Source: Nostoc sp. TCL240-02 (lineage in GTDB: Bacteria > Cyanobacteriota > Cyanobacteriia > Cyanobacteriales > Nostocaceae). Taken from it: DNA of 64,000 bases. Under the pieces are notes generated by a model. It did no database searches, was not told the origin of the DNA, and saw only the letters and a list, made by a program, of their open reading frames with translations. The position numbers and the translations under genes were made by a program. Positions within the stretch are counted from its first letter, which is position 1. Each line of letters opens with the position of its first letter. The stretch spans positions 3,906,501 through 3,970,500 of the forward strand of contig NZ_CP040094.1 of assembly GCF_013343235.1 (NCBI RefSeq). Reading direction: 5' to 3'. Below are positions 1 through 64,000 of the stretch, one piece after another.

Positions 1-422
1 TCATCGGCGGTATTTTTTTCTAAGTTCTTGGCGCGAATGCTAGCTACCTTCAGCCAATATTTAAAAAATTTCAGTGCGATTGCGGCTAGTATGAAAGTGC
101 CAATGCTCTGAGCTATGCCAATTCCTAAAGTTATCCAAAATCCTGATGGAATACGCTCAAGCATTGCCAGGGTGTATTGTTGAAGGTTTTCGCCACGATA
201 AATTAGATAACCATTAGCACCCACAATCAAAATACATGACACCAAGCAAGCAAGTAACAATAACCCTGTGATGTTCCGACGCAAGGTTTTGATACTCCTA
301 TCTTCGCTCTTTAATATAGAGGTCTTTGTAAATAGCTTGAATAACTTGCTTACAAGCCAGTTCAGTAATAAAAAAACAAAGATTACAAGGCTGACTTCAG
401 CTAAAATGATTAATATATTCAT
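1..422 (-). CDS. probable mechanosensitive (MscS-type) channel, N-terminal part only
   Basis: The reading frame opens with ATG at 422 and runs off the left edge without a stop, giving 140 residues. I see three hydrophobic segments: about residues 2-23, 45-68 and 88-112. They are separated by basic stretches (KLFKLFTK, RSIKTLRRN, KYWLKVASIRAKN). This three-helix start before a conserved core matches the cyanobacterial MscS-like channels I remember, which release solutes on hypo-osmotic shock. The pore helix and beta domain that would prove this lie outside the window. It could instead be another small-helix membrane protein. Confidence 0.45.
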   Translation of the reverse strand, partial: MNILIILAEVSLVIFVFLLLNWLVSKLFKLFTKTSILKSEDRSIKTLRRNITGLLLLACLVSCILIVGANGYLIYRGENLQQYTLAMLERIPSGFWITLGIGIAQSIGTFILAAIALKFFKYWLKVASIRAKNLEKNTAD

Positions 423-1037
423 GTGCGATCGTAAAACTTAAATAATTTAAGCGTTTTATTATTAAAACCTATTGAGAGATACCTTGATATCTCTATAAGA
501 TAGATGATAATTATTTCATATAATCATCTGTTGTCAAGCTATTAATATTTAAATCACCTTATATCTAAGTGATGATTTCCAAAAAGCCTTTAAGGAAGAT
601 ATTTGTGTAATTTCGGACTCAAGGGTTACATAAATCACCTTCAAAATGAACATAATTAAGTGTATGTTCATTGATAAGCGAGCCAATTCCAGGACTTATA
701 CCAATTTTAAAAAAGAATCCAAAAAGAAAGATTTTCGGGTAGGGGCAATTCAATTGCCCCTATCGCGTATAGTTTTGCGTAAGTTCTAAATTCATATTAG
801 TTATCAGTGAACACTGGTATAAGCTGCTTAAGCGTAGCCTTTGGCAAGCTGTTAAGTAACCGCAATAAACTACATATACCAAAATACATGAAGCAGGAAC
901 TTAGGACTGGGGAATAATATTTTTTACCAGTAATCTCAAGTCAAATGGGTGGAAATAAAGCAAGCTATATTAAAAAATATAAATTGACTACCCCTTCAGA
1001 CATAGTAGTTATACAGCAGAGGAAATGGAAACTACTG
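423..1037. other. intergenic region with a palindromic repeat
   Basis: AT-rich spacer between the start of the channel gene and the end of the EAL/GGDEF gene. I see no convincing gene. It holds one perfect palindrome (740-762) and the promoter region of the channel gene, where no clear -10/-35 pair could be picked out. Confidence 0.6.
740..762. repeat. perfect 11-bp-arm palindrome
   Basis: The arms taggggcaatt and aattgccccta are separated by a single c. There is no T-run right after it on either strand, so it looks more like a dispersed palindromic repeat of Nostoc genomes than a classical terminator. Confidence 0.6.
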
Positions 1038-3266
1038 CTAAATGAAAGATTTAGGCTCAACATCCCCACAGTTTATCTGCACCACACAATTTCTTCCTTG
1101 TGCTTTTGCCTGGTAGAGTCCCTGGTCAGCAGCAGCAATTAAGGTTGCAGGAGATAATTGGCTATGAGGAGTGATGGTTGCCACACCAAGACTTAGAGTG
1201 ATGAATTTGCTGACCTGAGAATGGGGATGAGGCATTTTTAATGCACTAATATTGGTCTGAATATCTCTTGCAACTGCAATGGCCCCTTCAATATCAGTAT
1301 TCGGTAAAATAACTGCAAACTCTTCTCCACCATAACGAGCAACTAAATCAGCAGGACATTTAACTGTTTGAGAGATGACCTTGGCAACCTGTCTAAGGGC
1401 ATCATCTCCTGCCAGATGTCCATGTGTATCGTTGTAAAGCTTAAAGTAATCGACATCGCACAAAATCAAAGATAGTGAACCTTGCTCTCGTGCCAACCGT
1501 TGCCACTGTGTGTTGAATGTGTCATCAAAGCAGCGTCTATTTCCTACTTGGGTCAGACCATCCGAACAGGCAAGGCGCTGTAATTCCTGGTTTGCTTGTT
1601 GTAATTGGTGGTAAAGTTCTGATTGCTGAATAGCGATCGCAGCTTGTCCCGCTAACTGGTTAAACAAGTTAATCTCCGATTGCTGCCATTGTCGAGCATT
1701 ACGACATTGGTGAGCAATTAATAGTCCCCACAAACGCTCTTTCTGCAATATAGGCACGACAAGGTTTGCCCGGATTTGTAAACTCCGCAGGAGGTCAACA
1801 TGACACGGAGATAATCCGGCAGTTTCAATGTTTTCGATCGCTCTGGTGTTACCTTGTTGAAAATAAACTGCACGGGTAGATTGAAAGCACGTATCCATAA
1901 CGTGAAATCCCAGAATGGACATACACTCTTCTGCTAAGGATTCTACAGCTACTAACCCACTCCAGTCTGACTCAAACTGGTAAATTATTACTCGGTCTAC
2001 CTCAAACAGTTGCCGCACTTCGGCTGCTGTGGTTTGCAAAATCTCGTCTAACTCTAACGATTGTCGAATGCGCTGCGTCACAGCCGCGACAATTCGCTCG
2101 GACTCATTTTGGTGTTGGACATGCGGCTTAACCTGCTTAGAATCTGTCGATGCTACATTTAACGTGATCGGATCAAAGTGAGGGGTTGTAGTGATAGGCA
2201 CTGCACTAGGTTTAGCAATCAAATAGCCTTGAGCAAGATTTGCACCTCGTTCTCGCAGCCAGTTCAGTTCCTCAATACACTCAATTCCTTCAGCAACGGT
2301 CTGGATGTTCAACTTTTGAGTAATTTCTAAAAGCTTCTCGGTAATCGAAGCTTTGTAAAGGTCTTGATGTACATCTCGAATTAACTCCATATCCAGCTTG
2401 ATAAAGTCTGGACGTAACTGATGCAGCAAGTTTAGGCTGGAATAGCCAGAACCGAGATCATCAAGAGCGACTAAAAATCCAGCATCCCGGTAGTATTTAA
2501 GCACTGCCTTGAGATGGGTTAAATCTTGAGGATTGTCTGATTCTACAACTTCAAAGACAACGCGATCGTGGGAAATTTCAGCAGTATCAATTGCCTCAAC
2601 TGAACTACTTAGGCAAAAAGCTGGATCGTAAAGTGACGTTGGCGCAAAATTGATGAAGATATGCCCACTCACTTGATACCGACCGAATTCAGTGATTGCG
2701 CTGAGGCGAGCAACTTGGTCGAGTTGTGGTATTAGTCCGGCTTCGGTTGCTAACTCTACAATTGGTGTCGGTAGCATTAAATTCCCTTCTTCATCCAGTC
2801 CCCGTAAGAGCGATTCATATCCAAAAATCTGCGATGTATCGTTAATTGAGACAATTGGTTGAAAGTAACTGGTGAATCGTTCCGTTGCAAGCATTTCAAC
2901 CAGCCAGTCGGATTGGTTCAACTTAATGAAACGTTGTAATGAGGCTATGTCACTAAAATCATGGAGTTGAGGTTGGATATTACCTTGAATGAAAAGGACT
3001 TGCGTCTCTTTTAATTCTCTAGGTGCAAGTAGTTTGGCCAGGTTACGGGCAATTTCTATGGACTGTCCGGGTTTACACTTCAAACTCAAACCTGGTCGCT
3101 CGTACATCAGTTCATACTCAAGTCTAAGCTGCTGTAGGTAGGAGGTGACTTTTTTTAGAGTATGTGGAACGGGGAACCAAAGAAAGAGCCTGCCTGCCTC
3201 CTTAGTCTGGCAGCGTCCAACATTGCGACAAGCACAGGTTTTGGAGATAGAACATATCTGGCTCAT
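1038..3266 (-). CDS. cyclic-di-GMP signalling protein, EAL-GAF-GGDEF
   Basis: A 742-residue cytoplasmic protein. Residues about 126-355 form an EAL phosphodiesterase domain with E151 (in ESLLR), N206, E239, D269-D270, K290 and E326 all present, so c-di-GMP hydrolysis looks possible. A GAF sensor domain follows at about 390-560. A GGDEF cyclase domain at about 575-740 carries an intact RYGGEEF active site. The product-inhibition RxxD motif just before GGEEF is CPAD, so the regulatory Arg is missing. The order EAL first, GGDEF last is unusual. The N-terminus carries a cysteine cluster (C5, C11, C13, C19) and an unrecognised segment to about residue 115. No neighbour shares its transcript. Whether it nets synthesis or breakdown cannot be read from sequence. 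Confidence 0.9.
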   Translation of the reverse strand: MSQICSISKTCACRNVGRCQTKEAGRLFLWFPVPHTLKKVTSYLQQLRLEYELMYERPGLSLKCKPGQSIEIARNLAKLLAPRELKETQVLFIQGNIQPQLHDFSDIASLQRFIKLNQSDWLVEMLATERFTSYFQPIVSINDTSQIFGYESLLRGLDEEGNLMLPTPIVELATEAGLIPQLDQVARLSAITEFGRYQVSGHIFINFAPTSLYDPAFCLSSSVEAIDTAEISHDRVVFEVVESDNPQDLTHLKAVLKYYRDAGFLVALDDLGSGYSSLNLLHQLRPDFIKLDMELIRDVHQDLYKASITEKLLEITQKLNIQTVAEGIECIEELNWLRERGANLAQGYLIAKPSAVPITTTPHFDPITLNVASTDSKQVKPHVQHQNESERIVAAVTQRIRQSLELDEILQTTAAEVRQLFEVDRVIIYQFESDWSGLVAVESLAEECMSILGFHVMDTCFQSTRAVYFQQGNTRAIENIETAGLSPCHVDLLRSLQIRANLVVPILQKERLWGLLIAHQCRNARQWQQSEINLFNQLAGQAAIAIQQSELYHQLQQANQELQRLACSDGLTQVGNRRCFDDTFNTQWQRLAREQGSLSLILCDVDYFKLYNDTHGHLAGDDALRQVAKVISQTVKCPADLVARYGGEEFAVILPNTDIEGAIAVARDIQTNISALKMPHPHSQVSKFITLSLGVATITPHSQLSPATLIAAADQGLYQAKAQGRNCVVQINCGDVEPKSFI

Positions 3267-3824
3267 ATCTAACTACTTTGTTCAATCAAATTTATTTTAT
3301 TATTCCCACTATTTTTACAATAAAAGATAAACTATGCTTCAAATATATGAAGATTTGATGAGTTCGGTAATTTGAAGAATTTGGTGTATCAAATAACAGA
3401 GCAGCATAGCTATAGCTTTGTACCAAATGTTTAAGTAATAGTCGATCAATTTTGTAGAATGAAGCAAATTAATAAGAGTTAGATAAAGAATTTAAGCCAT
3501 GAAATCAAAAGAAAAATCAGCTAGGTAAGGAAAATTTTTTTGCTAGACTAAGTAAGTTGGCACAATAAAATTAAACTATGTAAAGAAAAATTAACTAAGC
3601 TAAAACCCTTATGCCTATTGACTATTTACTATTGTCTATTGCCTTATCCCAACTACAATTATTTACACCCACTCACTTAATTTAGCTCGACTTTATCCAT
3701 ATCGTTAAGCGATACGCCTGGTGTTAGTTTTTACATCATTCAAATAGGCTGACAGATAAGATAGTTAAGTAATTAATTTCAAAAATTAAGAGTAGAGAAG
3801 TTGCAATGGAACATCTCTACTCGC

Positions 3825-3850
3825 CAAGATAGCGGAGAATTGCGATCGCT
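3825..3850. repeat. 26-nt copy of a glycosyltransferase coding segment
   Basis: These bases are identical to 4090-4115, which encode part of the C-terminal region of the adjacent glycosyltransferase. The copy sits directly beside the hairpin at 3791-3821 and ends in the HIP1 octamer. Confidence 0.7.
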
Positions 3851-3870
3851 TGACACTTGATATTATTTTT

Positions 3871-3915
3871 AACCACAGATGCACATAGATAATTCATTAG
3901 CATCAATCTGTGGTT
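3871..3915 (-). terminator. hairpin at the 3' end of the polysaccharide island
   Basis: Perfect 10-bp arms aaccacagat/atctgtggtt lie about 40 bases beyond the stop codon of the last gene of the island. There is no strong T-run after it, and the arm sequence resembles a common Nostoc repeat. A terminator role is therefore only plausible. Confidence 0.35.
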
Positions 3916-3955
3916 TCATTTTCCTAAAATTGACTTTTGCAAAAAGTTTACTGTT

Positions 3956-5086
3956 TCATTCAGCAGATGAAACACTGGGTATTACAGAACGAATTGCACT
4001 AATAAAGTTTTGAGCATAATTCTGCGTTGAAAAATCTAAAGCGCGTTGCCTGGCAGCTATGCCTGCACTGCGGGCAAATTCTTGTTCGTCAAGATAGCGG
4101 AGAATTGCGATCGCTAATTTATCTGCATCGCCGTAAGGTGTTAATAGTCCATTCATCCCATCGGTAATAATCTCTGTCGGGCCGCCTGCATCGCCAGCAA
4201 TTACAGGTTTACCCAGCGCCATAGCCTCAATAATCACAATTCCAAAGGGTTCTTTATCCGAAGCATGAACGAATACATCCATCGCCTGCACCCACTCCGG
4301 GATATTACGCTGTAGTCCAGCCATAATTACTTGCTCTTTCAAGCCCAAGGTAGCAATTTCGGCTTTTAAAAAGTCTTCATAGTCGGGTTCTAAATCGTGC
4401 TTACCGCCAACTACCACACAATGAGCATCAGGATACTTCTGTAAAATTTTGGGCATCGCTTGCACCAATATGTGCATTCCCTTCCATCGTTGCAATCGTC
4501 CTACAATTCCAATCAATGGGCCGTGTAAAGGTAAGCCCAGTTTTCGCCGTGCTTCTTCAGGAGTTGGCAAAGCATCAGGCTCAAATCGGTCAAGCGCCAC
4601 ACCAGGATAAACCAAGGGTGTTGGCCTGTGGGGCCAAATCTCTGCTTGTGCTTGCTTACCATCTTCAGAAAGGGTTATAATTGCTTGGGCTGGGATTAAA
4701 GTAGCAATTCGTACCAACCAAGTTTTATCGCTAGGTACTTCTAGTTGATACCATACAGCAGGCAAACCAGCCAGCATCGCCGCCAAGCCTCCAGATATAT
4801 GCGTAATCCACATCCAATTGACAATTATATCTGCACGTTCGCGGCGTGCGATCGCAGCTATCCGAAAAACAGCGCCAATAAAACGGTGGATTTGGCGTAA
4901 ACGTCCACTTTCCACAACTCGCGCATCAATACCAAGGGATTTGACTTGTTCAACCATTGGCCCGTGTTCTAAAAATATCACCAGCCACTCAACACCAGCA
5001 TTACGTCCTTGCTGCACCAAATCCCAAAGCATCATTTCACCGCCGCCTCGTTGTTCGGCTAGTGGCATCACAATAATTGTTTTCAT
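3956..5086 (-). CDS. glycosyltransferase, GT4 family
   Basis: A 376-residue GT-B fold enzyme that probably transfers a sugar from a nucleotide sugar to the growing polysaccharide repeat unit on the cytoplasmic membrane face. The N-terminus has the glycine-rich acceptor-side loop (QRGGGEMM). The C-terminal half has the family signature EPFGIVIIEAMALGKPVIA followed by a G-G-P-T-E-I segment that binds the donor. It is the most distal gene of the island, 188 bases after the polymerase-like gene. A 26-base piece of its coding region (4090-4115) is repeated downstream. Donor and acceptor sugars cannot be told from sequence. Confidence 0.85.
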   Translation of the reverse strand: MKTIIVMPLAEQRGGGEMMLWDLVQQGRNAGVEWLVIFLEHGPMVEQVKSLGIDARVVESGRLRQIHRFIGAVFRIAAIARRERADIIVNWMWITHISGGLAAMLAGLPAVWYQLEVPSDKTWLVRIATLIPAQAIITLSEDGKQAQAEIWPHRPTPLVYPGVALDRFEPDALPTPEEARRKLGLPLHGPLIGIVGRLQRWKGMHILVQAMPKILQKYPDAHCVVVGGKHDLEPDYEDFLKAEIATLGLKEQVIMAGLQRNIPEWVQAMDVFVHASDKEPFGIVIIEAMALGKPVIAGDAGGPTEIITDGMNGLLTPYGDADKLAIAILRYLDEQEFARSAGIAARQRALDFSTQNYAQNFISAIRSVIPSVSSAE

Positions 5087-5125
5087 AATTTATATCAGTC
5101 CTAATTTAAGTTGTAAGATTTTTTT

Positions 5126-5183
5126 GAACGAACCGCATTCGCGCAGCGTCTCGTTAGAGAAGAACGCAAAGGACACAAAGGAA
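5126..5183. repeat. small dispersed repeat, copy A
   Basis: Of this element, 57 bases (5127-5183) are the exact reverse complement of 62728-62784. Degenerate relatives occur near 8886, 21939 and 47881. It lies between two genes and carries the cgcagcgtctcgttagag core typical of Nostoc small dispersed repeats. Confidence 0.75.
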
Positions 5184-5274
5184 TAAGAGTTTTAAATAGT
5201 TATAGTGCTTCACGACTTGATGAGGTACATTCTCAAAGCTAATTAAGTCAAGTTCTTTCAGTTCAATTCCTAAT

Positions 5275-6705
5275 TTATAAACTCTTGGGATTGCTATAGT
5301 ATTTATGTCCTGCCATAGCCATAGCTAAAAATCCCCAAAGAATCATCCCTGCCACACTTAACATTCCACTACCAATAATTAGCTGTGTAGCAGAACTGAT
5401 ACCAATTGCGCGGGCAGCACTGATAAAACTATCAAAACGTCCCTCACCATAACTGCTAACACTAATAATTAACAAAAGTAATCCACCCATATAAAAGATA
5501 GCTCCAAACCAACCAAGGGTGAAAAACATATCTAAAATGCCACTATCAATCACCACAACTTCAATTTGACCAGTTTTTTCGTTGACTTTCCAGATATTTC
5601 CTAAGCCATTACCTAAACCGTTAGAAAGCGCTAGACCAAGATTTTTGTCATAACTTCCCGATCTATCTTTAAAACTTGTATCATCTTGAAGATTAGAAAA
5701 AGTTTCCAAACGGGCTGATACAACCCCAGCAATAGGCTCAATGGTTGTCAATGGCACAACACAAATTGCCATCACCGCAATTATAACAATCAAGCGCATT
5801 TGAATTCGTGCCTTGACTGAACCCACAATCATAATTATTCCAAATAACCAGCCTCCCCAATTAGTCCGCGCTTGTGTTAGTAAGAACGACAAGTAACCAA
5901 CAGCTGAAGCAGGAAAAATTAAATTTCCCGAACTGGTAAATAACAACAGTAAACCAGCTTGCATGACGGAACCAAAAGGGCCGACTGAGTGCAATGTACT
6001 CCAGACACGCATCCCGAAAGGTACGGGGTTTCCAGAACTCATGAATAGTTTTGATTGGATGAGCCAATACCTATCCCACTCAGGAGCTACTACGAATTGA
6101 TATATGCCATAAGTTCCTAAAATTAACACAGACCAAAGAAATGTTCGCTGAATATTCTGACGATAACTAGGATAATCTCGCCAGTTTATAAATAAGTGAA
6201 AAGCGAAGATAATCGGACTGAGCCAATCCAGCAGTCCGCGTGCTACAGGGATTGGTGGGTTATAAATAAGACCGATGAGAAAGCCATAAAAGACTCCGAT
6301 AAAAGCCATAACAAACGGCAAACCCCCTTGACGTGAGGCACGGGGAAAATGTCGCAAGAATGTTGCTATAGTTACAAATACCACCAAGTATGGTGCTATG
6401 AGCATCTGACGAGTAGCGTCCCAACCTACCCGATAGTCAACTAAGCGAGTAGCTAAGGGCGTGAGAAACCATATCCACCAGGTAAAGCTGATGTAGAGAA
6501 TGGGATGCCGCAAGTATAAGAATACGGCTACTGCTAAAGCTGTCACCGGATAAATTAGGCGCAATGCAGCAGTAACACCAGCAAAATAGCAAACTACAAT
6601 TAGTAGTATAAAGCCTGCGATCGCCATCCACCCCTGTTGCGATCGCTCTTCGGGAGAATAATTTTCTTCTAAAAAACTATTGAAAAGTATCTGTCTAGAA
6701 TTCAT
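5275..6705 (-). CDS. Wzy/O-antigen ligase-like polysaccharide polymerase
   Basis: A 476-residue polytopic membrane protein with about eleven hydrophobic segments, starting with one at about residues 27-45. A large hydrophilic loop near residues 340-400 (around FKDRSGSY and GLGNGLGNIWKV) is the typical position of the periplasmic loop in Wzy polymerases and WaaL ligases. Family sequence identity is low by nature, so the call rests on topology, length and position among glycosyltransferases of an exopolysaccharide island. It would join lipid-linked repeat units on the outer face of the membrane. It lies 69 bases after the upstream glycosyltransferase gene and is probably co-transcribed with it. 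Confidence 0.65.
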   Translation of the reverse strand: MNSRQILFNSFLEENYSPEERSQQGWMAIAGFILLIVVCYFAGVTAALRLIYPVTALAVAVFLYLRHPILYISFTWWIWFLTPLATRLVDYRVGWDATRQMLIAPYLVVFVTIATFLRHFPRASRQGGLPFVMAFIGVFYGFLIGLIYNPPIPVARGLLDWLSPIIFAFHLFINWRDYPSYRQNIQRTFLWSVLILGTYGIYQFVVAPEWDRYWLIQSKLFMSSGNPVPFGMRVWSTLHSVGPFGSVMQAGLLLLFTSSGNLIFPASAVGYLSFLLTQARTNWGGWLFGIIMIVGSVKARIQMRLIVIIAVMAICVVPLTTIEPIAGVVSARLETFSNLQDDTSFKDRSGSYDKNLGLALSNGLGNGLGNIWKVNEKTGQIEVVVIDSGILDMFFTLGWFGAIFYMGGLLLLIISVSSYGEGRFDSFISAARAIGISSATQLIIGSGMLSVAGMILWGFLAMAMAGHKYYSNPKSL

Positions 6706-6762
6706 TCAATTTTAGATTTTAGATTTACACATAAAAAATCCCAAATGAAATAATCGATCTGC

Positions 6763-6790
6763 AATGACAAATGACTAATGACCAATGACA
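6763..6790. repeat. heptameric tandem repeat (AATGACN x4)
   Basis: Four consecutive heptamers of the form aatgac plus one variable base. It belongs to the short tandemly repeated repetitive (STRR) class of heterocystous cyanobacteria. It supplies the last codons and the stop of the neighbouring glycosyltransferase gene. A related heptamer array lies at 39641-39662. Confidence 0.75.
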
Positions 6791-7701
6791 AATTGTTTAT
6801 ATCCTTGCCAGCGTCCCCGCCAAGATGCCAGTAATTTTTTCCCCGCCAACTGCCCTTGGCTAGGTAAAAATCTCAGCCATTGTACGAAACCCAAACTATC
6901 ACACGTACCCACAAATACTGCCCAGAATAAAAATACAATCCGGTGGATAAATGGCAAATGTTCTAGTAAAACTAAGGTTTCATTATGGACTAAATTAATA
7001 AAGGCAATCTCATTAAAATTATTTCGCTGATCTTCATCAAAACGTTGTGCAGGATAGTGGTCTACAGCAACATTAGGATCGTAAATTATCTTCCAACCAG
7101 CCCGCTTTAATGTTAGGGTAAATGCCATTTCAAAATGTACCTGCGCTCCAGTACCACGCATCCGCTCGTCAAAGCGTAGTTGTCCGATGGCCTCTTTACG
7201 AAAACTCATGTTTACGCCTTTGAGAATATCGACTTCGCGGGGTTCTCCCACTCCCAGATGATGGTTGCCAATCACTCGCCCAAACCACTGCAACTGTCCC
7301 ACTACTGGTCGCGATTCGTCTTCTAATTTGCTGCCGTGGTATACCCAATCACGCCCTCCTAAACCGCCAAGGCGACTATCTGAGGTAAAGTAAGCGGCAA
7401 TACGCTCTAACCAATCTGGGTGGGGTGCAGCATCATCATCAGTAATGGAGACAATATCGCCCTCTACTGCTGCTAGTCCGGCATTGAGGGCTGCTACTAC
7501 CCCCGGTTGTGTCACTTTCACGGTATGCAGTGGCAGATTGGGCGCGTTTAATTGCGCCAGGAATTGCCAAGTATCTGCATCCGTATCGCGGACAACCACT
7601 ATCACCTGATCGACGGGTTTAATTTGCTCCTGTAGCGCCAAAAGGCAGCGTGATAGGTCTTGTGGACGGCGATAAGTTGGTATCAGAACGGTGTTCCGCA
7701 T
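6775..7701 (-). CDS. glycosyltransferase, GT2 family
   Basis: A 308-residue GT-A fold enzyme. The N-terminus VLIPTYRRPQDL is the usual GT2 start. A TDDDAAPHPDW segment near residue 90 supplies the metal- and donor-binding aspartates, and the later GLGGRDW and FDERMRGTGAQVHFE segments match acceptor and base regions. Hydrophobic stretches near the C-terminus suggest membrane association. The start overlaps the preceding GT4 gene by 83 bases in another frame; the strong family match from the first residues argues for this start. The final residues V-I-G-H and the stop codon are provided by the heptamer repeat at 6763-6790, so the original end was probably different. Confidence 0.85.
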   Translation of the reverse strand: MRNTVLIPTYRRPQDLSRCLLALQEQIKPVDQVIVVVRDTDADTWQFLAQLNAPNLPLHTVKVTQPGVVAALNAGLAAVEGDIVSITDDDAAPHPDWLERIAAYFTSDSRLGGLGGRDWVYHGSKLEDESRPVVGQLQWFGRVIGNHHLGVGEPREVDILKGVNMSFRKEAIGQLRFDERMRGTGAQVHFEMAFTLTLKRAGWKIIYDPNVAVDHYPAQRFDEDQRNNFNEIAFINLVHNETLVLLEHLPFIHRIVFLFWAVFVGTCDSLGFVQWLRFLPSQGQLAGKKLLASWRGRWQGYKQFVIGH

Positions 7702-8821
7702 TCTTGCTTAACTCCTCGAATAAATCCACATAAGTTTGTGCCATAGTAGTCCAGCTATGTTTTTCTGCCACAGAACGAGCAGCTTTGCCCATTTGCTGTA
7801 TGAGCGTGGGACTACTCACCAAAGTCAGCAACGCCAAAGCCAAAGCATCAATATCATCTGAGTCAGGTAAGACGATGCCACATTCTGGTGTCACCAACTC
7901 TCCGCCCCCAGTGGCTTTGGCAGTAATTACTGGCAGTCCTGAAGAAAGTGCTTCTAACAATACGAGGCTGCAAGCTTCGTATCGGGAAGGAAACACAAAT
8001 AAATCTACTCCTTGCATAATTTGGGGGATATCACGGCGAAATCCCACAAAATGCACACGTTCACTTAACCCCAAAGAGGCTGCTAACTGAGGGAAAGGGC
8101 TATTTTGAGTGTGTCCCACTACCACCAAATGTAAATCGGGAACTTTCATCAAGGCGTGCAGTACTGTATCTAAGTTCTTTCTGGGTGTGCGGATGTCTCC
8201 AGCGAATAATGCTAGGGTGACATTTTCCGGTAAACCTAACTTTTGGCGGTCGCTTTCACCAGGGGCAAACTCTTCTAAGTCAACGCCATTGATAATTACG
8301 CGAATGCGAGAACGCGGTACACCAATATTGACTAATTCCTGCGCTACCTTTTCCGATACAGCCACAACAACCTGCGCCTTTTGGAAAGCCTGTTTCTCCC
8401 AACGGGCATTAAAAGCCGTAAACAGCCACTGGTATAAACCATATAAATCGCGGCGATTGCGGGAAATATGAACAGGCGATCGCAACCATGAACTATGCAC
8501 AAAATGTACAGCATTTACATCAGCCGCAGCCAGATTAATTGCACCATTGACTTTAACCAAATCAATCTCAGAGCGATGTTTCTGCAACCAATCTGTACTT
8601 TTTTGAGCAAATATGAAATTACGTAAAAATTCTGTTGGATAGTCTTTGACTAGAATTCTAACCCAATTAACTTGACTATTATTTTCTAGTTCTGGTGCGA
8701 TTTCACTAGCTAATAATGTAAGTTGATGACCACGACGAATTGCTTCATTCGCAACCTCATAGTTTACCCGTCCCTGTCCATCACCTTTTTTAATTTTATG
8801 AGTAACAATACAAAGTTTCAT
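7619..8821 (-). CDS. glycosyltransferase, GT4 family
   Basis: A 400-residue GT-B enzyme. The N-terminus is MKLCIVTHKIKKGDGQGRVN, with the glycine-rich loop in the usual place. The C-terminal half has GDIRTPRKNLDTVL (donor-binding start) and the signature RYEACSLVLLEALSSGLPVI. It presumably adds one sugar of the envelope polysaccharide repeat unit. The last 28 or so residues overlap the next gene and look like an unstructured tail (Ser/Thr/Pro rich) rather than a conserved end, so the original stop may have been lost. The gap to the upstream gene (206 bases) contains a dispersed repeat. Confidence 0.85.
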   Translation of the reverse strand: MKLCIVTHKIKKGDGQGRVNYEVANEAIRRGHQLTLLASEIAPELENNSQVNWVRILVKDYPTEFLRNFIFAQKSTDWLQKHRSEIDLVKVNGAINLAAADVNAVHFVHSSWLRSPVHISRNRRDLYGLYQWLFTAFNARWEKQAFQKAQVVVAVSEKVAQELVNIGVPRSRIRVIINGVDLEEFAPGESDRQKLGLPENVTLALFAGDIRTPRKNLDTVLHALMKVPDLHLVVVGHTQNSPFPQLAASLGLSERVHFVGFRRDIPQIMQGVDLFVFPSRYEACSLVLLEALSSGLPVITAKATGGGELVTPECGIVLPDSDDIDALALALLTLVSSPTLIQQMGKAARSVAEKHSWTTMAQTYVDLFEELSKNAEHRSDTNLSPSTRPITLPFGATGAN

Positions 8822-8885
8822 TCACTACCTTCTTTAGTAATCTAAACTCATCCAGAACCGCCGCCAAAGAACTTTAAATAATCTT

Positions 8886-8972
8886 ACTTCGCGCTCTTTG
8901 CGCCCTACCCTGCGGGTTCGCTGAAAGCGTTCTCGTAAGAGTAGCCGCTCCGCGTCTATGCAGTTCGTTAAT
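8886..8972. repeat. small dispersed repeat, degenerate copy
   Basis: It shares the 'gcgctctttgcg ... gttcgtta' frame with the elements at 21939-21990 and 62728-62784, but has a different middle containing ccctgcgggttcgctgaaag. It fills most of the gap between two glycosyltransferase genes. Confidence 0.55.
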
Positions 8973-9027
8973 AAAAGAAATATTTGTCAGGTAAAGGCAA
9001 TTCATGAATCGCCTCTACAAGAATCTA

Positions 9028-10020
9028 TTATTTCGACAACTCTATTAATTTGTTTGCAAAAAAATGCGGAGTAAAACTAAGACTTAATGCCACTAAAGTC
9101 CGCACATTAAATTTTTGTTTAGTCAGCGCCTGCCAAAAATAAGGACGTGCTACTGCTATCTGTTCACTTCGCAGCAAACCAATCCCCAAAGTTGTATTAG
9201 CCTCTAACCATTTCTGTTGAAAATATACCCTAAATTGCTGCAACCGATCGTCTTCCATAAAAACTTGATAACAGAACATTTCGCTTTTAGCTTTGCGAAT
9301 TTTTGCCTGCATATCTCGACTACCACTGAGCATGGTATCAGTTTGCTCATGGGCACGATATCGCGTTAATCTTTCTGGATAGTAGTAAGCGCCATAACCA
9401 GATATACAACAGAGGTAAGTTAAATATAAATCCCACATTCCGCCAACTTCTGGAGGAATACTATCCCAATCGATAACATTATTGCGAATCACACAAGATG
9501 CAGCAGTGGGTATGCTTTTATCAATTAACCCAATTTTAGAGAAAGGTTGATGAATTCCTTTTGCTAGTTTGTCTCGCTTATAACCGCGTGTATTTTTTTC
9601 AGTTCCAGGATCATTAATTATACTATTTGCATCTATTATATATTGGTCACAAAAAGCGAGAATTAACTCAGAATTTGCTTCTAGTATTGGTACAAGTTTT
9701 GCTAGAAAGTCTTCATTCCAGATATCATCATCGTGAAGACTAGCAACATACTTACCTCGCGCCATTTTGAAGGCGTGTTGCTGGTTAGCAAGCATACCTA
9801 CATTTTGCTCATGTCGCCAAAATCTGATGCGTAAATCTTCAAAAGATGCGACAATGGCTTGAGTATTTTCTGTACTACAATTATCAGAAACAATAATTTC
9901 GATATTTCGATAAGTTTGTTTAATAGCACTAGCGATCGCTTGCTTGAGATAATCTGGCCGATTATAAGTAGGGATAATAACGCTGACTAAAGGCTGTTGG
10001 CATTCTTGAGATAATGACAT
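9028..10020 (-). CDS. glycosyltransferase, GT2 family
   Basis: A 330-residue GT-A enzyme with a textbook start: VSVIIPTYNRPDYLKQAI, then IEIIVSDNCSTENT for nucleotide binding and ASLHDDDIWNEDF as the metal-binding DxD region. The C-terminal 120 residues are less conserved and probably set the acceptor. It sits in the middle of the glycosyltransferase run, 63 bases after the preceding GT4 gene, and is probably in the same transcript. Which sugar it adds is not visible. Confidence 0.87.
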   Translation of the reverse strand: MSLSQECQQPLVSVIIPTYNRPDYLKQAIASAIKQTYRNIEIIVSDNCSTENTQAIVASFEDLRIRFWRHEQNVGMLANQQHAFKMARGKYVASLHDDDIWNEDFLAKLVPILEANSELILAFCDQYIIDANSIINDPGTEKNTRGYKRDKLAKGIHQPFSKIGLIDKSIPTAASCVIRNNVIDWDSIPPEVGGMWDLYLTYLCCISGYGAYYYPERLTRYRAHEQTDTMLSGSRDMQAKIRKAKSEMFCYQVFMEDDRLQQFRVYFQQKWLEANTTLGIGLLRSEQIAVARPYFWQALTKQKFNVRTLVALSLSFTPHFFANKLIELSK

Positions 10021-10083
10021 ATTGTTTTCCTTTATATTTAATAGATAAAAGATGCACCTTATAAAGTATTGACCAAACTCAGC

Positions 10084-11286
10084 TTATTTCACTTGAGGAA
10101 TGCTATATAATTTTTTCGCTCTCGGAGGAAAGTCAGCTATTGTGTTTGTATAAATTGTTCGCAGATTATTTACATGAGCAGCCATTGTAAATTCCTTCAT
10201 CAATAAAGCATGGCCTTGTTCACCCATTTGTCTGCTTTTTTGATAATCTTCATACAAATCATGAATAGCATCAACCAGCTTTTTGATATCATTAGCTGGA
10301 ACCAGAATACCCGTTTCTCCATCTCGTAAATGTTCTGGGATGCCTCCGACTGCACTACCAATTACAGGACGATAATTAGCATAAGCTTCCAGAGTTACAA
10401 GACCGGCAGGTTCAGGCCAAACACTAGGGAATATGACTGTAAAACACTGTTGATAAAGTTGATTTATTTTGTCAGCATCGCACCAACCATGCCAAACAAT
10501 CCGATTACTTAATCCGAGTGTATTTGCTAGTTTTTCTAACCGTGGTCGTTCCCAGCCTTCACCTGCGATATCAAGTTTAATTTGCGGATTTGTATGTATT
10601 AAGGTTTTAAGCAGCCATTCCAGACCTTTATCAGAAACAATGCGACCAACAAACAAAATTCTATGATTTTGATGGACTTCTAAACTTAGAGGAGCAGTCT
10701 TTATTTGCGGTACAGAGATACCACAGTGTAGCGTTACAATTTGCTCAGAAGGTAAACCGTTTTTAATCAACTCTTGACGCACATATTCGCTATTAGCAAC
10801 AAAAGTAATTTTTACCTTTTTTAAGGTATCTAATAACTGATGAGTATTTTGAAGTTCTTTAAGAGTTCGTAACGGTCTGCGGCTACCGCATTTATCTACT
10901 AGTTTACCCCAAGTACAACCCAAGTAAGAGAAGTTGCGATCGCAGATTGTGCGCTGTCCTGCTAAATACTTTGTGCCACTAGGACAGTATATTGAGTGAT
11001 TATGAACACTAAAGACAGTAGGACATTCGCCCGTAAGCTGCAATAATAAATCTGGACTGTGGATGTGCAGCAGCTTGAATTGGCTTTGGTTAACACCCTT
11101 GAGCGATTTTATCACGCGATCGCTAACTTCAGGTGGTCGATGTTCAAACAGAGAAGCTAAATAAGTTTCAACACCTCCACCCTCACCTACATTAAAATTA
11201 GAGCATTGATAAATCAGGTCTTCTTCAAAAATCCCTCTGTGCAATTGTTTATTATTTTGTTTGGCATCATTGATTGAGTTAAGCAT
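10084..11286 (-). CDS. glycosyltransferase, GT4 family
   Basis: A 400-residue GT-B enzyme. After an unusual 25-residue hydrophilic leader comes the NVGEGGGVETYLASLF loop. The middle contains a cysteine-rich stretch (YCPSGTKYLAGQRTICDR, then GCTWG and DKCG) seen in some bacterial GT4 enzymes and possibly metal-binding. The C-terminal half shows LFVGRIVSDKGLEWLL and WPEPAGLVTLEAYANYRPVI, the donor site. The preceding gene ends 71 bases upstream, and it is followed after 63 bases by a GT2 gene, so it is likely part of the hepC-hepA transcription unit. Confidence 0.85.
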   Translation of the reverse strand: MLNSINDAKQNNKQLHRGIFEEDLIYQCSNFNVGEGGGVETYLASLFEHRPPEVSDRVIKSLKGVNQSQFKLLHIHSPDLLLQLTGECPTVFSVHNHSIYCPSGTKYLAGQRTICDRNFSYLGCTWGKLVDKCGSRRPLRTLKELQNTHQLLDTLKKVKITFVANSEYVRQELIKNGLPSEQIVTLHCGISVPQIKTAPLSLEVHQNHRILFVGRIVSDKGLEWLLKTLIHTNPQIKLDIAGEGWERPRLEKLANTLGLSNRIVWHGWCDADKINQLYQQCFTVIFPSVWPEPAGLVTLEAYANYRPVIGSAVGGIPEHLRDGETGILVPANDIKKLVDAIHDLYEDYQKSRQMGEQGHALLMKEFTMAAHVNNLRTIYTNTIADFPPRAKKLYSIPQVK

Positions 11287-11357
11287 TAATCACCATTCGT
11301 CTTTACGTTATTATTAATTTAGATTCCTCATATCAATAGAGGCTTATCTTCATCAAC

Positions 11358-12197
11358 TTATATGCCAACATTAAACCAAAGCTTGTGTCTAACATCACTC
11401 ACATAATGTCTGAGAGCAATGTTTTTACTTGCAGATTTATCTGGATAGATGAACTGATCTTCTACATTGAGAACATATTTATTTGAGCATAGAGGTCTAC
11501 CATGATTGTGGTGCATTGTCAAATGGACAATTGTTTGTTCAGTAAAATAACTAGGAACTTCTTGAAGATTTGCTAAACGTTCGATGGCAAAACTCCAGTC
11601 AAATTCATGCCTAAATAATATAAATCCACCATTTACAGGATTTGACTTTTCAGACTCATCATAAATAATTCGCTCGTCAAGCGACATAGAACAATCAGGT
11701 AGATAAAGAGAGTATTTTTCGTCCGACTTACTCAAATCAATTAAGTCAATCCCGCCAGGAAAAAATAAAATATCTGAATCAGTGTAAATCGTAGTACCAT
11801 TAACAGGAATAGACATCAATGCCGACAACTTTCTGCCCATTGGATGCAGTTGGGCATAATCAAGAACACATTGAGGTAAATCTGTTCTCAGGAAGTTTTG
11901 TAAAAGTATTACCTGAACGCAGGGATGAATGCGGCGGAGTAAATTACAACTAGAATCAGTATAACTGCCATCAGAAACTACAGTAAATGTCTCTGGAATG
12001 CCGATATGACGAATGAATGAGCGAATACTTGCCACTTGTTCTGGTAAATCGCGTTCGCATGATAAGGCATAGATACTTACTGGAACTTGCCGAGTTTGTT
12101 TGATGGGAATACTGACAATCTGAGAAAGGGCTGCTTTATATAGAGAGCGATTAAATTTACCCTGAATTTTAGCAGTGTGGTAGCCTATATTTACCAT
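11358..12197 (-). CDS. putative GT-A type glycosyltransferase, family not recognised
   Basis: A 279-residue soluble protein with no signal peptide or membrane segment. The central TIYTDSDILFFPGGIDL segment is a DxD motif in the context expected for a GT-A nucleotide-sugar transferase. The preceding MGRKLSALMSIPV stretch and the later NGGFILFRHEFDW are compatible with donor and acceptor loops. I do not recognise the subfamily. It lies directly after hepA (82 bases) and before a GT4 gene, so a role in building the same polysaccharide is inferred from position. Confidence 0.6.
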   Translation of the reverse strand: MVNIGYHTAKIQGKFNRSLYKAALSQIVSIPIKQTRQVPVSIYALSCERDLPEQVASIRSFIRHIGIPETFTVVSDGSYTDSSCNLLRRIHPCVQVILLQNFLRTDLPQCVLDYAQLHPMGRKLSALMSIPVNGTTIYTDSDILFFPGGIDLIDLSKSDEKYSLYLPDCSMSLDERIIYDESEKSNPVNGGFILFRHEFDWSFAIERLANLQEVPSYFTEQTIVHLTMHHNHGRPLCSNKYVLNVEDQFIYPDKSASKNIALRHYVSDVRHKLWFNVGI

Positions 12198-12240
12198 TTA
12201 CTTTTCCTCGTTAAAATTATCAATAACTGAGTAGGGAAAT

Positions 12241-12289
12241 GAATTCGTAATTTGCAAATTACAAATTACGAATTACAAATTACGAATTA
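12241..12289. repeat. AT-rich imperfect repeat (aattacgaatta / aaattac)
   Basis: An array of aattacgaatta and aaattac units, a common intergenic repeat type in Nostoc. It reaches into hepA: the last two codons (Asn, Ser) and the stop of hepA lie inside it. Confidence 0.65.
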
Positions 12290-14121
12290 TAGTATTGCAT
12301 CTGGTGATATTCCCAAAGCTTGCCTTGGCGTGCGAGTAATTCTTGATACTTGCCCTGTTCTACTATCCGTCCTGCTTCCAAGACCACAACTTTATCTGCT
12401 TTTGCAATAGTAGAAAGACGGTGAGCGATCGCAATTACTGTTCTACCCACAGATAGCTTTTCTAATGAATCTTGAATTAAGCGCTCAGATACAGAATCTA
12501 AGGCGCTAGTTGCTTCATCCAAAATCAAAATTTCTGGGTTCCTTAGTAGTGCGCGTGCGATCGCAATTCGCTGTCTTTGTCCTCCAGATAATCTAACACC
12601 CCGATCTCCCAATTGGGTATTAAAACCTTCGGGCATTTCTAAAATAAATTCCAGTGCATTCGCTAATTTAGCAGCTTCTTGAATTTGCTCATTAGTGGCT
12701 TGTGGAGTGCCATAAGCAATGTTTTGCCAAACATCAGTATTGAAGATAAATGTATCCTGACTGACAACAGCTATTTTCCGACGTAGAGAGTTAATTTCAA
12801 ACAGTCTTATATCAACTTCATCGATATAAACATTTCCCTCTGTGGCATTGTAAAATCGGGGAATTAAATCAGCAAGGGTAGTTTTACCAGCACCAGATGC
12901 TCCTACTAGTGCAGTCATTTTTCCCTTTTCAATAGTTAGGGTAATGTTATGTAGTACTATGTTTTGGTCATCATAACCGAAATCTACAGATACTAAATTT
13001 ATTGCTCTTTCTAAAGCCTTAAACTGAAGTTTTCCATTCTGGAAATAATTTTTATCATCACTTTTCAACAGATTTTTAATATTGTCTGCCGAACCATGTA
13101 GAGTACTGAGATATGCTCGTGTACCATTAATATCTTGAACAAACGGGATGAAGCGAAATAGCACAAAGAAAAATGTTAGCAAAGAAGCAACTTGAAGCGT
13201 TCCATTAGTAACCAGGCTAGTGAATGCCAAAATAATCATTCCCACCAATACTGTAGTAGCTACCCCTTCAGCAATTGGCTTGACAAGTGTCCACGTGAAG
13301 ACAACTTTAGTTGTAGTACTTACTACCTTGTCGCTAGCTTTGTAGTAACGCTGGCGCTCAAATTCTTGAGTACCACAAGAATGAACAGTGCGAATGCCAT
13401 TAATAAATTCTATGGCTGTTGATGTAAAGTTAGCATTGGCAGTTGTCATACCAAAACTGGATTCTCTGACTCTGGCATTCAGATTAGATAACCCTACACC
13501 TAAAAGTGTAAATAGTAATGCTGAAATTACAGTTAGTTGCCATGATATCAAAAACATTGAGATTAAGTAGACAAGAGTTGTTATCCCTCTAGTTACTAAA
13601 AATGCTGCACCACTAAAACCCTGTCTAATTCTTTCAATTTCTGTGGTTATTGTGTTAATTAGTTCGCCAGAACGAGTTTTGGCAAAGTAACTTAACGATA
13701 AGGATTGTAACTGTTCAAAAATTTGCTTGCGTAAGCGATCGCCAAAATACAGTTGGGATAGTTCAGTATAAACTAGTCCAAAATAATTAAAGGCAACACG
13801 TAGCCAAGTACTTAATAATATCAGTGAAGATATGCGGTATAGACGGTTAATTGATGATGACTTAGATCCTAAGACTAAAGTATCAAACCATTCTATTCCT
13901 GTTTGGACAGGTTGAGCGTTGGGACTAGTTAAGCTTTGCAAGAAGGAAAGTAAAAAACCAATACTTACTCCTTCAAAGGTTGCTGCTAAAATCGAGAATG
14001 TCAGAGCTAAAATTACTATTTTGCGGAAGTGTTTAAATTCTCGCAATATCAAAGAGTTGTCTTGCCAAAAGCTAGAAGCTTTGAGCAGACTACGAAATTT
14101 TTGAGGAAGTTGAAAATTCAT
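12280..14121 (-). CDS. hepA: HepA-like ABC exporter (heterocyst envelope polysaccharide)
   Basis: A 613-residue fused ABC half-transporter that works as a homodimer in the inner membrane. Residues about 30-345 hold six membrane helices. The nucleotide-binding domain has Walker A GASGAGKTT, signature LSGGQRQR, Walker B ILILDEATS and the switch histidine in IAHRLS, all intact. Length and sequence agree well with HepA of Anabaena, which is required to deposit the polysaccharide layer of the heterocyst envelope. The neighbouring hepC supports the assignment. The gap to hepC is 114 bases and contains a strong hairpin (14198-14228), so the two genes may differ in expression. The substrate is inferred to be the lipid-linked polysaccharide unit. 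Confidence 0.87.
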   Translation of the reverse strand: MNFQLPQKFRSLLKASSFWQDNSLILREFKHFRKIVILALTFSILAATFEGVSIGFLLSFLQSLTSPNAQPVQTGIEWFDTLVLGSKSSSINRLYRISSLILLSTWLRVAFNYFGLVYTELSQLYFGDRLRKQIFEQLQSLSLSYFAKTRSGELINTITTEIERIRQGFSGAAFLVTRGITTLVYLISMFLISWQLTVISALLFTLLGVGLSNLNARVRESSFGMTTANANFTSTAIEFINGIRTVHSCGTQEFERQRYYKASDKVVSTTTKVVFTWTLVKPIAEGVATTVLVGMIILAFTSLVTNGTLQVASLLTFFFVLFRFIPFVQDINGTRAYLSTLHGSADNIKNLLKSDDKNYFQNGKLQFKALERAINLVSVDFGYDDQNIVLHNITLTIEKGKMTALVGASGAGKTTLADLIPRFYNATEGNVYIDEVDIRLFEINSLRRKIAVVSQDTFIFNTDVWQNIAYGTPQATNEQIQEAAKLANALEFILEMPEGFNTQLGDRGVRLSGGQRQRIAIARALLRNPEILILDEATSALDSVSERLIQDSLEKLSVGRTVIAIAHRLSTIAKADKVVVLEAGRIVEQGKYQELLARQGKLWEYHQMQYYNS

Positions 14122-14197
14122 GGATTTTATAATAATAGTTTGGCAAGGTAGAGAGACCGCTATAGATGCAATGTAAGTAATTTTTGCGTTAGCCTCA

Positions 14198-14228
14198 GTG
14201 CGGTAGATGAAATCATCAATTACCGCAC
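14198..14228 (-). terminator. intercistronic hairpin between hepC and hepA
   Basis: Arms gtgcggta and taccgcac (8 bp) enclose a second inner stem gatga/tcatc. It lies 7 bases after the hepC stop. There is no long T-run, so attenuation, RNA processing or mRNA 3'-end protection are all possible. Confidence 0.45.
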
Positions 14229-14235
14229 AGATGAA

Positions 14236-14961
14236 TTACAGTGTTTGGCTATCTAGATGTAACAGGTGAGACTGTGCCTCTACTTCCCAGGAAGCTTTAA
14301 TGTCTGGTAGTTTATTTAGCTGTACTGCATCTTCTAAAGTCCAGCAATTAGATCCACCACCAGTCAAACTCATGTCACCCCGCAGCACGTTAAATAACTG
14401 TGGGAGATTGTCGAGATTGTATTTACCCATCCAACGCCCTAGTGGTGTAATGTTGTGCGTGTAAAACTTCATTGCTTGAAAGAGTTTACCCCGTTCTCCA
14501 ACACGCCATTCACGGCAAAAAAGCGTTCCTGGTGAGTAAACCTGCACTAATGCAATCAATCCCAGCATTACTGGACTTACTAATAGCAGTAGTACCAAAG
14601 CAGCAATCCAATCAATTAGTCGCTGCAATTGTCTCCAGGGTTGGTTAGAAGGTTTATTGCCAGCTGGTATGCTGAGGAATATTGGTTTTTGAGCTTCTTG
14701 ACATGCATCTGCCCAAAACCTCAGCAAAGTTTCACCCAGCTTTGGATCTATGTTTACCAAACTTACAGGAGAATGTTGTAAGCATTCTACTAGCGATCGC
14801 TTACTATTTAATGCAGGCAGATGTGGTTGTTTCACTCGTCCAGGCTGCTTTACCAACAGCTGACCCCGCCGCCACAGGAGTGTGCAGTACCCACGATTAT
14901 CTTGGTGTTCCTGGGTTACATCATATAAATTCTCTAGAGTTGGAATTATTGAAGTTGTCAT
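14236..14961 (-). CDS. hepC: HepC-like sugar-1-phosphate transferase (divergent)
   Basis: A 241-residue protein. Residues 1-115 are hydrophilic and unrecognised. Then comes a bacterial sugar transferase core: one hydrophobic re-entrant segment (about 119-140), the CREWRVGERGKLFQAMKF stretch, and YNLDNLPQLFNVLRGDMSL near residue 190. Such enzymes load a sugar-phosphate onto undecaprenyl phosphate and so start the repeat unit. Two signature positions differ from the family: the catalytic Asp-Glu pair of LDELPQ is Asp-Asn here, and the VGPRP motif is TGGGS. HepC proteins are reported as envelope polysaccharide genes next to hepA, which fits the location. Activity could be altered or depend on a partner. 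It is preceded by a 633-base leader and terminators, so it probably starts a transcription unit. Confidence 0.78.
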   Translation of the reverse strand: MTTSIIPTLENLYDVTQEHQDNRGYCTLLWRRGQLLVKQPGRVKQPHLPALNSKRSLVECLQHSPVSLVNIDPKLGETLLRFWADACQEAQKPIFLSIPAGNKPSNQPWRQLQRLIDWIAALVLLLLVSPVMLGLIALVQVYSPGTLFCREWRVGERGKLFQAMKFYTHNITPLGRWMGKYNLDNLPQLFNVLRGDMSLTGGGSNCWTLEDAVQLNKLPDIKASWEVEAQSHLLHLDSQTL

Positions 14962-15492
14962 AATGTCTTTGGGTTTATACAGGAGTGAATTACTGAGGCG
15001 TTATCAAAGGCTATTAATGCCAAAGACCCAAATCCGAATCTTGTTGTAAGTCCAAATTGGAGAGAATTGAGGGTAAAAATATGTTGTTACTATTTGCCAC
15101 TCAGCCAAGCACATATCGTACAGAATTCTGCTTGTGTAGAGGTTTACAAATCAACGTTACTATCAATATTCATGGGCAATCGGTATTTTCCGGTAACTAC
15201 TGAAAGTAGAAATATGTAGAGAGAAATTACCCATAAATTTATATCTACGTTTACTTGCACTGAGGTGTTTGTTGTATCGATAGATTTACCAAAACCAGTC
15301 TGCTCGTATCTTCTAGCCTTTGTGAAGTGCTTTAATCTCTAGAATATAAGACTATTTAGGAATAGCGATCGCTCAAATAAATTCTTTATTTACTCTTTAA
15401 AGAGCCAGTAATTTCTCTGAAAACCCATAAAGATCGCATAAATATACTAAAATTTTCCTGATAGCAATAAAATTAAATTTTGCTCATTAAAA
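14962..15492 (-). promoter_or_regulatory. long leader upstream of hepC
   Basis: A non-coding stretch between the terminators of the Wzc-like gene and hepC. It should contain the promoter of the hepC-hepA unit. A near match to the NtcA box, gtagaaatatgtag at 15206-15219, differs at one position from GTA-N8-TAC. I could not identify a convincing -10 element. Confidence 0.4.
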
Positions 15493-15522
15493 AGTAGGGC
15501 ATCACAGATGTGCTACCCTACT
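15493..15522 (-). terminator. hairpin with U-run after the Wzc-like gene
   Basis: Arms of 14 bp with two mismatches (agtaggg... and ...ccctact) and a two-base loop. On the minus strand it is followed directly by TTTTTAATG, as expected of a rho-independent terminator. Confidence 0.6.
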
Positions 15523-15545
15523 ATGTGTTGTATTTAAACTAATTA

Positions 15546-15577
15546 GATCCCCGACTTATATAAAGAAGTCGGGGATC
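15546..15577 (-). terminator. perfect 12-bp hairpin just after the Wzc-like gene
   Basis: Arms gatccccgactt and aagtcggggatc surround an 8-base loop, 17 bases beyond the stop codon. It has no T-run of its own and works, if at all, together with the hairpin at 15493-15522. Confidence 0.5.
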
Positions 15578-15594
15578 AATCGCAGCCATACTAG

Positions 15595-17844
15595 CTACTT
15601 TTCTACAGCTTGTCGCAAAGCTAATTGCTGTTGTTTGATATAAGGTACGTAATTACTACTAGAGTTTGATACCCCGTTAGCTACAACCCCAATCAGGTTT
15701 AACTTACTTAGCATTGCTGTAGCCTGAGTAAGCTGACTTCGAGTCACAATACCAATGCTTGCCACCATAACCACGCTACGACAAGATGATGCGGTAAGCA
15801 TGGCATCCACCAAGCCGAGAACTGGGGGAGCGTCTATGAGTACCAAATCATAGTTTTCCTCAAAAGCTGCCATCAATTGCATCATTCGAGGAGAACTCAA
15901 CAGATTAGCTGGGTCAGCAGGTTTAGGGCCAGCAGTCAAAATATCGATGTAGGAAGAACCTGCGTATTGAAGACTAATCTGGCTGGGTAGACTTGCATCA
16001 CTTGCTAGTAGAGTTGAAAGCCCCTGTTCATTAGGAAGATTCAGTTGGTGGTGCAAACTCGGATCGCGTAAGTTGGCATCAATTAGTAACACCCTTTTGT
16101 GTAAACGGGCAGCACTCATCGCTAAACCTAACGCCAAAGCTGACTTACCCTCATCTGGTAAAGCTGAGGTAATCATCAAAGACTTCAAGTTAGCAACAGT
16201 GTTTAAAAGTTCAATGTTCTTGTAAATCAGATCCAACGATTCCCAACGCGGTGGAGATTGCAATACCTGAATTGTCCAAGGGGCGAGAACTTCTGGCTTG
16301 CCAAAGGGCAATTTAATCATTGATTCTCTGGGTTTAGCTGGCGGTAACTTGGGGGTTGTTCCCAACAAAGGTAGAGCCATTTGCTTCTCTAACTCAGCAG
16401 TGGTATGAACTGCATCATCAGCAGAATCTCGAATGAAGGCAGTAATGCCTCCTAACATCAACCCAACCACAGCACCTAACAGCAAGTTCTGCTGAAGATT
16501 GGGGCCTAATTGTGTGCCTTTTTGGGGATCTTCTACCACTTCCCAATTAAATCCACCCTTGGAAAGTTCTTGCCGCAATTGTTGTTCTGCTCTTAAAAGT
16601 TGCTCTAACCTTTCACGGCTAAATTGCAACTGCGGTAGCATCCGATTGTAATAAGCTAACAGAGGCGGGAAGCGTTTGATTTCCAAACGTAGCTCGTTTT
16701 CTTTCTGAGCTAAACTTTGATCGCGAGCAGTTAAAGCAACTATAGTTGTCTGCGTTTCTACTAACTGACCAGCAAGACTAAGATCAATTTGACCAAGTTG
16801 TCCTTTTTCCAGAAGAGAGTCTCCAGAAGTGAATCCACTAGCAGACTTTCCGCCTAAAGTCCTTCCTACTTCTTGTTGCAATAATTCCTTCTGACCCTGA
16901 AGCTGTTCTTTGAGCTTTTGCACATTTGGAGTCTGATCTGTAAAGCGTAAGCGTTCTTGTGCTAGTGCCAATTCGCTTTTTTGGATTTCGTTTAGTAAGC
17001 CTTGATAGCGAGTAGACTGACTCAAACGAGAAGCAACTAGAGCATTTTGAGGAGAACGGTTAAGTTGTTCTTCCAAAGATTTTTGGCGTGCTAAGGCCTC
17101 GCCATACTGAGCGCGAGTTGTCTGTCTTTCTTGAGCGATATTATTTAAAGCTGTCTCAATCGCTTTGGCCTGTGACTCTGGATCAATTAAGTTCTGATTT
17201 CTGCGAAATCTTTGTAAATTAGTCTCAGATGCGTTTACTTCTTCACTGGCTTTACTTAACTGTTCTCTAATAATTTGCAGACCTTTTTGTAACCGCGAAG
17301 TCTGCTGTTGTTTGTTATATTCCAGATAAACTTGTCGAATTGCACCGAGGACTTTTTGTGTCTTTTCTGGATCTCCAGCAGTGTATTCAACTTGAAAGAT
17401 TTTTGTAGCGACATTATCTTCTTTACTTCTCAATTGAGTTAAGACCAAAGAAGCTTTAATTTCAGATGTACTGATATCTGGATAATCAGACTGAAGTTTA
17501 TCAACTGCTTTTTGGATAAGTCCAGAACTCTGCATCAAGTTAAGCTGAGTTGCAGTATCTATGACAATATTAGAGTCAGTAAACTGGCTATCTACCCCTG
17601 CTCCTTCTTTCTTACCTTGATAGTTAGATTCTACTAGCAGTTGCATTGAACTTTTATAAGTTGGTTTGGTTTTTAAAGTTACCATACCTGCTATAGCAAT
17701 AGAACTAATTAATACTGCTAAAAACCAAGGAAATCTTCGCACAAATACGGCAAACAATTGTCCGTAAGTTGGCTCAGTTTCAGAGGCTGGAGTTATATGA
17801 GGATTTAGGCTAGTTTGAACCACTTTTATTATCCTTGTCTTCAA
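15595..17844 (-). CDS. Wzc-like polysaccharide co-polymerase / BY-type tyrosine kinase
   Basis: A 749-residue inner-membrane protein. A Wzz-type chain-length domain is flanked by membrane helices at about residues 37-57 and 450-470, with long coiled-coil segments between them (residues about 190-330 and 380-440). The cytoplasmic C-terminal domain is a BY-kinase: Walker A PDEGKSALA, Walker A' VLLIDANLRDPSLH, Walker B YDLVLIDAPP. The Walker A lacks the usual Thr after Ser, and the C-terminal tail has only two tyrosines instead of a Tyr cluster, so autophosphorylation may be weak. It would control chain length and export. It lies 104 bases after a GT4 gene and is followed by two hairpins, so it probably ends a transcription unit. 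Confidence 0.85.
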   Translation of the reverse strand: MKTRIIKVVQTSLNPHITPASETEPTYGQLFAVFVRRFPWFLAVLISSIAIAGMVTLKTKPTYKSSMQLLVESNYQGKKEGAGVDSQFTDSNIVIDTATQLNLMQSSGLIQKAVDKLQSDYPDISTSEIKASLVLTQLRSKEDNVATKIFQVEYTAGDPEKTQKVLGAIRQVYLEYNKQQQTSRLQKGLQIIREQLSKASEEVNASETNLQRFRRNQNLIDPESQAKAIETALNNIAQERQTTRAQYGEALARQKSLEEQLNRSPQNALVASRLSQSTRYQGLLNEIQKSELALAQERLRFTDQTPNVQKLKEQLQGQKELLQQEVGRTLGGKSASGFTSGDSLLEKGQLGQIDLSLAGQLVETQTTIVALTARDQSLAQKENELRLEIKRFPPLLAYYNRMLPQLQFSRERLEQLLRAEQQLRQELSKGGFNWEVVEDPQKGTQLGPNLQQNLLLGAVVGLMLGGITAFIRDSADDAVHTTAELEKQMALPLLGTTPKLPPAKPRESMIKLPFGKPEVLAPWTIQVLQSPPRWESLDLIYKNIELLNTVANLKSLMITSALPDEGKSALALGLAMSAARLHKRVLLIDANLRDPSLHHQLNLPNEQGLSTLLASDASLPSQISLQYAGSSYIDILTAGPKPADPANLLSSPRMMQLMAAFEENYDLVLIDAPPVLGLVDAMLTASSCRSVVMVASIGIVTRSQLTQATAMLSKLNLIGVVANGVSNSSSNYVPYIKQQQLALRQAVEK

Positions 17845-17948
17845 GACTTACGCTAAGAGATATCCCGAATAGTACCTATTTTTTCACAACCCGCCGAGGA
17901 CGATAGATAAAATGATAGGTAATCTTATAGTGTCAAAAGATTCCGAAA

Positions 17949-19049
17949 TCAAATGAATATTTGATGCCCGCCACAAGCTTGGTTAATAATTTGCTCAACT
18001 TTCCCAAAGAAGGCATTCTCTGAGAAGTTTGCTACTGCATGATTACGGATGCGATCGTAATCCCAAGAAATGCCATTGGCTTCTTGTAATGCAATTTGTA
18101 GAGATTCGGGTGTTTGTCTTTTGAAAAAGACTCCTGTTTCACCTGGTATTTGAGTATCTAATACTCCACCGGCACCATAAGCGATAACTGGTGTGCCGCT
18201 AGCATTAGCCTCTACTGGAACTAACCCGTAATCTTCTAAAGCTGCGACAATAATAGACTTGGCTTTGGAAAACAAGTCTTTACGGGTTCTATCACTTACG
18301 TGTCCCAAGAACACAATATTTTGTAATGCTTTAGATTTTAACCGTGCTAGTTCTGGCCCGTCACCTGATATTAATAAGCGCCATCCTAGCCAGTTAAAAG
18401 CTTCGACTATTATATCAAGGCGTTTATAGCTAATCATCCGGGCTGAAGCCAGATAATATTCATCTTTTATATCTGAAAAAACAAATTTACTAGTATCAAT
18501 TGGATAGTTAACCATCATTGCCTTTTTGCCATAAATATTTTCAATCCGGCGGGCAACAACACTAGAATTAGCAATGTAAAGGTCAGGTTCCTGGGCATAT
18601 TTCAGGTCTACCTTTCTCATTACTTGAAATACTTGTTCAATTAAAGGTGCAAAATATCTATAGTCTCCGTACTCTCTTAAATAAGTTGCTGTATCCCATA
18701 AGAAACGGGTGACGTTATGGCAAAAGCAAATGTGGCGGGCATGAGGATTTTTTCGTACTGCTTTGGCGAAGCTGGTGCTACTGCTAATAATTAGATCGTA
18801 GTCTTGCAGATCCAAGGAGCGAAAGGCAGGAAAGTATAGAGGAGCCATTGACCTGAAATACTTTGCTGCACAAGGGATTTTTTGTAAGAAGGTTGTGTTG
18901 ACTATGCGATCGCCTAGATCGATAGTTTTTTGGCGATCGTACAGAGATGTGAAAATGTCTGCTTCGGGATAACGCTTACAAAGCAGTTCAAATACACGCT
19001 CTGCCCCACCTCGCTGGGTTAAATAATCGTGGACTAGAGCAATTTTCAT
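17949..19049 (-). CDS. glycosyltransferase, GT4 family
   Basis: A 366-residue GT-B enzyme starting MKIALVHDYLTQRGGAERVF, the canonical GT4 acceptor-side loop. Later segments are YLASARMISYKRLDIIVEAF and LISGDGPELARL for the donor domain, and AALEDYGLVPVEANASGTPV carrying the conserved glutamates. It resembles mannosyl/rhamnosyl-type GT4 enzymes of exopolysaccharide clusters, but donor specificity cannot be read. It is 129 bases downstream of the SAF-domain dehydrogenase gene, with a pyrimidine-rich repeat in the gap, and upstream of the Wzc-like gene. Confidence 0.87.
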   Translation of the reverse strand: MKIALVHDYLTQRGGAERVFELLCKRYPEADIFTSLYDRQKTIDLGDRIVNTTFLQKIPCAAKYFRSMAPLYFPAFRSLDLQDYDLIISSSTSFAKAVRKNPHARHICFCHNVTRFLWDTATYLREYGDYRYFAPLIEQVFQVMRKVDLKYAQEPDLYIANSSVVARRIENIYGKKAMMVNYPIDTSKFVFSDIKDEYYLASARMISYKRLDIIVEAFNWLGWRLLISGDGPELARLKSKALQNIVFLGHVSDRTRKDLFSKAKSIIVAALEDYGLVPVEANASGTPVIAYGAGGVLDTQIPGETGVFFKRQTPESLQIALQEANGISWDYDRIRNHAVANFSENAFFGKVEQIINQACGGHQIFI

Positions 19050-19072
19050 GAATTTGACCTAAATAGGGAATG

Positions 19073-19158
19073 GGGCATTGGGCATTGGGCATGGGTTATT
19101 AATTCTTCTCCCTTATCTCCCTTATCTTCCTTATCTCCCTCATCCCCCCATCCCCGCG
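19073..19158. repeat. tandem gggcatt and pyrimidine-rich repeats
   Basis: Three copies of ggcattg-like heptamers are followed by repeated ctcccttat units and a C-run. This is an STRR-like array in the gap between two island genes. Confidence 0.55.
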
Positions 19159-19178
19159 TTTTATGATATGAAGCCCTA

Positions 19179-20492
19179 TTACCCAACTGCTACCAAGATT
19201 TTTTCTGGGGCGAAATAATTGTTTTGCTCATTTCTTAGTTGGTCGCAGAGTCTGCCTTCAGGTAATTCTACATCCTCATAAGTGAGAACTTGATCCTTAG
19301 AAATATCCCGTTTCAGGCGACATCCTTCGGCTAAACCAATTGGTAGGAGATTTTGCTGTTGGACGATGGGGGAATTTTCACATTGTCCGTAGGTCATGTA
19401 GTAACCGATGCCATCTAGGGTTTCTCCAGCTTTCAGGTCGATTTTGGCGGTAGTGACAACATCTACTAACGGGCCTGCGAGTGGAGACATAACGGCATCA
19501 CCGAAGAGGACTGCACGCGCTACGGACAAGGGAACTTCAAAATGACAGAGGTGATAAGGAGTATAGAAGCTGTAAAGTGGGCCTTCGCCTAATTTGTATA
19601 AGTTGAGATAGTGGCGTTGCTTGGGGTCGTCGTGCGTGGCAAATACATATACGCCTGGGCCTGGTTTTGCTCCAACTACATAATCGACAATACCACCCAG
19701 TTCTTTGAGTTGTTCAACATCATATAAATGGGTCATTTCCTCGACATAACCGTTGAAGTCATATCCTAACATTCCCCGTTTGGCGACTTTCATCCCTGTG
19801 GCATTGGCAACGATCGCTTGCTCGAAGGAAATTTTGGTTCCGTCAGCGAAGCTAGCCACCATGTGGGGCTTTTGACCCCAACGTTTAGCAAATCCTTCCT
19901 GGGTGGTGGGGTTGCGATAAGGGTCTTGGAGTCCTTTAATGTTACCGCACAATAAGGGAGTTAAACCAATGCTTTTTACAAAGCGGTAGAGGTTCATTTG
20001 CACCCCTGGCTGATCGCCATCACAAGCAGTAAGAATGACACCTGCTTTGTCAGCATAGACTTTCAGGATGGGGCCAATAGTGCCGTCGAGTTCGGCATTC
20101 ATCATGATCACATGTTTGCAATGAGCGATCGCTTCCATGATGACGTGAGCGCCAAATTCCACTGCACCTGTGACTTCGATTATGGCCTCGATGCCCTCAG
20201 CCCGACACAGTAACTTAGCGTCTTCTGTGACTGCATACTTACCGTTTGCGATCGCATCTTCTAATTCGCTGACAGTTGCAACAACTTGAATATCTTCAAT
20301 TCCTGCTTCCAAATAAGCTTGTTTAGCTGCATCAATCTGGCGATTGGAGATAGCAACTAACTCCATTCCTGGCACGGAATTAACAATTTGGTTGGCAATT
20401 CCTCGACCCATAAAACCAGCACCGATCATTCCTACCTTGATAGGATTTCCTGCTGCTGCACGGGCTTGTAAGGCGCGATCGATAATAATCAT
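19179..20492 (-). CDS. NAD(P)-dependent dehydrogenase with C-terminal SAF domain (homoserine dehydrogenase-like)
   Basis: A 437-residue soluble enzyme. The Rossmann start is VGMIGAGFMGRGIANQI (about residues 20-36). The middle has IEVTGAVEFGAHVIMEAI and ACDGDQPGVQMNLYRFV, the pattern of the homoserine dehydrogenase-like NAD-binding family. Residues about 360-430 resemble a SAF domain (DLKAGETLDGIGYY). Related proteins are found in sugar-modification and envelope clusters. In Anabaena a protein of this type is part of the heterocyst envelope region. The substrate is unknown; oxidation or reduction of a nucleotide-linked or free sugar precursor is inferred from its neighbours. True homoserine dehydrogenase activity is unlikely because of the length and SAF end. 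Confidence 0.72.
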   Translation of the reverse strand: MIIIDRALQARAAAGNPIKVGMIGAGFMGRGIANQIVNSVPGMELVAISNRQIDAAKQAYLEAGIEDIQVVATVSELEDAIANGKYAVTEDAKLLCRAEGIEAIIEVTGAVEFGAHVIMEAIAHCKHVIMMNAELDGTIGPILKVYADKAGVILTACDGDQPGVQMNLYRFVKSIGLTPLLCGNIKGLQDPYRNPTTQEGFAKRWGQKPHMVASFADGTKISFEQAIVANATGMKVAKRGMLGYDFNGYVEEMTHLYDVEQLKELGGIVDYVVGAKPGPGVYVFATHDDPKQRHYLNLYKLGEGPLYSFYTPYHLCHFEVPLSVARAVLFGDAVMSPLAGPLVDVVTTAKIDLKAGETLDGIGYYMTYGQCENSPIVQQQNLLPIGLAEGCRLKRDISKDQVLTYEDVELPEGRLCDQLRNEQNNYFAPEKILVAVG

Positions 20493-20601
20493 GAACTAAA
20501 CTCCTTTTTGGAACTGTTGGTTGTGATACAAATTCTCTATAAACTTGCACTTAATAATTTCTTACAGCTAAATATTAAGTACATTTTCATCAGAATTAAG
20601 A

Positions 20602-21846
20602 TTAGTGATGGCTACTAACTGGTTGTTTGCTAGATGCTATAGAACCAGGATGTTTTTTCTGGCTGTGATTTTCGATAATTTGCTCCACAACATTTCTGTA
20701 GACTTGAGCAAACTTTTCTTTAGTATGATTTGCTCTTGCATATTCCCAAGCTTGACGAGACATCAACTTTAAGTCTTCTACAGGCAAATTGGAAATACTG
20801 ATAACTTTCGCCTTAATTTCTTCAATGGAAAGGTTATCGAAAATCACACCAAAATCGTGAACATCCACACCAGATTCGTAGCTTAAAATGGGAACTAACC
20901 CAGCTTGTAAGCAACTGATTACTGCTCCTGACTGTCCTTCAGAAACGGAAGGATAGACCAGCCCTAGACAGTTATTTGTAACCTCTATAAAGTCAGGGCT
21001 ACTAACATCAATCCATCCATAGGTGTGAATGTTAGGTGTTTCGTACAGTTCTTTATAGAAAGCTTGCTCAAATTCTTTGTCATTACTTACCGGTCCACAA
21101 ACTGTTAAATGGTATTCCGGCATTTGGGCAAAAGCATCTAAAACTAAATCTAATCCTTTAAGGACTAAAGCACTACCACCAAACCACAGAAAACGTTTTC
21201 TTACCGCTTCAAAATCTTTCTTATCAGGATAGGGATAAACGACAGGTGAAGAAATTGGGATACGATACATTGGTTTGTTGGCATACTTGAATGTATCAGT
21301 TGTGAAATCATTACCCAACACAATTGCACAATCAGCATATTCAATTCCCAAGTTAGGAACCTCAAATCGCTGTGGTTTTAAGGTGACACCTTTGCGCTGT
21401 TGTACTTCTAAAAGCCTGTTGCATTCAGCTGCATTGCGAAACACCATATTTGCAATGTCAACGTGGAAAATTTTAATGCAATCTTTATTAAGTTTTGGCG
21501 CAAGCGCTTCCATCCGGTGACGGATATCAATGAAAAAAACGTAATCCTTTTGCGGAACGAATTTATCATTGTGGAACTGGATAACATCAACGTTATAACC
21601 CAAGTCTAAATAAGTTTGGGCTATCTGCCAAACTTCCCAGTACCAAGTGTGGTCATTAGGCATTGGCTGACCAGGTTTTAAGAGGAATGGCTCAATTCGA
21701 TAAGAAAGAAGTACATTCCCCTTAGAAGGTTGTTTTGGCTTTAGAGAAACAACCTCTAAGGTCTTAGCGTAATTAATCCGAGCTTGTACTTTGTTGGAGA
21801 CAAAAGATATAGTATTAGCGATACGAGATAGAATCTTATTTGACAT
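20602..21846 (-). CDS. GT-B glycosyltransferase (GT1/GT4-like)
   Basis: A 414-residue protein with a divergent N-terminal half and a recognisable C-terminal donor domain: RKRFLWFGGSALVLKGLDLV, then YHLTVCGP, then YPSVSEGQSGAVISCLQAGL, which occupies the position of the E-x7-E motif of GT4 enzymes (only one acidic residue visible). The C-terminal tail (HSQKKHPGSIASSKQ) is hydrophilic and probably disordered. It follows rfbC after 180 bases, and the gap holds a dispersed repeat. It is likely one of the sugar transferases for the envelope polysaccharide; the altered motif makes the exact reaction uncertain. Confidence 0.68.
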   Translation of the reverse strand: MSNKILSRIANTISFVSNKVQARINYAKTLEVVSLKPKQPSKGNVLLSYRIEPFLLKPGQPMPNDHTWYWEVWQIAQTYLDLGYNVDVIQFHNDKFVPQKDYVFFIDIRHRMEALAPKLNKDCIKIFHVDIANMVFRNAAECNRLLEVQQRKGVTLKPQRFEVPNLGIEYADCAIVLGNDFTTDTFKYANKPMYRIPISSPVVYPYPDKKDFEAVRKRFLWFGGSALVLKGLDLVLDAFAQMPEYHLTVCGPVSNDKEFEQAFYKELYETPNIHTYGWIDVSSPDFIEVTNNCLGLVYPSVSEGQSGAVISCLQAGLVPILSYESGVDVHDFGVIFDNLSIEEIKAKVISISNLPVEDLKLMSRQAWEYARANHTKEKFAQVYRNVVEQIIENHSQKKHPGSIASSKQPVSSHH

Positions 21847-21938
21847 TTATTTCTACCTAATTTCATTAACTTAATATCCCAAACTTTAATTAGTAATTGA
21901 TAGTTCTATCTACATCAATTCTAATCTCTTTATTTACT

Positions 21939-21990
21939 TTGCGCTCTTTGCGTCCTTCTCTAACGAGACGCTACGCGACTGCGGTTCGTT
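21939..21990. repeat. small dispersed repeat, copy B
   Basis: It matches the element at 62728-62784 over tttgcg, ttctctaacgagacgct, cgcga and tgcggttcgtt, with a few substitutions and indels. It lies between rfbC and the downstream glycosyltransferase gene. Confidence 0.65.
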
Positions 21991-22026
21991 AAAAATAATT
22001 TCATGAACCATTCAATATCCCTGTAT

Positions 22027-22581
22027 TTATTTAGAGGCACTGCCAACAGTCATCATTCTCAACAAAGGCCAACTTAAATCTTTCTCAGACATTTCAGTTA
22101 CATCTAGAGGCCAATCAATGGCAAAGAATGGGTCATCATAGCGTAAACCTCTCTCATACCCTGGCGTATAAAATTCACCCACTTGATATACAACTTCAGT
22201 CTCATCTGTAAGTGCTTGATAGCCGTGAGCAAACATTTCTGGAACATACAAAGCGCGGCGGTTTTCTGGTGTTAGTTCCACCCCAATGTGTGATAGAAAG
22301 CTAGGAGATTCAGGACGCATATCAATAATTACGTCATAGATAGCGCCTTTAGTACAGCGAATTAACTTCGTTTCTGCTGCTGGCAGAATTTGATAGTGCA
22401 TTCCTCGGATAGTGCCTTTTTTGTAGTTAAAAGACAGGTTGCATTGGGCAACTGTTGGCTTTAATCCGTGTGCTTCAAATTCTTGAGCGCAGAAAGACCG
22501 AGCAAAAAAACCACGGTGGTCTGGCTTTTCTTCTAAGTCAATAATGAATGCGTCTTTGAGTTCGGTTGCGGTGAAAATCAT
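22027..22581 (-). CDS. rfbC: dTDP-4-dehydrorhamnose 3,5-epimerase-like (RfbC/RmlC)
   Basis: A 184-residue cupin of the usual family length. It shows KPDHRGFFARSF, the catalytic histidine in TIRGMHYQ, the lysine in AETKLIRC, DVIIDMRPESPSF, and PEMFAHGYQAL with the later YTPGYERGLRYDDP tyrosine region. It would epimerise a 4-keto-6-deoxy nucleotide sugar at C3 and/or C5. The island has a cytidylyltransferase but no visible dTDP-glucose synthase or 4,6-dehydratase, so the real substrate may be a CDP- rather than dTDP-linked 4-keto sugar, or the dTDP enzymes lie elsewhere. Confidence 0.82.
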   Translation of the reverse strand: MIFTATELKDAFIIDLEEKPDHRGFFARSFCAQEFEAHGLKPTVAQCNLSFNYKKGTIRGMHYQILPAAETKLIRCTKGAIYDVIIDMRPESPSFLSHIGVELTPENRRALYVPEMFAHGYQALTDETEVVYQVGEFYTPGYERGLRYDDPFFAIDWPLDVTEMSEKDLSWPLLRMMTVGSASK

Positions 22582-22623
22582 TATGATTCCTTTGAGATGA
22601 ATGTTGGCTTGCTAACTGCTTAA

Positions 22624-22800
22624 CAAACCACAGAGACGCAGAGGGCACGGAGATATGAGAGTTTGAGAGATATTTTGTATCAATTTTAAACCTACAAATT
22701 TGATTTTTATAGCATTTTTGAATTGACACATAAACTCTTATTTCTAGCTTTATGTAAAGCTCATTCTCTTTCTTTGCGTTCTCTGCGCCTCTGCGGTTAA
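22624..22800. repeat. inverted pair of dispersed repeat fragments
   Basis: aaccacagagacgcagag at 22624-22641 and ctctgcgcctctgcggtt at 22783-22800 are inverted copies with two mismatches. They bracket the gap between the dioxygenase-like gene and rfbC, and could form a large weak stem. Confidence 0.5.
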
Positions 22801-22814
22801 TTAAATTTACGTTT

Positions 22815-23666
22815 TTAATTTGAAACTTTAACTACATCTGATGCAGACTGTAACTCTATTCTGGGATAAGTATCATCCCAGTATTGGGTACAGAGGTCTG
22901 GCCGTTCAGGAGGATTAGCGGTGTAGCAAAAGAATAGTGTTGACCGGTCTTCTGTACGAACTGTGCCGTGATGTAAGGCATTTTTGGTATCTACAATAAT
23001 GACTGTACCTGCTGGGCCTGGACAAGATTTCCAAGCTGATTTGGGGATGACTGGTTTTACTTGTTCATCGTCGATACCCATATAGTTTGACTTCCAAAGT
23101 TTGTAGTAAAGTCGAACATAATTCCAACTAAATAAGGAAGTTAGGGAGCGAGGGATGTATTGAAAAGGCCCAGTTTTTTCTTCTACATCATTCAAGTAAA
23201 TAATGATTTTGATAATCCGCCGATCTTCTGCATCGCTATGCCATAGTAGTGTCCCAAACTGATATTTGCTTTTGAAATCTTTGCGTAAATGTACACCATG
23301 AAAAGCAATAGGAAGACCGATATAGTTTTCGATGATGTTGAGTAGCCTTTTCTCTACACCCCAGGCATAAAATTCTGGTAAGCCTGTAACTGTGTAAATT
23401 TGTGGCAATCTTTCATCTAGATGCTCATTGGTGGGATTTTCCATCTGAAGCAATTGATGGTGAGCAGCTTTGAGCAGTTCGGAGCTAGAGTCGAACCCTA
23501 AATCTGCCAAATTGGTGACGTAAACACCATCTTTTTTGAGAGTCTTAAGGATGTTGCGATCGCTTCCTGCTAATGCTGGCAGATTTCTGCTATGCTTCCA
23601 ACGAGCTAGGTAATATTCAAAGTCAGATGAGAGTGTAGCTATTTTGCGTTTAATCGCGTTAAACAT
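22815..23666 (-). CDS. PhyH-like Fe(II)/2-oxoglutarate dioxygenase
   Basis: A 283-residue soluble protein. The iron-binding facial triad is visible as H143-x-D145 in LLWHSDAEDR and a distal histidine, H232 or H233, in NALHHGTVRT. R241 in EDRST is placed to bind 2-oxoglutarate. GPFQYIPRS and GPAGTVIIVDT are typical beta-helix elements of the phytanoyl-CoA dioxygenase family. Such enzymes hydroxylate small molecules, lipids or sugars using O2. In this island it probably modifies a sugar or lipid precursor, but the substrate cannot be named. It is 49 bases after a GT2 gene, suggesting co-transcription. Confidence 0.75.
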   Translation of the reverse strand: MFNAIKRKIATLSSDFEYYLARWKHSRNLPALAGSDRNILKTLKKDGVYVTNLADLGFDSSSELLKAAHHQLLQMENPTNEHLDERLPQIYTVTGLPEFYAWGVEKRLLNIIENYIGLPIAFHGVHLRKDFKSKYQFGTLLWHSDAEDRRIIKIIIYLNDVEEKTGPFQYIPRSLTSLFSWNYVRLYYKLWKSNYMGIDDEQVKPVIPKSAWKSCPGPAGTVIIVDTKNALHHGTVRTEDRSTLFFCYTANPPERPDLCTQYWDDTYPRIELQSASDVVKVSN

Positions 23667-23715
23667 GGTGCAAATCCTTCTCTTATTGATATATAGTTGT
23701 TAGTAATTAGGTAGT

Positions 23716-24723
23716 TTATGGCTTATAGATACGTACTTCTTCAGTAGATATTTCGCTTGATTCTGCTAAACCGAATTCTTTAGAAACCATTACATCAAAA
23801 GCACATAAGCTGACTAAAGCCAAAAATGGAACTACTGTTTTGATGGCAGACATCGGCCATCTTCTTAAAGCACCCAAGAAAACTTTTAAGTTGACTTCTT
23901 TACCATTCTGCAAAAGCATCCGTCTACAAAATTGCTTAGAATATCCACTCTGCTCTAATTTCAAAATCACTTCAGGAATATGTTTGTATTGCATTAATAG
24001 TGCTGATTTTGGTTCTTTCTGCCAATAACTCACACCAACAATACATTCTAAATAAGTCTCTTTAGTGACAATTACACTACCATTAGCAGCACAATATCCG
24101 GCTAAATATGCTAAAGATATCCAGTTATTCTCAGCATCTGACCAATCCTGTAGAGCGCGTTTTACTAAGTCAGTGCGATAGACTGTAGCAGTCAGAAAAA
24201 TGACTGCACCGACACTTTTTGAAAAACAATGTTCAAATATGGCTTTACCATCACCTTTAGCATCTTCACTATCAACATCAAACCAGCGATTACCAACGAT
24301 TGTTGGTGGATGAACTGGTTCACCAGTAATTTGGTTACGACCGGAAAAATTGAGGAATAATAATGATAAATCTTCGTGTTGTCTGAGTTTGCTAATCACA
24401 TAAGCAATTGCTCTATCTTGAATTGGATCATCATCGCCGATTGTCCAAACATATTTTGTTGTTGTAGACTTTAGGCAATACATAATATTTTTAACTACGC
24501 CTAAATTCTTTAGATTCTTACTTGATTTAAATGTAATATTGTTAAGTTTTACTTGCCATTTTTGGATCACCTCCTGAGTATTATCTGTTGAACAATTATC
24601 GGATACTAAAATCTCACACTCATCTTCAAAACCTTTGATAGCTTGAGCCAACCATGTTAGCTGTTTATCAAGTAAACTGGCACGATTATAAGTTGGTATG
24701 GCAATAGTCAGGAGTTTATTCAT
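23716..24723 (-). CDS. glycosyltransferase, GT2 family
   Basis: A 335-residue GT-A enzyme starting with LLTIAIPTYNRASLLDKQL. CEILVSDNCSTDNTQEVI is the nucleotide-binding segment and VWTIGDDDPIQDRAI is the aspartate-rich metal site. A hydrophobic segment near residues 292-312 suggests a membrane anchor. It belongs to the same type as the GT2 gene at 9028-10020. It lies between the C-methyltransferase (199 bases upstream) and the PhyH-like gene. Confidence 0.85.
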   Translation of the reverse strand: MNKLLTIAIPTYNRASLLDKQLTWLAQAIKGFEDECEILVSDNCSTDNTQEVIQKWQVKLNNITFKSSKNLKNLGVVKNIMYCLKSTTTKYVWTIGDDDPIQDRAIAYVISKLRQHEDLSLLFLNFSGRNQITGEPVHPPTIVGNRWFDVDSEDAKGDGKAIFEHCFSKSVGAVIFLTATVYRTDLVKRALQDWSDAENNWISLAYLAGYCAANGSVIVTKETYLECIVGVSYWQKEPKSALLMQYKHIPEVILKLEQSGYSKQFCRRMLLQNGKEVNLKVFLGALRRWPMSAIKTVVPFLALVSLCAFDVMVSKEFGLAESSEISTEEVRIYKP

Positions 24724-24922
24724 ATTAAGCTTAATTCTATAGTTAAGAGGCTATTAACAACAGCTTGTTAATAAACAAGCTGCTTCTAAGTTGATTTTTT
24801 GATATTTAACAACAAAAGCTTTATTAAACTACGCCTTTTAATTACTTTTTACCTATTCTCTATGCTCATATTGACAAAAATAAAATAGTAATAAAAGGCG
24901 CTTTTTGGGTTATATTTAGTAA

Positions 24923-26200
24923 TTACGACGCTATTAAAAGCCTATCCGGAATAGAACACGGATAAATTTTTACTTCAGGAATTGGTACAACAAACTGTCC
25001 ACCCCACTCGCCAATAAATGCCATTTGCTCCATAATTTCCTCTTTGAGATTCCAAGGTAAAATTAGAACATAATCTGGTTTAGTTTCGCGGATTTTGTCT
25101 GGTTCAAAGATAGGAATATGAGTTCCAGGTAAAAATAAGTCTTGTTTGTAAGGGTTGCAATCGACTGTGTAATCGATAAAATCTTTCCCAATCCCACAGT
25201 AATTAAGCAATGTGTTGCCTTTGGCCGGTGCGCCATAACCAACAATTGATTTCCCTTCTGCTTTTGCACTCAGAAGAAAATTTAATAGCTTATGCTTTGT
25301 TTTTTTGACTTTTTCGCCAAATGTAATATAAGTCTCTATCTGATGCAGTCCGGCAGCAATTTCTTTTGCTTTCAGATGGCTAACTCGGTCACTGATGTCA
25401 GGACTATCAGCATCGTTATGTTTGGCATAAATTCTTAGTGAACCACCATGAGTTGATAACTCTTCCACATCAAAAAGTTGCAAATTGTGTGCTGCAAAAA
25501 TCTTTTCGATAGTAATAAATGAGAAGTAAGAAAAATGCTCGTGATAAATAGTATCAAATTGATTTTGTTCAATCAATTGCAAAATGTGAGGAAACTCCAT
25601 CGTCAAAATACCATTCGGTTTGAGGATAAGTTTCATCCCAGCGATGAAATCATTTAAATCTGGTACATGAGCTAAAACATTGTTGCCTATCAAAAGATCG
25701 GCTAGTTTTCCTTGTATCACAAGTTCTTTGGCAGTCTCAACCCCAAAAAACTTGTTGATACTAGGAATACCTCTATCTTGAGCTATCTTAGCTATATTTG
25801 CGGCTGGTTCTATTCCTAAAACGGGGATTCCCTTTTCTACAAAATATTGCAATAGGTAGCCATCGTTGCTGGCAATCTCAATAACTTGATTATGATGATT
25901 AAAGCCAAATTTCTCTACCATCATATCAGTGTAAGCTTTGACGTGTTTTAGCCAACTTACTGAGTAAGATGAAAAGTAAGCATAATCGCTAAAAATATGA
26001 TCGGGAGTTTCAAATTGTTCTAATTGAACTAAAAGAGTCTCTTCAGACACATAAGCGTGGAGTGGATAAAATTTTTCGGCATGATTTAGCTGTTCTGCTG
26101 TCAGATAAGCATTAGCTAAAGGTGACATTCCTAAATCAATAAAGGTTTGGTGCAGAGGTTGACCACTGAAACGACATTTTGCGTTTGCCATATTTTTCAA
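24923..26200 (-). CDS. sugar C-methyltransferase, three-domain type
   Basis: A 425-residue enzyme with the layout of deoxysugar C-methyltransferases such as TylC3/NovU: an N-terminal small domain (residues about 5-65), a SAM-binding domain (VIEIASNDGYLLQYFVEKG near residue 105, then LIGNNVLAHVPDLNDF), and the C-terminal domain with SIVGYGAPAKGNTLLNYCGI. It transfers a methyl group from SAM to a sugar carbon, giving a branched sugar. The N-terminal domain normally binds zinc with two Cys-x2-Cys pairs. Here only one cysteine remains (CRFSG, and VSEET in place of VCxxC), so zinc binding is probably lost. It is 101 bases after the SDR gene, in the order cytidylyltransferase, flavoprotein, SDR, methyltransferase. 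Confidence 0.82.
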   Translation of the reverse strand: MKNMANAKCRFSGQPLHQTFIDLGMSPLANAYLTAEQLNHAEKFYPLHAYVSEETLLVQLEQFETPDHIFSDYAYFSSYSVSWLKHVKAYTDMMVEKFGFNHHNQVIEIASNDGYLLQYFVEKGIPVLGIEPAANIAKIAQDRGIPSINKFFGVETAKELVIQGKLADLLIGNNVLAHVPDLNDFIAGMKLILKPNGILTMEFPHILQLIEQNQFDTIYHEHFSYFSFITIEKIFAAHNLQLFDVEELSTHGGSLRIYAKHNDADSPDISDRVSHLKAKEIAAGLHQIETYITFGEKVKKTKHKLLNFLLSAKAEGKSIVGYGAPAKGNTLLNYCGIGKDFIDYTVDCNPYKQDLFLPGTHIPIFEPDKIRETKPDYVLILPWNLKEEIMEQMAFIGEWGGQFVVPIPEVKIYPCSIPDRLLIAS

Positions 26201-26301
26201 CTCACTGATTACAAATAATTTGATGGATGAAATAAGTCCGAACCAAATATTGTTGATTCGGAAACTTAGATTATTGATTCTTTGTTGATAGGCAACTCTA
26301 T

Positions 26302-27330
26302 CTACTTTTTATTCCAGAAGAAATCTTTGTCAATTTGCTCGGTACGGATTAGATACTCTAGCTGTTTTAAGCGAGTAAATCCTCTAAACAAGAAAGTGTC
26401 TTCAGCCATATCTATTTGGCTAAATAAATCAAATAGCTGCTGGGCACCAAGTCGGGCATTCCAATCACATTTAAATCCGGGGAGAATTGTGTTGATTTTC
26501 TCGAAGGATACCCGATAGCTGCGGTTGTCTGAGCCGTTGTCACCAAAGGATAATTTACAATCTGGGAAAATATCAGCAATAATTTCCGCAATTTCTTTGA
26601 CACGATAGTTGTTTGCTGTGTCTCCCACGTTGAAGATTTGGTTATGTACAATATCCCGTGGTGCTTCTAAAGCGCAGACTATTGCTTTGCAAATATCCAG
26701 TGCGTGGACTAATGGCCGCCAAGGTGTGCCATCACTAGTCATTTTGATTTGTTTGCTAGTCCATGCCAACCCAGCTAAGTTGTTTAAAACAATATCAAAG
26801 CGCATTCTCGGAGAAGCACCAAAGGCTGTGGCATTCCGCATAAAGGTGGGAGAGAAATCATCGTCAGCGAGTGGTCTGACATCCTGTTCTACCAGAGTTT
26901 TGCATTCTGCGTAGGCTGTTTGAGGATTAATTGGGGATTCTTCTGTGACATCACCTGCGGTAGCAACGCCGTAGACACTGCACGAAGACATATATACAAA
27001 ACGACGCACACCCATAGCTTTAGCCAGGCTAGCGAGACGAACTGAACCTACATGATTAATTTCGTAGGTAATATTAGGTGCTAATTGTCCGGCTGGGTCG
27101 TTGGAAAGTTCCGCCATGTGAACTATTGCTTCAACGCCTTCCAAATCATCGGGGGTGATGTTGCGAATATCTTTGTTAAGGGTTTTGGGTGTTACCCCAT
27201 TAGCGTTGTATAGCCAACCGACTTTATAAAAACCAGTATCTAGACCGATAACTTCATGTCCGCGTTCGATTAACAGAGGCGGTAATAATGAACCTAAATA
27301 GCCTTCTGTTCCAGTTACTAATATTTTCAT
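26302..27330 (-). CDS. extended SDR, NAD-dependent sugar-nucleotide epimerase/dehydratase
   Basis: A 342-residue extended short-chain dehydrogenase. The nucleotide motif is VTGTEGYLGSLL at the N-terminus, and the catalytic residues are in YMSSCSVYG and the YAECK (YxxxK) motif near residue 145. WRPLVHALDICKAI and NQIFNVGD are standard family segments. It acts on a nucleotide-activated sugar in the cytoplasm. It is the only candidate in the window for a sugar 4,6-dehydratase or 4-ketoreductase step between RfbF and the C-methyltransferase. Sequence alone does not separate epimerase, dehydratase and reductase functions. Confidence 0.8.
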   Translation of the reverse strand: MKILVTGTEGYLGSLLPPLLIERGHEVIGLDTGFYKVGWLYNANGVTPKTLNKDIRNITPDDLEGVEAIVHMAELSNDPAGQLAPNITYEINHVGSVRLASLAKAMGVRRFVYMSSCSVYGVATAGDVTEESPINPQTAYAECKTLVEQDVRPLADDDFSPTFMRNATAFGASPRMRFDIVLNNLAGLAWTSKQIKMTSDGTPWRPLVHALDICKAIVCALEAPRDIVHNQIFNVGDTANNYRVKEIAEIIADIFPDCKLSFGDNGSDNRSYRVSFEKINTILPGFKCDWNARLGAQQLFDLFSQIDMAEDTFLFRGFTRLKQLEYLIRTEQIDKDFFWNKK

Positions 27331-27753
27331 TGTGGTTAATGCCTTTGTATTGATGAATTAAATTTTTCGTTTAGTAGGGATGCACAGATGTGCGTTCTAA
27401 AGGGTGTTGCATCCAAGAGGGAACCGCTATATTTTTCGTTTGTATGCAATAATTTGACCTCTCTCCAAACCTCTCTCCTAAAAGGAGAGAGGCTTTGAAT
27501 CTTGCTCCATTCCCTACAAGGGAAGGGGTTAGGGATTAGGTCGTTGGACTCAACCTATAAGGCTAACAGTCATTACATAGTTTGCTGACTTACCTATTGG
27601 GTAACAGCACTCTATAGCGGTTCTTAACTGATGCGCTAAACTTTTTCTTGTGGAATGGGTATATTACTCATCCCTTGTACTTCCCAGCAAGCAAGATGCT
27701 CACCCTAAAAGATTCATCCCTTAATTGAGCAGCACCGGAAGTAACTATGATAT
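27331..27753. other. spacer with palindromic repeats inside the island
   Basis: No gene is supported. It holds the palindrome cctctctcct-aaa-aggagagagg (27470-27492), then a smaller one (ttccct-aca-agggaa) and a ggttagggattagg tract. This combination is a common intergenic element in Nostoc-type genomes. The spacer separates the flavoprotein gene from the SDR gene and may carry a promoter for the latter. Confidence 0.55.
27470..27492. repeat. 10-bp-arm palindrome
   Basis: Perfect arms cctctctcct and aggagagagg with an aaa loop. No T-run follows on the minus strand, so it is called a repeat rather than a terminator. Confidence 0.6.
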
Positions 27754-28968
27754 CTATGCAGTTACTACATTATTTAGATGCGAGGGTTGGGGAATTTCTG
27801 CTACAAGCGCTTTGCCAATTTCTAGAGAAGATGTGGCCGCAGGAGAAGGAGCATTGCAAACATGGATGGAGTTTTGACCGGAAACAATCAAAAAGTCATC
27901 TACAAGCTTGCCATCGTTCATTAAGGCTTGAGCGCGAACTCCTGCGTGGGTGGGAACTAAGTCTTCTGCTTGGACTTCGGGAATTAGTTTTTGCAAACTT
28001 CTGGTGAAGGCTGCTTTACTAAAGGAACGAATGATTTCTTGGATGCCTTCATCAGCATGTTTGGCTGCCAATTTCCAGAAACCTGGATAGGTGACGACTT
28101 CAAGAAAATCCCGTAAGTCAAAATCGGTTTTTTTGTAACCTTCGCGTTTGAGTGACAGAACTGCGTTTGGCCCTGCGTGGACGCTACCATCAATCATCCG
28201 GGTAAAGTGGACACCCAGGAAGGGGAAATCGGGATTGGGAACTGGGTAAATTAGTGTCTTGACGAGATAGCGTTTTTCTGGGGTGAGTTCGTAGTATTCT
28301 CCCCGGAATGGGACGATTTTGGCTTGGGGTTCAACTTTACCTAATTTGGCGGTGCGATCACTATGCAATCCCGTACAATTAATTACAAAGCGGGTTGCAA
28401 AGTTACCTTTGTTTGTTTCTAGTACCTGATTTTTACCACTTGGGGAGATTTTCAGAACTTTTGTATTGAGATGCAAATCTCCACCCTGTTGTTGAATTAG
28501 CTGGGCATATTTCAAACAAACTTGCTTGTAATTAACAATCCCAGTTGAGAATACCCGAAGCCCACCTACGCATTTTACGTGAGGTTCGATTTCCCTGACT
28601 TCTTCGGGGCTGATTCTCTTAACTTCTATACCATTGTCTAAGCCGCGTTGGTAGAGATTTTCTAGACGTGGTAGTTCTTGTTCTTCTGTTGCAACAATGA
28701 CTTTACCACAAACTTCATGTTCTATTCCATGCTCTTGGCAAAATTCTACCATAGAGCGAGAACCATCACGACAAAATTTAGCTTTGAAACTCCCTGGCTT
28801 GTAGTAAATACCAGAATGAATTACCCCACTATTATTGCCTGTTTGGTGAAATGCCCATTGACTCTCTTTTTCTAGTACTAAAATACGCCCATTGGGATAG
28901 CGTTTTCCTAAAGCCAATGCTGTAGAGAGTCCAACTATTCCCCCACCTATAATCGCAAAATCATACAT
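27754..28968 (-). CDS. lhgO: LhgO-like L-2-hydroxyglutarate oxidase (FAD)
   Basis: A 404-residue FAD-dependent oxidoreductase of the DAO fold. IIGGGIVGLSTALAL binds FAD. HQTGNNSGVIHSGIYY and the later VHFTRMIDGSVHAGPNAV and PTHAGVRAQALM are strongly characteristic of L-2-hydroxyglutarate oxidase. The family reaction turns L-2-hydroxyglutarate into 2-oxoglutarate, passing electrons to O2 or quinones. It is the second gene of the island, 98 bases after rfbF, which is an unexpected place for this metabolism. A different 2-hydroxyacid or sugar acid substrate is possible. Confidence 0.83.
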   Translation of the reverse strand: MYDFAIIGGGIVGLSTALALGKRYPNGRILVLEKESQWAFHQTGNNSGVIHSGIYYKPGSFKAKFCRDGSRSMVEFCQEHGIEHEVCGKVIVATEEQELPRLENLYQRGLDNGIEVKRISPEEVREIEPHVKCVGGLRVFSTGIVNYKQVCLKYAQLIQQQGGDLHLNTKVLKISPSGKNQVLETNKGNFATRFVINCTGLHSDRTAKLGKVEPQAKIVPFRGEYYELTPEKRYLVKTLIYPVPNPDFPFLGVHFTRMIDGSVHAGPNAVLSLKREGYKKTDFDLRDFLEVVTYPGFWKLAAKHADEGIQEIIRSFSKAAFTRSLQKLIPEVQAEDLVPTHAGVRAQALMNDGKLVDDFLIVSGQNSIHVCNAPSPAATSSLEIGKALVAEIPQPSHLNNVVTA

Positions 28969-29042
28969 TAGTATTATCGCACTTAAAATTACAGTAAATC
29001 CATAAAGTTATTTGGGATTGGGTATTGGTTAGAAAAATTCTT

Positions 29043-29065
29043 TCCCAGTCCCAGTCCCCAGTCCC
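29043..29065. repeat. short cccagt tandem repeat
   Basis: Cccagt-type units (cccagtc, cccagtc, cccagtc) in the gap between rfbF and the flavoprotein gene; a small STRR-like array close to the rfbF stop. Confidence 0.5.
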
Positions 29066-29066
29066 C

Positions 29067-29840
29067 TTACCATACCTTCCAAGGAGCCTGATTGTTTTTC
29101 CATAGCCCCTCTAGATAGTTTTTATCGCGTAAAGTATCCATAGGTTGCCAAAAACCATCATGTTTAAAAGCAGATAGTTGTTCCATATCAGCTAGCTTTT
29201 CTAATGGCTCTTGCTCCCATACTGTAGAGTCATCAGCAATCAAATTGATTATTTCTGGTTCTAACACAAAATAACCGCCATTAATCCAAGCTCCATCACC
29301 TTCAGGTTTTTCCCGAAAGCTGGTAATTTTAGTTTGCTCATATCCCAAGGAAATGGCTCCAAAACGTCCGGCTGGTTGAACTGCTGTGAGTGTTCCTAAT
29401 GTATTTTGTTCTTTGTGAAACTTCACTAGCTCGGTGATATTAATATTACTGACACCATCACCATAAGTAAAGCAAAAGGTGTCATTACCAAGATGTTCCC
29501 TGATTCGCTTTAAGCGTCCGCCTGTCATGGTATTATCACCCGTATTGACTAAGGTAACACGCCAGGGTTCTGCATAACCAGAATGCACGTTCATCTGGTT
29601 AAATCGCATATCAAAGGTAACATCTGACATGTGTAAGAAGTAGTTAGCAAAATACTCCTTAATTATGTAACCTTTGTAACCGCAACAAATGATGAAGTCG
29701 TTAATGCCGTGGGCGGAGTAAGTCTTCATTATGTGCCAGAGAATTGGCTTACCACCAATCTCAACCATCGGCTTGGGTCTGATACTAGTTTCTTCACTGA
29801 GGCGTGTACCAAGTCCTCCAGCCAAAATCACCGCTTTCAT
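29067..29840 (-). CDS. rfbF: glucose-1-phosphate cytidylyltransferase
   Basis: A 257-residue nucleotidyltransferase of the usual length. The N-terminus AVILAGGLGTRLSEETSIRP holds the phosphate-binding loop. KPMVEIGGKPILWHIM, FCFTYGDGVSNIN (metal-binding Asp) and GDGAWINGGYFVLEPE complete the RfbF pattern. It makes CDP-glucose from CTP and glucose-1-phosphate, the entry to CDP-deoxysugars. A GAGG ribosome-binding site lies 7 bases before the ATG. It is the first gene of the island; the gene upstream of it ends at a terminator, so its own promoter should lie in 29841-30081. Confidence 0.9.
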   Translation of the reverse strand: MKAVILAGGLGTRLSEETSIRPKPMVEIGGKPILWHIMKTYSAHGINDFIICCGYKGYIIKEYFANYFLHMSDVTFDMRFNQMNVHSGYAEPWRVTLVNTGDNTMTGGRLKRIREHLGNDTFCFTYGDGVSNINITELVKFHKEQNTLGTLTAVQPAGRFGAISLGYEQTKITSFREKPEGDGAWINGGYFVLEPEIINLIADDSTVWEQEPLEKLADMEQLSAFKHDGFWQPMDTLRDKNYLEGLWKNNQAPWKVW

Positions 29841-30168
29841 GCAATTACCTCGGAGATTTGTAGGGATATTATTTTATTTGACTTTTCGACATGAAGAGGA
29901 TGCACTTAGATAGAGAAAAATTGATTTCTGATTTGTTTTTCTCCGTCAATAATCTAACTGTAATTTCCCCCGAAATTATAAAGGAAAGATAAATTAACAT
30001 CTTTTCTATATAAAAGCTCTATGAATATCTATAAACATGAAAATAAATTGCTTAATTAAATAAAAATGTTACCAAATAAATAACTAGGGCTAGCTGATGC
30101 TAACCCTAGTTAGGCTTGATTTCTCCAATCAAAACCAATAATATACTAGTAAAAAAACTTACTTGTTT
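29841..30168. other. promoter region of the polysaccharide island
   Basis: AT-rich spacer between rfbF and the kinase gene. It contains the kinase operon terminator (30082-30111) and should contain the rfbF promoter. No NtcA box and no confident -10/-35 pair were found. Confidence 0.5.
30082..30111 (-). terminator. rho-independent terminator after the vWA-PP2C-kinase genes
   Basis: Arms of 13 bp with one mismatch (aactagggctagc / gctaaccctagtt) and a tgat loop. On the minus strand it is followed by ATTTATTTGG and further T-rich sequence. It isolates the polysaccharide island from the kinase operon. Confidence 0.65.
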
Positions 30169-32337
30169 TTAGTTAGTTTTTTCCACATTACTTGAGCTTT
30201 GAAATAAAGGATCGCATTTGCGTTCTACGACTACGCATAAGTTACTGAGTGCTTGCTGATAATTATCCATATCATCTTGCTCAAGAAACATTTTGGCAGA
30301 TGCCTGTACATCTTCGATAGCTTTCGCCTGATTTTTGTTAGATTCACTACCACCATATTGTGCGAGTTCATAACGAACCATACCTCGTTTGAGATATACT
30401 TTTGCTAGTTTAGGGCTTAGGGTTAATGCTTGGTTAAAGTCAGCGATCGCTTGATTGTATTCTTGTTCATAATTGCTGCTATATTGAGCAATTTGATAAT
30501 AGACAACACCTCGCTGAAAATAAGCTTCTGCTTTCGATACATTACGTTTTATGACTTGAGTAAAATCTGCGATCGCTCTTTTGTAAGCTTGTTGAGATTC
30601 ACCGCTATATTTAGCCATTTGGGTGCGGACAATCCCCCGTCTGATATAAGCTTCAATTTCGTTTTTATCCAGACCGATAGCTCGATTATAGTCTGCGATC
30701 GCTAGGTTATACTCTGCATCGGGATCGTTGCTATATTCGGCGAGCATATAGCGGGCATTACCCCGATTCACAAGGGCTTTGGTTTGATTGGGATTGATTT
30801 TAAGAGCTTGACTATAATCTGTAACTGCTCCTTCGTAGTCTTTGAGGTTATAGCGGGCATTGCCCCGATTTACAATTGCTGTGGTATGTGTTGGTTGTTG
30901 TTCAATTGCTGCGGTTAAGCTGGCAATTGCTTTTTCGTAATCTCGGTCTTTGTAAGCAGTTTGACTCTGCTGATAGTAGTCAGCGAAGCTGAGTTTGTTA
31001 ATTGTCTGGCGAGACTTCAATGTTTGTTGAGTGTAAGCATTTTGGGAAACCAACGGCTGAGTGAATTTAATCATTACGTCCGCATAACCCAATAAACCGA
31101 AACCCAGCAAACAACAAATAACCGGGTACAATTTTGACTTCTTGGAACGTTTATAAGATGAACCGCTTGGAGTAATTACTGGCTGCCAATAATTACCTAA
31201 GTGCGGTGACATACTGCGCTGGGGAAAATACGGTGTCTGGGTGTAGCGCTTTTTCGCTTTGATTCGCGGTTGGAGATGTTCTCTCGCTTCTATAGCCCGA
31301 TGTGATGGGAAGGGGTCGCGTCCGCCTAATCGCACTGTCCGTTCACACCACGGACAGCTACGCATGTGGTTGTTGTAGCGATGCTGGGGATTTGTGGTGC
31401 AGGTAATTAAGGAATCTTCAGCTTCAGCGATGGCTGAGAGCCAAGTCTGGGCATTGGGGCGCAACTGTGGGTTGTTGTGACCCTCTTCAAAACAACGAAC
31501 AAATAGTTCTTGTAGGCTGGGATGAAGAATTTCCCAAGGGGGTGCAATGGGGGTAGGTAGGTAGGGTACGTACCGTTTTTGGCTGTAAGTAAAATGACCC
31601 GATGCAATGCGGGCTTCGTAGGGCGGTGGCTCAATAGAGCCTTGAAAAATCCCCGAAAATGGGTGAGTGCCTTCCATTAAGAGTTGGAATACCAGCACTG
31701 CTAACCCAAATAAATCGTGAGAAATTTCGCGATCGTGTTGGGCAAAAGTTTTATTTTGTAGTTCTGGTGGCGTAAACTCTGGTTTTCCGACTGGGCAGCG
31801 ATAAACAACATTGCTGTTGGGGTCGAGTACTTGGAAGGAGTCTGTGTCTATCAGAGTCACTAGTGCGGTGTCACTGACGAGGATATTTGACTCGTTGACA
31901 TCACCTATACAATATCCACTAGCGTGCAAAGCGGCAAAAGCTGCGGCCAAGTTACGAGCCGTGCGGAGCAGGTACTGATAGTTGAATAGGGGACAGTGTT
32001 GACGACGGGTTCTGGGGTTGTAAAAGTCAATGATTGGACGCATCCCCTGAATCCGTGGCATCAAAAAGCCCAAGATGCTATTTTTGCCATCTGGTGTCCG
32101 CAATAAATCCTCTGGCCAAGCGATAGAGATATGACCCAAACTAGCTGTAGGGTTTTCTGGCGGGTTGGCAAGCATCGCCTGTAATTTATCAGCATGGGCT
32201 GTAGTTGGCTTGTGGTAAATCTTCGCCACCAAGTCATTATCAGATGGCACTGCATAAACACAAGCTTCACCACCACGCCCCAAACTGACATTGAGGCTGA
32301 GGATTTCTTTTCTAGGGGAACAACGTAGTACCTGCAT
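30169..32337 (-). CDS. TerY-P type protein kinase with TPR C-terminus
   Basis: A 722-residue protein. Residues about 15-300 are a divergent kinase domain: glycine loop LGRGGEACVYAV, VAKIYHK lysine, catalytic loop GDVNESNILV (HRD replaced by IGD), and DTDSF in place of DFG. A small zinc-binding-like segment follows (SCPWC near 335). A membrane helix lies at about 404-424, then at least five TPR-like repeats in an outward or periplasmic-facing tail of about 290 residues. The gene is the last of a vWA-PP2C-kinase set, the arrangement described as the TerY-P triad in stress-response systems. The TPR half probably recruits partners. Kinase activity is likely but the altered motifs make it unproven. 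Confidence 0.8.
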   Translation of the reverse strand: MQVLRCSPRKEILSLNVSLGRGGEACVYAVPSDNDLVAKIYHKPTTAHADKLQAMLANPPENPTASLGHISIAWPEDLLRTPDGKNSILGFLMPRIQGMRPIIDFYNPRTRRQHCPLFNYQYLLRTARNLAAAFAALHASGYCIGDVNESNILVSDTALVTLIDTDSFQVLDPNSNVVYRCPVGKPEFTPPELQNKTFAQHDREISHDLFGLAVLVFQLLMEGTHPFSGIFQGSIEPPPYEARIASGHFTYSQKRYVPYLPTPIAPPWEILHPSLQELFVRCFEEGHNNPQLRPNAQTWLSAIAEAEDSLITCTTNPQHRYNNHMRSCPWCERTVRLGGRDPFPSHRAIEAREHLQPRIKAKKRYTQTPYFPQRSMSPHLGNYWQPVITPSGSSYKRSKKSKLYPVICCLLGFGLLGYADVMIKFTQPLVSQNAYTQQTLKSRQTINKLSFADYYQQSQTAYKDRDYEKAIASLTAAIEQQPTHTTAIVNRGNARYNLKDYEGAVTDYSQALKINPNQTKALVNRGNARYMLAEYSNDPDAEYNLAIADYNRAIGLDKNEIEAYIRRGIVRTQMAKYSGESQQAYKRAIADFTQVIKRNVSKAEAYFQRGVVYYQIAQYSSNYEQEYNQAIADFNQALTLSPKLAKVYLKRGMVRYELAQYGGSESNKNQAKAIEDVQASAKMFLEQDDMDNYQQALSNLCVVVERKCDPLFQSSSNVEKTN

Positions 32338-32393
32338 AATGAAATTACCGCTAACGGAAGTTATTTAAGATGTGAAACCTGTAAATTGATTGC

Positions 32394-33176
32394 TCATGAG
32401 TCGTTGAATGCAGCTATAATGAGTGTTAAATCATCATCAGTGCGTTGGGTAATTCTATCTGAGCGTAAAAACTTTACTAACTGCTCCTTCGCTTCTGTCT
32501 TATCTTCGGTATTAGCTACAAATTCAAACAGTGGAAAAAAGAATGGTTTGTGTGGTTCTCCAACAACCATATTCAAAGCCAGCATTTGTAGTCCGTCGGT
32601 GATGATACCAACATTAACTATGTCGGTGCGCCATAATCTCATCTGCGCTGTATCTAAGGCTGTAGGAGAAGTTAAAAAAGTGGTTTCGTTGATGTACTCG
32701 CCGCTATCAGGTATAGTTAGAGCGAGGAGATTGCCCATGCTATCTTTTGCCACTGCCAAACCATCACCTATTTGCACTACAGCTACAACTTCTGGTGTGG
32801 CAACCATCATAATTAAGGTAGTTGCTAAGTCTTGAGGTTGTTTGTCACAAGTAGCCGCTTCAGCTTCCACAGCTTTTTTGGCGGCTAGTATGGCATCATT
32901 TAAGAGCGATCGCACAAACGCATCATCACTCAAAACTTTTTGGGTGATTCCTCTGCTAGAAATGCTTTCTATTGCTGTCTCCACAGCAATCATCGCTCCC
33001 ACTTTCCCAAGACTAGCAGAACCCGCACCATCTGCTGCGGCTGCCACCAAAACATTATCAGACAATATTTGCCAGTGATGAGCATCCTGACATAATTGCT
33101 TGTTTTTTAAGTGACTTGTACCACATACCGACGCAGCCACAATCCGCCATTGAGCAATCTGTTTTGATATTTTCAT
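32394..33176 (-). CDS. PP2C-family serine/threonine phosphatase
   Basis: A 260-residue protein. The metal-binding motifs are present: CQDAHHW near residue 30, AAADGAGSASLGKVGA, QIGDGLAVA, GIITDGLQM and RTDDDLTLIIAAF at the end. It should remove phosphate from Ser/Thr residues, most likely opposing the kinase encoded 56 bases downstream. It is the middle gene of the vWA-PP2C-kinase triad; the vWA gene ends 49 bases upstream, so all three probably share a transcript. Confidence 0.85.
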   Translation of the reverse strand: MKISKQIAQWRIVAASVCGTSHLKNKQLCQDAHHWQILSDNVLVAAAADGAGSASLGKVGAMIAVETAIESISSRGITQKVLSDDAFVRSLLNDAILAAKKAVEAEAATCDKQPQDLATTLIMMVATPEVVAVVQIGDGLAVAKDSMGNLLALTIPDSGEYINETTFLTSPTALDTAQMRLWRTDIVNVGIITDGLQMLALNMVVGEPHKPFFFPLFEFVANTEDKTEAKEQLVKFLRSDRITQRTDDDLTLIIAAFNDS

Positions 33177-33225
33177 AGATTTTTTTCAACAGCTCGCTGT
33201 GTCAACATCAAGCTGCGATTTTTAA

Positions 33226-33927
33226 TTAAACAGTCCCCCAACCAATCGGCGGTAGTGCTACCTGTTCGTCTACCTGCGAATGAGAAACAGCTGACATACT
33301 AGTTGATAGCCAGACAAACATCTCAATGAAATTTAGTCCTTTGAGTTTCAAAGGTGTACGCACGGTTATTTGATTTAAACGTGTCATATTCGCATTTTCT
33401 ACGCCCACTGTAAAAAATGCTACACGCTTATTTGCTTCGTCTCCCTGTAAGCGCACAGATGCTTGCTCCACTACATTCTCTAACTCACCTTGGGGTTCGC
33501 CATCGGTAATCATGAATACCCAAGGACGATAGTAAGCAATCCCATTAGTACGATACTGAGATTTCCGCTCTTGAATTATATCCAAAGCTTTATGAATGCC
33601 TGCACCCATTGTAGTCAAGCCCTGTGCCGTTAAAATGGGCGGATTAAATTGATCGGCAGTCACAAAGTCTTGTACTACATTGACATTACTATCAAAAGTG
33701 ACGATCGCCACTTCCACACGTCTTGCGGCTAAGGAATTTTTGACTAATTCATCCTTTAGACTGAGCAAACCCTGATTTAAAGCCTCAATCGGATCTCCTT
33801 GCATCGATCCAGATGTATCTAGTAAAAGTACACAAGGACAACGTGGTTCTGGGTTCTCAGCAAATTCTACTACTTCATCAAGTCTTAATGTATCATGCAT
33901 AACTTTTTGTGTTATGTTAAAGTTCAA
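33226..33927 (-). CDS. vWA-domain protein, TerY-like
   Basis: A 233-residue single-domain von Willebrand factor A protein. The metal-ion adhesion site is complete: LLLDTSGSMQG (DxSxS), the Thr in GLTTMGAGIH and the Asp in ITDGEPQGE. No signal peptide is seen, so it acts in the cytoplasm, as TerY proteins do. The frame can start at TTG 33927, which has AAAGGA about 9 bases upstream, or at ATG 33900, which lacks a ribosome-binding site; I prefer TTG, with doubt. It is the first gene of the triad and probably presents substrates to, or assembles with, the phosphatase and kinase. Confidence 0.83.
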   Translation of the reverse strand: MNFNITQKVMHDTLRLDEVVEFAENPEPRCPCVLLLDTSGSMQGDPIEALNQGLLSLKDELVKNSLAARRVEVAIVTFDSNVNVVQDFVTADQFNPPILTAQGLTTMGAGIHKALDIIQERKSQYRTNGIAYYRPWVFMITDGEPQGELENVVEQASVRLQGDEANKRVAFFTVGVENANMTRLNQITVRTPLKLKGLNFIEMFVWLSTSMSAVSHSQVDEQVALPPIGWGTV

Positions 33928-34651
33928 AGCTTTATTTCCTTTTTGTCCGAGTATATAATTTCAGCCATCGAGGTCACTACAGAATATAGTATCTAGTGGT
34001 AGATGCTCTAATCTTTATTAAACAAATTATTTTCATGAAGTTCTCAATATATTTTTTAAGAAAAACTTGACTACAGCTTAGTTTAGCAAAAAAGAGTTTA
34101 TCAAAACCTAGTGTTACCTGTTGTAATGTATCTACCAAAAATTTATATCCATTAAACCTACAGTACAATAAATACGTAAACTTTCCTAGATAAGTTTTTA
34201 AAGATTTTATGTAGAAGAATGCTTCCTTTACAGAAAAATTATTAACCATAATTAAGATCGTTAGCTCCAGAAGTATACCAGTGTAACTGCGTTAACTTGG
34301 AATCAAATTTGCCTGATTTTTGTGAGTATACATAAATAAACGTCATTACTAAGGTCTTAAGGTAAGAGTTGTCAGGAGTTGGTAAAATCCAGAATTAACC
34401 AATATTTACTGATAGGCTAGCTATGATAAATGTTTCTCTTTATTCATACCTACTTGTGGTTCGAGACAAATTAAGCAAAAAGTACCAAATGTAACAAATA
34501 AGTTATAAAACTTATAATTTTTAAAATATATACATATTTTAAAAGGAATAAATTGTACGTAGATAAATATTACAAAGAAGAGAATACTTCATCGTTGATA
34601 TTTTCAATCTACAAATGTTCAGTTGTTGATTCCGCAAGAAAGTTGAAAAAT
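33928..34651. other. divergent promoter region, AT-rich
   Basis: It lies between the start of the vWA gene (minus) and the PATAN-REC gene (plus). The low-complexity minus-strand frame at 33977-34249 has no recognisable family or ribosome-binding site and is not called. Both operons should have promoters here; none is obvious by eye. Confidence 0.5.
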
Positions 34652-36037
34652 ATGAATAACTCAGGTTCATTCACCAAACTACGTCCTCTAAGTTTGTTAA
34701 GACAGTTATCCAATTGCTTCGATAGTACTTGTTTACAAGCATTAAGTAACTCAGCTTGTTGGTCAATTTACTTAGAGCAGGGCAAAATAACTTACGCTAC
34801 TCATTCAGTGGAACCTTTTGATCGACTAGAACGCCATTTGCGCCGCCTCAGCCACCAAATTCCCCTGCTTACTAGCGAGGTGCGGGTTCAAGTCCGTCTG
34901 ATATTTGAACCTGACTCACACAATCAGTTACTTGAATATGACAGCAATTCCAGAAGCCACCCTCCTGAATATCAGGCGATATCCTGGCTTGTTAGTCAAC
35001 AACATCTACATTCTACACAAGCAGTAGTGCTGATTCAAGAATTAGTTAAAGAGGTGATTGAATCATTTTTGCTAATTAAAGAAGGTATTTATGAATTAAC
35101 AGAACCACTTGAGAGAATGCCAAGGATTTGTAGGCTAGATGTAGAGAAGATTCTAGAACGTTGTCAAGGAAGATTACAGAATTGGCAAGCTTTTGTTCCG
35201 CAAATCTCTTCTCCATATCAACGTCCATATCTGTTGATTAACAGCAAAATTGAGGAAAAAGATTTACCAAAACTTCAGCCAGATTTGATTAATTGGATGA
35301 AGGGTTTCAGCTTGTGTCACCTGGCAACAATTTTGAATCAAGATGAAATTCAACTGGCTCGCAATTTATACCCTTATATACTTAATGGTGCGATTATCTT
35401 GCATGAACCCGATCCACCTTATGATAAGTTACCAAAGCTATTTGAAGAGCAAACGCTTTTATCAAAATTAATTCCAGAGATAGAAAATACCACAAAAGAG
35501 CTAAATAGCACCATCAACTCTTACCCTGTGATTGCTGAAGAGAATATATCTCCTGTTTCACTATTACCACAGATTTCTCTTCCTCCCCAAGAAAACTTTC
35601 AGGAACCAACACTATCAAATAACATAAACCCTGCTTCCCAAAAAGTAACAGATGCTACTGTAACGGCACAAAAAGTCCACAAAATCGTTTCTGTAGATGA
35701 TAGCCCCACAATTCTCAAAGAAATAAGCCGTTTCTTAGAAAATGAAAACTTTTCTGTAGTGACTATTAACGATCCAGTAAAAGCCGTTTTATCAATTATA
35801 AGGCACAAACCAGACTTAATTTTGTTGGATTTAAATATGCTCGGAATAGATGGTTATGAGTTGTGCCGAATTATACGAAATAATTCGATATTTCAAAAGA
35901 CTCCCATTATTTTTGTGACTGGGAATAAAGGAATTGTAGATAAAGTAAAAGCCAAATTGGTTGGTGCATCTGGATATTTGACTAAACCATTTACTCGCGC
36001 AGAATTACTTAAAATAGTCTTCATTCATTTGACTTAA
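34652..36037 (+). CDS. PatA-family response regulator (PATAN-REC)
   Basis: About 461 residues from this ATG. A longer form from TTG 34553, with AAGGA just upstream, adds 33 residues, but the family similarity begins at RPLSLLRQLS right after this ATG. Residues about 10-270 form a PATAN domain, with SACWSIYLEQGKITYATHS matching PatA of Anabaena. A Pro/Ser-rich linker leads to a C-terminal receiver: VDDSP acidic pocket, phospho-acceptor Asp in LILLDLNMLGIDGYEL, FVTGNKG, and Lys in LTKPF. PATAN-REC proteins head chemotaxis-like operons and PatA itself controls heterocyst spacing. The next gene is a receiver cut off after ten codons by an IS, so this regulator has lost its operon partners. Confidence 0.85.
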   Translation: MNNSGSFTKLRPLSLLRQLSNCFDSTCLQALSNSACWSIYLEQGKITYATHSVEPFDRLERHLRRLSHQIPLLTSEVRVQVRLIFEPDSHNQLLEYDSNSRSHPPEYQAISWLVSQQHLHSTQAVVLIQELVKEVIESFLLIKEGIYELTEPLERMPRICRLDVEKILERCQGRLQNWQAFVPQISSPYQRPYLLINSKIEEKDLPKLQPDLINWMKGFSLCHLATILNQDEIQLARNLYPYILNGAIILHEPDPPYDKLPKLFEEQTLLSKLIPEIENTTKELNSTINSYPVIAEENISPVSLLPQISLPPQENFQEPTLSNNINPASQKVTDATVTAQKVHKIVSVDDSPTILKEISRFLENENFSVVTINDPVKAVLSIIRHKPDLILLDLNMLGIDGYELCRIIRNNSIFQKTPIIFVTGNKGIVDKVKAKLVGASGYLTKPFTRAELLKIVFIHLT

Positions 36038-36080
36038 ACTAACCACAGAATCTAATAATGGTGAGCTAGTAAGGATAAAT

Positions 36081-36108
36081 ATGGCTACAATTTTGGTTGT
36101 TGAAAATG
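36081..36108 (+). pseudogene. decapitated response regulator gene (CheY-like start only)
   Basis: AAGGA precedes an ATG that opens MATILVVEN, the standard first beta strand of a receiver domain, and the frame then runs into the left end of the ISAs1-type element at 36109. It starts 43 bases after the PATAN-REC gene, as expected for the second gene of a chemotaxis-like operon. The rest of the gene is absent from the window. Confidence 0.6.
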
Positions 36109-36260
36109 CAGGGTAAGCTCATCTAATTTGGTATAAAGTGAGCTTGACAAATTAAGTAAGATAAGCATAAACAAAGGCGGAAAAAATGCACTTGACTTAA
36201 GAACAAGATTAATGAGAAGACTTCAATACTGTTGTCCCAAAATCTTCAGGAGTCAAGTTG

Positions 36261-37622
36261 ATGTCACAGGGCTTTGAAACAAAATCTGCGGATGAACTTC
36301 AAAACGCACGTAGTCAGCGAAAGTCAAAAGAAATAGCAGACATCGGTAGTATTCAAGAGAGTTTAGTGGAGCATTTTGGAGATATCAAAGACCCGAGAGT
36401 AGATCGAACCAAAAAACATCAACTTACAGATATTTTAATAATTGCGATTTTAGCCATCATCGCTGGAGCGCAAGGGTGGGAAGATATTGAGAATTATGGC
36501 ATCAGCAAGCAACAGTGGTTAGAAGAGTTTTTGGCATTACCAAACGGTATTCCATCTGATAGCGTAGCGTTAGCGAGTCTTCGAGCGTCTGACACCTTCG
36601 GTCGAGTATTTGAATTCATCGACCCAGAAGCATTAAATCGATGTTTTCTGCAATGGGTGGAAACCCTAGTTGGTTCGATGGGAGGAGAGATTATCCCCAT
36701 AGATGGAAAGACCATTAGAGGTTCTTATGATCGAAATCAGAGTCAAAGCGCACTCCACATCATAAGTGCCTGGGCAAGTCAACAACGTTTAGTCTTGGCA
36801 CAGGTGAAAGTAGAAGATAAATCCAATGAAATTACGGCGATTCCTGCATTATTAGAGTTACTAGATATCACAGGTGCTATCATCACCATTGATGCAATGG
36901 GGACACAAACTGAAATTGCCAAACAGATTGTCGCTCAAAAAGCTGATTATGTTTTGGCACTCAAGGCCAATCATCCCACTCTTTATTCTCAAGTCGAACA
37001 GTGGTTTGAAACTGAGAAAGCCAATAATTTCCGAGGCGTTGATGTCAGTTATGACAAACGAATTGAGAAAGCATATCATCGTCGGTTTGAGCGTAAAGCT
37101 TTACAGTTTGCAACTGATAGTTATGACAAACGAATTGAGAAAGCACATCATCGCCGAGAAATTCGTGAGGTTTGGACTGTACCTGTTGCTGCTATTGGCG
37201 AGCTTTATCAACCCAAATGACGGGCAGGATTGAAAACCCTAGTGATGGTAGTCCGTGTACGTCATCTTTGGAACAAAACTACCCGTGAAGTTCAGTTTTA
37301 TCTCACCTCTTTAAACAGTGATGCTCAACTTATCGGTCGGGCGATCCGAAAACACTGGGGCATTGAAAACGAAGCTCATTGGACTCTCGACTGTACTTTT
37401 GCGGAAGATGCTTGTCGCATTCGTTCTTTTCATAGTCCCCAGAATTTTGCGCTTTTAAGACGCTTTGCTCTCAATTTCCTTAACCTTGAACAAACCTACA
37501 AACCTAGTCTTCGTCAAAAAATGAAACGCACTGCTATGGATAATAATTATATGATTCAGGTTCTTAGTTGTTGTTTCATTGACAATATATTAGATTCTTC
37601 CGATTCCTTGCATCAAGCCTGA
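36261..37622 (+). pseudogene. ISAs1-family transposase, split by in-frame TGA
   Basis: AGGAG lies 8 bases before the ATG. The two halves, 36261-37220 and 37230-37622, are in the same frame with a TGA at 37218-37220 where the family has a Trp before a GLKT segment. The DDE core is visible: IIPIDGKTIRGSYDR, ITIDAMGTQTEIA and the C-terminal HWGIENEAHWTLDC. Two in-frame insertions are present. One is a 33-bp repeat element near 36560-36592 (residues VALASLRAS), the other a 24-codon partial duplication at about 37047-37150 (YDKRIEKA seen twice). Without readthrough of the TGA the enzyme lacks its last acidic residue. Confidence 0.83.
36560..36592. repeat. 33-bp small dispersed repeat inserted in the transposase
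   Basis: The inserted tagcgtagcgttagcgag segment and what follows is flanked by tctga on both sides (36555-36559 and 36588-36592), like a 5-bp target duplication. It adds exactly eleven codons and keeps the frame open. Confidence 0.6.
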
Positions 37623-37642
37623 TTGAGATGCTCTTACCCTGC

Positions 37643-38034
37643 TCAGAAGTATGGGTGCGGATGGTTCATATTCCTACTGGAATTAGTGTATTTTGTAACG
37701 AGGAGCGTAGTCTAATAAAAAATAAAGAGAAAGCCTTAGCTATTCTCAAGAGTAAATTGTTTGCGATGCCTACGGCTGGCTACGCCTACCACTAGCCCAA
37801 AATGTCCAGCTTGATAAAATTCAACCTCGACTGATAAAATCTCTATCCAGCAAGCTCATCCGTGAATATATCTTGCATCCTTACACCAAGGTGAAAGATC
37901 TACGTAGCAATGTAGAAACACCTGCGGCGATAGAGGTTTTGAACGGTAAAATCGATCTGTTTATCAAAGCCTATCTGCAACAGCTAAATCACACTACTTC
38001 AGAGGACAAAGAAGCACTTGATAATTTCAAGTAA
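37643..38034 (+). pseudogene. 3' remnant of a second RF2-like (prfB paralogue) gene
   Basis: Directly after the IS right end, the frame reads [19 protein letters not shown] and [15 protein letters not shown], clearly similar to the corresponding part of the real prfB downstream ([19 protein letters not shown]). A repeat insertion at 37763-37794 brings a TAG stop at 37793 and shifts the frame. The frame then resumes at 37795 with 79 codons containing LIREYILHPYTKVKDLRSN and FIKAYLQQ, matching the RF2 C-terminus, to TAA at 38032. The 5' two thirds, including the GGQ loop, are missing. Divergence from the downstream prfB is substantial, so it was an old paralogue rather than a recent copy. Confidence 0.75.
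37763..37794. repeat. small dispersed repeat inside the RF2-like remnant
   Basis: The gcgatgcctacggctggctacgcctacc type sequence is unrelated to release factors and interrupts an otherwise aligned region. Its length is not a multiple of three, so it breaks the frame. Confidence 0.55.
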
Positions 38035-38161
38035 CTTTTGTAACTTAATATAAGTCGTGCGGAGTGAAATTGCCCAAGTAAAGCTAAAATTAATAAATGT
38101 CAGTAAAATAAAGAGCAACTTTCCGAATCCAAAGCGCTCTATCTATCATTCAACAAGCACT

Positions 38162-39284
38162 ATGGAAGTTTTAGAACTCAAACGCGAAATCGAAACGTTG
38201 TCTAGCCGCCTGGGTAAAACCCAGGACTATCTTTGACGTACCTGCACTGACAGCAAAAATTCAAGACCTCGAAAAAATATCAGCGCAGCCAGAATTTTGG
38301 AATGATCAAACCCAAGCCCAACAAACGCTGCAAGAACTCAACGACCTGAAAGCCCACCTCCAGCAATACGATCGCTGGCACACTAATCTGGAAGATACTA
38401 GGGCAGTTGTTGAGTTGTTGGAGTTAGAAACCGATGAGGCACTACTCCAAGAAGCGGAATCTACCATCACCAAACTGAATCGTGACCTTGACCAATGGGA
38501 GTTACAACAGTTACTTTCCGGACCCTATGATGTGGAAGGTGCTGTACTGACAATTAGTGCTGGTGCTGGTGGCACAGATGCTCAAGATTGGGCATTTATG
38601 CTGATGCGGATGTACACCCGTTGGGGCGAAGCTCACGGCTATAAAGTAACTTTAGCTGAAGAGTCGGAGGGTGATGAAGCCGGAATTAAATCGGCAACCC
38701 TAGAAATTACTGGTCGCTATGCTTATGGTTACTTGCGTTCAGAAATGGGTACACATCGCTTAGTGCGGATTTCACCTTTTAATGCCAACGGCAAGCGACA
38801 AACCAGTTTTGCAGGGGTAGAGGTGATGCCGCAGATTGATAACTCTGTGCAATTAGACATTCCAGACAAGGATTTGGAAATCACCACAACTCGTTCTGGT
38901 GGTAAAGGTGGGCAAAACGTCAACAAAGTAGAAACTGCGGTGCGGATTGTTCATATTCCTACGGGTCTTGCTGTGCGCTGTACAGAAGAGCGATCGCAAT
39001 TGCAAAATAAAGAGAAAGCCCTAAATCGCCTCAAAGCAAAACTTTTGGTCATCGCCAAGGAACAACGCGCCCAAGAAATTGCCGAAATTCGTGGCGATAT
39101 GGTGGAGGCCTCCTGGGGGAACCAAATACGTAACTATGTCTTCCACCCTTACCAAATGGTGAAAGACTTACGTACAAGTACAGAAACAACGGCTATTGGC
39201 GATGTAATGAATGGCGAACTTGACCCATTCATTCAAGCTTATTTGCGCCAAGAAAACAAATTAGTAGAAAACCCTGACTCATAA
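38162..39284 (+). CDS. prfB: peptide chain release factor 2, with programmed +1 frameshift
   Basis: Codons 1-24 ([20 protein letters not shown] then QDYL) end at an in-frame TGA (38234-38236). A +1 shift at CTT TGA C joins to frame 38235-39284, giving about 373 residues, the family length. The site has the classical CTT-TGA-C slip with an AGGAC element a few bases upstream. RF2 features are all present: the GGQ loop ([14 protein letters not shown]) that releases the peptide, and [18 protein letters not shown] before it. RF2 ends translation at UGA and UAA. The frameshift lets RF2 level control its own synthesis. A terminator follows at 39300-39338. Confidence 0.93.
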
Positions 39285-39299
39285 TTTGGGATTATTTGC

Positions 39300-39338
39300 A
39301 AGTGCTAGGTAATGATTTTTTAACATTACTTAGCACTT
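39300..39338 (+). terminator. prfB terminator
   Basis: Arms of 15 bp with one G/T-type mismatch (aagtgctaggtaatg / cattacttagcactt), a T-rich loop, and a tttaattttt tail on the plus strand. Confidence 0.7.
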
Positions 39339-39460
39339 TTAATTTTTGAGGATTTTAGATTGGTACGTTTTCAGAGAAATTTCTGAGTAATATGCAAGCG
39401 ATTGCCATCCTATCCCAGACCAAATGTTACAGTTATAAAAGAGTCTGTAGACAAATAAAT

Positions 39461-39616
39461 ATGAGCAACTCTCCTTCAACAGAACCTCAACCTAGCTACG
39501 TAAAACTCGCCATGCGAAACATGGTGCGGAAGGGTGCAACCTCCCTGAAGCATTTTGCGTTGACTGCTGTAGGGCTTTTAGCTCTCCTTGTCGGTCTTGC
39601 TTACTTAACTCACTAA
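39461..39616 (+). CDS. DUF3285 small membrane protein
   Basis: A 51-residue protein conserved in cyanobacteria. The N-terminus is Pro/Ser-rich, then comes SYVKLAMRNMVRKGATSLKH, then one membrane helix (ALTAVGLLALLVGLAYL). The start at ATG 39461 is chosen because family similarity begins there; the frame is open further upstream but that part is not conserved. It lies between prfB and ybeY, its usual cyanobacterial neighbourhood. Function unknown. Confidence 0.78.
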   Translation: MSNSPSTEPQPSYVKLAMRNMVRKGATSLKHFALTAVGLLALLVGLAYLTH

Positions 39617-39640
39617 GCTATTACGCAACTGGTGAGGGTT

Positions 39641-39662
39641 GTCATTAGTCATTAGTCATTAG
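39641..39662. repeat. heptameric tandem repeat (GTCATTA x3)
   Basis: Three copies of gtcatta plus a partial one, the reverse-complement family of the heptamer array at 6763-6790. It lies between the DUF3285 gene and ybeY. Confidence 0.7.
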
Positions 39663-39737
39663 TTATTTATCTTCCAAACGAAAGATGACCAATGACAAAG
39701 GACAGTCCTAACAACAAACCTCAGACAAGGAGACTAT

Positions 39738-40271
39738 GTGCCCCTGAGCGTTGAATTATATGTGGAGGATTCTTTTTACGATTTGTCCCTAACAACATCT
39801 GTAAAAATTGAGGATACGGATACGCGAATTCCTCCTGAAACTTGGGAAAATTGGTTTAATCACTGGTTGGAAATACTTCACCCTCAAATTCCGCCAGCGC
39901 CAAGTTATGAAATTGGACTGCGTTTGACAGATGACTTGCAAATTCAAGAACTGAATGCTCAGTATCGTCAACAAAATAAGCCTACAGACGTTTTAGCTTT
40001 TGCTGCTTTAGAAGTGAATTTTCCGCAAAGCAAAGAAATGCTTGCATCTGTACCATTATACTTAGGTGATATTATCGTGTCTTTAGATACAGCACATCGT
40101 CAAGCTAAACAGCAGGAACATAGCTTACCAACTGAACTAGCTTGGTTAGCATCTCACGGTTTATTACACCTGTTGGGCTGGGATCATCCTGATGAAGAAA
40201 GTTTGGGACGAATGTTAAAACAGCAAGTAAGATTGCTGAACGAAATAGGTATTGCTATTGACATGGAATAG
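39738..40271 (+). CDS. ybeY: endoribonuclease YbeY (rRNA maturation)
   Basis: A 177-residue protein of the usual length. The zinc-binding signature HGLLHLLGWDH (H-x3-H-x5-H) is complete, and NKPTDVLAFAA is the conserved upstream segment. It processes the 3' end of 16S rRNA and takes part in ribosome quality control. The start is GTG 39738 with AAGGAGA 4-5 bases upstream; an ATG two bases earlier is out of frame and stops after three codons. It is followed by dgkA, a common pairing in cyanobacteria. Confidence 0.92.
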   Translation: MPLSVELYVEDSFYDLSLTTSVKIEDTDTRIPPETWENWFNHWLEILHPQIPPAPSYEIGLRLTDDLQIQELNAQYRQQNKPTDVLAFAALEVNFPQSKEMLASVPLYLGDIIVSLDTAHRQAKQQEHSLPTELAWLASHGLLHLLGWDHPDEESLGRMLKQQVRLLNEIGIAIDME

Positions 40272-40422
40272 CAGTAGTTATGTGTTTTTAATGTTAATTT
40301 TGGGTAATACTTTTATAATACTTCTGTGCAAATTTGCTTAAAGATTGCCTCAAAGTTAATTCTGCCATTAAGATCGGCGAATATTCCCACTGTAGCAACT
40401 CTATTTTTGTATTTTTAAGTCT

Positions 40423-40878
40423 ATGTCCCCAAAAATTTCTTCATCACCAACGCCTACCTCGTTACAAACACTGGTGTCTAACGAACGGGAATTTTCCTGG
40501 AAAGTAGCCTCTAATTTATTTGTTAGTTTTAAATATGCCTGGGCTGGAATCAGCTATAGTTTTCAAACTCAACGTAATTTTCGCATCCACGTAAGCGTTT
40601 GTGCAATGGCTATCGGTTTCAGCGTATTTTTGCACCTGCAAGCTGTGGAAATAGCGGTAATTGGTATAACTAGTGGTTTAGTTTTGGCATTAGAGTTACT
40701 AAATACAGCGATCGAGTCTCTTGTGGACTTAACCGTTAAGCAGACATATCATGAATTGGCAAAAATCGCTAAAGATTGTGCAGCTGGTGCAGTTCTTGTC
40801 TCTGCTTTGGTAGCGGTGCTGGTAGCTGGTACGCTATTGCTCCCTCCTCTGGTAAGGTTAATTATATCCGCTTTGTAA
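40423..40878 (+). CDS. dgkA: diacylglycerol kinase family protein
   Basis: A 151-residue inner-membrane protein. After about 45 hydrophilic residues come FRIHVSVCAMAIGF, VLALELLNTAIESLVDL (catalytic Glu-Asn-Glu region) and KIAKDCAAGAVLVSAL with three membrane helices, the DgkA pattern. In Gram-positives and cyanobacteria this family phosphorylates undecaprenol or diacylglycerol. It sits 151 bases after ybeY. The IS982-type element beginning at 40982 separates it from the trpG-like gene. Confidence 0.85.
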   Translation: MSPKISSSPTPTSLQTLVSNEREFSWKVASNLFVSFKYAWAGISYSFQTQRNFRIHVSVCAMAIGFSVFLHLQAVEIAVIGITSGLVLALELLNTAIESLVDLTVKQTYHELAKIAKDCAAGAVLVSALVAVLVAGTLLLPPLVRLIISAL

Positions 40879-41075
40879 ATATGATTTGCGTAGGCGTAGC
40901 CCAACCCAGGTATCGCCAAGTGATTTGGTAAGAGGATCGCACTCTACCCAATTCACTGTGCAGAAGACATTATTAAGAAACTAACGCGATGTGCAACTTT
41001 CTTTCCAAAGATAAAAGTCCCACCCTATGCTTAACCGAGAGATTGTGATTGTTATCTCTTGCCAGGGTGGAACAA

Positions 41076-41990
41076 ATGTTATCTATGGAAGACTTGATCA
41101 CAGCAGTGTTTTGCTGTGTGGATGATCTATTAAAGGAAGTGACCAATGGTAAACCTATGGGTAGTCGAGGATTTCAGCCATCTTTAAGTGATAGTGAAGT
41201 GATTACAATGGAAATTGTGGCAGAGTTTCAAGGTATCGATACGGACAAAGGTATTTGGCAATACTTTCGCCGTCATTGGTTCTCAATGTTTCCCCAGATG
41301 AAAAGCCGTTCAACCTTTGTACGACAAGCTGCAAACCTATGGCAGTACAAGCAAGAACTACAACAAGCCTTAGCAATAGAACTTGGTGCTTTCAGTGATA
41401 ATACACACATTATTGACGGGATTCCGATACCGTTATGTTGCTTTACTCGTGCTCGTGGTTGTCGTAGCTTTCCTGGAGTTGCTAACTACGGTTACTGTGC
41501 CGCAAAAAAGGAAACATATTACGGATTTCATGGTCACTTACTCATTAGCGCCTCTGGGGTGATTACAAGCTTTACATTAACCTCTGCTTCGGGAGATGAA
41601 CGGGAAGCGATCTGGGATATCGTGACCTTGATTCAGGGGTTGGTAATAGGTGACAAATGATACATAAGTACCACTCTCCGCCAGGAACTAGCACGCTATG
41701 GCATCGATTTACAAACACCCCTACGTTCCAATATGCAAGACGACTGTCCTGCATATTGGGTAAAGCTACTTCAAACTGTCCGTCGCCTAATTGAAACAGT
41801 AATTGGACAACTTAGCGTTAGCGTAGCTCGCCGCAGGCATCGCTTTAATATCGAAAAAGTCTGGGCCAGAGATATGTGGCATTTGACGAGTCGTTTAAAT
41901 CGCAAACTATTGGCTCACACTGTTTGTGTCTGGTTAAATCGTTTATTTGGTTTGGAACCATTACAGTTCGATGGTCTTGTGACAGAATAA
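41076..41990 (+). pseudogene. IS982-family transposase, split by in-frame TGA
   Basis: The halves 41076-41660 and 41733-41990 are in the same frame. The TGA at 41658-41660 replaces a Gly in the conserved IGDKGY segment (a GGA to TGA change would do this). Other parts are IIDGIPIPLC (first catalytic Asp), YGYCAAKKETYYGFHGH, and the C-terminal FNIEKVWARDMWH and LFGLEPL. A repeat insertion at about 41814-41843 adds SVSVARRRH-like residues in frame near the expected final Glu region. No functional transposase can be made without suppression of the stop. Confidence 0.83.
41814..41843. repeat. small dispersed repeat inside the IS982 transposase
   Basis: agcgttagcgtagctcgccg followed by caggcatcgc resembles the element in the ISAs1 transposase (tagcgtagcgttagcgag) and interrupts the family sequence between GQL and RFNIEKVW while keeping the frame. 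Confidence 0.5.
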
Positions 41991-42142
41991 GTTGCACATC
42001 GCGTTAACTAAGAATTTAAGAAGTGGCTTGTTATAAAGTAGCCGCTTCATATTTATGTGTCTACGTTAGCGTTATTTTTATATCTAGCGAACAATATATT
42101 ATCAGTAATCTGATGAGAGCTAAAAACCAGGAGTGATGAGCT

Positions 42143-42742
42143 TTGATTATAGTTATCGACAATTACGACAGTTTTACATATAATTTAGTGCAATATCTGG
42201 GAGAATTAACAGCAGAGTTCTCAGTAGCAAATGATATTAAAGTTTTTCGTAACGACAAGATATCCATAGATGAGATTCTGGCATTAAAGCCGGAAGCCGT
42301 AGTTATTTCTCCTGGGCCTGGCCGCCCGGAAGATGCGGGTATATCCTTAGAATTGATTGAACAGCTAGGACAAGATTTGCCAATTTTAGGTGTCTGTTTG
42401 GGACATCAAAGCATCGGTCAAGTATTCGGTGGTAAAATAATTCCTGCTCCAGAGTTGATGCATGGCAAAACCTCTCAGGTATCTCACACTGGGGTGGGGG
42501 TTTTTCGGGGATTAGAAAATCCTTTCATCGCCACTAGGTATCATAGTTTGGTAATCGAACGTGAGACTTGCCCAGATGTGTTAGAAATCACCGCTTGGGT
42601 TGAAGATAACACCATCATGGGAGTGCGACACCGGAACTATCCTCACATTCAGGGTGTCCAGTTTCACCCAGAGAGTGTCCTGACATCTTCAGGAAAACAG
42701 TTATTACGAAATTTTCTCGAACAGTTACAGTCAAGAGCATAA
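42143..42742 (+). CDS. trpG: anthranilate / aminodeoxychorismate synthase component II
   Basis: A 199-residue glutamine amidotransferase: start [20 protein letters not shown], nucleophile Cys in [11 protein letters not shown], and His-Glu in VQFHPES. It releases ammonia from glutamine for anthranilate (tryptophan) or 4-amino-4-deoxychorismate (folate) synthesis; sequence does not separate TrpG from PabA. The start is TTG 42143, with AGGAG 9 bases upstream; nearby GTG and ATG are out of frame. The DUF3285-ybeY-dgkA-trpG order is interrupted only by the IS982 element. Confidence 0.88.
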
Positions 42743-42745
42743 TTA

Positions 42746-43513
42746 ATGAAACGACGACAGTTGATGGGCTATGCTGGGGCGGGGTTGGCCACAGCTTTAG
42801 TTACTACCTTGGGTTCTAAATCTCAAGCTGACGCACAATCTAGCGGTTTATCAGTTCAGTGGTTGGGTCATACTTGCTTTCTTTTTACTGGTGGTGGTGC
42901 GAAAATTCTCGTCAATCCATTTCGGACGGTTGGCTGTACTGCTAAATATCGACTGCCAAAAGTTGCAGCAGATTTGGTACTGATTAGTAGTCAATTACTG
43001 GATGAAGGTGCGGTAGACGTACTACCGGGAAATGCAAAACTCATCTACGAACCAGGAGTTTATGAGTTTAAAGGTATTAAGTTCCAAGGAATTGCCATAG
43101 ACCACGATCGCAAAGGTGGTAAGCAATTTGGCTCAAATACTGCTTGGAGTTGGAAGCAAGGCGGGATTAATATCTTACACTTAGGGGGAGCCTCTGCACC
43201 CATTTCCATTGAGCAAAAAATCTTGATGGGACGACCCGATGTACTATTCATTCCAGTGGGAGGCAGTGCAAAAGCCTACAATGCTCAAGAAGCAAAGCAG
43301 GCTATTCAAGTATTAAATCCCAAGCTGGTGATTCCAACTCATTACCGGACACAGGCGGCTGATGCTGCTAAGTGCGATATTTCACCACTTGATGATTTTT
43401 TGACCTTAATGCAAGGTACGACAGTGCGGCGTAGCAATGGAGATAGTATTTCCATTAGCCCCGGTAAATTGCCAGAAAAGGGGGAAATTCAGGTTTTGAC
43501 TTATAAGTTTTGA
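42746..43513 (+). CDS. exported MBL-fold protein with degenerate metal site
   Basis: A 255-residue protein. The N-terminus MKRRQLMGYAGAGLATAL looks like a Tat signal (RRQLM then a hydrophobic stretch and a DAQS cleavage region), suggesting export as a folded protein. The core resembles UlaG-type metallo-beta-lactamase-fold proteins: VQWLGHTCFLF, LHLGGASAPI and VIPTHYRT. The HxHxDH metal motif is missing: LISSQLLDEG stands in its place, so hydrolysis is doubtful. It starts 3 bases after the trpG stop and is likely co-transcribed. Confidence 0.72.
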   Translation: MKRRQLMGYAGAGLATALVTTLGSKSQADAQSSGLSVQWLGHTCFLFTGGGAKILVNPFRTVGCTAKYRLPKVAADLVLISSQLLDEGAVDVLPGNAKLIYEPGVYEFKGIKFQGIAIDHDRKGGKQFGSNTAWSWKQGGINILHLGGASAPISIEQKILMGRPDVLFIPVGGSAKAYNAQEAKQAIQVLNPKLVIPTHYRTQAADAAKCDISPLDDFLTLMQGTTVRRSNGDSISISPGKLPEKGEIQVLTYKF

Positions 43514-43570
43514 GGAGCAGGAAATGAGGGGTTGACATCCTCACCGCCGTGAATGGTTGGTGATTCTGGA

Positions 43571-43652
43571 GTAATGAGTAATAAGTAATAAGTAATGAGT
43601 AAATACCCGTTTTTCATCCACTCATTACTCATTACTCCTTACTTATTACTTT
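43571..43652. repeat. inverted pair of heptameric arrays
   Basis: Five gtaatga/gtaataa heptamers (43571-43605) face four complementary tcattac/ttattac heptamers (43622-43649), so the transcript could fold into a long stem. It lies between converging genes. Confidence 0.65.
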
Positions 43653-43738
43653 AAAGCATTGCGTGAAGCACAGGGTTTTAGACCCATTTTTCTGATAAGG
43701 GAGCAGGAGGAGATGAGGAAAAATAATTCCTAACTCCT

Positions 43739-43766
43739 GTAGAGACGCGATTAATCGCGTCTCTAC
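43739..43766. repeat. perfect 28-bp palindrome
   Basis: gtagagacgcgatt followed directly by aatcgcgtctctac. It is a widespread palindrome type in Nostoc genomes, 17 bases from the stop of the FG-GAP gene, and may double as its terminator. Confidence 0.7.
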
Positions 43767-43782
43767 TCATAACTCCTAGTTT

Positions 43783-45024
43783 TTAGAACGTATACCACTG
43801 TGGGCCAAGCTTATCTGCATCGCCGATAGGATTCTCAACGGCTGTTGTTCCATCTATAGTCCAAATGTTGTCTGAACCTGCGGTCTGATCGCGCCAGTAG
43901 ATATCGGTCTTACCGTCGCCGTTGAAGTCACCAAGGGATGGTGTCAAGGCCGCGTTATTAGCTGGTAAGAAAGCTTCAGTCGAAACTGTTGTACCATCCA
44001 TCAACCAAGCGGTGTTCGCACCTGTGGTTCCATTGTGCCAGAAGATATCGGTCTTGCCATCACCGTTGAAATCGCCAATTTTGGAAGTCCAGGATGAATC
44101 AAGTGTTCCTAAAGCGCCTTCTGTGACTAAGATACCATTCATCGTCCAAACCTTGTTTTCACCGGTTTGAGCGTTTCTCCACAGAATGTCAGTCTTATAG
44201 TCACCGTTGAAATCACCAAGGCTAGCAGTCCAGGCTGCATCTTGGGATTGCAGCGCAAATTCAGTCTTTTGGGCACCATCCATAAACCAAGCGCTGTTAT
44301 CGCCAGTTGTCGCATTGCGCCAGAAAATATCGCTCTTGCCATTGCCATCGAAATCAACAATGGTAGGAGTTAGAGCTGTGTCTGTAGTGTCTAGAACAGT
44401 TGCATTCACAACTGTGGTGCCATCCATCTCCCAAATAGCGTTTTCACCGGTTGTAGCATTATGCCAGAAGATATCGGTTTTGCGATCGCCGTTAAAATCC
44501 CCAATCTGAGGACTCCATGCTGGGTCTACGCTGCTTAAAGAAGCTGCATTAGCAACTTTTGTGCCATCCATCAACACAATGCTGTTCTCACCGGTTGTCT
44601 TATTGCGTAATAAGAAGTCGGTTTTGCCATCACCGTTAAAGTCAGCAATCTTGTAATCATAGGCGGATAGGTCAAATTGACCCAGAGAACCCTGTTCAAG
44701 AACTTTTGTGCCATCCATCAACCGAATGATAATCTCACCGGTTGTAGAATCGACCCAAACTTTATCTGTTTTGCCATCACCGTTGAAATCAGGAGTAATG
44801 GCTGCACTGGTTAGGTAAGGATTAGGATTGGGATTTGATGACGTTTTGACAGGCTGGGTTGCTGGTTCAGTTTGTATTGCTAGTGAGGAACTCTTATTCC
44901 CAAATCCCAAATTAGAATCTATATTTTCAAGAGAAGATGTCAATATTTCTGATTTTTTGAAAGAGTCTGATGCCCATCCAGTTGTATTCAAAGATAAAGG
45001 TGAGGAATTTGTATTTCCAGACAT
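43783..45024 (-). CDS. FG-GAP/VCBS repeat beta-propeller protein
   Basis: A 413-residue protein. After a Ser/Thr-rich 78-residue leader come seven repeats of about 48 residues, each opening with DFNGDGKTD-like calcium-binding sequence and containing an xxxGxNxxWxMDGT-like core. Seven blades are enough for a closed beta-propeller of the integrin-alpha type. Such proteins are normally outside the cell, but no N-terminal signal peptide is present, so type I secretion or another leaderless route is inferred. A function in adhesion or polysaccharide binding is possible, not shown. Confidence 0.83.
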   Translation of the reverse strand: MSGNTNSSPLSLNTTGWASDSFKKSEILTSSLENIDSNLGFGNKSSSLAIQTEPATQPVKTSSNPNPNPYLTSAAITPDFNGDGKTDKVWVDSTTGEIIIRLMDGTKVLEQGSLGQFDLSAYDYKIADFNGDGKTDFLLRNKTTGENSIVLMDGTKVANAASLSSVDPAWSPQIGDFNGDRKTDIFWHNATTGENAIWEMDGTTVVNATVLDTTDTALTPTIVDFDGNGKSDIFWRNATTGDNSAWFMDGAQKTEFALQSQDAAWTASLGDFNGDYKTDILWRNAQTGENKVWTMNGILVTEGALGTLDSSWTSKIGDFNGDGKTDIFWHNGTTGANTAWLMDGTTVSTEAFLPANNAALTPSLGDFNGDGKTDIYWRDQTAGSDNIWTIDGTTAVENPIGDADKLGPQWYTF

Positions 45025-45662
45025 GGTGTATTTTTATGATTGGTTGTTATATTTTTTTAACTTTTTTTGGAAATACTTTTCTGTAACCAAATAACATTTG
45101 CTAGGTTTTCAATATTTCTTTATAACTATTTATTTTTGATAAATGTCAGTCTTTGAAGATAAATGTATGTTTGTTTTAAATTATTTTAAATAAACTTTCA
45201 AGTCTTATACAAGCAATTATCAAATATTCTACTGTAATCTATGTACATATAAATCCAACTTAGCTTGTAACAAGTATACTGAAACTAAAACGTTTTTCCA
45301 TTAAAGCTTTTATATAAAAAATATTGAATCCTTGTCGAAGTCCTATATTCTGATTTATCTGTAAATCAGCCCGATTATTATCTATAGAGTGAATCAATCA
45401 AAAAACAAATATAGTACTTATATTTGTTTTTGGAAATATACGTAGGGTGCGTTATGTCTCTGGCTAACACACCATCTGAAGACTCTGGTACGTGATGCTA
45501 CGCGATAACATACCCTATACATACTTAGATTTTTTCATAAATCAAATCGGATTCCTATATCTACACCATGTTTTTTACAAACTTCTAAATACGTTAATAG
45601 AGAAGCAATCGTTATAGCAGTCCTAATTCATGTAATACTGCCTTCATTTTCTTGATGCTTTT
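45025..45662. other. AT-rich intergenic region
   Basis: No gene is supported. It contains the FG-GAP gene promoter region and a degenerate dispersed repeat at about 45440-45515 (gtagggtgcgttatg ... cgataacataccctat). Confidence 0.5.
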
Positions 45663-46130
45663 TCAATTATGGGCTGAATTCCCATTCTTTTTTATCTTGT
45701 GAGCAAGCTTAGATAAAAAATAACCCTGACCGCCAGCTAGACCTAAATCTGAGCCATCTAACTTAACCCAATAAAAATCAAAAGCTATAGAGTTTTTGCT
45801 AATATTTGAATGCATTTCCCAATATTGCCAAGTAGATGGTGTAGGCTCAGTTAATTCCAGATGATAAACATAACGTTCTTGAATTTCGTCGCGATATGGA
45901 GCCATATTGTATTGATAAATACCCAATAACTCAATAATACGAACTCCTTTAACACCAGATTCTTCATAAATTTCTCGCAGTACAGCTTCAGATGGCTCCT
46001 CGCTCTCTTCAACTGTACCAGCAGGTACTTGCACGCCAGCTTCAGGAAAATCAGTATGTCTAAACACCATTAATTCATCTTTATTGGTTACGTAAGCGAT
46101 CGCTTTTTTTGTTGTCGGTTGAGTGGACAT
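45663..46130 (-). CDS. Nudix hydrolase
   Basis: About 155 residues from the ATG at 46130. An upstream extension of 19 residues to 46187 is possible but is not family-like. The Nudix box is complete: G-x5-E-x7-REIYEESGV within VPAGTVEESEEPSEAVL. It should cleave a nucleoside diphosphate linked to another group, using Mg. The substrate is not predictable. It stands alone between the FG-GAP gene and pepP. Confidence 0.85.
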   Translation of the reverse strand: MSTQPTTKKAIAYVTNKDELMVFRHTDFPEAGVQVPAGTVEESEEPSEAVLREIYEESGVKGVRIIELLGIYQYNMAPYRDEIQERYVYHLELTEPTPSTWQYWEMHSNISKNSIAFDFYWVKLDGSDLGLAGGQGYFLSKLAHKIKKNGNSAHN

Positions 46131-46430
46131 ATTTTCTTGGTGTGTTGTTGAATTTACGGAATACCATAATTTATATAAAATAAACACTTAAAAAGCGATT
46201 TTAATGAATATTCTAAAATATTCGATAAAAATAAGATTTTTGAGTTATTTAAAAGTTAAAAAATATGAATTTTTCAAGACAATTAATTATTATCGAATGA
46301 TTTATGACTTGAGGGGAAACAAATATTGGTTAGAATAACTTAGATTAGCAACTAGCAAGAAGCATAAACTGTGTAGTCGCCAGTTGCCAAAAGTGTAAAA
46401 TAACACAATAATTTAATACATACATCAGCT
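46131..46430. other. divergent promoter region, Nudix gene / pepP
   Basis: AT-rich spacer between two diverging genes; no small gene or clear promoter elements could be supported. Confidence 0.5.
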
Positions 46431-47741
46431 ATGCAAGCAGAATATCGGCAGCGTCGTGAGCAGTTAATGGCAAAAATTGGTGATGGTACAGCCATTTTTC
46501 GCAGTGCGCCAATGGCAGTGATGCACAACGATGTCGAGTATGTTTATCGCCAAGACAGTGATTTCTTCTACCTGACTGGTTTTAATGAACCACAAGCAGT
46601 AGCAGTGTTAGCACCGCATCATTCAGAACATCGGTTTGTGCTGTTTGTCCAACCGAAGGATCGCGAAAAGGAAGTATGGACTGGTTATCTTTCTGGGGTA
46701 GATGCAGCCAAGGAAATTTATGGTGCTGATGAAGCGTACCCCATTAGCGAGTTAGATGAAAAGTTGCCGCAGTATTTGGAAAAAGCCAGCCGCCTTTACT
46801 ATCACTTAGGACGCGATCGCACTTTCAATGACCAAATCCTACGACATTACCAAAGTTTACTGCGGACTTATCCTAAACGCGGTACTGGGCCGATCGCTAT
46901 TGAAGATACTGGGCCTGTCCTCAACAGCATGAGACTAATTAAAAGTGAAGCTGAGTTGGGGTTAATGCGTCAAGCCGTTGCGATCGCAGTCGAAGCACAC
47001 AATTATGCACAAGAAATTGCTGCACCCGGACGTTATGAGTATGAAATTCAAGCGGAGATGGAACGGATATTTCGAGTCCGGGGTGGAATGGGGCCAGCTT
47101 ATCCTTCGATTGTGGCTTCTGGGGTGAATGCTTGTGTACTGCATTACATTGAAAATAATCGTCAAATGCAGGATGGAGAATTACTGCTAATTGATGCCGG
47201 TTGTGCTTACGGTTATTACAACTCGGATATTACGCGGACATTTCCTGTTGGGGGTAAATTTACGTCAGAGCAAAAGACACTGTATGAGATTGTACTAGAA
47301 GCGCAAAAACAAGCGATCGCTCAAATTAAACCAGGTAATCCCTTCAAATTAGTTCACGATACAGCAGTGCGCGTTATCACGGAAGGTTTAGTTGAACTTG
47401 GCATTCTCAAAGGTGAAATTGATAAGTTAATTGAAGAAGAGAAATATAAGCCATATTATATGCATCGCACCAGTCATTGGTTAGGTTTGGATGTCCATGA
47501 TGTGGGAGTTTACCAGCACGGTGAAGATAAACCGCAGATTTTACAACCAGGTCAAATTTTGACGGTGGAACCGGGACTATATATTGTGCCTGACACCAAA
47601 CTAGCAGAAGACCAGCCACAGACCGATCCTCGATGGGTTGGTATTGGTATTCGGATTGAGGATGATGTGTTAGTTACACCTGATGGACATGAGGTGTTAA
47701 CTGCGGGAGTTCCCAAGGCAATAGATGAAGTGGAAAGATAA
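46431..47741 (+). CDS. pepP: Xaa-Pro aminopeptidase (aminopeptidase P)
   Basis: A 436-residue M24 peptidase of the usual length. The N-terminal regulatory domain begins YRQRREQLMAKIG and includes VMHNDVEYVYRQDSDFFYLT. The catalytic domain has the two-metal ligands: LLIDAGCAYGYYNSDITR (two Asp), HWLGLDVHDVG (His), TVEPGLYIV (Glu) and GIGIRIEDDVLV (Glu). It removes an N-terminal residue followed by proline from peptides in the cytoplasm. It appears to be a single-gene unit. Confidence 0.92.
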   Translation: MQAEYRQRREQLMAKIGDGTAIFRSAPMAVMHNDVEYVYRQDSDFFYLTGFNEPQAVAVLAPHHSEHRFVLFVQPKDREKEVWTGYLSGVDAAKEIYGADEAYPISELDEKLPQYLEKASRLYYHLGRDRTFNDQILRHYQSLLRTYPKRGTGPIAIEDTGPVLNSMRLIKSEAELGLMRQAVAIAVEAHNYAQEIAAPGRYEYEIQAEMERIFRVRGGMGPAYPSIVASGVNACVLHYIENNRQMQDGELLLIDAGCAYGYYNSDITRTFPVGGKFTSEQKTLYEIVLEAQKQAIAQIKPGNPFKLVHDTAVRVITEGLVELGILKGEIDKLIEEEKYKPYYMHRTSHWLGLDVHDVGVYQHGEDKPQILQPGQILTVEPGLYIVPDTKLAEDQPQTDPRWVGIGIRIEDDVLVTPDGHEVLTAGVPKAIDEVER

Positions 47742-48079
47742 AAATGGGGATGGTGTGTACTAATCTGTCAAGTTTCAATTGATGGGTAAGCAAGTTCGTA
47801 GTAAGGACTTTAGTGCTTACTACAAACTTTTCATTACTATAGAAATGCTAAATGAGTTGTGAAAAATACTTTTTTTAATGAACCGCATACTCCTAGGTCA
47901 AAGCAAGCTACGCGCAGCGTCTCATTAGAGAAGGGCGCATAGACGCGAAGAAAAAGAAGAAGGAGAGGAAAAAGAATTTCACGAATGATTTAGGACTGCT
48001 ACAGCTTGACAAAGTACTAACTATCCCTAAACAAAAATTGCCGACAAGCCATCAGAAGTGAGTTTGATGATATCTCAGA
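47742..48079. other. spacer with hairpin and dispersed repeat
   Basis: It holds a hairpin with 8-bp arms (gtagtaag/cttactac, 47798-47823) that may end pepP. At 47881-47952 there is a degenerate small dispersed repeat containing gctacgcgcagcgtctcatt. No gene seen. Confidence 0.5.
47881..47952. repeat. small dispersed repeat, degenerate copy
   Basis: It shares gaaccgca, cgcgcagcgtctc and ttagagaag with the element at 5126-5183, with an internal insertion of about 20 bases. Confidence 0.55.
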
Positions 48080-48625
48080 TCAAGAACAGCCCTCAACAAA
48101 TTCAACTTCCGGTAGTTTACCTGACCGAAACTGAGTGACACGCTTACCATCAGTCTCGAATACCACACGATAGTTTTGGTCAGCACGGTCTTTCGGAATA
48201 AATGTCAAGTAGTGCCCGCCTTGGACGTATTTATGAGGTGTAACTTTAATTTGTCCTGGGTAAAGAGACTTAATTTGCGCTTCAGTGTCGCCAATTTTTG
48301 CACCTTTGAGTGTAGTAATCTGGTTATTTTCTCGGACATCGACTCTAGAAATGCGACCTTCTGTAACCATGAACGAAAGATTTTTGGGTTGGTTTTGTGG
48401 CTTAACGTAGTAGCAACTGTTATTCGGTGAATCGCCCACTAGCTTAATCCCAGCAGCCTTCGCTGCTTGGGAAACAGTCATCCCAACTCGTACTGTACCG
48501 ATTCCATTGATAAACAGTTTTGCCTGATTGATTAATTTCGCTTTTGCCATAACCGTTCCAACACTTAAAGATGAAAGAGCAAGAGTGAAGGTGGCAAAAG
48601 TCAATAATTTAGTTTTACTATTCAT
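48080..48625 (-). CDS. exported protein of unknown function
   Basis: 181 residues from the ATG at 48625; an in-frame TTG nine bases earlier is less likely. The N-terminus MNSKTKLLTFATFTLALSSL followed by SVGTVMAKA is a clear Sec signal peptide. The mature part has two related-looking segments (GIGTVRVGMTVSQAAKAAGI and GAKIGDTEAQIKSLYPGQIK), each a beta-strand plus helix of the kind seen in small periplasmic lipoprotein-like domains. Two cysteines (one near residue 74, one next to the C-terminus) could form a disulfide. No family was recognised. Confidence 0.7.
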   Translation of the reverse strand: MNSKTKLLTFATFTLALSSLSVGTVMAKAKLINQAKLFINGIGTVRVGMTVSQAAKAAGIKLVGDSPNNSCYYVKPQNQPKNLSFMVTEGRISRVDVRENNQITTLKGAKIGDTEAQIKSLYPGQIKVTPHKYVQGGHYLTFIPKDRADQNYRVVFETDGKRVTQFRSGKLPEVEFVEGCS

Positions 48626-48794
48626 TTGCTGCAAATAAAAAGTGGTTAGATATTTATATATAATACCTATGTTAGCAATTTTAGATTTTTAATCTGCTGA
48701 CTGCTAAAATTTGTCTAATACTTCAATCAAGGCAACAGATTAATATTACGATTGAACTCATGTAAATCGGATTATTAAAGTTATCATAAATCTA

Positions 48795-49721
48795 TCATTT
48801 ATTCCCGCTTACAGAAACTGAAAAAGCACCAATATTGTCGTTATACCAAACATTACAGTTTTTATTGTCGGCGATGTAATTCCAAGCTCTTAGTCGATTC
48901 TGATATTCCTGATGAGCCTTTTCACGTTTCATCTTTTCCGACCAAGAATTGGAGTCTTCGCTCTTCAAAGCAGCTAGACTGAGATAGTATCGAAAATTAT
49001 CATCATTGAATGGTGGAGCATAGACATCCTTCATATCACTCGACAACCAAATGTCATTTACTGTAAGAACTAATTCACCATCAGTTTTAATAGTAAACTC
49101 TTTATTTTCACCAATGTTTTCTATATTTTTTATTTGTTTTGTTGAATCTTTTATTGCTGCTATCAGCATTCCGTATCCATAGTAAGCACCATTTGCGCTT
49201 GGCATAACTGTAGATTTGATTCGATCTCTTGGAAGATCCTCATCAGGATCACTTCCTTCTGGACTAACCCAAGGTGATTCCAGTTTTTCATCTGTCTGTG
49301 CCGCTTTAACAACTCTCTTTAATGAAGTATTCACACGTCCGCTTGCTGTAATTGTTACCTTATCGTTAGCTTTAACCATAATTCCCGTGCTAACCCAGGG
49401 AGTATTTTTCCCTCCAACAGGGTTCAACAAGAGAATTGCATCCTGTTTATTCCCTCTCTTGAGGGTGATATTACCAGCCTTTGTTGTAATTTCAATTTGG
49501 TCAGGACGGGTAATGTAAAGACTAAATGATACAATTGCTCCCACAACGATAATCAAGATACTTATAAGGAGCAAACCATGTTTAGTTCTTAAGAGAAAAG
49601 ATAGAACCTCTAGCCAATTAGTGAAAATAGGCGCTGCAACTTGGTTCTGGGGTGGCAATTGCTGTGCTAAATTTCCTTCTTGACTTGGTGGATCGTTGTT
49701 GGGGGAGGATTGGTCAGGCAT
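48795..49721 (-). CDS. single-pass membrane protein of unknown function
   Basis: 308 residues: a Pro/Gln-rich cytoplasmic leader (1-45), one membrane helix (about 48-70), then a predicted external beta-rich domain. Segments such as TGIMVKANDKVTITASGRVN and ELVLTVNDIWLS resemble the fold of PA-IL/LecA-like sugar-binding domains, which is only a guess from pattern. It is downstream of ftsH on the same strand, but a strong terminator separates them. Confidence 0.6.
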   Translation of the reverse strand: MPDQSSPNNDPPSQEGNLAQQLPPQNQVAAPIFTNWLEVLSFLLRTKHGLLLISILIIVVGAIVSFSLYITRPDQIEITTKAGNITLKRGNKQDAILLLNPVGGKNTPWVSTGIMVKANDKVTITASGRVNTSLKRVVKAAQTDEKLESPWVSPEGSDPDEDLPRDRIKSTVMPSANGAYYGYGMLIAAIKDSTKQIKNIENIGENKEFTIKTDGELVLTVNDIWLSSDMKDVYAPPFNDDNFRYYLSLAALKSEDSNSWSEKMKREKAHQEYQNRLRAWNYIADNKNCNVWYNDNIGAFSVSVSGNK

Positions 49722-49809
49722 TTATTCTTCTGTACATACTAGAGATTTTTACTTAGCATGACGCAATTTGAAGTTTTCTTATTTCATAAACTACAAAATT
49801 TCACATAAA

Positions 49810-49839
49810 AAATGAGGATGATACATACCATCCTCATTT
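49810..49839 (-). terminator. ftsH terminator
   Basis: Perfect 11-bp arms aaatgaggatg/catcctcattt with an 8-base loop, followed on the minus strand by TTTTTATG. Confidence 0.75.
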
Positions 49840-49892
49840 AATTTTTTACTTTTTTCTCATTCCCAAACAAAAAGCTGGAAATAAGTCACTTA

Positions 49893-51779
49893 CTACAGTT
49901 GGGGTACGTACTGTTGTTTCTCAGGAACTTCAGCGTACTCAGCCACAATTTGGCGGAATTCTTCGCCGTCAATGGTTTCTTTTTCGATGAGCAAATCGAC
50001 TAAGCGATCGGTGACAGTGCGATGGTCACGGACAATCTTCTTGGCGTTTTCGTAGCATTCTTCCACGATCGCTCGAACTTGTCCATCAATGCGGGAAGCG
50101 ATGGATTCGGAATACTCAGATCGAGTTGTCCAGTCACGACCCAAGAACACTTCACCCTGCTGGCTTTCCAACGACAGTGGCCCTAAGTCGGACATCCCGA
50201 AACGAGTCACCATCTGCCGTGCCATTCCCGATAACTGTTGCAAGTCTCCACCAGCACCAGTTGTCACTTCCGCAGCCCCAAAAATCACCTCTTCGGCGGC
50301 ACGACCACCCAAAGCACCAGTAATCCTGGCTTTCAACTGAGAACGAGAAATTAATCCTTGTTCTTCGTTGGGAGTAAACCAAGTTAAACCTTGTGCTTGT
50401 CCCCGTGGGATTAAGGTAACTTTCTGCACTGGGTCATGGTCTTTTAATAAAGTGCCAACTAAAGCGTGTCCAATTTCATGGTATGCAATTAAGCGCTTGC
50501 TCTTGCTATCCACCAAAGGAGTACCTTCCATCCCCGCAACTACCCGATCCACCGCGTCATCAATTTCGCGAAGGGTGATAGCTTCTTTGCGTCTTCTCGC
50601 AGTGAGAATTGCTGCTTCGTTGAGTAAGTTAGCTAAATCAGCACCAGTGAATCCAGGAGTGCGGCGAGCGATCGCATCCAAGGATACACTAGCGTCTAGT
50701 TTCTTGTTGCGTGAATGGACTTGCAAGATTTCCAAACGCCCTTTAATATCGGGTGCATCAACTGTTACTTGGCGGTCAAAGCGACCAGGACGTAACAAGG
50801 CTGAGTCTAGTACGTCGGGACGGTTGGTAGCAGCAATAATAATGATGCCTGTGTTACCTTCAAACCCGTCCATTTCAGTGAGCAGCTGGTTGAGGGTTTG
50901 CTCTCTCTCGTCGTTACCGCCACCGATACCAGCGCCCCGTTGCCGTCCTACTGCGTCGATTTCATCGATGAAGATGATGCAGGGGGCGTTGTCTTTGGCT
51001 TTTTTGAACAAATCGCGGACACGGGATGCACCCACACCAACGAACATTTCTACAAATTCCGAACCGGAAATACTGAAGAAAGGTACGCCTGCTTCGCCTG
51101 CGATCGCTTTTGCTAATAAAGTTTTACCAGTTCCAGGAGGCCCAACTAACAGCACTCCCTTGGGAATTCGTGCGCCTACAGCAGTAAATCTTTCTGGCTG
51201 CTTCAAGAAAGTGACGACTTCTTGCAGTTCTTCTTTAGCTTCTTCAATCCCAGCTACGTCATCAAATTTGACTCCAGTTTTTGCTTCCATTTGGAAACGC
51301 GCCTTGGATTTGCCAAAGTTCATTGCTTGACCTGGGCCGCCGGGGAGGTTGCTAGAACGCCGGAACAAAAAGAATAACCCAGTAATCAATAAAACTGGAA
51401 ATATGAGATTGCCCAACAATCCCCAGATTGCGCCATCATTCCGCATGGGGTGAGCATCAAAACTAATATCTTTTTCTTTGAGCTTGCTAATTAACTCAGG
51501 TGCGTTAACAGGCAAATCTACCCGCCACCTTTGGACGCGATTTTCGATATCTGGATCGCGGGCTTCGATAATAGCTGTCCTACCGCCTTCGTACAGATCC
51601 ACACTGCTGACGCGATCGCCGTCCAAGTATTCTAGAAAGCGACCATAAGTCATGCGGGTATTGGCTGCATTCTTGCTCATATCAGTAGGAGCGCCTGCAA
51701 AGGCCCCTTGCCAGAAGAAAAAGCCAATTACCAAAGCCGGCAATGTCCAGAGTACTACGACTTTCCAAGAGAATTTCAT
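49893..51779 (-). CDS. ftsH: ATP-dependent zinc metalloprotease FtsH
   Basis: A 628-residue membrane AAA protease. Membrane helices lie at about residues 5-25 and 120-140. The AAA domain has [20 protein letters not shown] and the second-region arginines, and the protease site is [11 protein letters not shown] (HExxH) with a later zinc Asp in [13 protein letters not shown]. Sequence and ends ([31 protein letters not shown]) match the cyanobacterial FtsH2 type, which degrades damaged photosystem II D1 protein in thylakoids as a hetero-hexamer. It seems to be a single-gene unit. Confidence 0.95.
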
Positions 51780-52019
51780 CTTAATTTGCCTCTAGATGCC
51801 TCTACAATTCATCAGCTCTAGTAACTTAGTGTTCATTACTCTGTCACTTTAAGCTGTTAAACGGATGTTTATAAATCCATTTTGTTTAATTTGACCTCTT
51901 ATATGCACTGTCATAAGGCAATTAGAGCATTATGGCGATGCCAACAAGAATCTTAATCAAAGTTAACTTAATTTTAATACAAAATCGCACCAGAAAAGAG
52001 AGCGCAACGGAATGCAAGC

Positions 52020-52215
52020 TCATGTTGTTCCAACCAGTGACATAGGGGAAATGAGTGAGCAGGGGAGGCAGGGAGCAGGGGGGGACAAGGGGGAATTATT
52101 GAACAATTGAACAAGTCTCTCTCTTGTCTCCCCCCTCTTCTTTGTCTCCCTTGTCTCTTCTTCATGCCCAATGCCCACTTGCCCTGAGCGGAGCCGAAGG
52201 GATGCCCAATTCCCA
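52020..52215. repeat. purine/pyrimidine-rich and heptameric repeats
   Basis: G-rich tracts (gcaggggggg) face C-rich tracts (gtctcccccc) around gaacaattgaac, then atgcccaatgccca units and a cctgagcggagccgaaggg element. No gene is supported; an open frame of 130 codons across it is not protein-like. Confidence 0.55.
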
Positions 52216-52220
52216 ATTCC

Positions 52221-52715
52221 CTACTTAACTTCTGTAATTTTGAGAGTGTAAGGAAGATATTTACCTTTTTCGTAGGAACCAACCCAAACTTGGTAACTTC
52301 CAGCCAGCCATTCACCAACAATGCCGGCATTTTTGCCATCAAAATCGTCATTACACCAAGTACCACCTGGCCCCTTGATAATTATGGTGGTGTCTTCAGG
52401 ACTTTGGACTTGCAACTTTAGGTAGTCGAATTTACCTGTTAACGCTAATGTGTGGTCTGGTGTTTCATCAACAAATCCAGTACAAGGGCCAGTGACTGTT
52501 TCAGTTCTCCCACCTACTTTACTCCCAGATATTGAACCACCACTCATCCCGCGAACTGTCAGGGGGTCTGGCGAAAACTGGGGACTAATAGTTACATCTC
52601 CAAATATCGTTGGCGCTTCCTGAGCATCAGTCACAGCGTTAACTGTCGATGTGATGAAGAGCGTAACTATCATCAACGATAATCTCATCCCTCTATTGAG
52701 CGCTTTTGTCGGCAT
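52221..52715 (-). CDS. small exported protein with PPC-like domain
   Basis: 164 residues with a signal peptide (RLSLMIVTLFITSTVNAV); an ATG nine codons inside could also be the start. The mature part has GSISGSKVGGRTETVTGPCT, then a beta-rich segment ending in GSYQVWVGSYEKGKYLPYTL, typical of the pre-peptidase C-terminal (PPC) type domains that fold as small beta-sandwiches. Two cysteines (CTGF and WCNDD) could pair. The role outside the membrane is unknown. Confidence 0.7.
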   Translation of the reverse strand: MPTKALNRGMRLSLMIVTLFITSTVNAVTDAQEAPTIFGDVTISPQFSPDPLTVRGMSGGSISGSKVGGRTETVTGPCTGFVDETPDHTLALTGKFDYLKLQVQSPEDTTIIIKGPGGTWCNDDFDGKNAGIVGEWLAGSYQVWVGSYEKGKYLPYTLKITEVK

Positions 52716-52937
52716 TGTAATTACGTTCGCTTCTAAGTGGTTTTGAAGACATGAATTTTACACACCAAGTTCCCAATGTGGGGAGAATTGACTACTATTT
52801 TAGATTTGAAATTGGGGATAATTCATTAGTAATTAGTCAATGATTTTTTGTTCTTATAGTTGCTCTACCTTATGGATAAGGGCACACATTTGTGCGCCCC
52901 TAAAATCTGAAATATTTCTAAAATCTGGAAGTAATCG

Positions 52938-54383
52938 CTACTTAGCTTCTGTTATTGCCCTACTCAAGCGCGACTTGTCTAAACCAATCTGATTTAGTAG
53001 TAACCAAGATTGGATCAAGTCGGGGCCATGAACATCTCCAGTTAAGGCTGCTCGGAGCGATCGCATTACTAAGCCTTTTTTGACTTTTTGCTCTTTCACC
53101 ACTTGTTTGATAATCTCCTGGGCGGCGGCTTCTGACAGTTGCGGCTGATTTTCTAAAGCTGTAACAATCGCCTCAAGGACAGCAGTAGAACCTTCTTGCT
53201 TTAATTGTGTACTGCCTTCTTCGCTAAATTCAACTGTATCGCTAAAAAACAGTTGACCTTGAGCTACTGCATCTACTAAACGAGTCAAACTTTGGCTAAT
53301 TAAAGTTACAAGCTGTTCTAACCAGGCGCGATCACGTCCACCATCAAATTTATAGCCAGCCGCTTCCCAAAAAGGTATGAGTAAATCTGTGAGTTTATCT
53401 ACTGGCGTATGGTGGATATACTGACTGTTTAACCAATCCAGCTTATCCCAGTCAAATTTTGCACCCGCTTTATTTACACGCTCAAAACCAAATTCTTTCG
53501 CTGCTGTTTCTAAAGTAAATATTTCTTGCGTCGAGTCTGGTGGCGACCAACCCAACAATGTCATGTAATTCACCAAGCCTTCAGAGGTAAAGCCCATTTT
53601 CTGAAAGTCAGAAATAGAAGTAACTCCATCCCGCTTAGAAAGCTTGCGCCCTTCCATGTTCAAAATTAGCGGTGTGTGGGAAAACTCTGGAATTTTTGCA
53701 CCCATTGCTTCATACAGCAAAATTTGCTTGGCGGTGTTGGCGATGTGGTCTTCTCCGCGAATGACATGGGTGATTTGCATATCGATGTCATCCACTACAA
53801 CGACAAAGTTATACAGTGGTTGACCGCTACCCTCTTCTGAGGCGCGGGCGATGACCATATCACCACCTAAATCGCTACCTCGCCAAGACATTTTTCCCCT
53901 TACTAGGTCATTCCAGACAATTTCCCGCCCATCTTCGATTTTGAAGCGAATCACATAAGAACGACCTTCTGCTTCATAAGCGGCACGTTGTTCTGGTGTG
54001 AGGTTGCGGTGACGGTTGTCATAGCGGGGAGCTTCACCTCTGGCTTTTTGGGCTTCTCTTAGCGCTTCTAGTTCTTCGCTGGTGGTGTAGCAGCGATAGG
54101 CTAATCCTTGCTCTAACAGTTTTTGTACTGCTTCTTTATAAAGATCCAGGCGTTGGGATTGGAAAAATGGCCCTTCATCCCAGTTCAGTCCTAGCCAGCG
54201 TAGCCCTTCAAGAATATTGTCGGTGTATTCGGGACGCGATCGCTCTAGGTCTGTATCTTCTATTCGCAAGATAAATTTACCGCCGTGGTGACGGGCAAAT
54301 AACCAATTAAATACAGCCGTTCTAGCTGTACCAATGTGTAAATTTCCGGTTGGACTCGGTGCAATACGGACTCTGACAGTCAC
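52938..54383 (-). CDS. gltX: glutamyl-tRNA synthetase
   Basis: 481 residues from a GTG at 54383. An ATG 16 codons upstream (54431) is open, but family similarity starts at [13 protein letters not shown]. Class I motifs are present: HIGT (HIGH type) at the N-terminus and KLSKRDG (KMSKS type) near residue 250. It charges tRNA-Glu, which in cyanobacteria also feeds tetrapyrrole synthesis. It lies directly downstream of tRNA-Asp, separated by that tRNA's terminator. Confidence 0.93.
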
Positions 54384-54475
54384 AGTTAATTCTCTCTTTC
54401 GCAAAGCATGATAAATGTAGCTTATATTCAAACCCCCAATTCTGGGTCAATCCTTTTGGGGAATTCCAAATCAAA

Positions 54476-54496
54476 AATCACCGAACTTCGGTGATT
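54476..54496 (-). terminator. terminator after tRNA-Asp
   Basis: Perfect 9-bp arms aatcaccga/tcggtgatt with an act loop, followed on the minus strand by TTTTGATTTG, 20 bases after the tRNA 3' end. Confidence 0.7.
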
Positions 54497-54516
54497 CACT
54501 ACTTATAAATTTAGAA

Positions 54517-54590
54517 CGGGACTGACGGGGCTCGAACCCGCAACTTCCGCCGTGACAGGGCGGTGCTCTAACCAATTGAACTACAGTCCC
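54517..54590 (-). tRNA. trnD-GUC: tRNA-Asp (anticodon GUC)
   Basis: The minus strand folds as a 74-base cloverleaf. The acceptor arms are GGGACTG and CAGTCCC with discriminator G, as expected for tRNA-Asp. The D arm begins TAGTTCAATTGGTTAGAGCA. The anticodon stem is CCGCC/GGCGG with loop CTGTCAC, giving GUC. The T arm is GCGGGTTCGAGCCCCGT. CCA is not encoded. Confidence 0.95.
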
Positions 54591-54701
54591 TTGTTTGGTC
54601 AACTTTGCTATTATCACTATTTTTTTTCTGCTTGTCAAGCATTTTGGAGTGGAAAATTAGAAATTATTTTTATCCCGTCTCTCCAATGTGGGAATTTACC
54701 G

Positions 54702-56237
54702 TTAAATAGACCTTGATAATACAACCTGGGGCTTAGATTCTAAATGCTGCAATATCCGGGATTGCATTTGTTTATATTGCTGTTTTAATAGCTGTTTGCT
54801 GACTTGGGGCACAGAAGCTGGTGGTAGGCTATGAGTTTGTTGCACCCAGGTTTTCAAAATTTGTCGCTGAGTTGGCTCGATGCGACTGCTGAGGACATTG
54901 GCGCAGGAATGTGGTGCTTCCAGAGTAAAGAAAATCAAAGGATAGTGTTCATTTTCAGCCAGTAAAGTTACCATCCTAAGATTTTGGGAATTTTGCATAT
55001 CTAAGTAACAGGGTAGCCACTTAGGAGCCAATTGCCGATTGTAGAGTACAGTTACCCACAACAGCATTGGGTGCGGCGATGTCATGAAGATAAACTGGTT
55101 GTAACGGGTAGAAAGAGCATAATTTTTGATTTCTTGTTTAGGCAACATCAACCATAGTGCTGTCATAGATCCTTGTGCAGTATCTATAAGTTGGGGAAAA
55201 ACAATTTCTTGGGTTGGTTTATTTTGAGGCCACAAAAGTTGCCTACAGCTTTGTTCTACTATGATTGGTAATCCAGAATCTAAGGGACGATTCAGAATGG
55301 AATCAGAAGATAAACTTGTTGGTACACTGGTAAAATTAGATTGTTCTAAGCTATTTAGTACTTGCAAAATTTGAGCGATATTTTGGGGGCGATCGCAAGA
55401 TTTTTTTGCAAGACAAGACATGATTAAATTATTTAGCTTCTGAGGTATTTTCAGAGTTGGTTTAACATCTGCGATCGTTTTGGGTTGTTCAAAGTGATGT
55501 GCTTTATACCAAGCACCAAAGTAATCAGTTTCTGGTTCCCAAGGTTTTTTGCCTGTGAGCATTTCAAACATCATCACACCCAGGCTATAAATATCAGATC
55601 GACTGTCTAACTTTTCTCCATCTAACTGTTCTGGAGAACAGTAGGGTAAAGTGCCATTAAATCCCCTGCTTGTACTAGCTGTTGATGCATAATTTAAAAA
55701 TCTAGCAATCCCAAAATCGAGAATTTTAACTAACTGAGCTAATATCGGATCGGGAATAACTAATATATTAGCAGGCTTAATATCTCTATGAACCAACGGA
55801 CAAATTTTGCCGTCAATATTAATGCCTTGATGGGCACACTGTAAGCCCAAACAAATTTGGCGGGAAAGAATCAAAAACATCGACAATGATAGCGGAATTA
55901 AATCTTTTAAACTCTTACCGCATAGATATTCCATCACGTAGTATGGTTTTCCTTTCTCATTCACACCATAATCATACGCCCGCACTATGTGTAAGCTCTT
56001 TTGACTCAAAGCTGCGCTCATTAAAGCTTCACGAGCAAAGTCTTGTTGCATCTTGCTATCGACAACAGTCTGAGTTAAAAACTTGATAGCAACTGGTATA
56101 CCTCCTAACAAAATATCATTTGCTAAGAAAACTTCACCCATGCCACCGCTACCAATTAATTGCTTCAGTTGATAACGATTGGCAAGTAAGCCCGTACTAC
56201 TTGGAGATGTAAATGGGCTTTGATTCACTTTATTCAC
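54702..56237 (-). CDS. serine/threonine protein kinase with extra C-terminal module
   Basis: 511 residues. The kinase domain (about 22-290) has every motif: LIGSGGMGEVFLA, VAIKF lysine, VHRDIKPANIL, ILDFGIARF, SPEQ and SDIYSLGVMMFEML. Residues about 330-505 form a module also found in the upstream kinase: WPQNKPTQEIVFPQL, WLMLPKQEIKNY, PMLLWVTVLYN and KWLPCYLDM, ending in a charged helix. I do not recognise this module as a named domain. No membrane helix is seen, so it is cytoplasmic. It lies 86 bases after its paralogue, so the pair is probably co-transcribed. Confidence 0.88.
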   Translation of the reverse strand: MNKVNQSPFTSPSSTGLLANRYQLKQLIGSGGMGEVFLANDILLGGIPVAIKFLTQTVVDSKMQQDFAREALMSAALSQKSLHIVRAYDYGVNEKGKPYYVMEYLCGKSLKDLIPLSLSMFLILSRQICLGLQCAHQGINIDGKICPLVHRDIKPANILVIPDPILAQLVKILDFGIARFLNYASTASTSRGFNGTLPYCSPEQLDGEKLDSRSDIYSLGVMMFEMLTGKKPWEPETDYFGAWYKAHHFEQPKTIADVKPTLKIPQKLNNLIMSCLAKKSCDRPQNIAQILQVLNSLEQSNFTSVPTSLSSDSILNRPLDSGLPIIVEQSCRQLLWPQNKPTQEIVFPQLIDTAQGSMTALWLMLPKQEIKNYALSTRYNQFIFMTSPHPMLLWVTVLYNRQLAPKWLPCYLDMQNSQNLRMVTLLAENEHYPLIFFTLEAPHSCANVLSSRIEPTQRQILKTWVQQTHSLPPASVPQVSKQLLKQQYKQMQSRILQHLESKPQVVLSRSI

Positions 56238-56323
56238 CTCTGCTGCTGAGTCTATTTAAAGTTAGTAATACACACATAATAATATAATTAAGTAATGGTG
56301 GTAAGTATTTTAATCATGCAGTT

Positions 56324-57955
56324 TTAAGAACGCGATAAAAGTTTAAAAAATATCTCCAAGAATTTATCCATCCAATTCTTTAACCCTTCTTTCTCAGCTT
56401 TATGATCTGCGGCTAACTTTTGTAAAATGTCTAATTTTAATTTTTCGTACTCTGTTTTTAGAAGATTTTTAGCTTGATTAGACAAGATTAATTCATTTGA
56501 TCGTTGACTCATATCTAACCAGTCTACAAGTTGCTGACGCTGATTAGCTGTGAGACTTAAGGTTGTTACATGAGAGCAACGGTTTGGCTCTTCTAGGGGA
56601 AAAAATAGTAGATGATAGTAGCCAACCTCTGCTAAACTACGTGCTATATTTTGCCCTTTATTATCTTTCAAATCTAGAAAATAAGGTAGCCACTTAGTCA
56701 TAGAAGGCTGGGCATCGTATAGGACTGTTACCCACAATAGCATCGGATATACATTAATTTTACTAATAAATTCAGTGCTGTGTACTTTATTCAAAAATTT
56801 TACAATTTCTTGTTTGGGCAACATTGCCCAAAAAGTTGGTATAGGTCTTTGAGAAGTTTGTAATAAATGGGGAAAACCGATTGCGCCAATTGGTTTGTTC
56901 TTAGGCCAATTTTTCTGCAAACATTCTTGTTCTGACAAAAATGTTGCAGGTACTAATTGAATTGGAAGTGAGGCTTTAATAATGTCACTATTGTTGTTAG
57001 CAATAGCATCATTAATCTGACTATTAACCTTTTCTAAACCTTCTAATATTTGGTTGATATTTTGCGGGCGATCGCTTACTTCCTTTGCTAAACAACTCAT
57101 CAATAATTTTTCTAATATCTGCGGAATTTTGACTTGCGGATTCACTTCTTCAACTGTAGGTGGCATTTGAAAGCGATGCGCTTGATACCAAGTACCAAAG
57201 GAGTTACTTTTTGTCTGAAATGGATGTTTTCCTGTTAGCATCTCAAACATTAGTACTCCCAAACTGTAAATATCAGAGCGCACATCTAGTAATTTGCGCC
57301 CTTCCATGTGTTCTGGAGAACAGTAAGGTAAACTGCCAATAAAAGAATCTGTCAGGGTCATCCCACTTCGTTCTGTTAAAAATTTGGCGATGCCAAAATC
57401 GAGTATTTTAACAATTTCTCCTTCTTTACTATCTTCACTAAGGAATATATTTTCGGGTTTTATATCTCTATGAACAATGGGATAAATCTCTCCTTTAAGG
57501 CTAATACCTTGATGGGCACATTGTAAGCCTAAACAAATTTGATTACAAATCTCCAAAAATTTCGATATTGTTAAGGGCTGAATTTTGAGAATTTGTTTGA
57601 GATTTTTTCCTTGGAGGTATTCCATTACATAATAGGGGGTTTTATCGTCAGTAAACCCATAATTTAAAATACGGACAATATGTTTACTTTTGCGGCCCAA
57701 TTGAGCCCCAATAAAAATCTCTCTGGCAAAGCGTTGGGACATGTGCTGGTTCGCCAAACTAAATGATAAGATTTTGATTGCGATTGGCATACCACCTTTA
57801 GCAGTATCTTCTGCTAAATAAACTCTCCCCATCCCCCCTTTGCCGATTAAATCTCTGATTAAATAGCGATTATTTAAAAACTGTCCGATATAATCGTCTA
57901 ATTCTGCTTTTTGCCCTACCATATTCTCACTTTTTTTTTGTGGCATAAAAATCAT
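56324..57955 (-). CDS. serine/threonine protein kinase, tandem paralogue
   Basis: 543 residues, clearly related to the next gene over its whole length. Kinase motifs: LIGKGGMGRVYLAED, IAIKI lysine, VHRDIKPENIF, ILDFGIAKF, SPEHMEG and RSDIYSLGVLMFEML. The C-terminal module repeats as WPKNKPIGAIGFPHL, WAMLPKQEIVKF, PMLLWVTVLYD and KWLPYFLDL. It ends with a basic/amphipathic stretch (LKNWMDKFLEIFFKLLSR) that could touch membranes. Divergence between the pair shows an old duplication. Substrates are unknown. Confidence 0.88.
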   Translation of the reverse strand: MIFMPQKKSENMVGQKAELDDYIGQFLNNRYLIRDLIGKGGMGRVYLAEDTAKGGMPIAIKILSFSLANQHMSQRFAREIFIGAQLGRKSKHIVRILNYGFTDDKTPYYVMEYLQGKNLKQILKIQPLTISKFLEICNQICLGLQCAHQGISLKGEIYPIVHRDIKPENIFLSEDSKEGEIVKILDFGIAKFLTERSGMTLTDSFIGSLPYCSPEHMEGRKLLDVRSDIYSLGVLMFEMLTGKHPFQTKSNSFGTWYQAHRFQMPPTVEEVNPQVKIPQILEKLLMSCLAKEVSDRPQNINQILEGLEKVNSQINDAIANNNSDIIKASLPIQLVPATFLSEQECLQKNWPKNKPIGAIGFPHLLQTSQRPIPTFWAMLPKQEIVKFLNKVHSTEFISKINVYPMLLWVTVLYDAQPSMTKWLPYFLDLKDNKGQNIARSLAEVGYYHLLFFPLEEPNRCSHVTTLSLTANQRQQLVDWLDMSQRSNELILSNQAKNLLKTEYEKLKLDILQKLAADHKAEKEGLKNWMDKFLEIFFKLLSRS

Positions 57956-58240
57956 TTATGAAAAATATTTTTGGCAAATTAGTTTAATCAGTCTAGTTAA
58001 GTACTAAATTTAAATCTAAAAATATCAGAATTTGTCGGAAATTAATAATATACTGCCATTACGGTTAATCTGCCTGCAAAATCTCTTAAACATTATGTAA
58101 CATATTTATTAAGGAATACGGTTGAGAAATTACACGTAAACTACGAATAGGCTAGATAAAGTTACCTAGTAGATTCCGTGAATACACAGGAATAAGCAGA
58201 AATAACTAAATAGTAGTAAAGGGGGGATGGTTGTGTCTAG

Positions 58241-59425
58241 TTAACGATTGAGATTCGGTAATAAACGGCGTAATAATCTGATTAGTGGTGTTTCAATTTT
58301 CATTTTAAAGGCTAGTATCTGGGTACGTTGCAGTGAGTTAAAATTATTATCACTCACAAGAATTAATGATTGTTGACCATCAGGTAGTTTAGGGCCAAGA
58401 GTTAAGCCTTCGATATTGTCTAGTAGTACATCTAGGGTTCTCAAATCTAACAGTAGTTTTTTTTGAACAGGTTTAATATTTTTGGAGTCAACTGTTAAAA
58501 GACTATTTATCTGATAAATATCATCAGCTCCTTCTAAAGAAACCTGAAACAGGGAAATAGCAAATCCTAAACCAGTAAAAGACCTTTCTAAACTTAGGAA
58601 GTGCCCTTGATTATCGAGAGCAAGTAAATCAGGTAATCCACTAGCAAATTTGCCAGTCAGATTTAAAAAGGGTGAAACTGGTTCTGTTTGGTAAAGAAAC
58701 TCCTTTTCTGGCTGGCTGTTGAGCAAGTTGTATTGTAGAATGCGGCAAGGACTACCAATGTTAGGTTTTGCTGCGACACCATCTTGAATGAGAGCATTTT
58801 CGGTGGCTGTAAAAAGATACTTGTTATCGGGTGTGATGGTAAGGCTTTCAAAAGCCAAATTATTGCGGATACCTTGTTTACCATTTTTGTCTGGCAAAAA
58901 TTTACTTGGGATGGAAAGCGTTGTAATTTCTTTGCCAGAAGATAGTAAAAATTCTTTAATAAAAGGATTAATTAGTTTTGCAACATCGCCTTCGGAAGAA
59001 ATAAATACACTTGATTTATTGGTTAATGCAATACCTTCTGTATCGGTTTCACCAGAGCGAAATGTTTGATCATTTTCATTTAACAATGTGGTAATATTTG
59101 TTACAACAACTCTGCTCTTTTTTAGAGAACCTTTGCTTAAATCTATTTTTAAAGTGTAAAAACGAGCAGCAGCTTTTTGCCCACGGTCATCAGAAATAGC
59201 ATAATAAAGATTGTTTTTTGCATTATATGTAATTCCAGATAAACCTCCAACCTCAGTTTTATTAAAGATTAAACCTTTCGGTAAAGTAGCTTCACCGATA
59301 AACTCTATGTTACTAACTTCAACAGCACTTGATGGTAAGTTTGTTAATAAAAAACTGATAATTAAAATCGAGATAAAGAGGTAAATAATTCGTGGGATTG
59401 CGAAGATTTTTTTAATTAGCTGCAT
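58241..59425 (-). CDS. exported esterase-like/phytase-family protein
   Basis: 394 residues. An N-terminal hydrophobic segment (IYLFISILIISFLLTNLPSS) is a signal peptide or anchor. The mature part matches the phytase-like (PF13449-type) beta-propeller family: GGLSGITYNAKNNLYYAISD near the start, SGETDTEGIAL, NLAFESLTITPDNKYLFTATEN and NIEGLTLGP toward the end. It probably acts in the periplasm on phosphorylated or ester substrates, though the family is functionally vague. No obvious operon partner. Confidence 0.8.
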   Translation of the reverse strand: MQLIKKIFAIPRIIYLFISILIISFLLTNLPSSAVEVSNIEFIGEATLPKGLIFNKTEVGGLSGITYNAKNNLYYAISDDRGQKAAARFYTLKIDLSKGSLKKSRVVVTNITTLLNENDQTFRSGETDTEGIALTNKSSVFISSEGDVAKLINPFIKEFLLSSGKEITTLSIPSKFLPDKNGKQGIRNNLAFESLTITPDNKYLFTATENALIQDGVAAKPNIGSPCRILQYNLLNSQPEKEFLYQTEPVSPFLNLTGKFASGLPDLLALDNQGHFLSLERSFTGLGFAISLFQVSLEGADDIYQINSLLTVDSKNIKPVQKKLLLDLRTLDVLLDNIEGLTLGPKLPDGQQSLILVSDNNFNSLQRTQILAFKMKIETPLIRLLRRLLPNLNR

Positions 59426-59555
59426 AGATTTTTTGGTCGGGTATAAAATTACAAATAAGATATCACGCTGAAGAATACAGAGCTACATATCTGTGCGCTG
59501 CTAAAAGTAACGTATATTAAAATAAATTGAAACTCTTTAGAAAATACGAAGTCAG

Positions 59556-61016
59556 TTAAGCTAGTCGCAAACCATATTCATCCTGAAAAAAGTTTACAAG
59601 CCAGTCTTTAACTCTGTGGGTAGCGCGGCAGTCATCTTCATTGTAGCTTTGGATAATTTCTAGTAAAGTGCGATCGCCTGTTTCTAGCCACTGATCGTAC
59701 CAGTAAATACATTTGGCACCACTTGCTTCTTTTTCCCGCCACTCAAATCCTAACCAACGTGCGATCGCTTTGAGGGCATAACTTTCTACTGGTAATGCTA
59801 CACTTTGGGTTAATTGTTCATACACATCCACAAATCGATTCAGTACAGGACATACTGAGGAGTAGGGAGTGTTGTAAAGCTTTGCTAGCCGTTTGACTGT
59901 ATCAAACTCGTAGACACAAAAATGATAAATTGGCGCTTCAGGATATTGCCACACTAAATCCAAAAATTGCTGCCAAATTAATTCTTCGTCTTCTGGTTTA
60001 TCTGCTAAAAACGAATAAAACTGTTCTGTGTTGGTAAGTCTATCAACCACCAAAACTCCCAAAAGATAATCTAAATCTAAGTCTGGCTGTGCCTCAATAT
60101 CAAAGTAAAGCTCTATGGGTGCTGTAAATGTAATATCTTCTATTGATAGTGGGTAAGGTAAGACTAGGGGTCTTTTTTCCAATGCAGATTGAGCTTGCAC
60201 TACTAGCTTAGGTGCTACTTTTGGGTCAAAACCAACTAGGTTTTCTAGGGTTCTGGGACTGGTGTTAGCGAGAGATTCTAGTGTGGTGATGGCTATGTTT
60301 TGGAGTTGAGTGTAGCGAAGAGGTGTTACACCTGGTAGTAGTGAGAGATGGTTTTCAGATTGAGCGATCGCATAACATTGACTATACCAATGACAAAAAT
60401 TGCACTTTTGCCGAGAAATAAACACCTCTGGCGGGTTCGATAACTCTAAAACTTCAATGAACTCCTCCAGAATTTGCTGCATCCGTGGTATCCATTTAAA
60501 TAAATCCACCGTATAGTTGGTGTTTTTGGTTCGCAGTATCAGCAAAGCTGTTTCTGGTACAACTCCCTGCACTGTTGCCAAGACTTGAGTATGAAATGCA
60601 GCTACAACTTGATATTCTTGCTTAGGGCGCTTACCCAATTCAATACTACCTGGGACATACATCCAATCTCCAAAACGAGACTGTCCTGGCTGTTTGACGA
60701 GTAAATTTGGACGACTTAGCAAGGTATATGCTTCAGAATAATTTGCTAGCAGTACTCCTTTATAAATGTACTCAACTCCACGTTCCATCAATTCTAAAGT
60801 CGCCTTCTCTGCCTTTTCCCAATTTCCATAAGAATAATCTGGTTGGTGGTAAGTCATCTGTGCCAAAGCACTTAGCTGATGAGCGATTTTATCCTGTTGC
60901 AGTTTCCGCAGCAACTCATTGGGTGCATCGCGCTGACTTTTGTCACCGTGGATATCTAGAAAAGTTCGGCGTTTACAACGTTGGTATTGCAGTAGGAGTT
61001 CAGCATTGATTAGCAT
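59556..61016 (-). CDS. TM0106-family RecB-like nuclease
   Basis: 486 residues. The N-terminal half resembles a RecB-type PD-(D/E)xK nuclease with a Fe-S or zinc cysteine set (CKRRTF at the start; CNFCHWYSQC near 215). The C-terminal half is an RNase H-like exonuclease domain with IELYFDIEAQPDLD (catalytic Asp-Glu), YHFCVYEFDTVKRLA and YNEDDCRATHRV at the end. Such proteins are linked to nucleic-acid processing but are not well characterised. It is divergent from the cysteine lyase gene. Confidence 0.82.
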   Translation of the reverse strand: MLINAELLLQYQRCKRRTFLDIHGDKSQRDAPNELLRKLQQDKIAHQLSALAQMTYHQPDYSYGNWEKAEKATLELMERGVEYIYKGVLLANYSEAYTLLSRPNLLVKQPGQSRFGDWMYVPGSIELGKRPKQEYQVVAAFHTQVLATVQGVVPETALLILRTKNTNYTVDLFKWIPRMQQILEEFIEVLELSNPPEVFISRQKCNFCHWYSQCYAIAQSENHLSLLPGVTPLRYTQLQNIAITTLESLANTSPRTLENLVGFDPKVAPKLVVQAQSALEKRPLVLPYPLSIEDITFTAPIELYFDIEAQPDLDLDYLLGVLVVDRLTNTEQFYSFLADKPEDEELIWQQFLDLVWQYPEAPIYHFCVYEFDTVKRLAKLYNTPYSSVCPVLNRFVDVYEQLTQSVALPVESYALKAIARWLGFEWREKEASGAKCIYWYDQWLETGDRTLLEIIQSYNEDDCRATHRVKDWLVNFFQDEYGLRLA

Positions 61017-61438
61017 TCTTTTAAGTTAACAATAATTAGTATTATGTGGGAGTAACTCAGACAACTAAAGTTTTGAATTGGCGATACCTTCTCTGCGTTC
61101 GCGCAGCGTGTCGTAGACAGACGCTACGCGTAGCTTGCTTCCCCTATAGGGTACGGTGGGCTACGCCAACGCCTCTAAACCCGATTAGCTGTTCTACTCT
61201 ATACTGTCAACAGCTAAGTGTTTGCGTTTATCCTAGGTGACAAATGAGGCAAAATAACAAAATCAAGTTTTATCCATCATTACAAGGGTACATGACAGAA
61301 CAACATGAGCCATGACTCATTTGCGAGCGAGTCACACTCTGGAGAAGCGCTGCGATCGCTTAAATTAATCTCATCCCTATTTTTACCATTGCTATTAAGT
61401 ATCAATAGCCTGTAAACAACAGATATTCCTTGGAAATT
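61017..61438. other. divergent intergenic region with dispersed repeat
   Basis: It contains a small dispersed repeat at about 61087-61172 (gcgttcgcgcagcgtgtcg, gacgctacgcgtagcttgc, gtgggctacgccaacgcc). The promoters of the flanking genes should be here. No gene is supported. Confidence 0.55.
61087..61172. repeat. small dispersed repeat cluster
   Basis: Contiguous gcgttcgcgcagcg, gacgctacgcgtagc and ggctacgccaacgcc units that resemble those inside the two transposases and the RF2-like remnant. Confidence 0.55.
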
Positions 61439-62632
61439 ATGACTAGTCTTTCTGTCGCCCAAACCAGGCTACACAGCCATCGAGAGCAATTTCCTGCTTT
61501 AGCCAATAAGACTTATTTCAATTATGGGGGACAAGGGCCAATGCCTCAAAGGGCAATGGATGCTATGACCGAAACTCAGGCTTATGTTCAGCAAATAGGC
61601 CCCTTTGGTAATGAGGCGTATCGCTGGATAGCACCGCAGACTCAAGCCGCTAGAGAAGCGATCGCTTCTGAGTTATATGCACCTAGTGAAACAATTACCC
61701 TTACCCAAAATGTCACAGTTGGCTGTAATATCGCTATGTGGGGCATAGACTGGCATTCTGGCGACCACATACTGCTCTCAGACTGCGAACATCCAGGCGT
61801 GATTGCCACCACACAAGAAATCGCACGAAGATTCGCGGTAGAAGTTACCACATGTCCTCTGAAGGCGACTTTAAATGAAGGCGACCCTGTAAAAGTTATT
61901 GCTCAACACTTACGTCACAATACCCGTCTTGTAATATTAAGTCATGTTTTCTGGAATACTGGTCAAGTTTTACCCCTTGATAAAATTGCCGAAGTATGCA
62001 GAGATAATCATTCTTTCTTGTTGATAGATGCTGCCCAATCTGTCGGTTTATTGCCTTTAAACTTGACAGAATTGGGTGTAGATTTTTATGCTTTCACTGG
62101 TCACAAATGGTTATGTGGCCCTGCGGGTGCTGGTGGTTTGTATGTCCGGCCAGAAGCACGAGAAAGCCTGAAGCCGACGTTTATTGGCTTGAATGGCATT
62201 GTTGTAGATAGTCAATCTCAGCCTGTGGACTGGCTTCCCGATGGGCGACGGTATGAAGTGTCTACATTAGCTTATCCGTTGTATGTTGGGTTAAAGGAAG
62301 CGATCGCAATTCATCAGCAATGGGGAACTTCACAGGAACGTTACGAGCAAATTTGTCAAAACAGTGAGTATCTTTGGCAGTGCTTAGTAGAGTTACCCGA
62401 TATTAAATGTTTGCGAACATCCCCACCCGAAAGCGGTATAGTCTCGTTCCAACTTGTAAATAATCAGCCTCAAGCTAATCTCAAGTTAGTACAATTTTTA
62501 GACTCAGAAAACATATTAACTCGCACAATTGCCGATCCTAGCTGTATACGTGCCACCATCCATTATCTGACTTTAGAATCAGAAATCGACCAATTAGTTG
62601 AGGCAATTCAAAGTTTTTGCAAGATTAGTTAA
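61439..62632 (+). CDS. PLP-dependent L-cysteine/cystine C-S lyase-like enzyme
   Basis: 397 residues from ATG 61439; a TTG three codons earlier is less likely. It is a class V aminotransferase-fold enzyme closely resembling the C-DES cystine lyase of Synechocystis: FPALANKTYFNYGGQGPMPQ, LTQNVTVGCNIAMWG, LSDCEHPGVIA, VILSHVFWNTGQVLPL, and the PLP lysine in FTGHKWLCGPAGAGGLY. It splits cystine (or cysteine) into pyruvate, ammonia and persulfide/sulfide, possibly to supply sulfur for Fe-S clusters. It stands alone. Confidence 0.83.
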   Translation: MTSLSVAQTRLHSHREQFPALANKTYFNYGGQGPMPQRAMDAMTETQAYVQQIGPFGNEAYRWIAPQTQAAREAIASELYAPSETITLTQNVTVGCNIAMWGIDWHSGDHILLSDCEHPGVIATTQEIARRFAVEVTTCPLKATLNEGDPVKVIAQHLRHNTRLVILSHVFWNTGQVLPLDKIAEVCRDNHSFLLIDAAQSVGLLPLNLTELGVDFYAFTGHKWLCGPAGAGGLYVRPEARESLKPTFIGLNGIVVDSQSQPVDWLPDGRRYEVSTLAYPLYVGLKEAIAIHQQWGTSQERYEQICQNSEYLWQCLVELPDIKCLRTSPPESGIVSFQLVNNQPQANLKLVQFLDSENILTRTIADPSCIRATIHYLTLESEIDQLVEAIQSFCKIS

Positions 62633-62727
62633 AAATTAGGAGTTATGAGTTATCAGTCTAGTAATTACGATTTTAACTTCTAACTCCTAATACCAATTCT
62701 TTGTGAGGTTACACCAAATTTTCTTTC

Positions 62728-62784
62728 TTCCTTTGTGTCCTTTGCGTTCTTCTCTAACGAGACGCTGCGCGAATGCGGTTCGTT
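62728..62784. repeat. small dispersed repeat, inverted copy of the 5127-5183 element
   Basis: 57 bases identical to the reverse complement of 5127-5183. The two copies lie about 57.5 kb apart. Confidence 0.78.
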
Positions 62785-62880
62785 GCTCATATAGTTTATA
62801 CCAATTTAATGTGAGGTTGCAGATATCTCCATCCCCCTAAGTCTATGCCACGTGCTTCAAGTCGGGCATTGCCCGCACAA

Positions 62881-62957
62881 CGCAGTGGCTCCCCTAAAAA
62901 AGGGGGATTTTGATAGATGTTGTTCCGGTTCCACCCTTAATAAGGGGAGCCACTGCG
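62881..62957. repeat. composite palindromic element
   Basis: Perfect 15-bp arms about 47 bases apart enclose an a-rich core with aaaaaaggggga. The surrounding cgggcattgcccg and gcgctgtagtggagcg pieces suggest a mosaic of several small repeats. Confidence 0.6.
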
Positions 62958-63092
62958 GTCTTGGGGTCCTCCCCGCCGCAGGATGCACGAAGCGCTGTAG
63001 TGGAGCGACTGGCGTGGACTAGGGGGGATCGAATTCTATGCAGCTTCATACATAATTCGCATAACTCCTCACTACTACTTCCTAACTTTTAA

Positions 63093-64000
63093 ATGGAACG
63101 CCCAATCTTATACTTAGCCATCACTAACCACGGCTTTGGTCATGCTACCCGTATGGCTTCCGTCGCTGCAACAATTCAAAAATCATGTCCAGAAATTTTG
63201 CTAATTCTTGTTACCACTGCCCCGCGCTGGTTGCTAGAGTGCTATATAGAAGGCGATTTCATCTATCGTCCCCGTGCATTTGATTTGGGTGTGATGCAAA
63301 CCGATAGCTTGACAATGGATAAAGTAGCGACTTTAGAAAAGTTACTAGATATTAAAAAACATCAAAATTCGCTGATTGCCTCAGAAGTAAATTTTATCCG
63401 CCAAAATCGCGTTCATCTCATTTTGGCAGATATTCCCTTCCTGACTCCTGGGTTTGCCAAAGGTGCAAATATCCCTTGCTGGATGATGAGTAACTTTGGC
63501 TGGGACTTTATCTACCGAGATTGGGGAGGGGAATTTACAGCAGTTGCAGATTGGATTAGTGATTGGTACTCAAAGTGCGATCGCCTATTCCGTCTCCCTT
63601 TCCACGAACCGATGCAAGCTTTCAACAATATCACAGATGTCGGGCTAATAGGTGGTTCCCCCCATTACTCTGCTGATGATTTATGTTCTCTTTGGGGAAT
63701 AGCTGCACCTATCGAAAAAACTATTTTGTTGACCTTTGGCGGCTTGGGTTTGCAGCAAATTCCCTACGATAACCTGCGGCGATTTCCAGATTGGCAATTT
63801 ATTGTCTTTGATCAATCTGCGCCTAATTTACCTAATTTAGTAAAAATTAATGACCGTAAATACCGCCCAGTAGATTTTATGCCTATTTGTGGGCGAGTCG
63901 TCTCTAAACCTGGCTACAGTACTTTTGCTGAAGCTACACTTTTGGGAGTACCTATTGTTACTATTCCCCGTGAGGATTTTGCCGAAGCAACTTTTCTACT
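63093..64000 (+). CDS. GT-B glycosyltransferase, C-terminus outside window
   Basis: 302 residues are visible and the frame is open to the edge. NHGFGHATRMASVAATI at the start is the acceptor-side loop of MurG/macrolide-type glycosyltransferases. ILLTFGGLGLQQIPYD opens the donor domain, and VSKPGYSTFAEATLLGVP is the diagnostic donor-site segment. The acceptor is unknown. It could be a lipid or antibiotic-like compound rather than polysaccharide. Confidence 0.75.
   Translation, partial: MERPILYLAITNHGFGHATRMASVAATIQKSCPEILLILVTTAPRWLLECYIEGDFIYRPRAFDLGVMQTDSLTMDKVATLEKLLDIKKHQNSLIASEVNFIRQNRVHLILADIPFLTPGFAKGANIPCWMMSNFGWDFIYRDWGGEFTAVADWISDWYSKCDRLFRLPFHEPMQAFNNITDVGLIGGSPHYSADDLCSLWGIAAPIEKTILLTFGGLGLQQIPYDNLRRFPDWQFIVFDQSAPNLPNLVKINDRKYRPVDFMPICGRVVSKPGYSTFAEATLLGVPIVTIPREDFAEATFL

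Follow-up and report, generated by a model that had tools for sequence, protein, structure and literature searches.

The region 3956–29840 of the analysed window (the whole stretch of 64,000 nucleotides) is, judged by its gene content, the heterocyst envelope polysaccharide (HEP) island of a Nostoc-like genome. The island consists of an assembly core joined to a sugar cassette. We consider it fairly probable that HepA acts as its flippase and HepC as a non-catalytic partner, and that synthesis is initiated by a STAS-domain phosphoglycosyl transferase. In the proposed mechanism, the repeat units would be assembled intracellularly on undecaprenyl phosphate, the first step being catalyzed by the STAS-domain enzyme encoded elsewhere, probably the All4160 orthologue. 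HepA would flip the lipid-linked repeat units in place of Wzx, Wzy would polymerise them and Wzc would set the chain length. HepC, presumably descended from the initiating phosphoglycosyl transferase of the locus itself, would have lost catalysis and most likely serves as a non-catalytic membrane partner. The degeneration of HepC, the fusion of core and cassette and the placement of HepA in the Wzx slot are the features that appear to go beyond the known island.

All genes and elements annotated here in the window lie on the minus strand. The island comprises 20 open reading frames of 184–749 amino acids, with shorter plus-strand frames of the ORF list inside them. The intergenic gaps measure 49–423 bp with two exceptions, an 83-bp overlap of the genes at 6775–7701 and 7619–8821 and a gap of 633 bp directly upstream of hepC, the largest in the island. 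The first-pass annotation had described about twenty minus-strand genes forming an HEP-type island, with HepC-like and HepA-like proteins side by side, sugar-nucleotide enzymes and a Wzc-like protein before them and glycosyltransferases and a Wzy-like polymerase after them. This description is borne out. HepC and HepA exceed the curated cut-offs of their equivalog models and their genes are 114 bp apart. Profile matches place a cytidylyltransferase, an FAD enzyme resembling L-2-hydroxyglutarate oxidase, an SDR epimerase, a C-methyltransferase, RmlC, a DRL/SAF oxidoreductase, glycosyltransferases and the Wzc-like protein 5′ of hepC; glycosyltransferases lie 3′ of hepA, together with a membrane protein that has no family match of its own and is assigned as Wzy-like through PF04932 in its homologues. 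The expected resemblance to alr2825–alr2841 of Anabaena sp. PCC 7120 also holds by gene description: the table in PMC4390870 gives a cytidylyltransferase, an epimerase, rfbC, an NAD(P) oxidoreductase, a glycosyltransferase, hepC, hepA and later glycosyltransferases in the same order, and within the family the order is confirmed by synteny. In the same comparison of descriptions, the window differs in having 20 genes against 17, with 11 against 9 upstream of hepC.

The host is a heterocyst-type diazotroph, judging from a HetR_C match, nifH above the cut-off at three loci and its Nostoc neighbours. Such a host agrees with the heterocyst-forming one that had been predicted. That the presence of hepC and hepA as such predicts heterocysts is not supported: of 364 genomes sampled outside the Nostocaceae, 97 carry a HepC that exceeds the curated cut-off, and HepA lies within 1.5 kb of HepC in 41 of the 68 loci examined there. 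Among the loci read, it is the joined island and the promoter-like element of hepC that are confined to the Nostocaceae.

The assembly core begins with a GT4 glycosyltransferase gene (17949–19049; PF00534), whose counterpart opens the core in other families too. The following genes encode a Wzc-like polysaccharide co-polymerase resembling BY-kinases (15595–17844; PF02706, and TIGR01007 with 121 bits at a cut-off of 108), HepC, a degenerate monotopic phosphoglycosyl transferase that has lost the catalytic dyad and the PRP motif (14236–14961; NF045514, 330 bits, cut-off 140), and HepA, an ABC exporter (12280–14121; NF045513, 1062 bits, cut-off 725). The 37 further loci read from the Nostocaceae all keep the order GT4–Wzc–HepC–HepA; they form a set of 22 and a set of 15 (14 of the latter from Nostoc or Desmonostoc); totals of 38 given below include the window. 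The next gene (11358–12197) encodes a protein for which the profile search gave no Pfam or NCBIfam family, with a DSD motif, seen by eye, as in some glycosyltransferases; it occurs in 6/22 and 10/15 loci of the two sets. Glycosyltransferases recognized by profile matches are encoded at 10084–11286 (GT4), 9028–10020 (GT2), 7619–8821 (GT4) and 6775–7701 (GT2). The Wzy-like polymerase (5275–6705) has no Pfam match itself; PF04932, the Wzy/O-antigen-ligase family, is precomputed for many of its listed homologues, and the protein belongs to a membrane-protein cluster from 69 loci. The last gene of the island encodes a further GT4 glycosyltransferase (3956–5086; profile match), present in 6/22 and 14/15 loci. 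The glycosyltransferases, the Wzc-like co-polymerase and the Wzy-like polymerase are shared with the Wzx/Wzy pathway of capsules and O-antigens. The island differs from this pathway in that HepA stands where no Wzx was found and in that its own initiating transferase is degenerate.

The sugar cassette is located upstream of the core. It consists of the genes for RfbF, a glucose-1-phosphate cytidylyltransferase (29067–29840; TIGR02623, 462 bits, cut-off 300), an FAD oxidoreductase of the L-2-hydroxyglutarate oxidase family (27754–28968; NF008726, 624 bits, cut-off 299), an SDR epimerase/dehydratase (26302–27330; PF01370), an RmlC-type epimerase (22027–22581; TIGR01221, 169 bits, cut-off 156) and a DRL/SAF oxidoreductase (19179–20492; PF21135, 185 bits). 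Among them lie the genes for a GT2 glycosyltransferase (23716–24723; PF00535) and a weakly PhyH-like protein, possibly an Fe/2OG dioxygenase (22815–23666; PF05721, E 0.001, under the cut-off). The additional genes suspected 5′ of hepC are real and correspond to two lineage-specific additions, a sugar C-methyltransferase (24923–26200; PF08421 and PF08484), present in 3 of the 21 other loci readable there in the set of 22, and a divergent glycosyltransferase (20602–21846; weak PF00534), found in 3 of 21 readable loci of that set and in 13 of 15 of the set rich in Nostoc and Desmonostoc. A match to CDP-glucose 4,6-dehydratase above the cut-off was not found in the host genome. In five cassettes outside the Nostocaceae, a dehydratase-like gene replaces, by eye, the FAD oxidoreductase and epimerase genes.

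The five-gene cassette was at one point regarded as exclusive to the Nostocaceae, since in other families it does not stand beside the assembly core. This was rejected when a class-wide search with DRL found the cassette elsewhere as a separate locus, and the reading was therefore changed to a fusion. In other families, the cassette RfbF–FAD–epimerase–RmlC–DRL sits elsewhere in 18 of 20 loci. HepC and DRL occur together in 42 genomes and lie at least 45 kb apart wherever they share a contig. The comparison suggests that the island arose by joining of two older clusters, an assembly core and a sugar cassette, in the Nostocaceae; the other cyanobacterial families that were examined have them as separate loci. 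A plain HEP island whose only novelty is some extra genes, as the first-pass annotation proposed, would account for the Anabaena-like order and for the added methyltransferase and glycosyltransferase; we regard this as possible but doubtful, since it leaves the degeneration of HepC, the separate loci elsewhere and the family-wide element upstream of hepC unexplained, which contradict it as a complete account.

HepC matches PF02397 and PDB entries of the WbaP and PglC type. Like these enzymes, it keeps the re-entrant membrane helix, with its Pro in 38/38 and its Asp in 32/38 Nostocaceae loci, both being present in the window. Unlike them, it lacks the Asp-Glu dyad, PRP and the C-terminal region. 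In the window the dyad reads Asp-Asn, and across the 38 loci neither the Glu of the dyad nor the second Pro of PRP is found once. The column of the C-terminal DL.YL Asp is a gap in all 38, the loop after KFRT is lost as well, and the equivalent of Arg88 is retained in five. The Asp nucleophile is kept in 27 loci and lost in 11. Among 120 listed database matches to the window HepC, the dyad is intact in none and its Asp is kept in 89, whereas it is intact in all 120 listed matches to the HepC of another family.

Outside the Nostocaceae, 106 HepC loci could be read: 90 have an intact dyad and PRP and 16 are degenerate, and HepC there is usually a canonical phosphoglycosyl transferase. The automatic name "heterocyst development glycosyltransferase HepC" is carried by canonical enzymes of Leptolyngbya, Chroococcus and Stenomitos. 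The count combines 61 of 68 first loci with 29 of 38 later readable ones and covers each of the 97 genomes with at least one locus. The first 68 had been picked largely among the best-scoring loci (a comparison group of 69 also included a second HepC-like gene, taken from a Nostocaceae genome), and the later reading was added to offset this bias towards high scores. It took in the 32 remaining genomes and eight second copies, giving 29 intact, nine degenerate and two cut-off sequences; at least three further second copies, two in genome G326 and one in G244, were left out. In the GT4 and Wzc tree, which does not contain the later nine, the seven degenerate loci among the first 68 occupy six separate positions. 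Degeneration as an event of heterocyst formers only was rejected, because of the 16 degenerate loci outside the family. The reading of the Nostocaceae HepC does not depend on the share of degenerate loci elsewhere.

The Nostocaceae HepC is probably a pseudo-enzyme under persisting purifying selection. The omega value of the Nostoc HepC is 0.27, compared with 0.08–0.10 for five neighbouring genes. This higher value, and the fact that HepC lost catalysis more than once outside the family, could also be expected of a decaying pseudogene left from an older locus. We regard such decay as highly improbable: omega stays well under 1, all 38 stop-to-stop frames measure at least 237 amino acids, the promoter-like element upstream of the gene is conserved, and the table in PMC4365693 lists Anabaena hepC as strongly induced, 47- and 19-fold.

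The active enzyme that starts HEP synthesis is probably a conserved STAS-domain transferase encoded elsewhere. The host genome encodes such a phosphoglycosyl transferase, P0361, with an intact SLDELPQ motif. All of 30 family genomes encode a protein homologous to it along nearly its full length, the dyad having been checked in the host copy. Profile comparison of the catalytic domains of HepC and P0361 gave a probability of 99.8 per cent. The N-terminal domain of HepC had appeared STAS-like by eye; this was rejected, as a profile comparison against the P0361 STAS domain, represented by one sequence, gave 0.1 per cent. P0361 is plausibly the orthologue of Anabaena All4160, matched by description and not by compared sequence; all4160 is described as encoding a STAS-domain glycosyltransferase and as a gene on which HEP synthesis depends. 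Alternatively, HepC might still be the initiating transferase, working with an altered active site in which the Asp nucleophile is kept and Asn replaces Glu. The retention of this Asp in 27/38 loci and 89/120 listed matches gives such altered chemistry some probability, and purifying selection on hepC fits it. We nevertheless judge it unlikely: the Asp is missing from 11 of 38 loci, PRP, the post-KFRT loop and the C-terminal region are lost, Arg88 is mostly gone, and each of 24 family genomes contains at least two other matches to the transferase family of HepC, besides the ubiquity of the STAS type.

HepA fills the slot of a Wzx flippase, from which we infer its flipping role. Among 107 loci, 79 have HepA without Wzx, eight have Wzx without HepA, 20 have neither and none has both; Wzx of the type found is absent from all 38 Nostocaceae loci, which have HepA instead. 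HepA resembles MsbA and PglK, the model of the latter giving 240 bits. PglK of Campylobacter and Wzk of Helicobacter are likewise MsbA-type ABC proteins, and they move lipid-linked oligosaccharides. HepA differs from them in matching its own model best and in standing beside a Wzy-like protein. Twelve of the 20 loci with neither gene were viewed, and three of them (G135, L139 and L149) carry by eye an ABC-2-type-like permease in the slot, followed in G135 by an ATPase; the slot is therefore understood as one of export in the wide sense. These permeases would suit a HepA that exports finished polysaccharide in an ABC-transporter-dependent pathway and not single repeat units. The MsbA/PglK-like character of HepA, the presence of a Wzy-like polymerase and the swap for Wzx in eight loci make this rather unlikely and favor flipping.

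A conserved 25-bp cis element lies 442 bp upstream of the hepC ATG (15379–15403). Of the 38 Nostocaceae loci, 36 carry it with up to five mismatches, and none of 59 other loci does; a 23-bp version occurs once in the host genome at up to three mismatches. It is followed at near-fixed spacing by the −10-like box TTATATTCTAGA (15338–15349), located as an exact copy. In the Nostocaceae, where core and cassette are joined, hepC would thus have gained a conserved promoter-like element. In the wzc–hepC and hepC–hepA gaps of the Nostocaceae, NtcA sites, the DIF motif TCCGGA and CRP-like palindromes showed no enrichment over shuffles, and therefore no known nitrogen-control site is claimed. A hairpin right before the hepC ATG in Nostoc was dropped, as it is not conserved across the family. 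What is published on the Anabaena and N. punctiforme orthologues fits induction upon nitrogen step-down.

The co-regulated unit probably extends to position 33927 and takes in three further genes, encoding a VWA-domain protein at its probable start (33226–33927; PF00092), a PP2C-type phosphatase (32394–33176; PF13672, 205 bits) and a Ser/Thr-kinase-like protein with TPR repeats (30169–32337; PF00069, 32.0 bits, cut-off 31.7), all supported by synteny. The triad is complete in 13 of the 22 other Nostocaceae loci of the first set; of the rest, five are cut at the end of the stretch, three are too short and G381a has no triad within 7 kb. Its likely counterparts by position are alr2822–alr2824, whose expression drops along with the HEP island in an Anabaena sigC mutant. 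By gene type, not sequence, the arrangement recalls the E. coli pair YegI–PphC (YegK), in which a Ser/Thr kinase also adjoins a PP2C phosphatase and which has a VWA neighbour, YegL; the kinase of the window differs in its TPR repeats and its place upstream of a polysaccharide island. The STAS domain of the candidate initiator bears DSSGLG, a motif of the phospho-serine type. Only tentatively, and as rather improbable in its entirety, do we propose a history in which an ancestral heterocystous cyanobacterium joined the two older loci, the resident HepC lost catalysis and turned into a membrane partner or gate, and a STAS transferase of the All4160 type took over initiation. Given this motif and the triad at the island start, envelope synthesis might then be switched on by partner-switch phosphorylation of the STAS enzyme, HepC serving as the enzyme's docking partner.

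The product of the HEP island is the sugar coat that excludes oxygen from nitrogen-fixing cyanobacterial cells, and Anabaena work, as cited, attributes to the island a need in the envelope polysaccharide layer. PMC4365693 places HepC among heterocyst-specific ortholog groups; in the wider sampling presented here, the HepC family is common outside the heterocyst-forming family. The comparison names the enzyme likely to be the actual HEP initiator and a likely role for HepA, and both can be tested in laboratory strains. The proposed sequence of events, in which a general exopolysaccharide core and a nucleotide-sugar cassette were joined, a promoter appeared and the initiator lost its catalysis, would provide a stepwise, testable account of an oxygen barrier in a multicellular bacterium.

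The minus strand of the window between 3956 and 29840 contains 20 open frames according to the ORF listing. In the family scans, the upstream end encodes a glucose-1-phosphate cytidylyltransferase (TIGR02623), an FAD enzyme of the L-2-hydroxyglutarate oxidase family (NF008726), an SDR epimerase and a sugar C-methyltransferase. These genes are followed by those for a GT2 glycosyltransferase, a protein with weak similarity to PhyH, RmlC (TIGR01221), a divergent glycosyltransferase and the DRL/SAF oxidoreductase (PF21135; DRL), and then by those for GT4, a Wzc-like protein, HepC (NF045514) and HepA (NF045513). At the downstream end, the gene for an unassigned protein is followed by two GT4-GT2 pairs and by genes for a membrane protein and a last GT4. 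The open frames and the family scans bear out the first-pass annotation of this region as a heterocyst envelope polysaccharide (HEP) type island of about twenty minus-strand genes with HepC and HepA. The Pfam scan of the membrane protein gave no match for the window protein itself; among the 120 homologues listed for it, many have PF04932 or are named as O-antigen ligase domain proteins. The glycosyltransferase genes at 6775-7701 and 7619-8821 overlap by 83 bp. The window sits in one 7.89-Mb contig. The closest named HepC loci are from Nostoc species, with Nostoc sp. LEGE 12450 at 92% identity, and the genome gave one HetR_C match and three nifH matches above the cut-off.

The island was compared with 37 further Nostocaceae loci, 22 from the 23 other family genomes of the class survey (the fragmented G366 was left out) and 15 named ones; the two sets may share species. 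The order GT4, Wzc, HepC, HepA is kept in all 37 loci, and the DRL gene lies upstream of GT4 in 36, the remaining locus (G136) starting at GT4. At the thresholds applied, no FAD enzyme or epimerase genes were found in G087 and no GT2 or PhyH-like genes in G129 and G381a. The C-methyltransferase gene is present in three of the 21 other readable survey loci; the named stretches end short of its position. The glycosyltransferase gene at 20602-21846 occurs in the same 3/21 survey loci and in 13/15 named loci, the gene for a 279-aa protein in 6/22 and 10/15, and the last GT4 gene in 6/22 and 14/15, respectively. Since these four genes vary among the Nostocaceae loci, the earlier guess of lineage-specific additions was right. 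The 3.8-Mb family member G143 (L091-L092) has a truncated island without Wzy and most of the downstream glycosyltransferase genes, and a search of its genome with the window Wzy at E 1e-20 gave zero matches.

HepC was found above the cut-off in 121 of the 388 genomes of the class, that is, in all 24 genomes of the Nostocaceae and in 97 of the 364 others. HepC is placed among the heterocyst-specific ortholog groups in PMC4365693; with more genomes sampled, this specificity does not hold at the family level. The other families are presumably non-heterocystous, because the matches carry names such as Leptolyngbya sp. FACHB-261 and Stenomitos frigidus. The first non-family set comprised 68 loci from 65 of the 97 genomes, chiefly high-scoring ones. 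GT4 and Wzc are long enough for a tree in 59 of these loci, and HepA is present in 41. No DRL, RmlC or RfbF gene was found near the non-family core (GT4-Wzc-HepC-HepA) in the 68 loci; the upstream flank covered at most 7 kb in 60 of them and at most 17 kb in eight, and was shorter near contig ends.

The cassette RfbF-FAD enzyme-epimerase-RmlC-DRL also occurs outside the family. DRL was detected at E 1e-60 in 118 of the 388 genomes, 94 of them non-family, and RfbF, RmlC and DRL are in order in 18 of 20 non-family DRL loci fetched. The complete five-gene cassette is present in 11 of these 18; the epimerase is missing from one, and both the FAD enzyme and the epimerase are missing from six. Translation of the gap in five of the six gave, by eye, a CDP-glucose-dehydratase-like protein in each. 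HepC and DRL co-occur in 42 non-family genomes. They share a contig in nine, always at least 45 kb apart, and lie on different contigs in the other 33, where adjacency was judged from the flanks. Within the Nostocaceae, DRL is located within 7 kb of hepC in 22/24 genomes, and the two are on different contigs in the fragmented assemblies G136 and G366. This arrangement suggests that the Nostocaceae island arose by fusion of the core with the cassette.

In the PglC active site, as described in PMC12802240, Asp93 and Glu94 form the catalytic dyad, and Lys59, Arg88 and Arg111 orient the substrate; the Asp-Glu dyad also appears in PMC10519829. In our alignment of 107 HepC loci, the dyad and PRP are intact in 61 of the 68 loci outside the Nostocaceae versus none of the 38 inside. 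The second group of this alignment (n=69) includes, besides the 68 non-family loci, G381b, an additional HepC-like gene from a Nostocaceae genome that scores below the cut-off and is also degenerate. Because high-scoring loci were over-represented in the first set, the remaining 32 genomes were read later together with eight second copies, giving 29 intact, nine degenerate and two cut-off sequences. In total, 90 of 106 readable non-family loci are intact and 16 are degenerate. The nine degenerate sequences (L235, L238, L241, L242, L244, L247, L248, L249 and L257) come from low-scoring loci.

The dyad Asp is retained in 27 of the 38 Nostocaceae loci, and the Glu position is occupied by Asn in 31, by other residues in seven and by Glu in none. 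In the alignment, the Nostocaceae proteins have also lost the C-terminal region and a loop some 25 residues long. The Arg88 equivalent, located from its spacing to the dyad, is present in 5/38 Nostocaceae loci versus 61/61 intact others; the re-entrant helix keeps its Pro in 38/38 and its Asp in 32/38. Among the 120 listed database matches (of 838) to the window HepC, none has the dyad and 89 retain the Asp; all 120 listed matches (of 6147 scored) to the HepC of G149, from another family, have the dyad. The predicted models of the window HepC (pLDDT 76.6, pTM 0.70) and a canonical Leptolyngbya HepC (84.2, 0.81) have the N-terminal elements and the long helix in common, and the secondary-structure strings place no C-terminal helices in the window protein. 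Judged from its sequence, the Nostocaceae HepC has probably lost catalysis. In 18 Nostoc loci, the median omega of HepC is 0.27 versus 0.077-0.096 for HepA, Wzc, GT4, DRL and Wzy (the pairs are not independent), and therefore selection on HepC in Nostoc is relaxed but real.

In a GT4+Wzc tree of 96 loci, 37 Nostocaceae loci group together with a support of 0.999. G127 (L113), from another family, adjoins this group with a support of 1.0; its HepC retains the dyad and PRP, but the C-terminus is missing and Asn replaces the Asp of the helix, making it an apparent intermediate. The seven degenerate non-family HepC of the first set fall in six separate places of the tree, so the loss recurs; the later nine stand outside the tree. 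In Wzc (15595-17844), the Walker A' site reads IDANLR in 37/38 Nostocaceae, the motif not being found in one, and Asp replaces its Asn in 49 of the 58 other loci where the motif was found. The Wzc kinase of the Nostocaceae may be weakened together with HepC. The literature search returned no paper on HepC as a cyanobacterial phosphoglycosyl transferase or on phosphoglycosyl transferase pseudoenzymes; most subscription articles, the first descriptions of the HEP island among them, lay outside its reach, and earlier recognition is possible. Among the matches listed for HEP evolution, Wzy and flippase, no title addressed these points.

The slot downstream of hepC is not always occupied by HepA. 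A Wzx-type protein of about 487 aa is encoded 138-228 bp downstream of hepC in seven loci and 1.4 kb downstream in one, none of which has HepA; a 90-residue piece of one such protein matched the MOP-type families PF13440 and PF01943. Across the 107 loci (38 Nostocaceae, 68 others and G381b), 79 have HepA only, eight Wzx only, none both and 20 neither, as counted with a search based on one Wzx cluster, which distant Wzx may escape. Five of these 20 are near contig ends. Inspection of 12 by eye revealed an ABC-2 permease-like protein in the slot in three and another nine-helix membrane protein in two. Because each replaces the other across loci, this distribution favours a shared job of HepA and Wzx in moving the lipid-linked repeat unit.

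The wzc-hepC gap has a median of 806 bp in the 38 Nostocaceae loci versus 106 bp in 59 others. It holds a conserved 25-bp promoter-like element (15379..15403, minus strand), which was found with at most five mismatches in 36/38 Nostocaceae gaps and with six in the other two. It was found in none of the 59 non-family gaps (best, eight mismatches), many of which are short, one of 9 bp being untestable. A TTATATTCTAGA-like sequence follows the element at near-fixed spacing in most family loci. A 23-bp version has a single site in the genome at up to three mismatches. The element holds AAAGA twice, 11 bp apart, a pairing that would suit a response regulator. A looser copy, with three mismatches to a 19-bp pattern, lies at 34197-34215 on the plus strand, between the VWA gene and a divergent DUF4388 gene.

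The island is preceded at 30169-33927 by VWA, PP2C and TPR-kinase genes, which resemble the E. coli YegI-PphC pair. The trio occurs together in 13 of the 22 survey Nostocaceae loci, five of the 22 being cut by the stretch end and three too short to reach it; it is absent from G381a within 7 kb, and in G252 it lies on the other strand, past the Wzy gene. Outside the upstream end of the island, a DDE_Tnp_1 family transposase is split over two frames at 36258-37622, and the frame of a release-factor gene with PCRF and RF-1 domains at 38415-39284 does not include the beginning of PCRF, which may reflect the known programmed frameshift of prfB. In PMC4390870, the Anabaena genes alr2822-alr2824, immediately before the HEP island, are lowered together with the island in a sigC mutant; from their position, they would be the counterparts of the VWA, PP2C and TPR-kinase genes.

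Besides HepC, the window genome encodes four PF02397 proteins. One of them, P0361, encoded outside the island, combines a STAS domain with a transferase carrying an intact SLDELPQ. Its homologues are near full-length in all 30 family genomes, at 71-94% in the 29 others; another transferase gave matches at E 1e-100 in 21/30. The product of Anabaena all4160 is described as a glycosyltransferase that has a STAS domain at its N-terminus (PMC8256260), and the gene is among those required for HEP synthesis and, like the island, is reduced in the sigC mutant (PMC4390870). We infer from the gene description that P0361 is the all4160 orthologue and the initiator of HEP synthesis. The STAS sequence of P0361 contains DSSGLG, the phospho-serine motif of partner-switching proteins. 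The occurrence of DSSGLG in the STAS domain, with PP2C and a kinase heading the island, may point to a phosphorylation switch.
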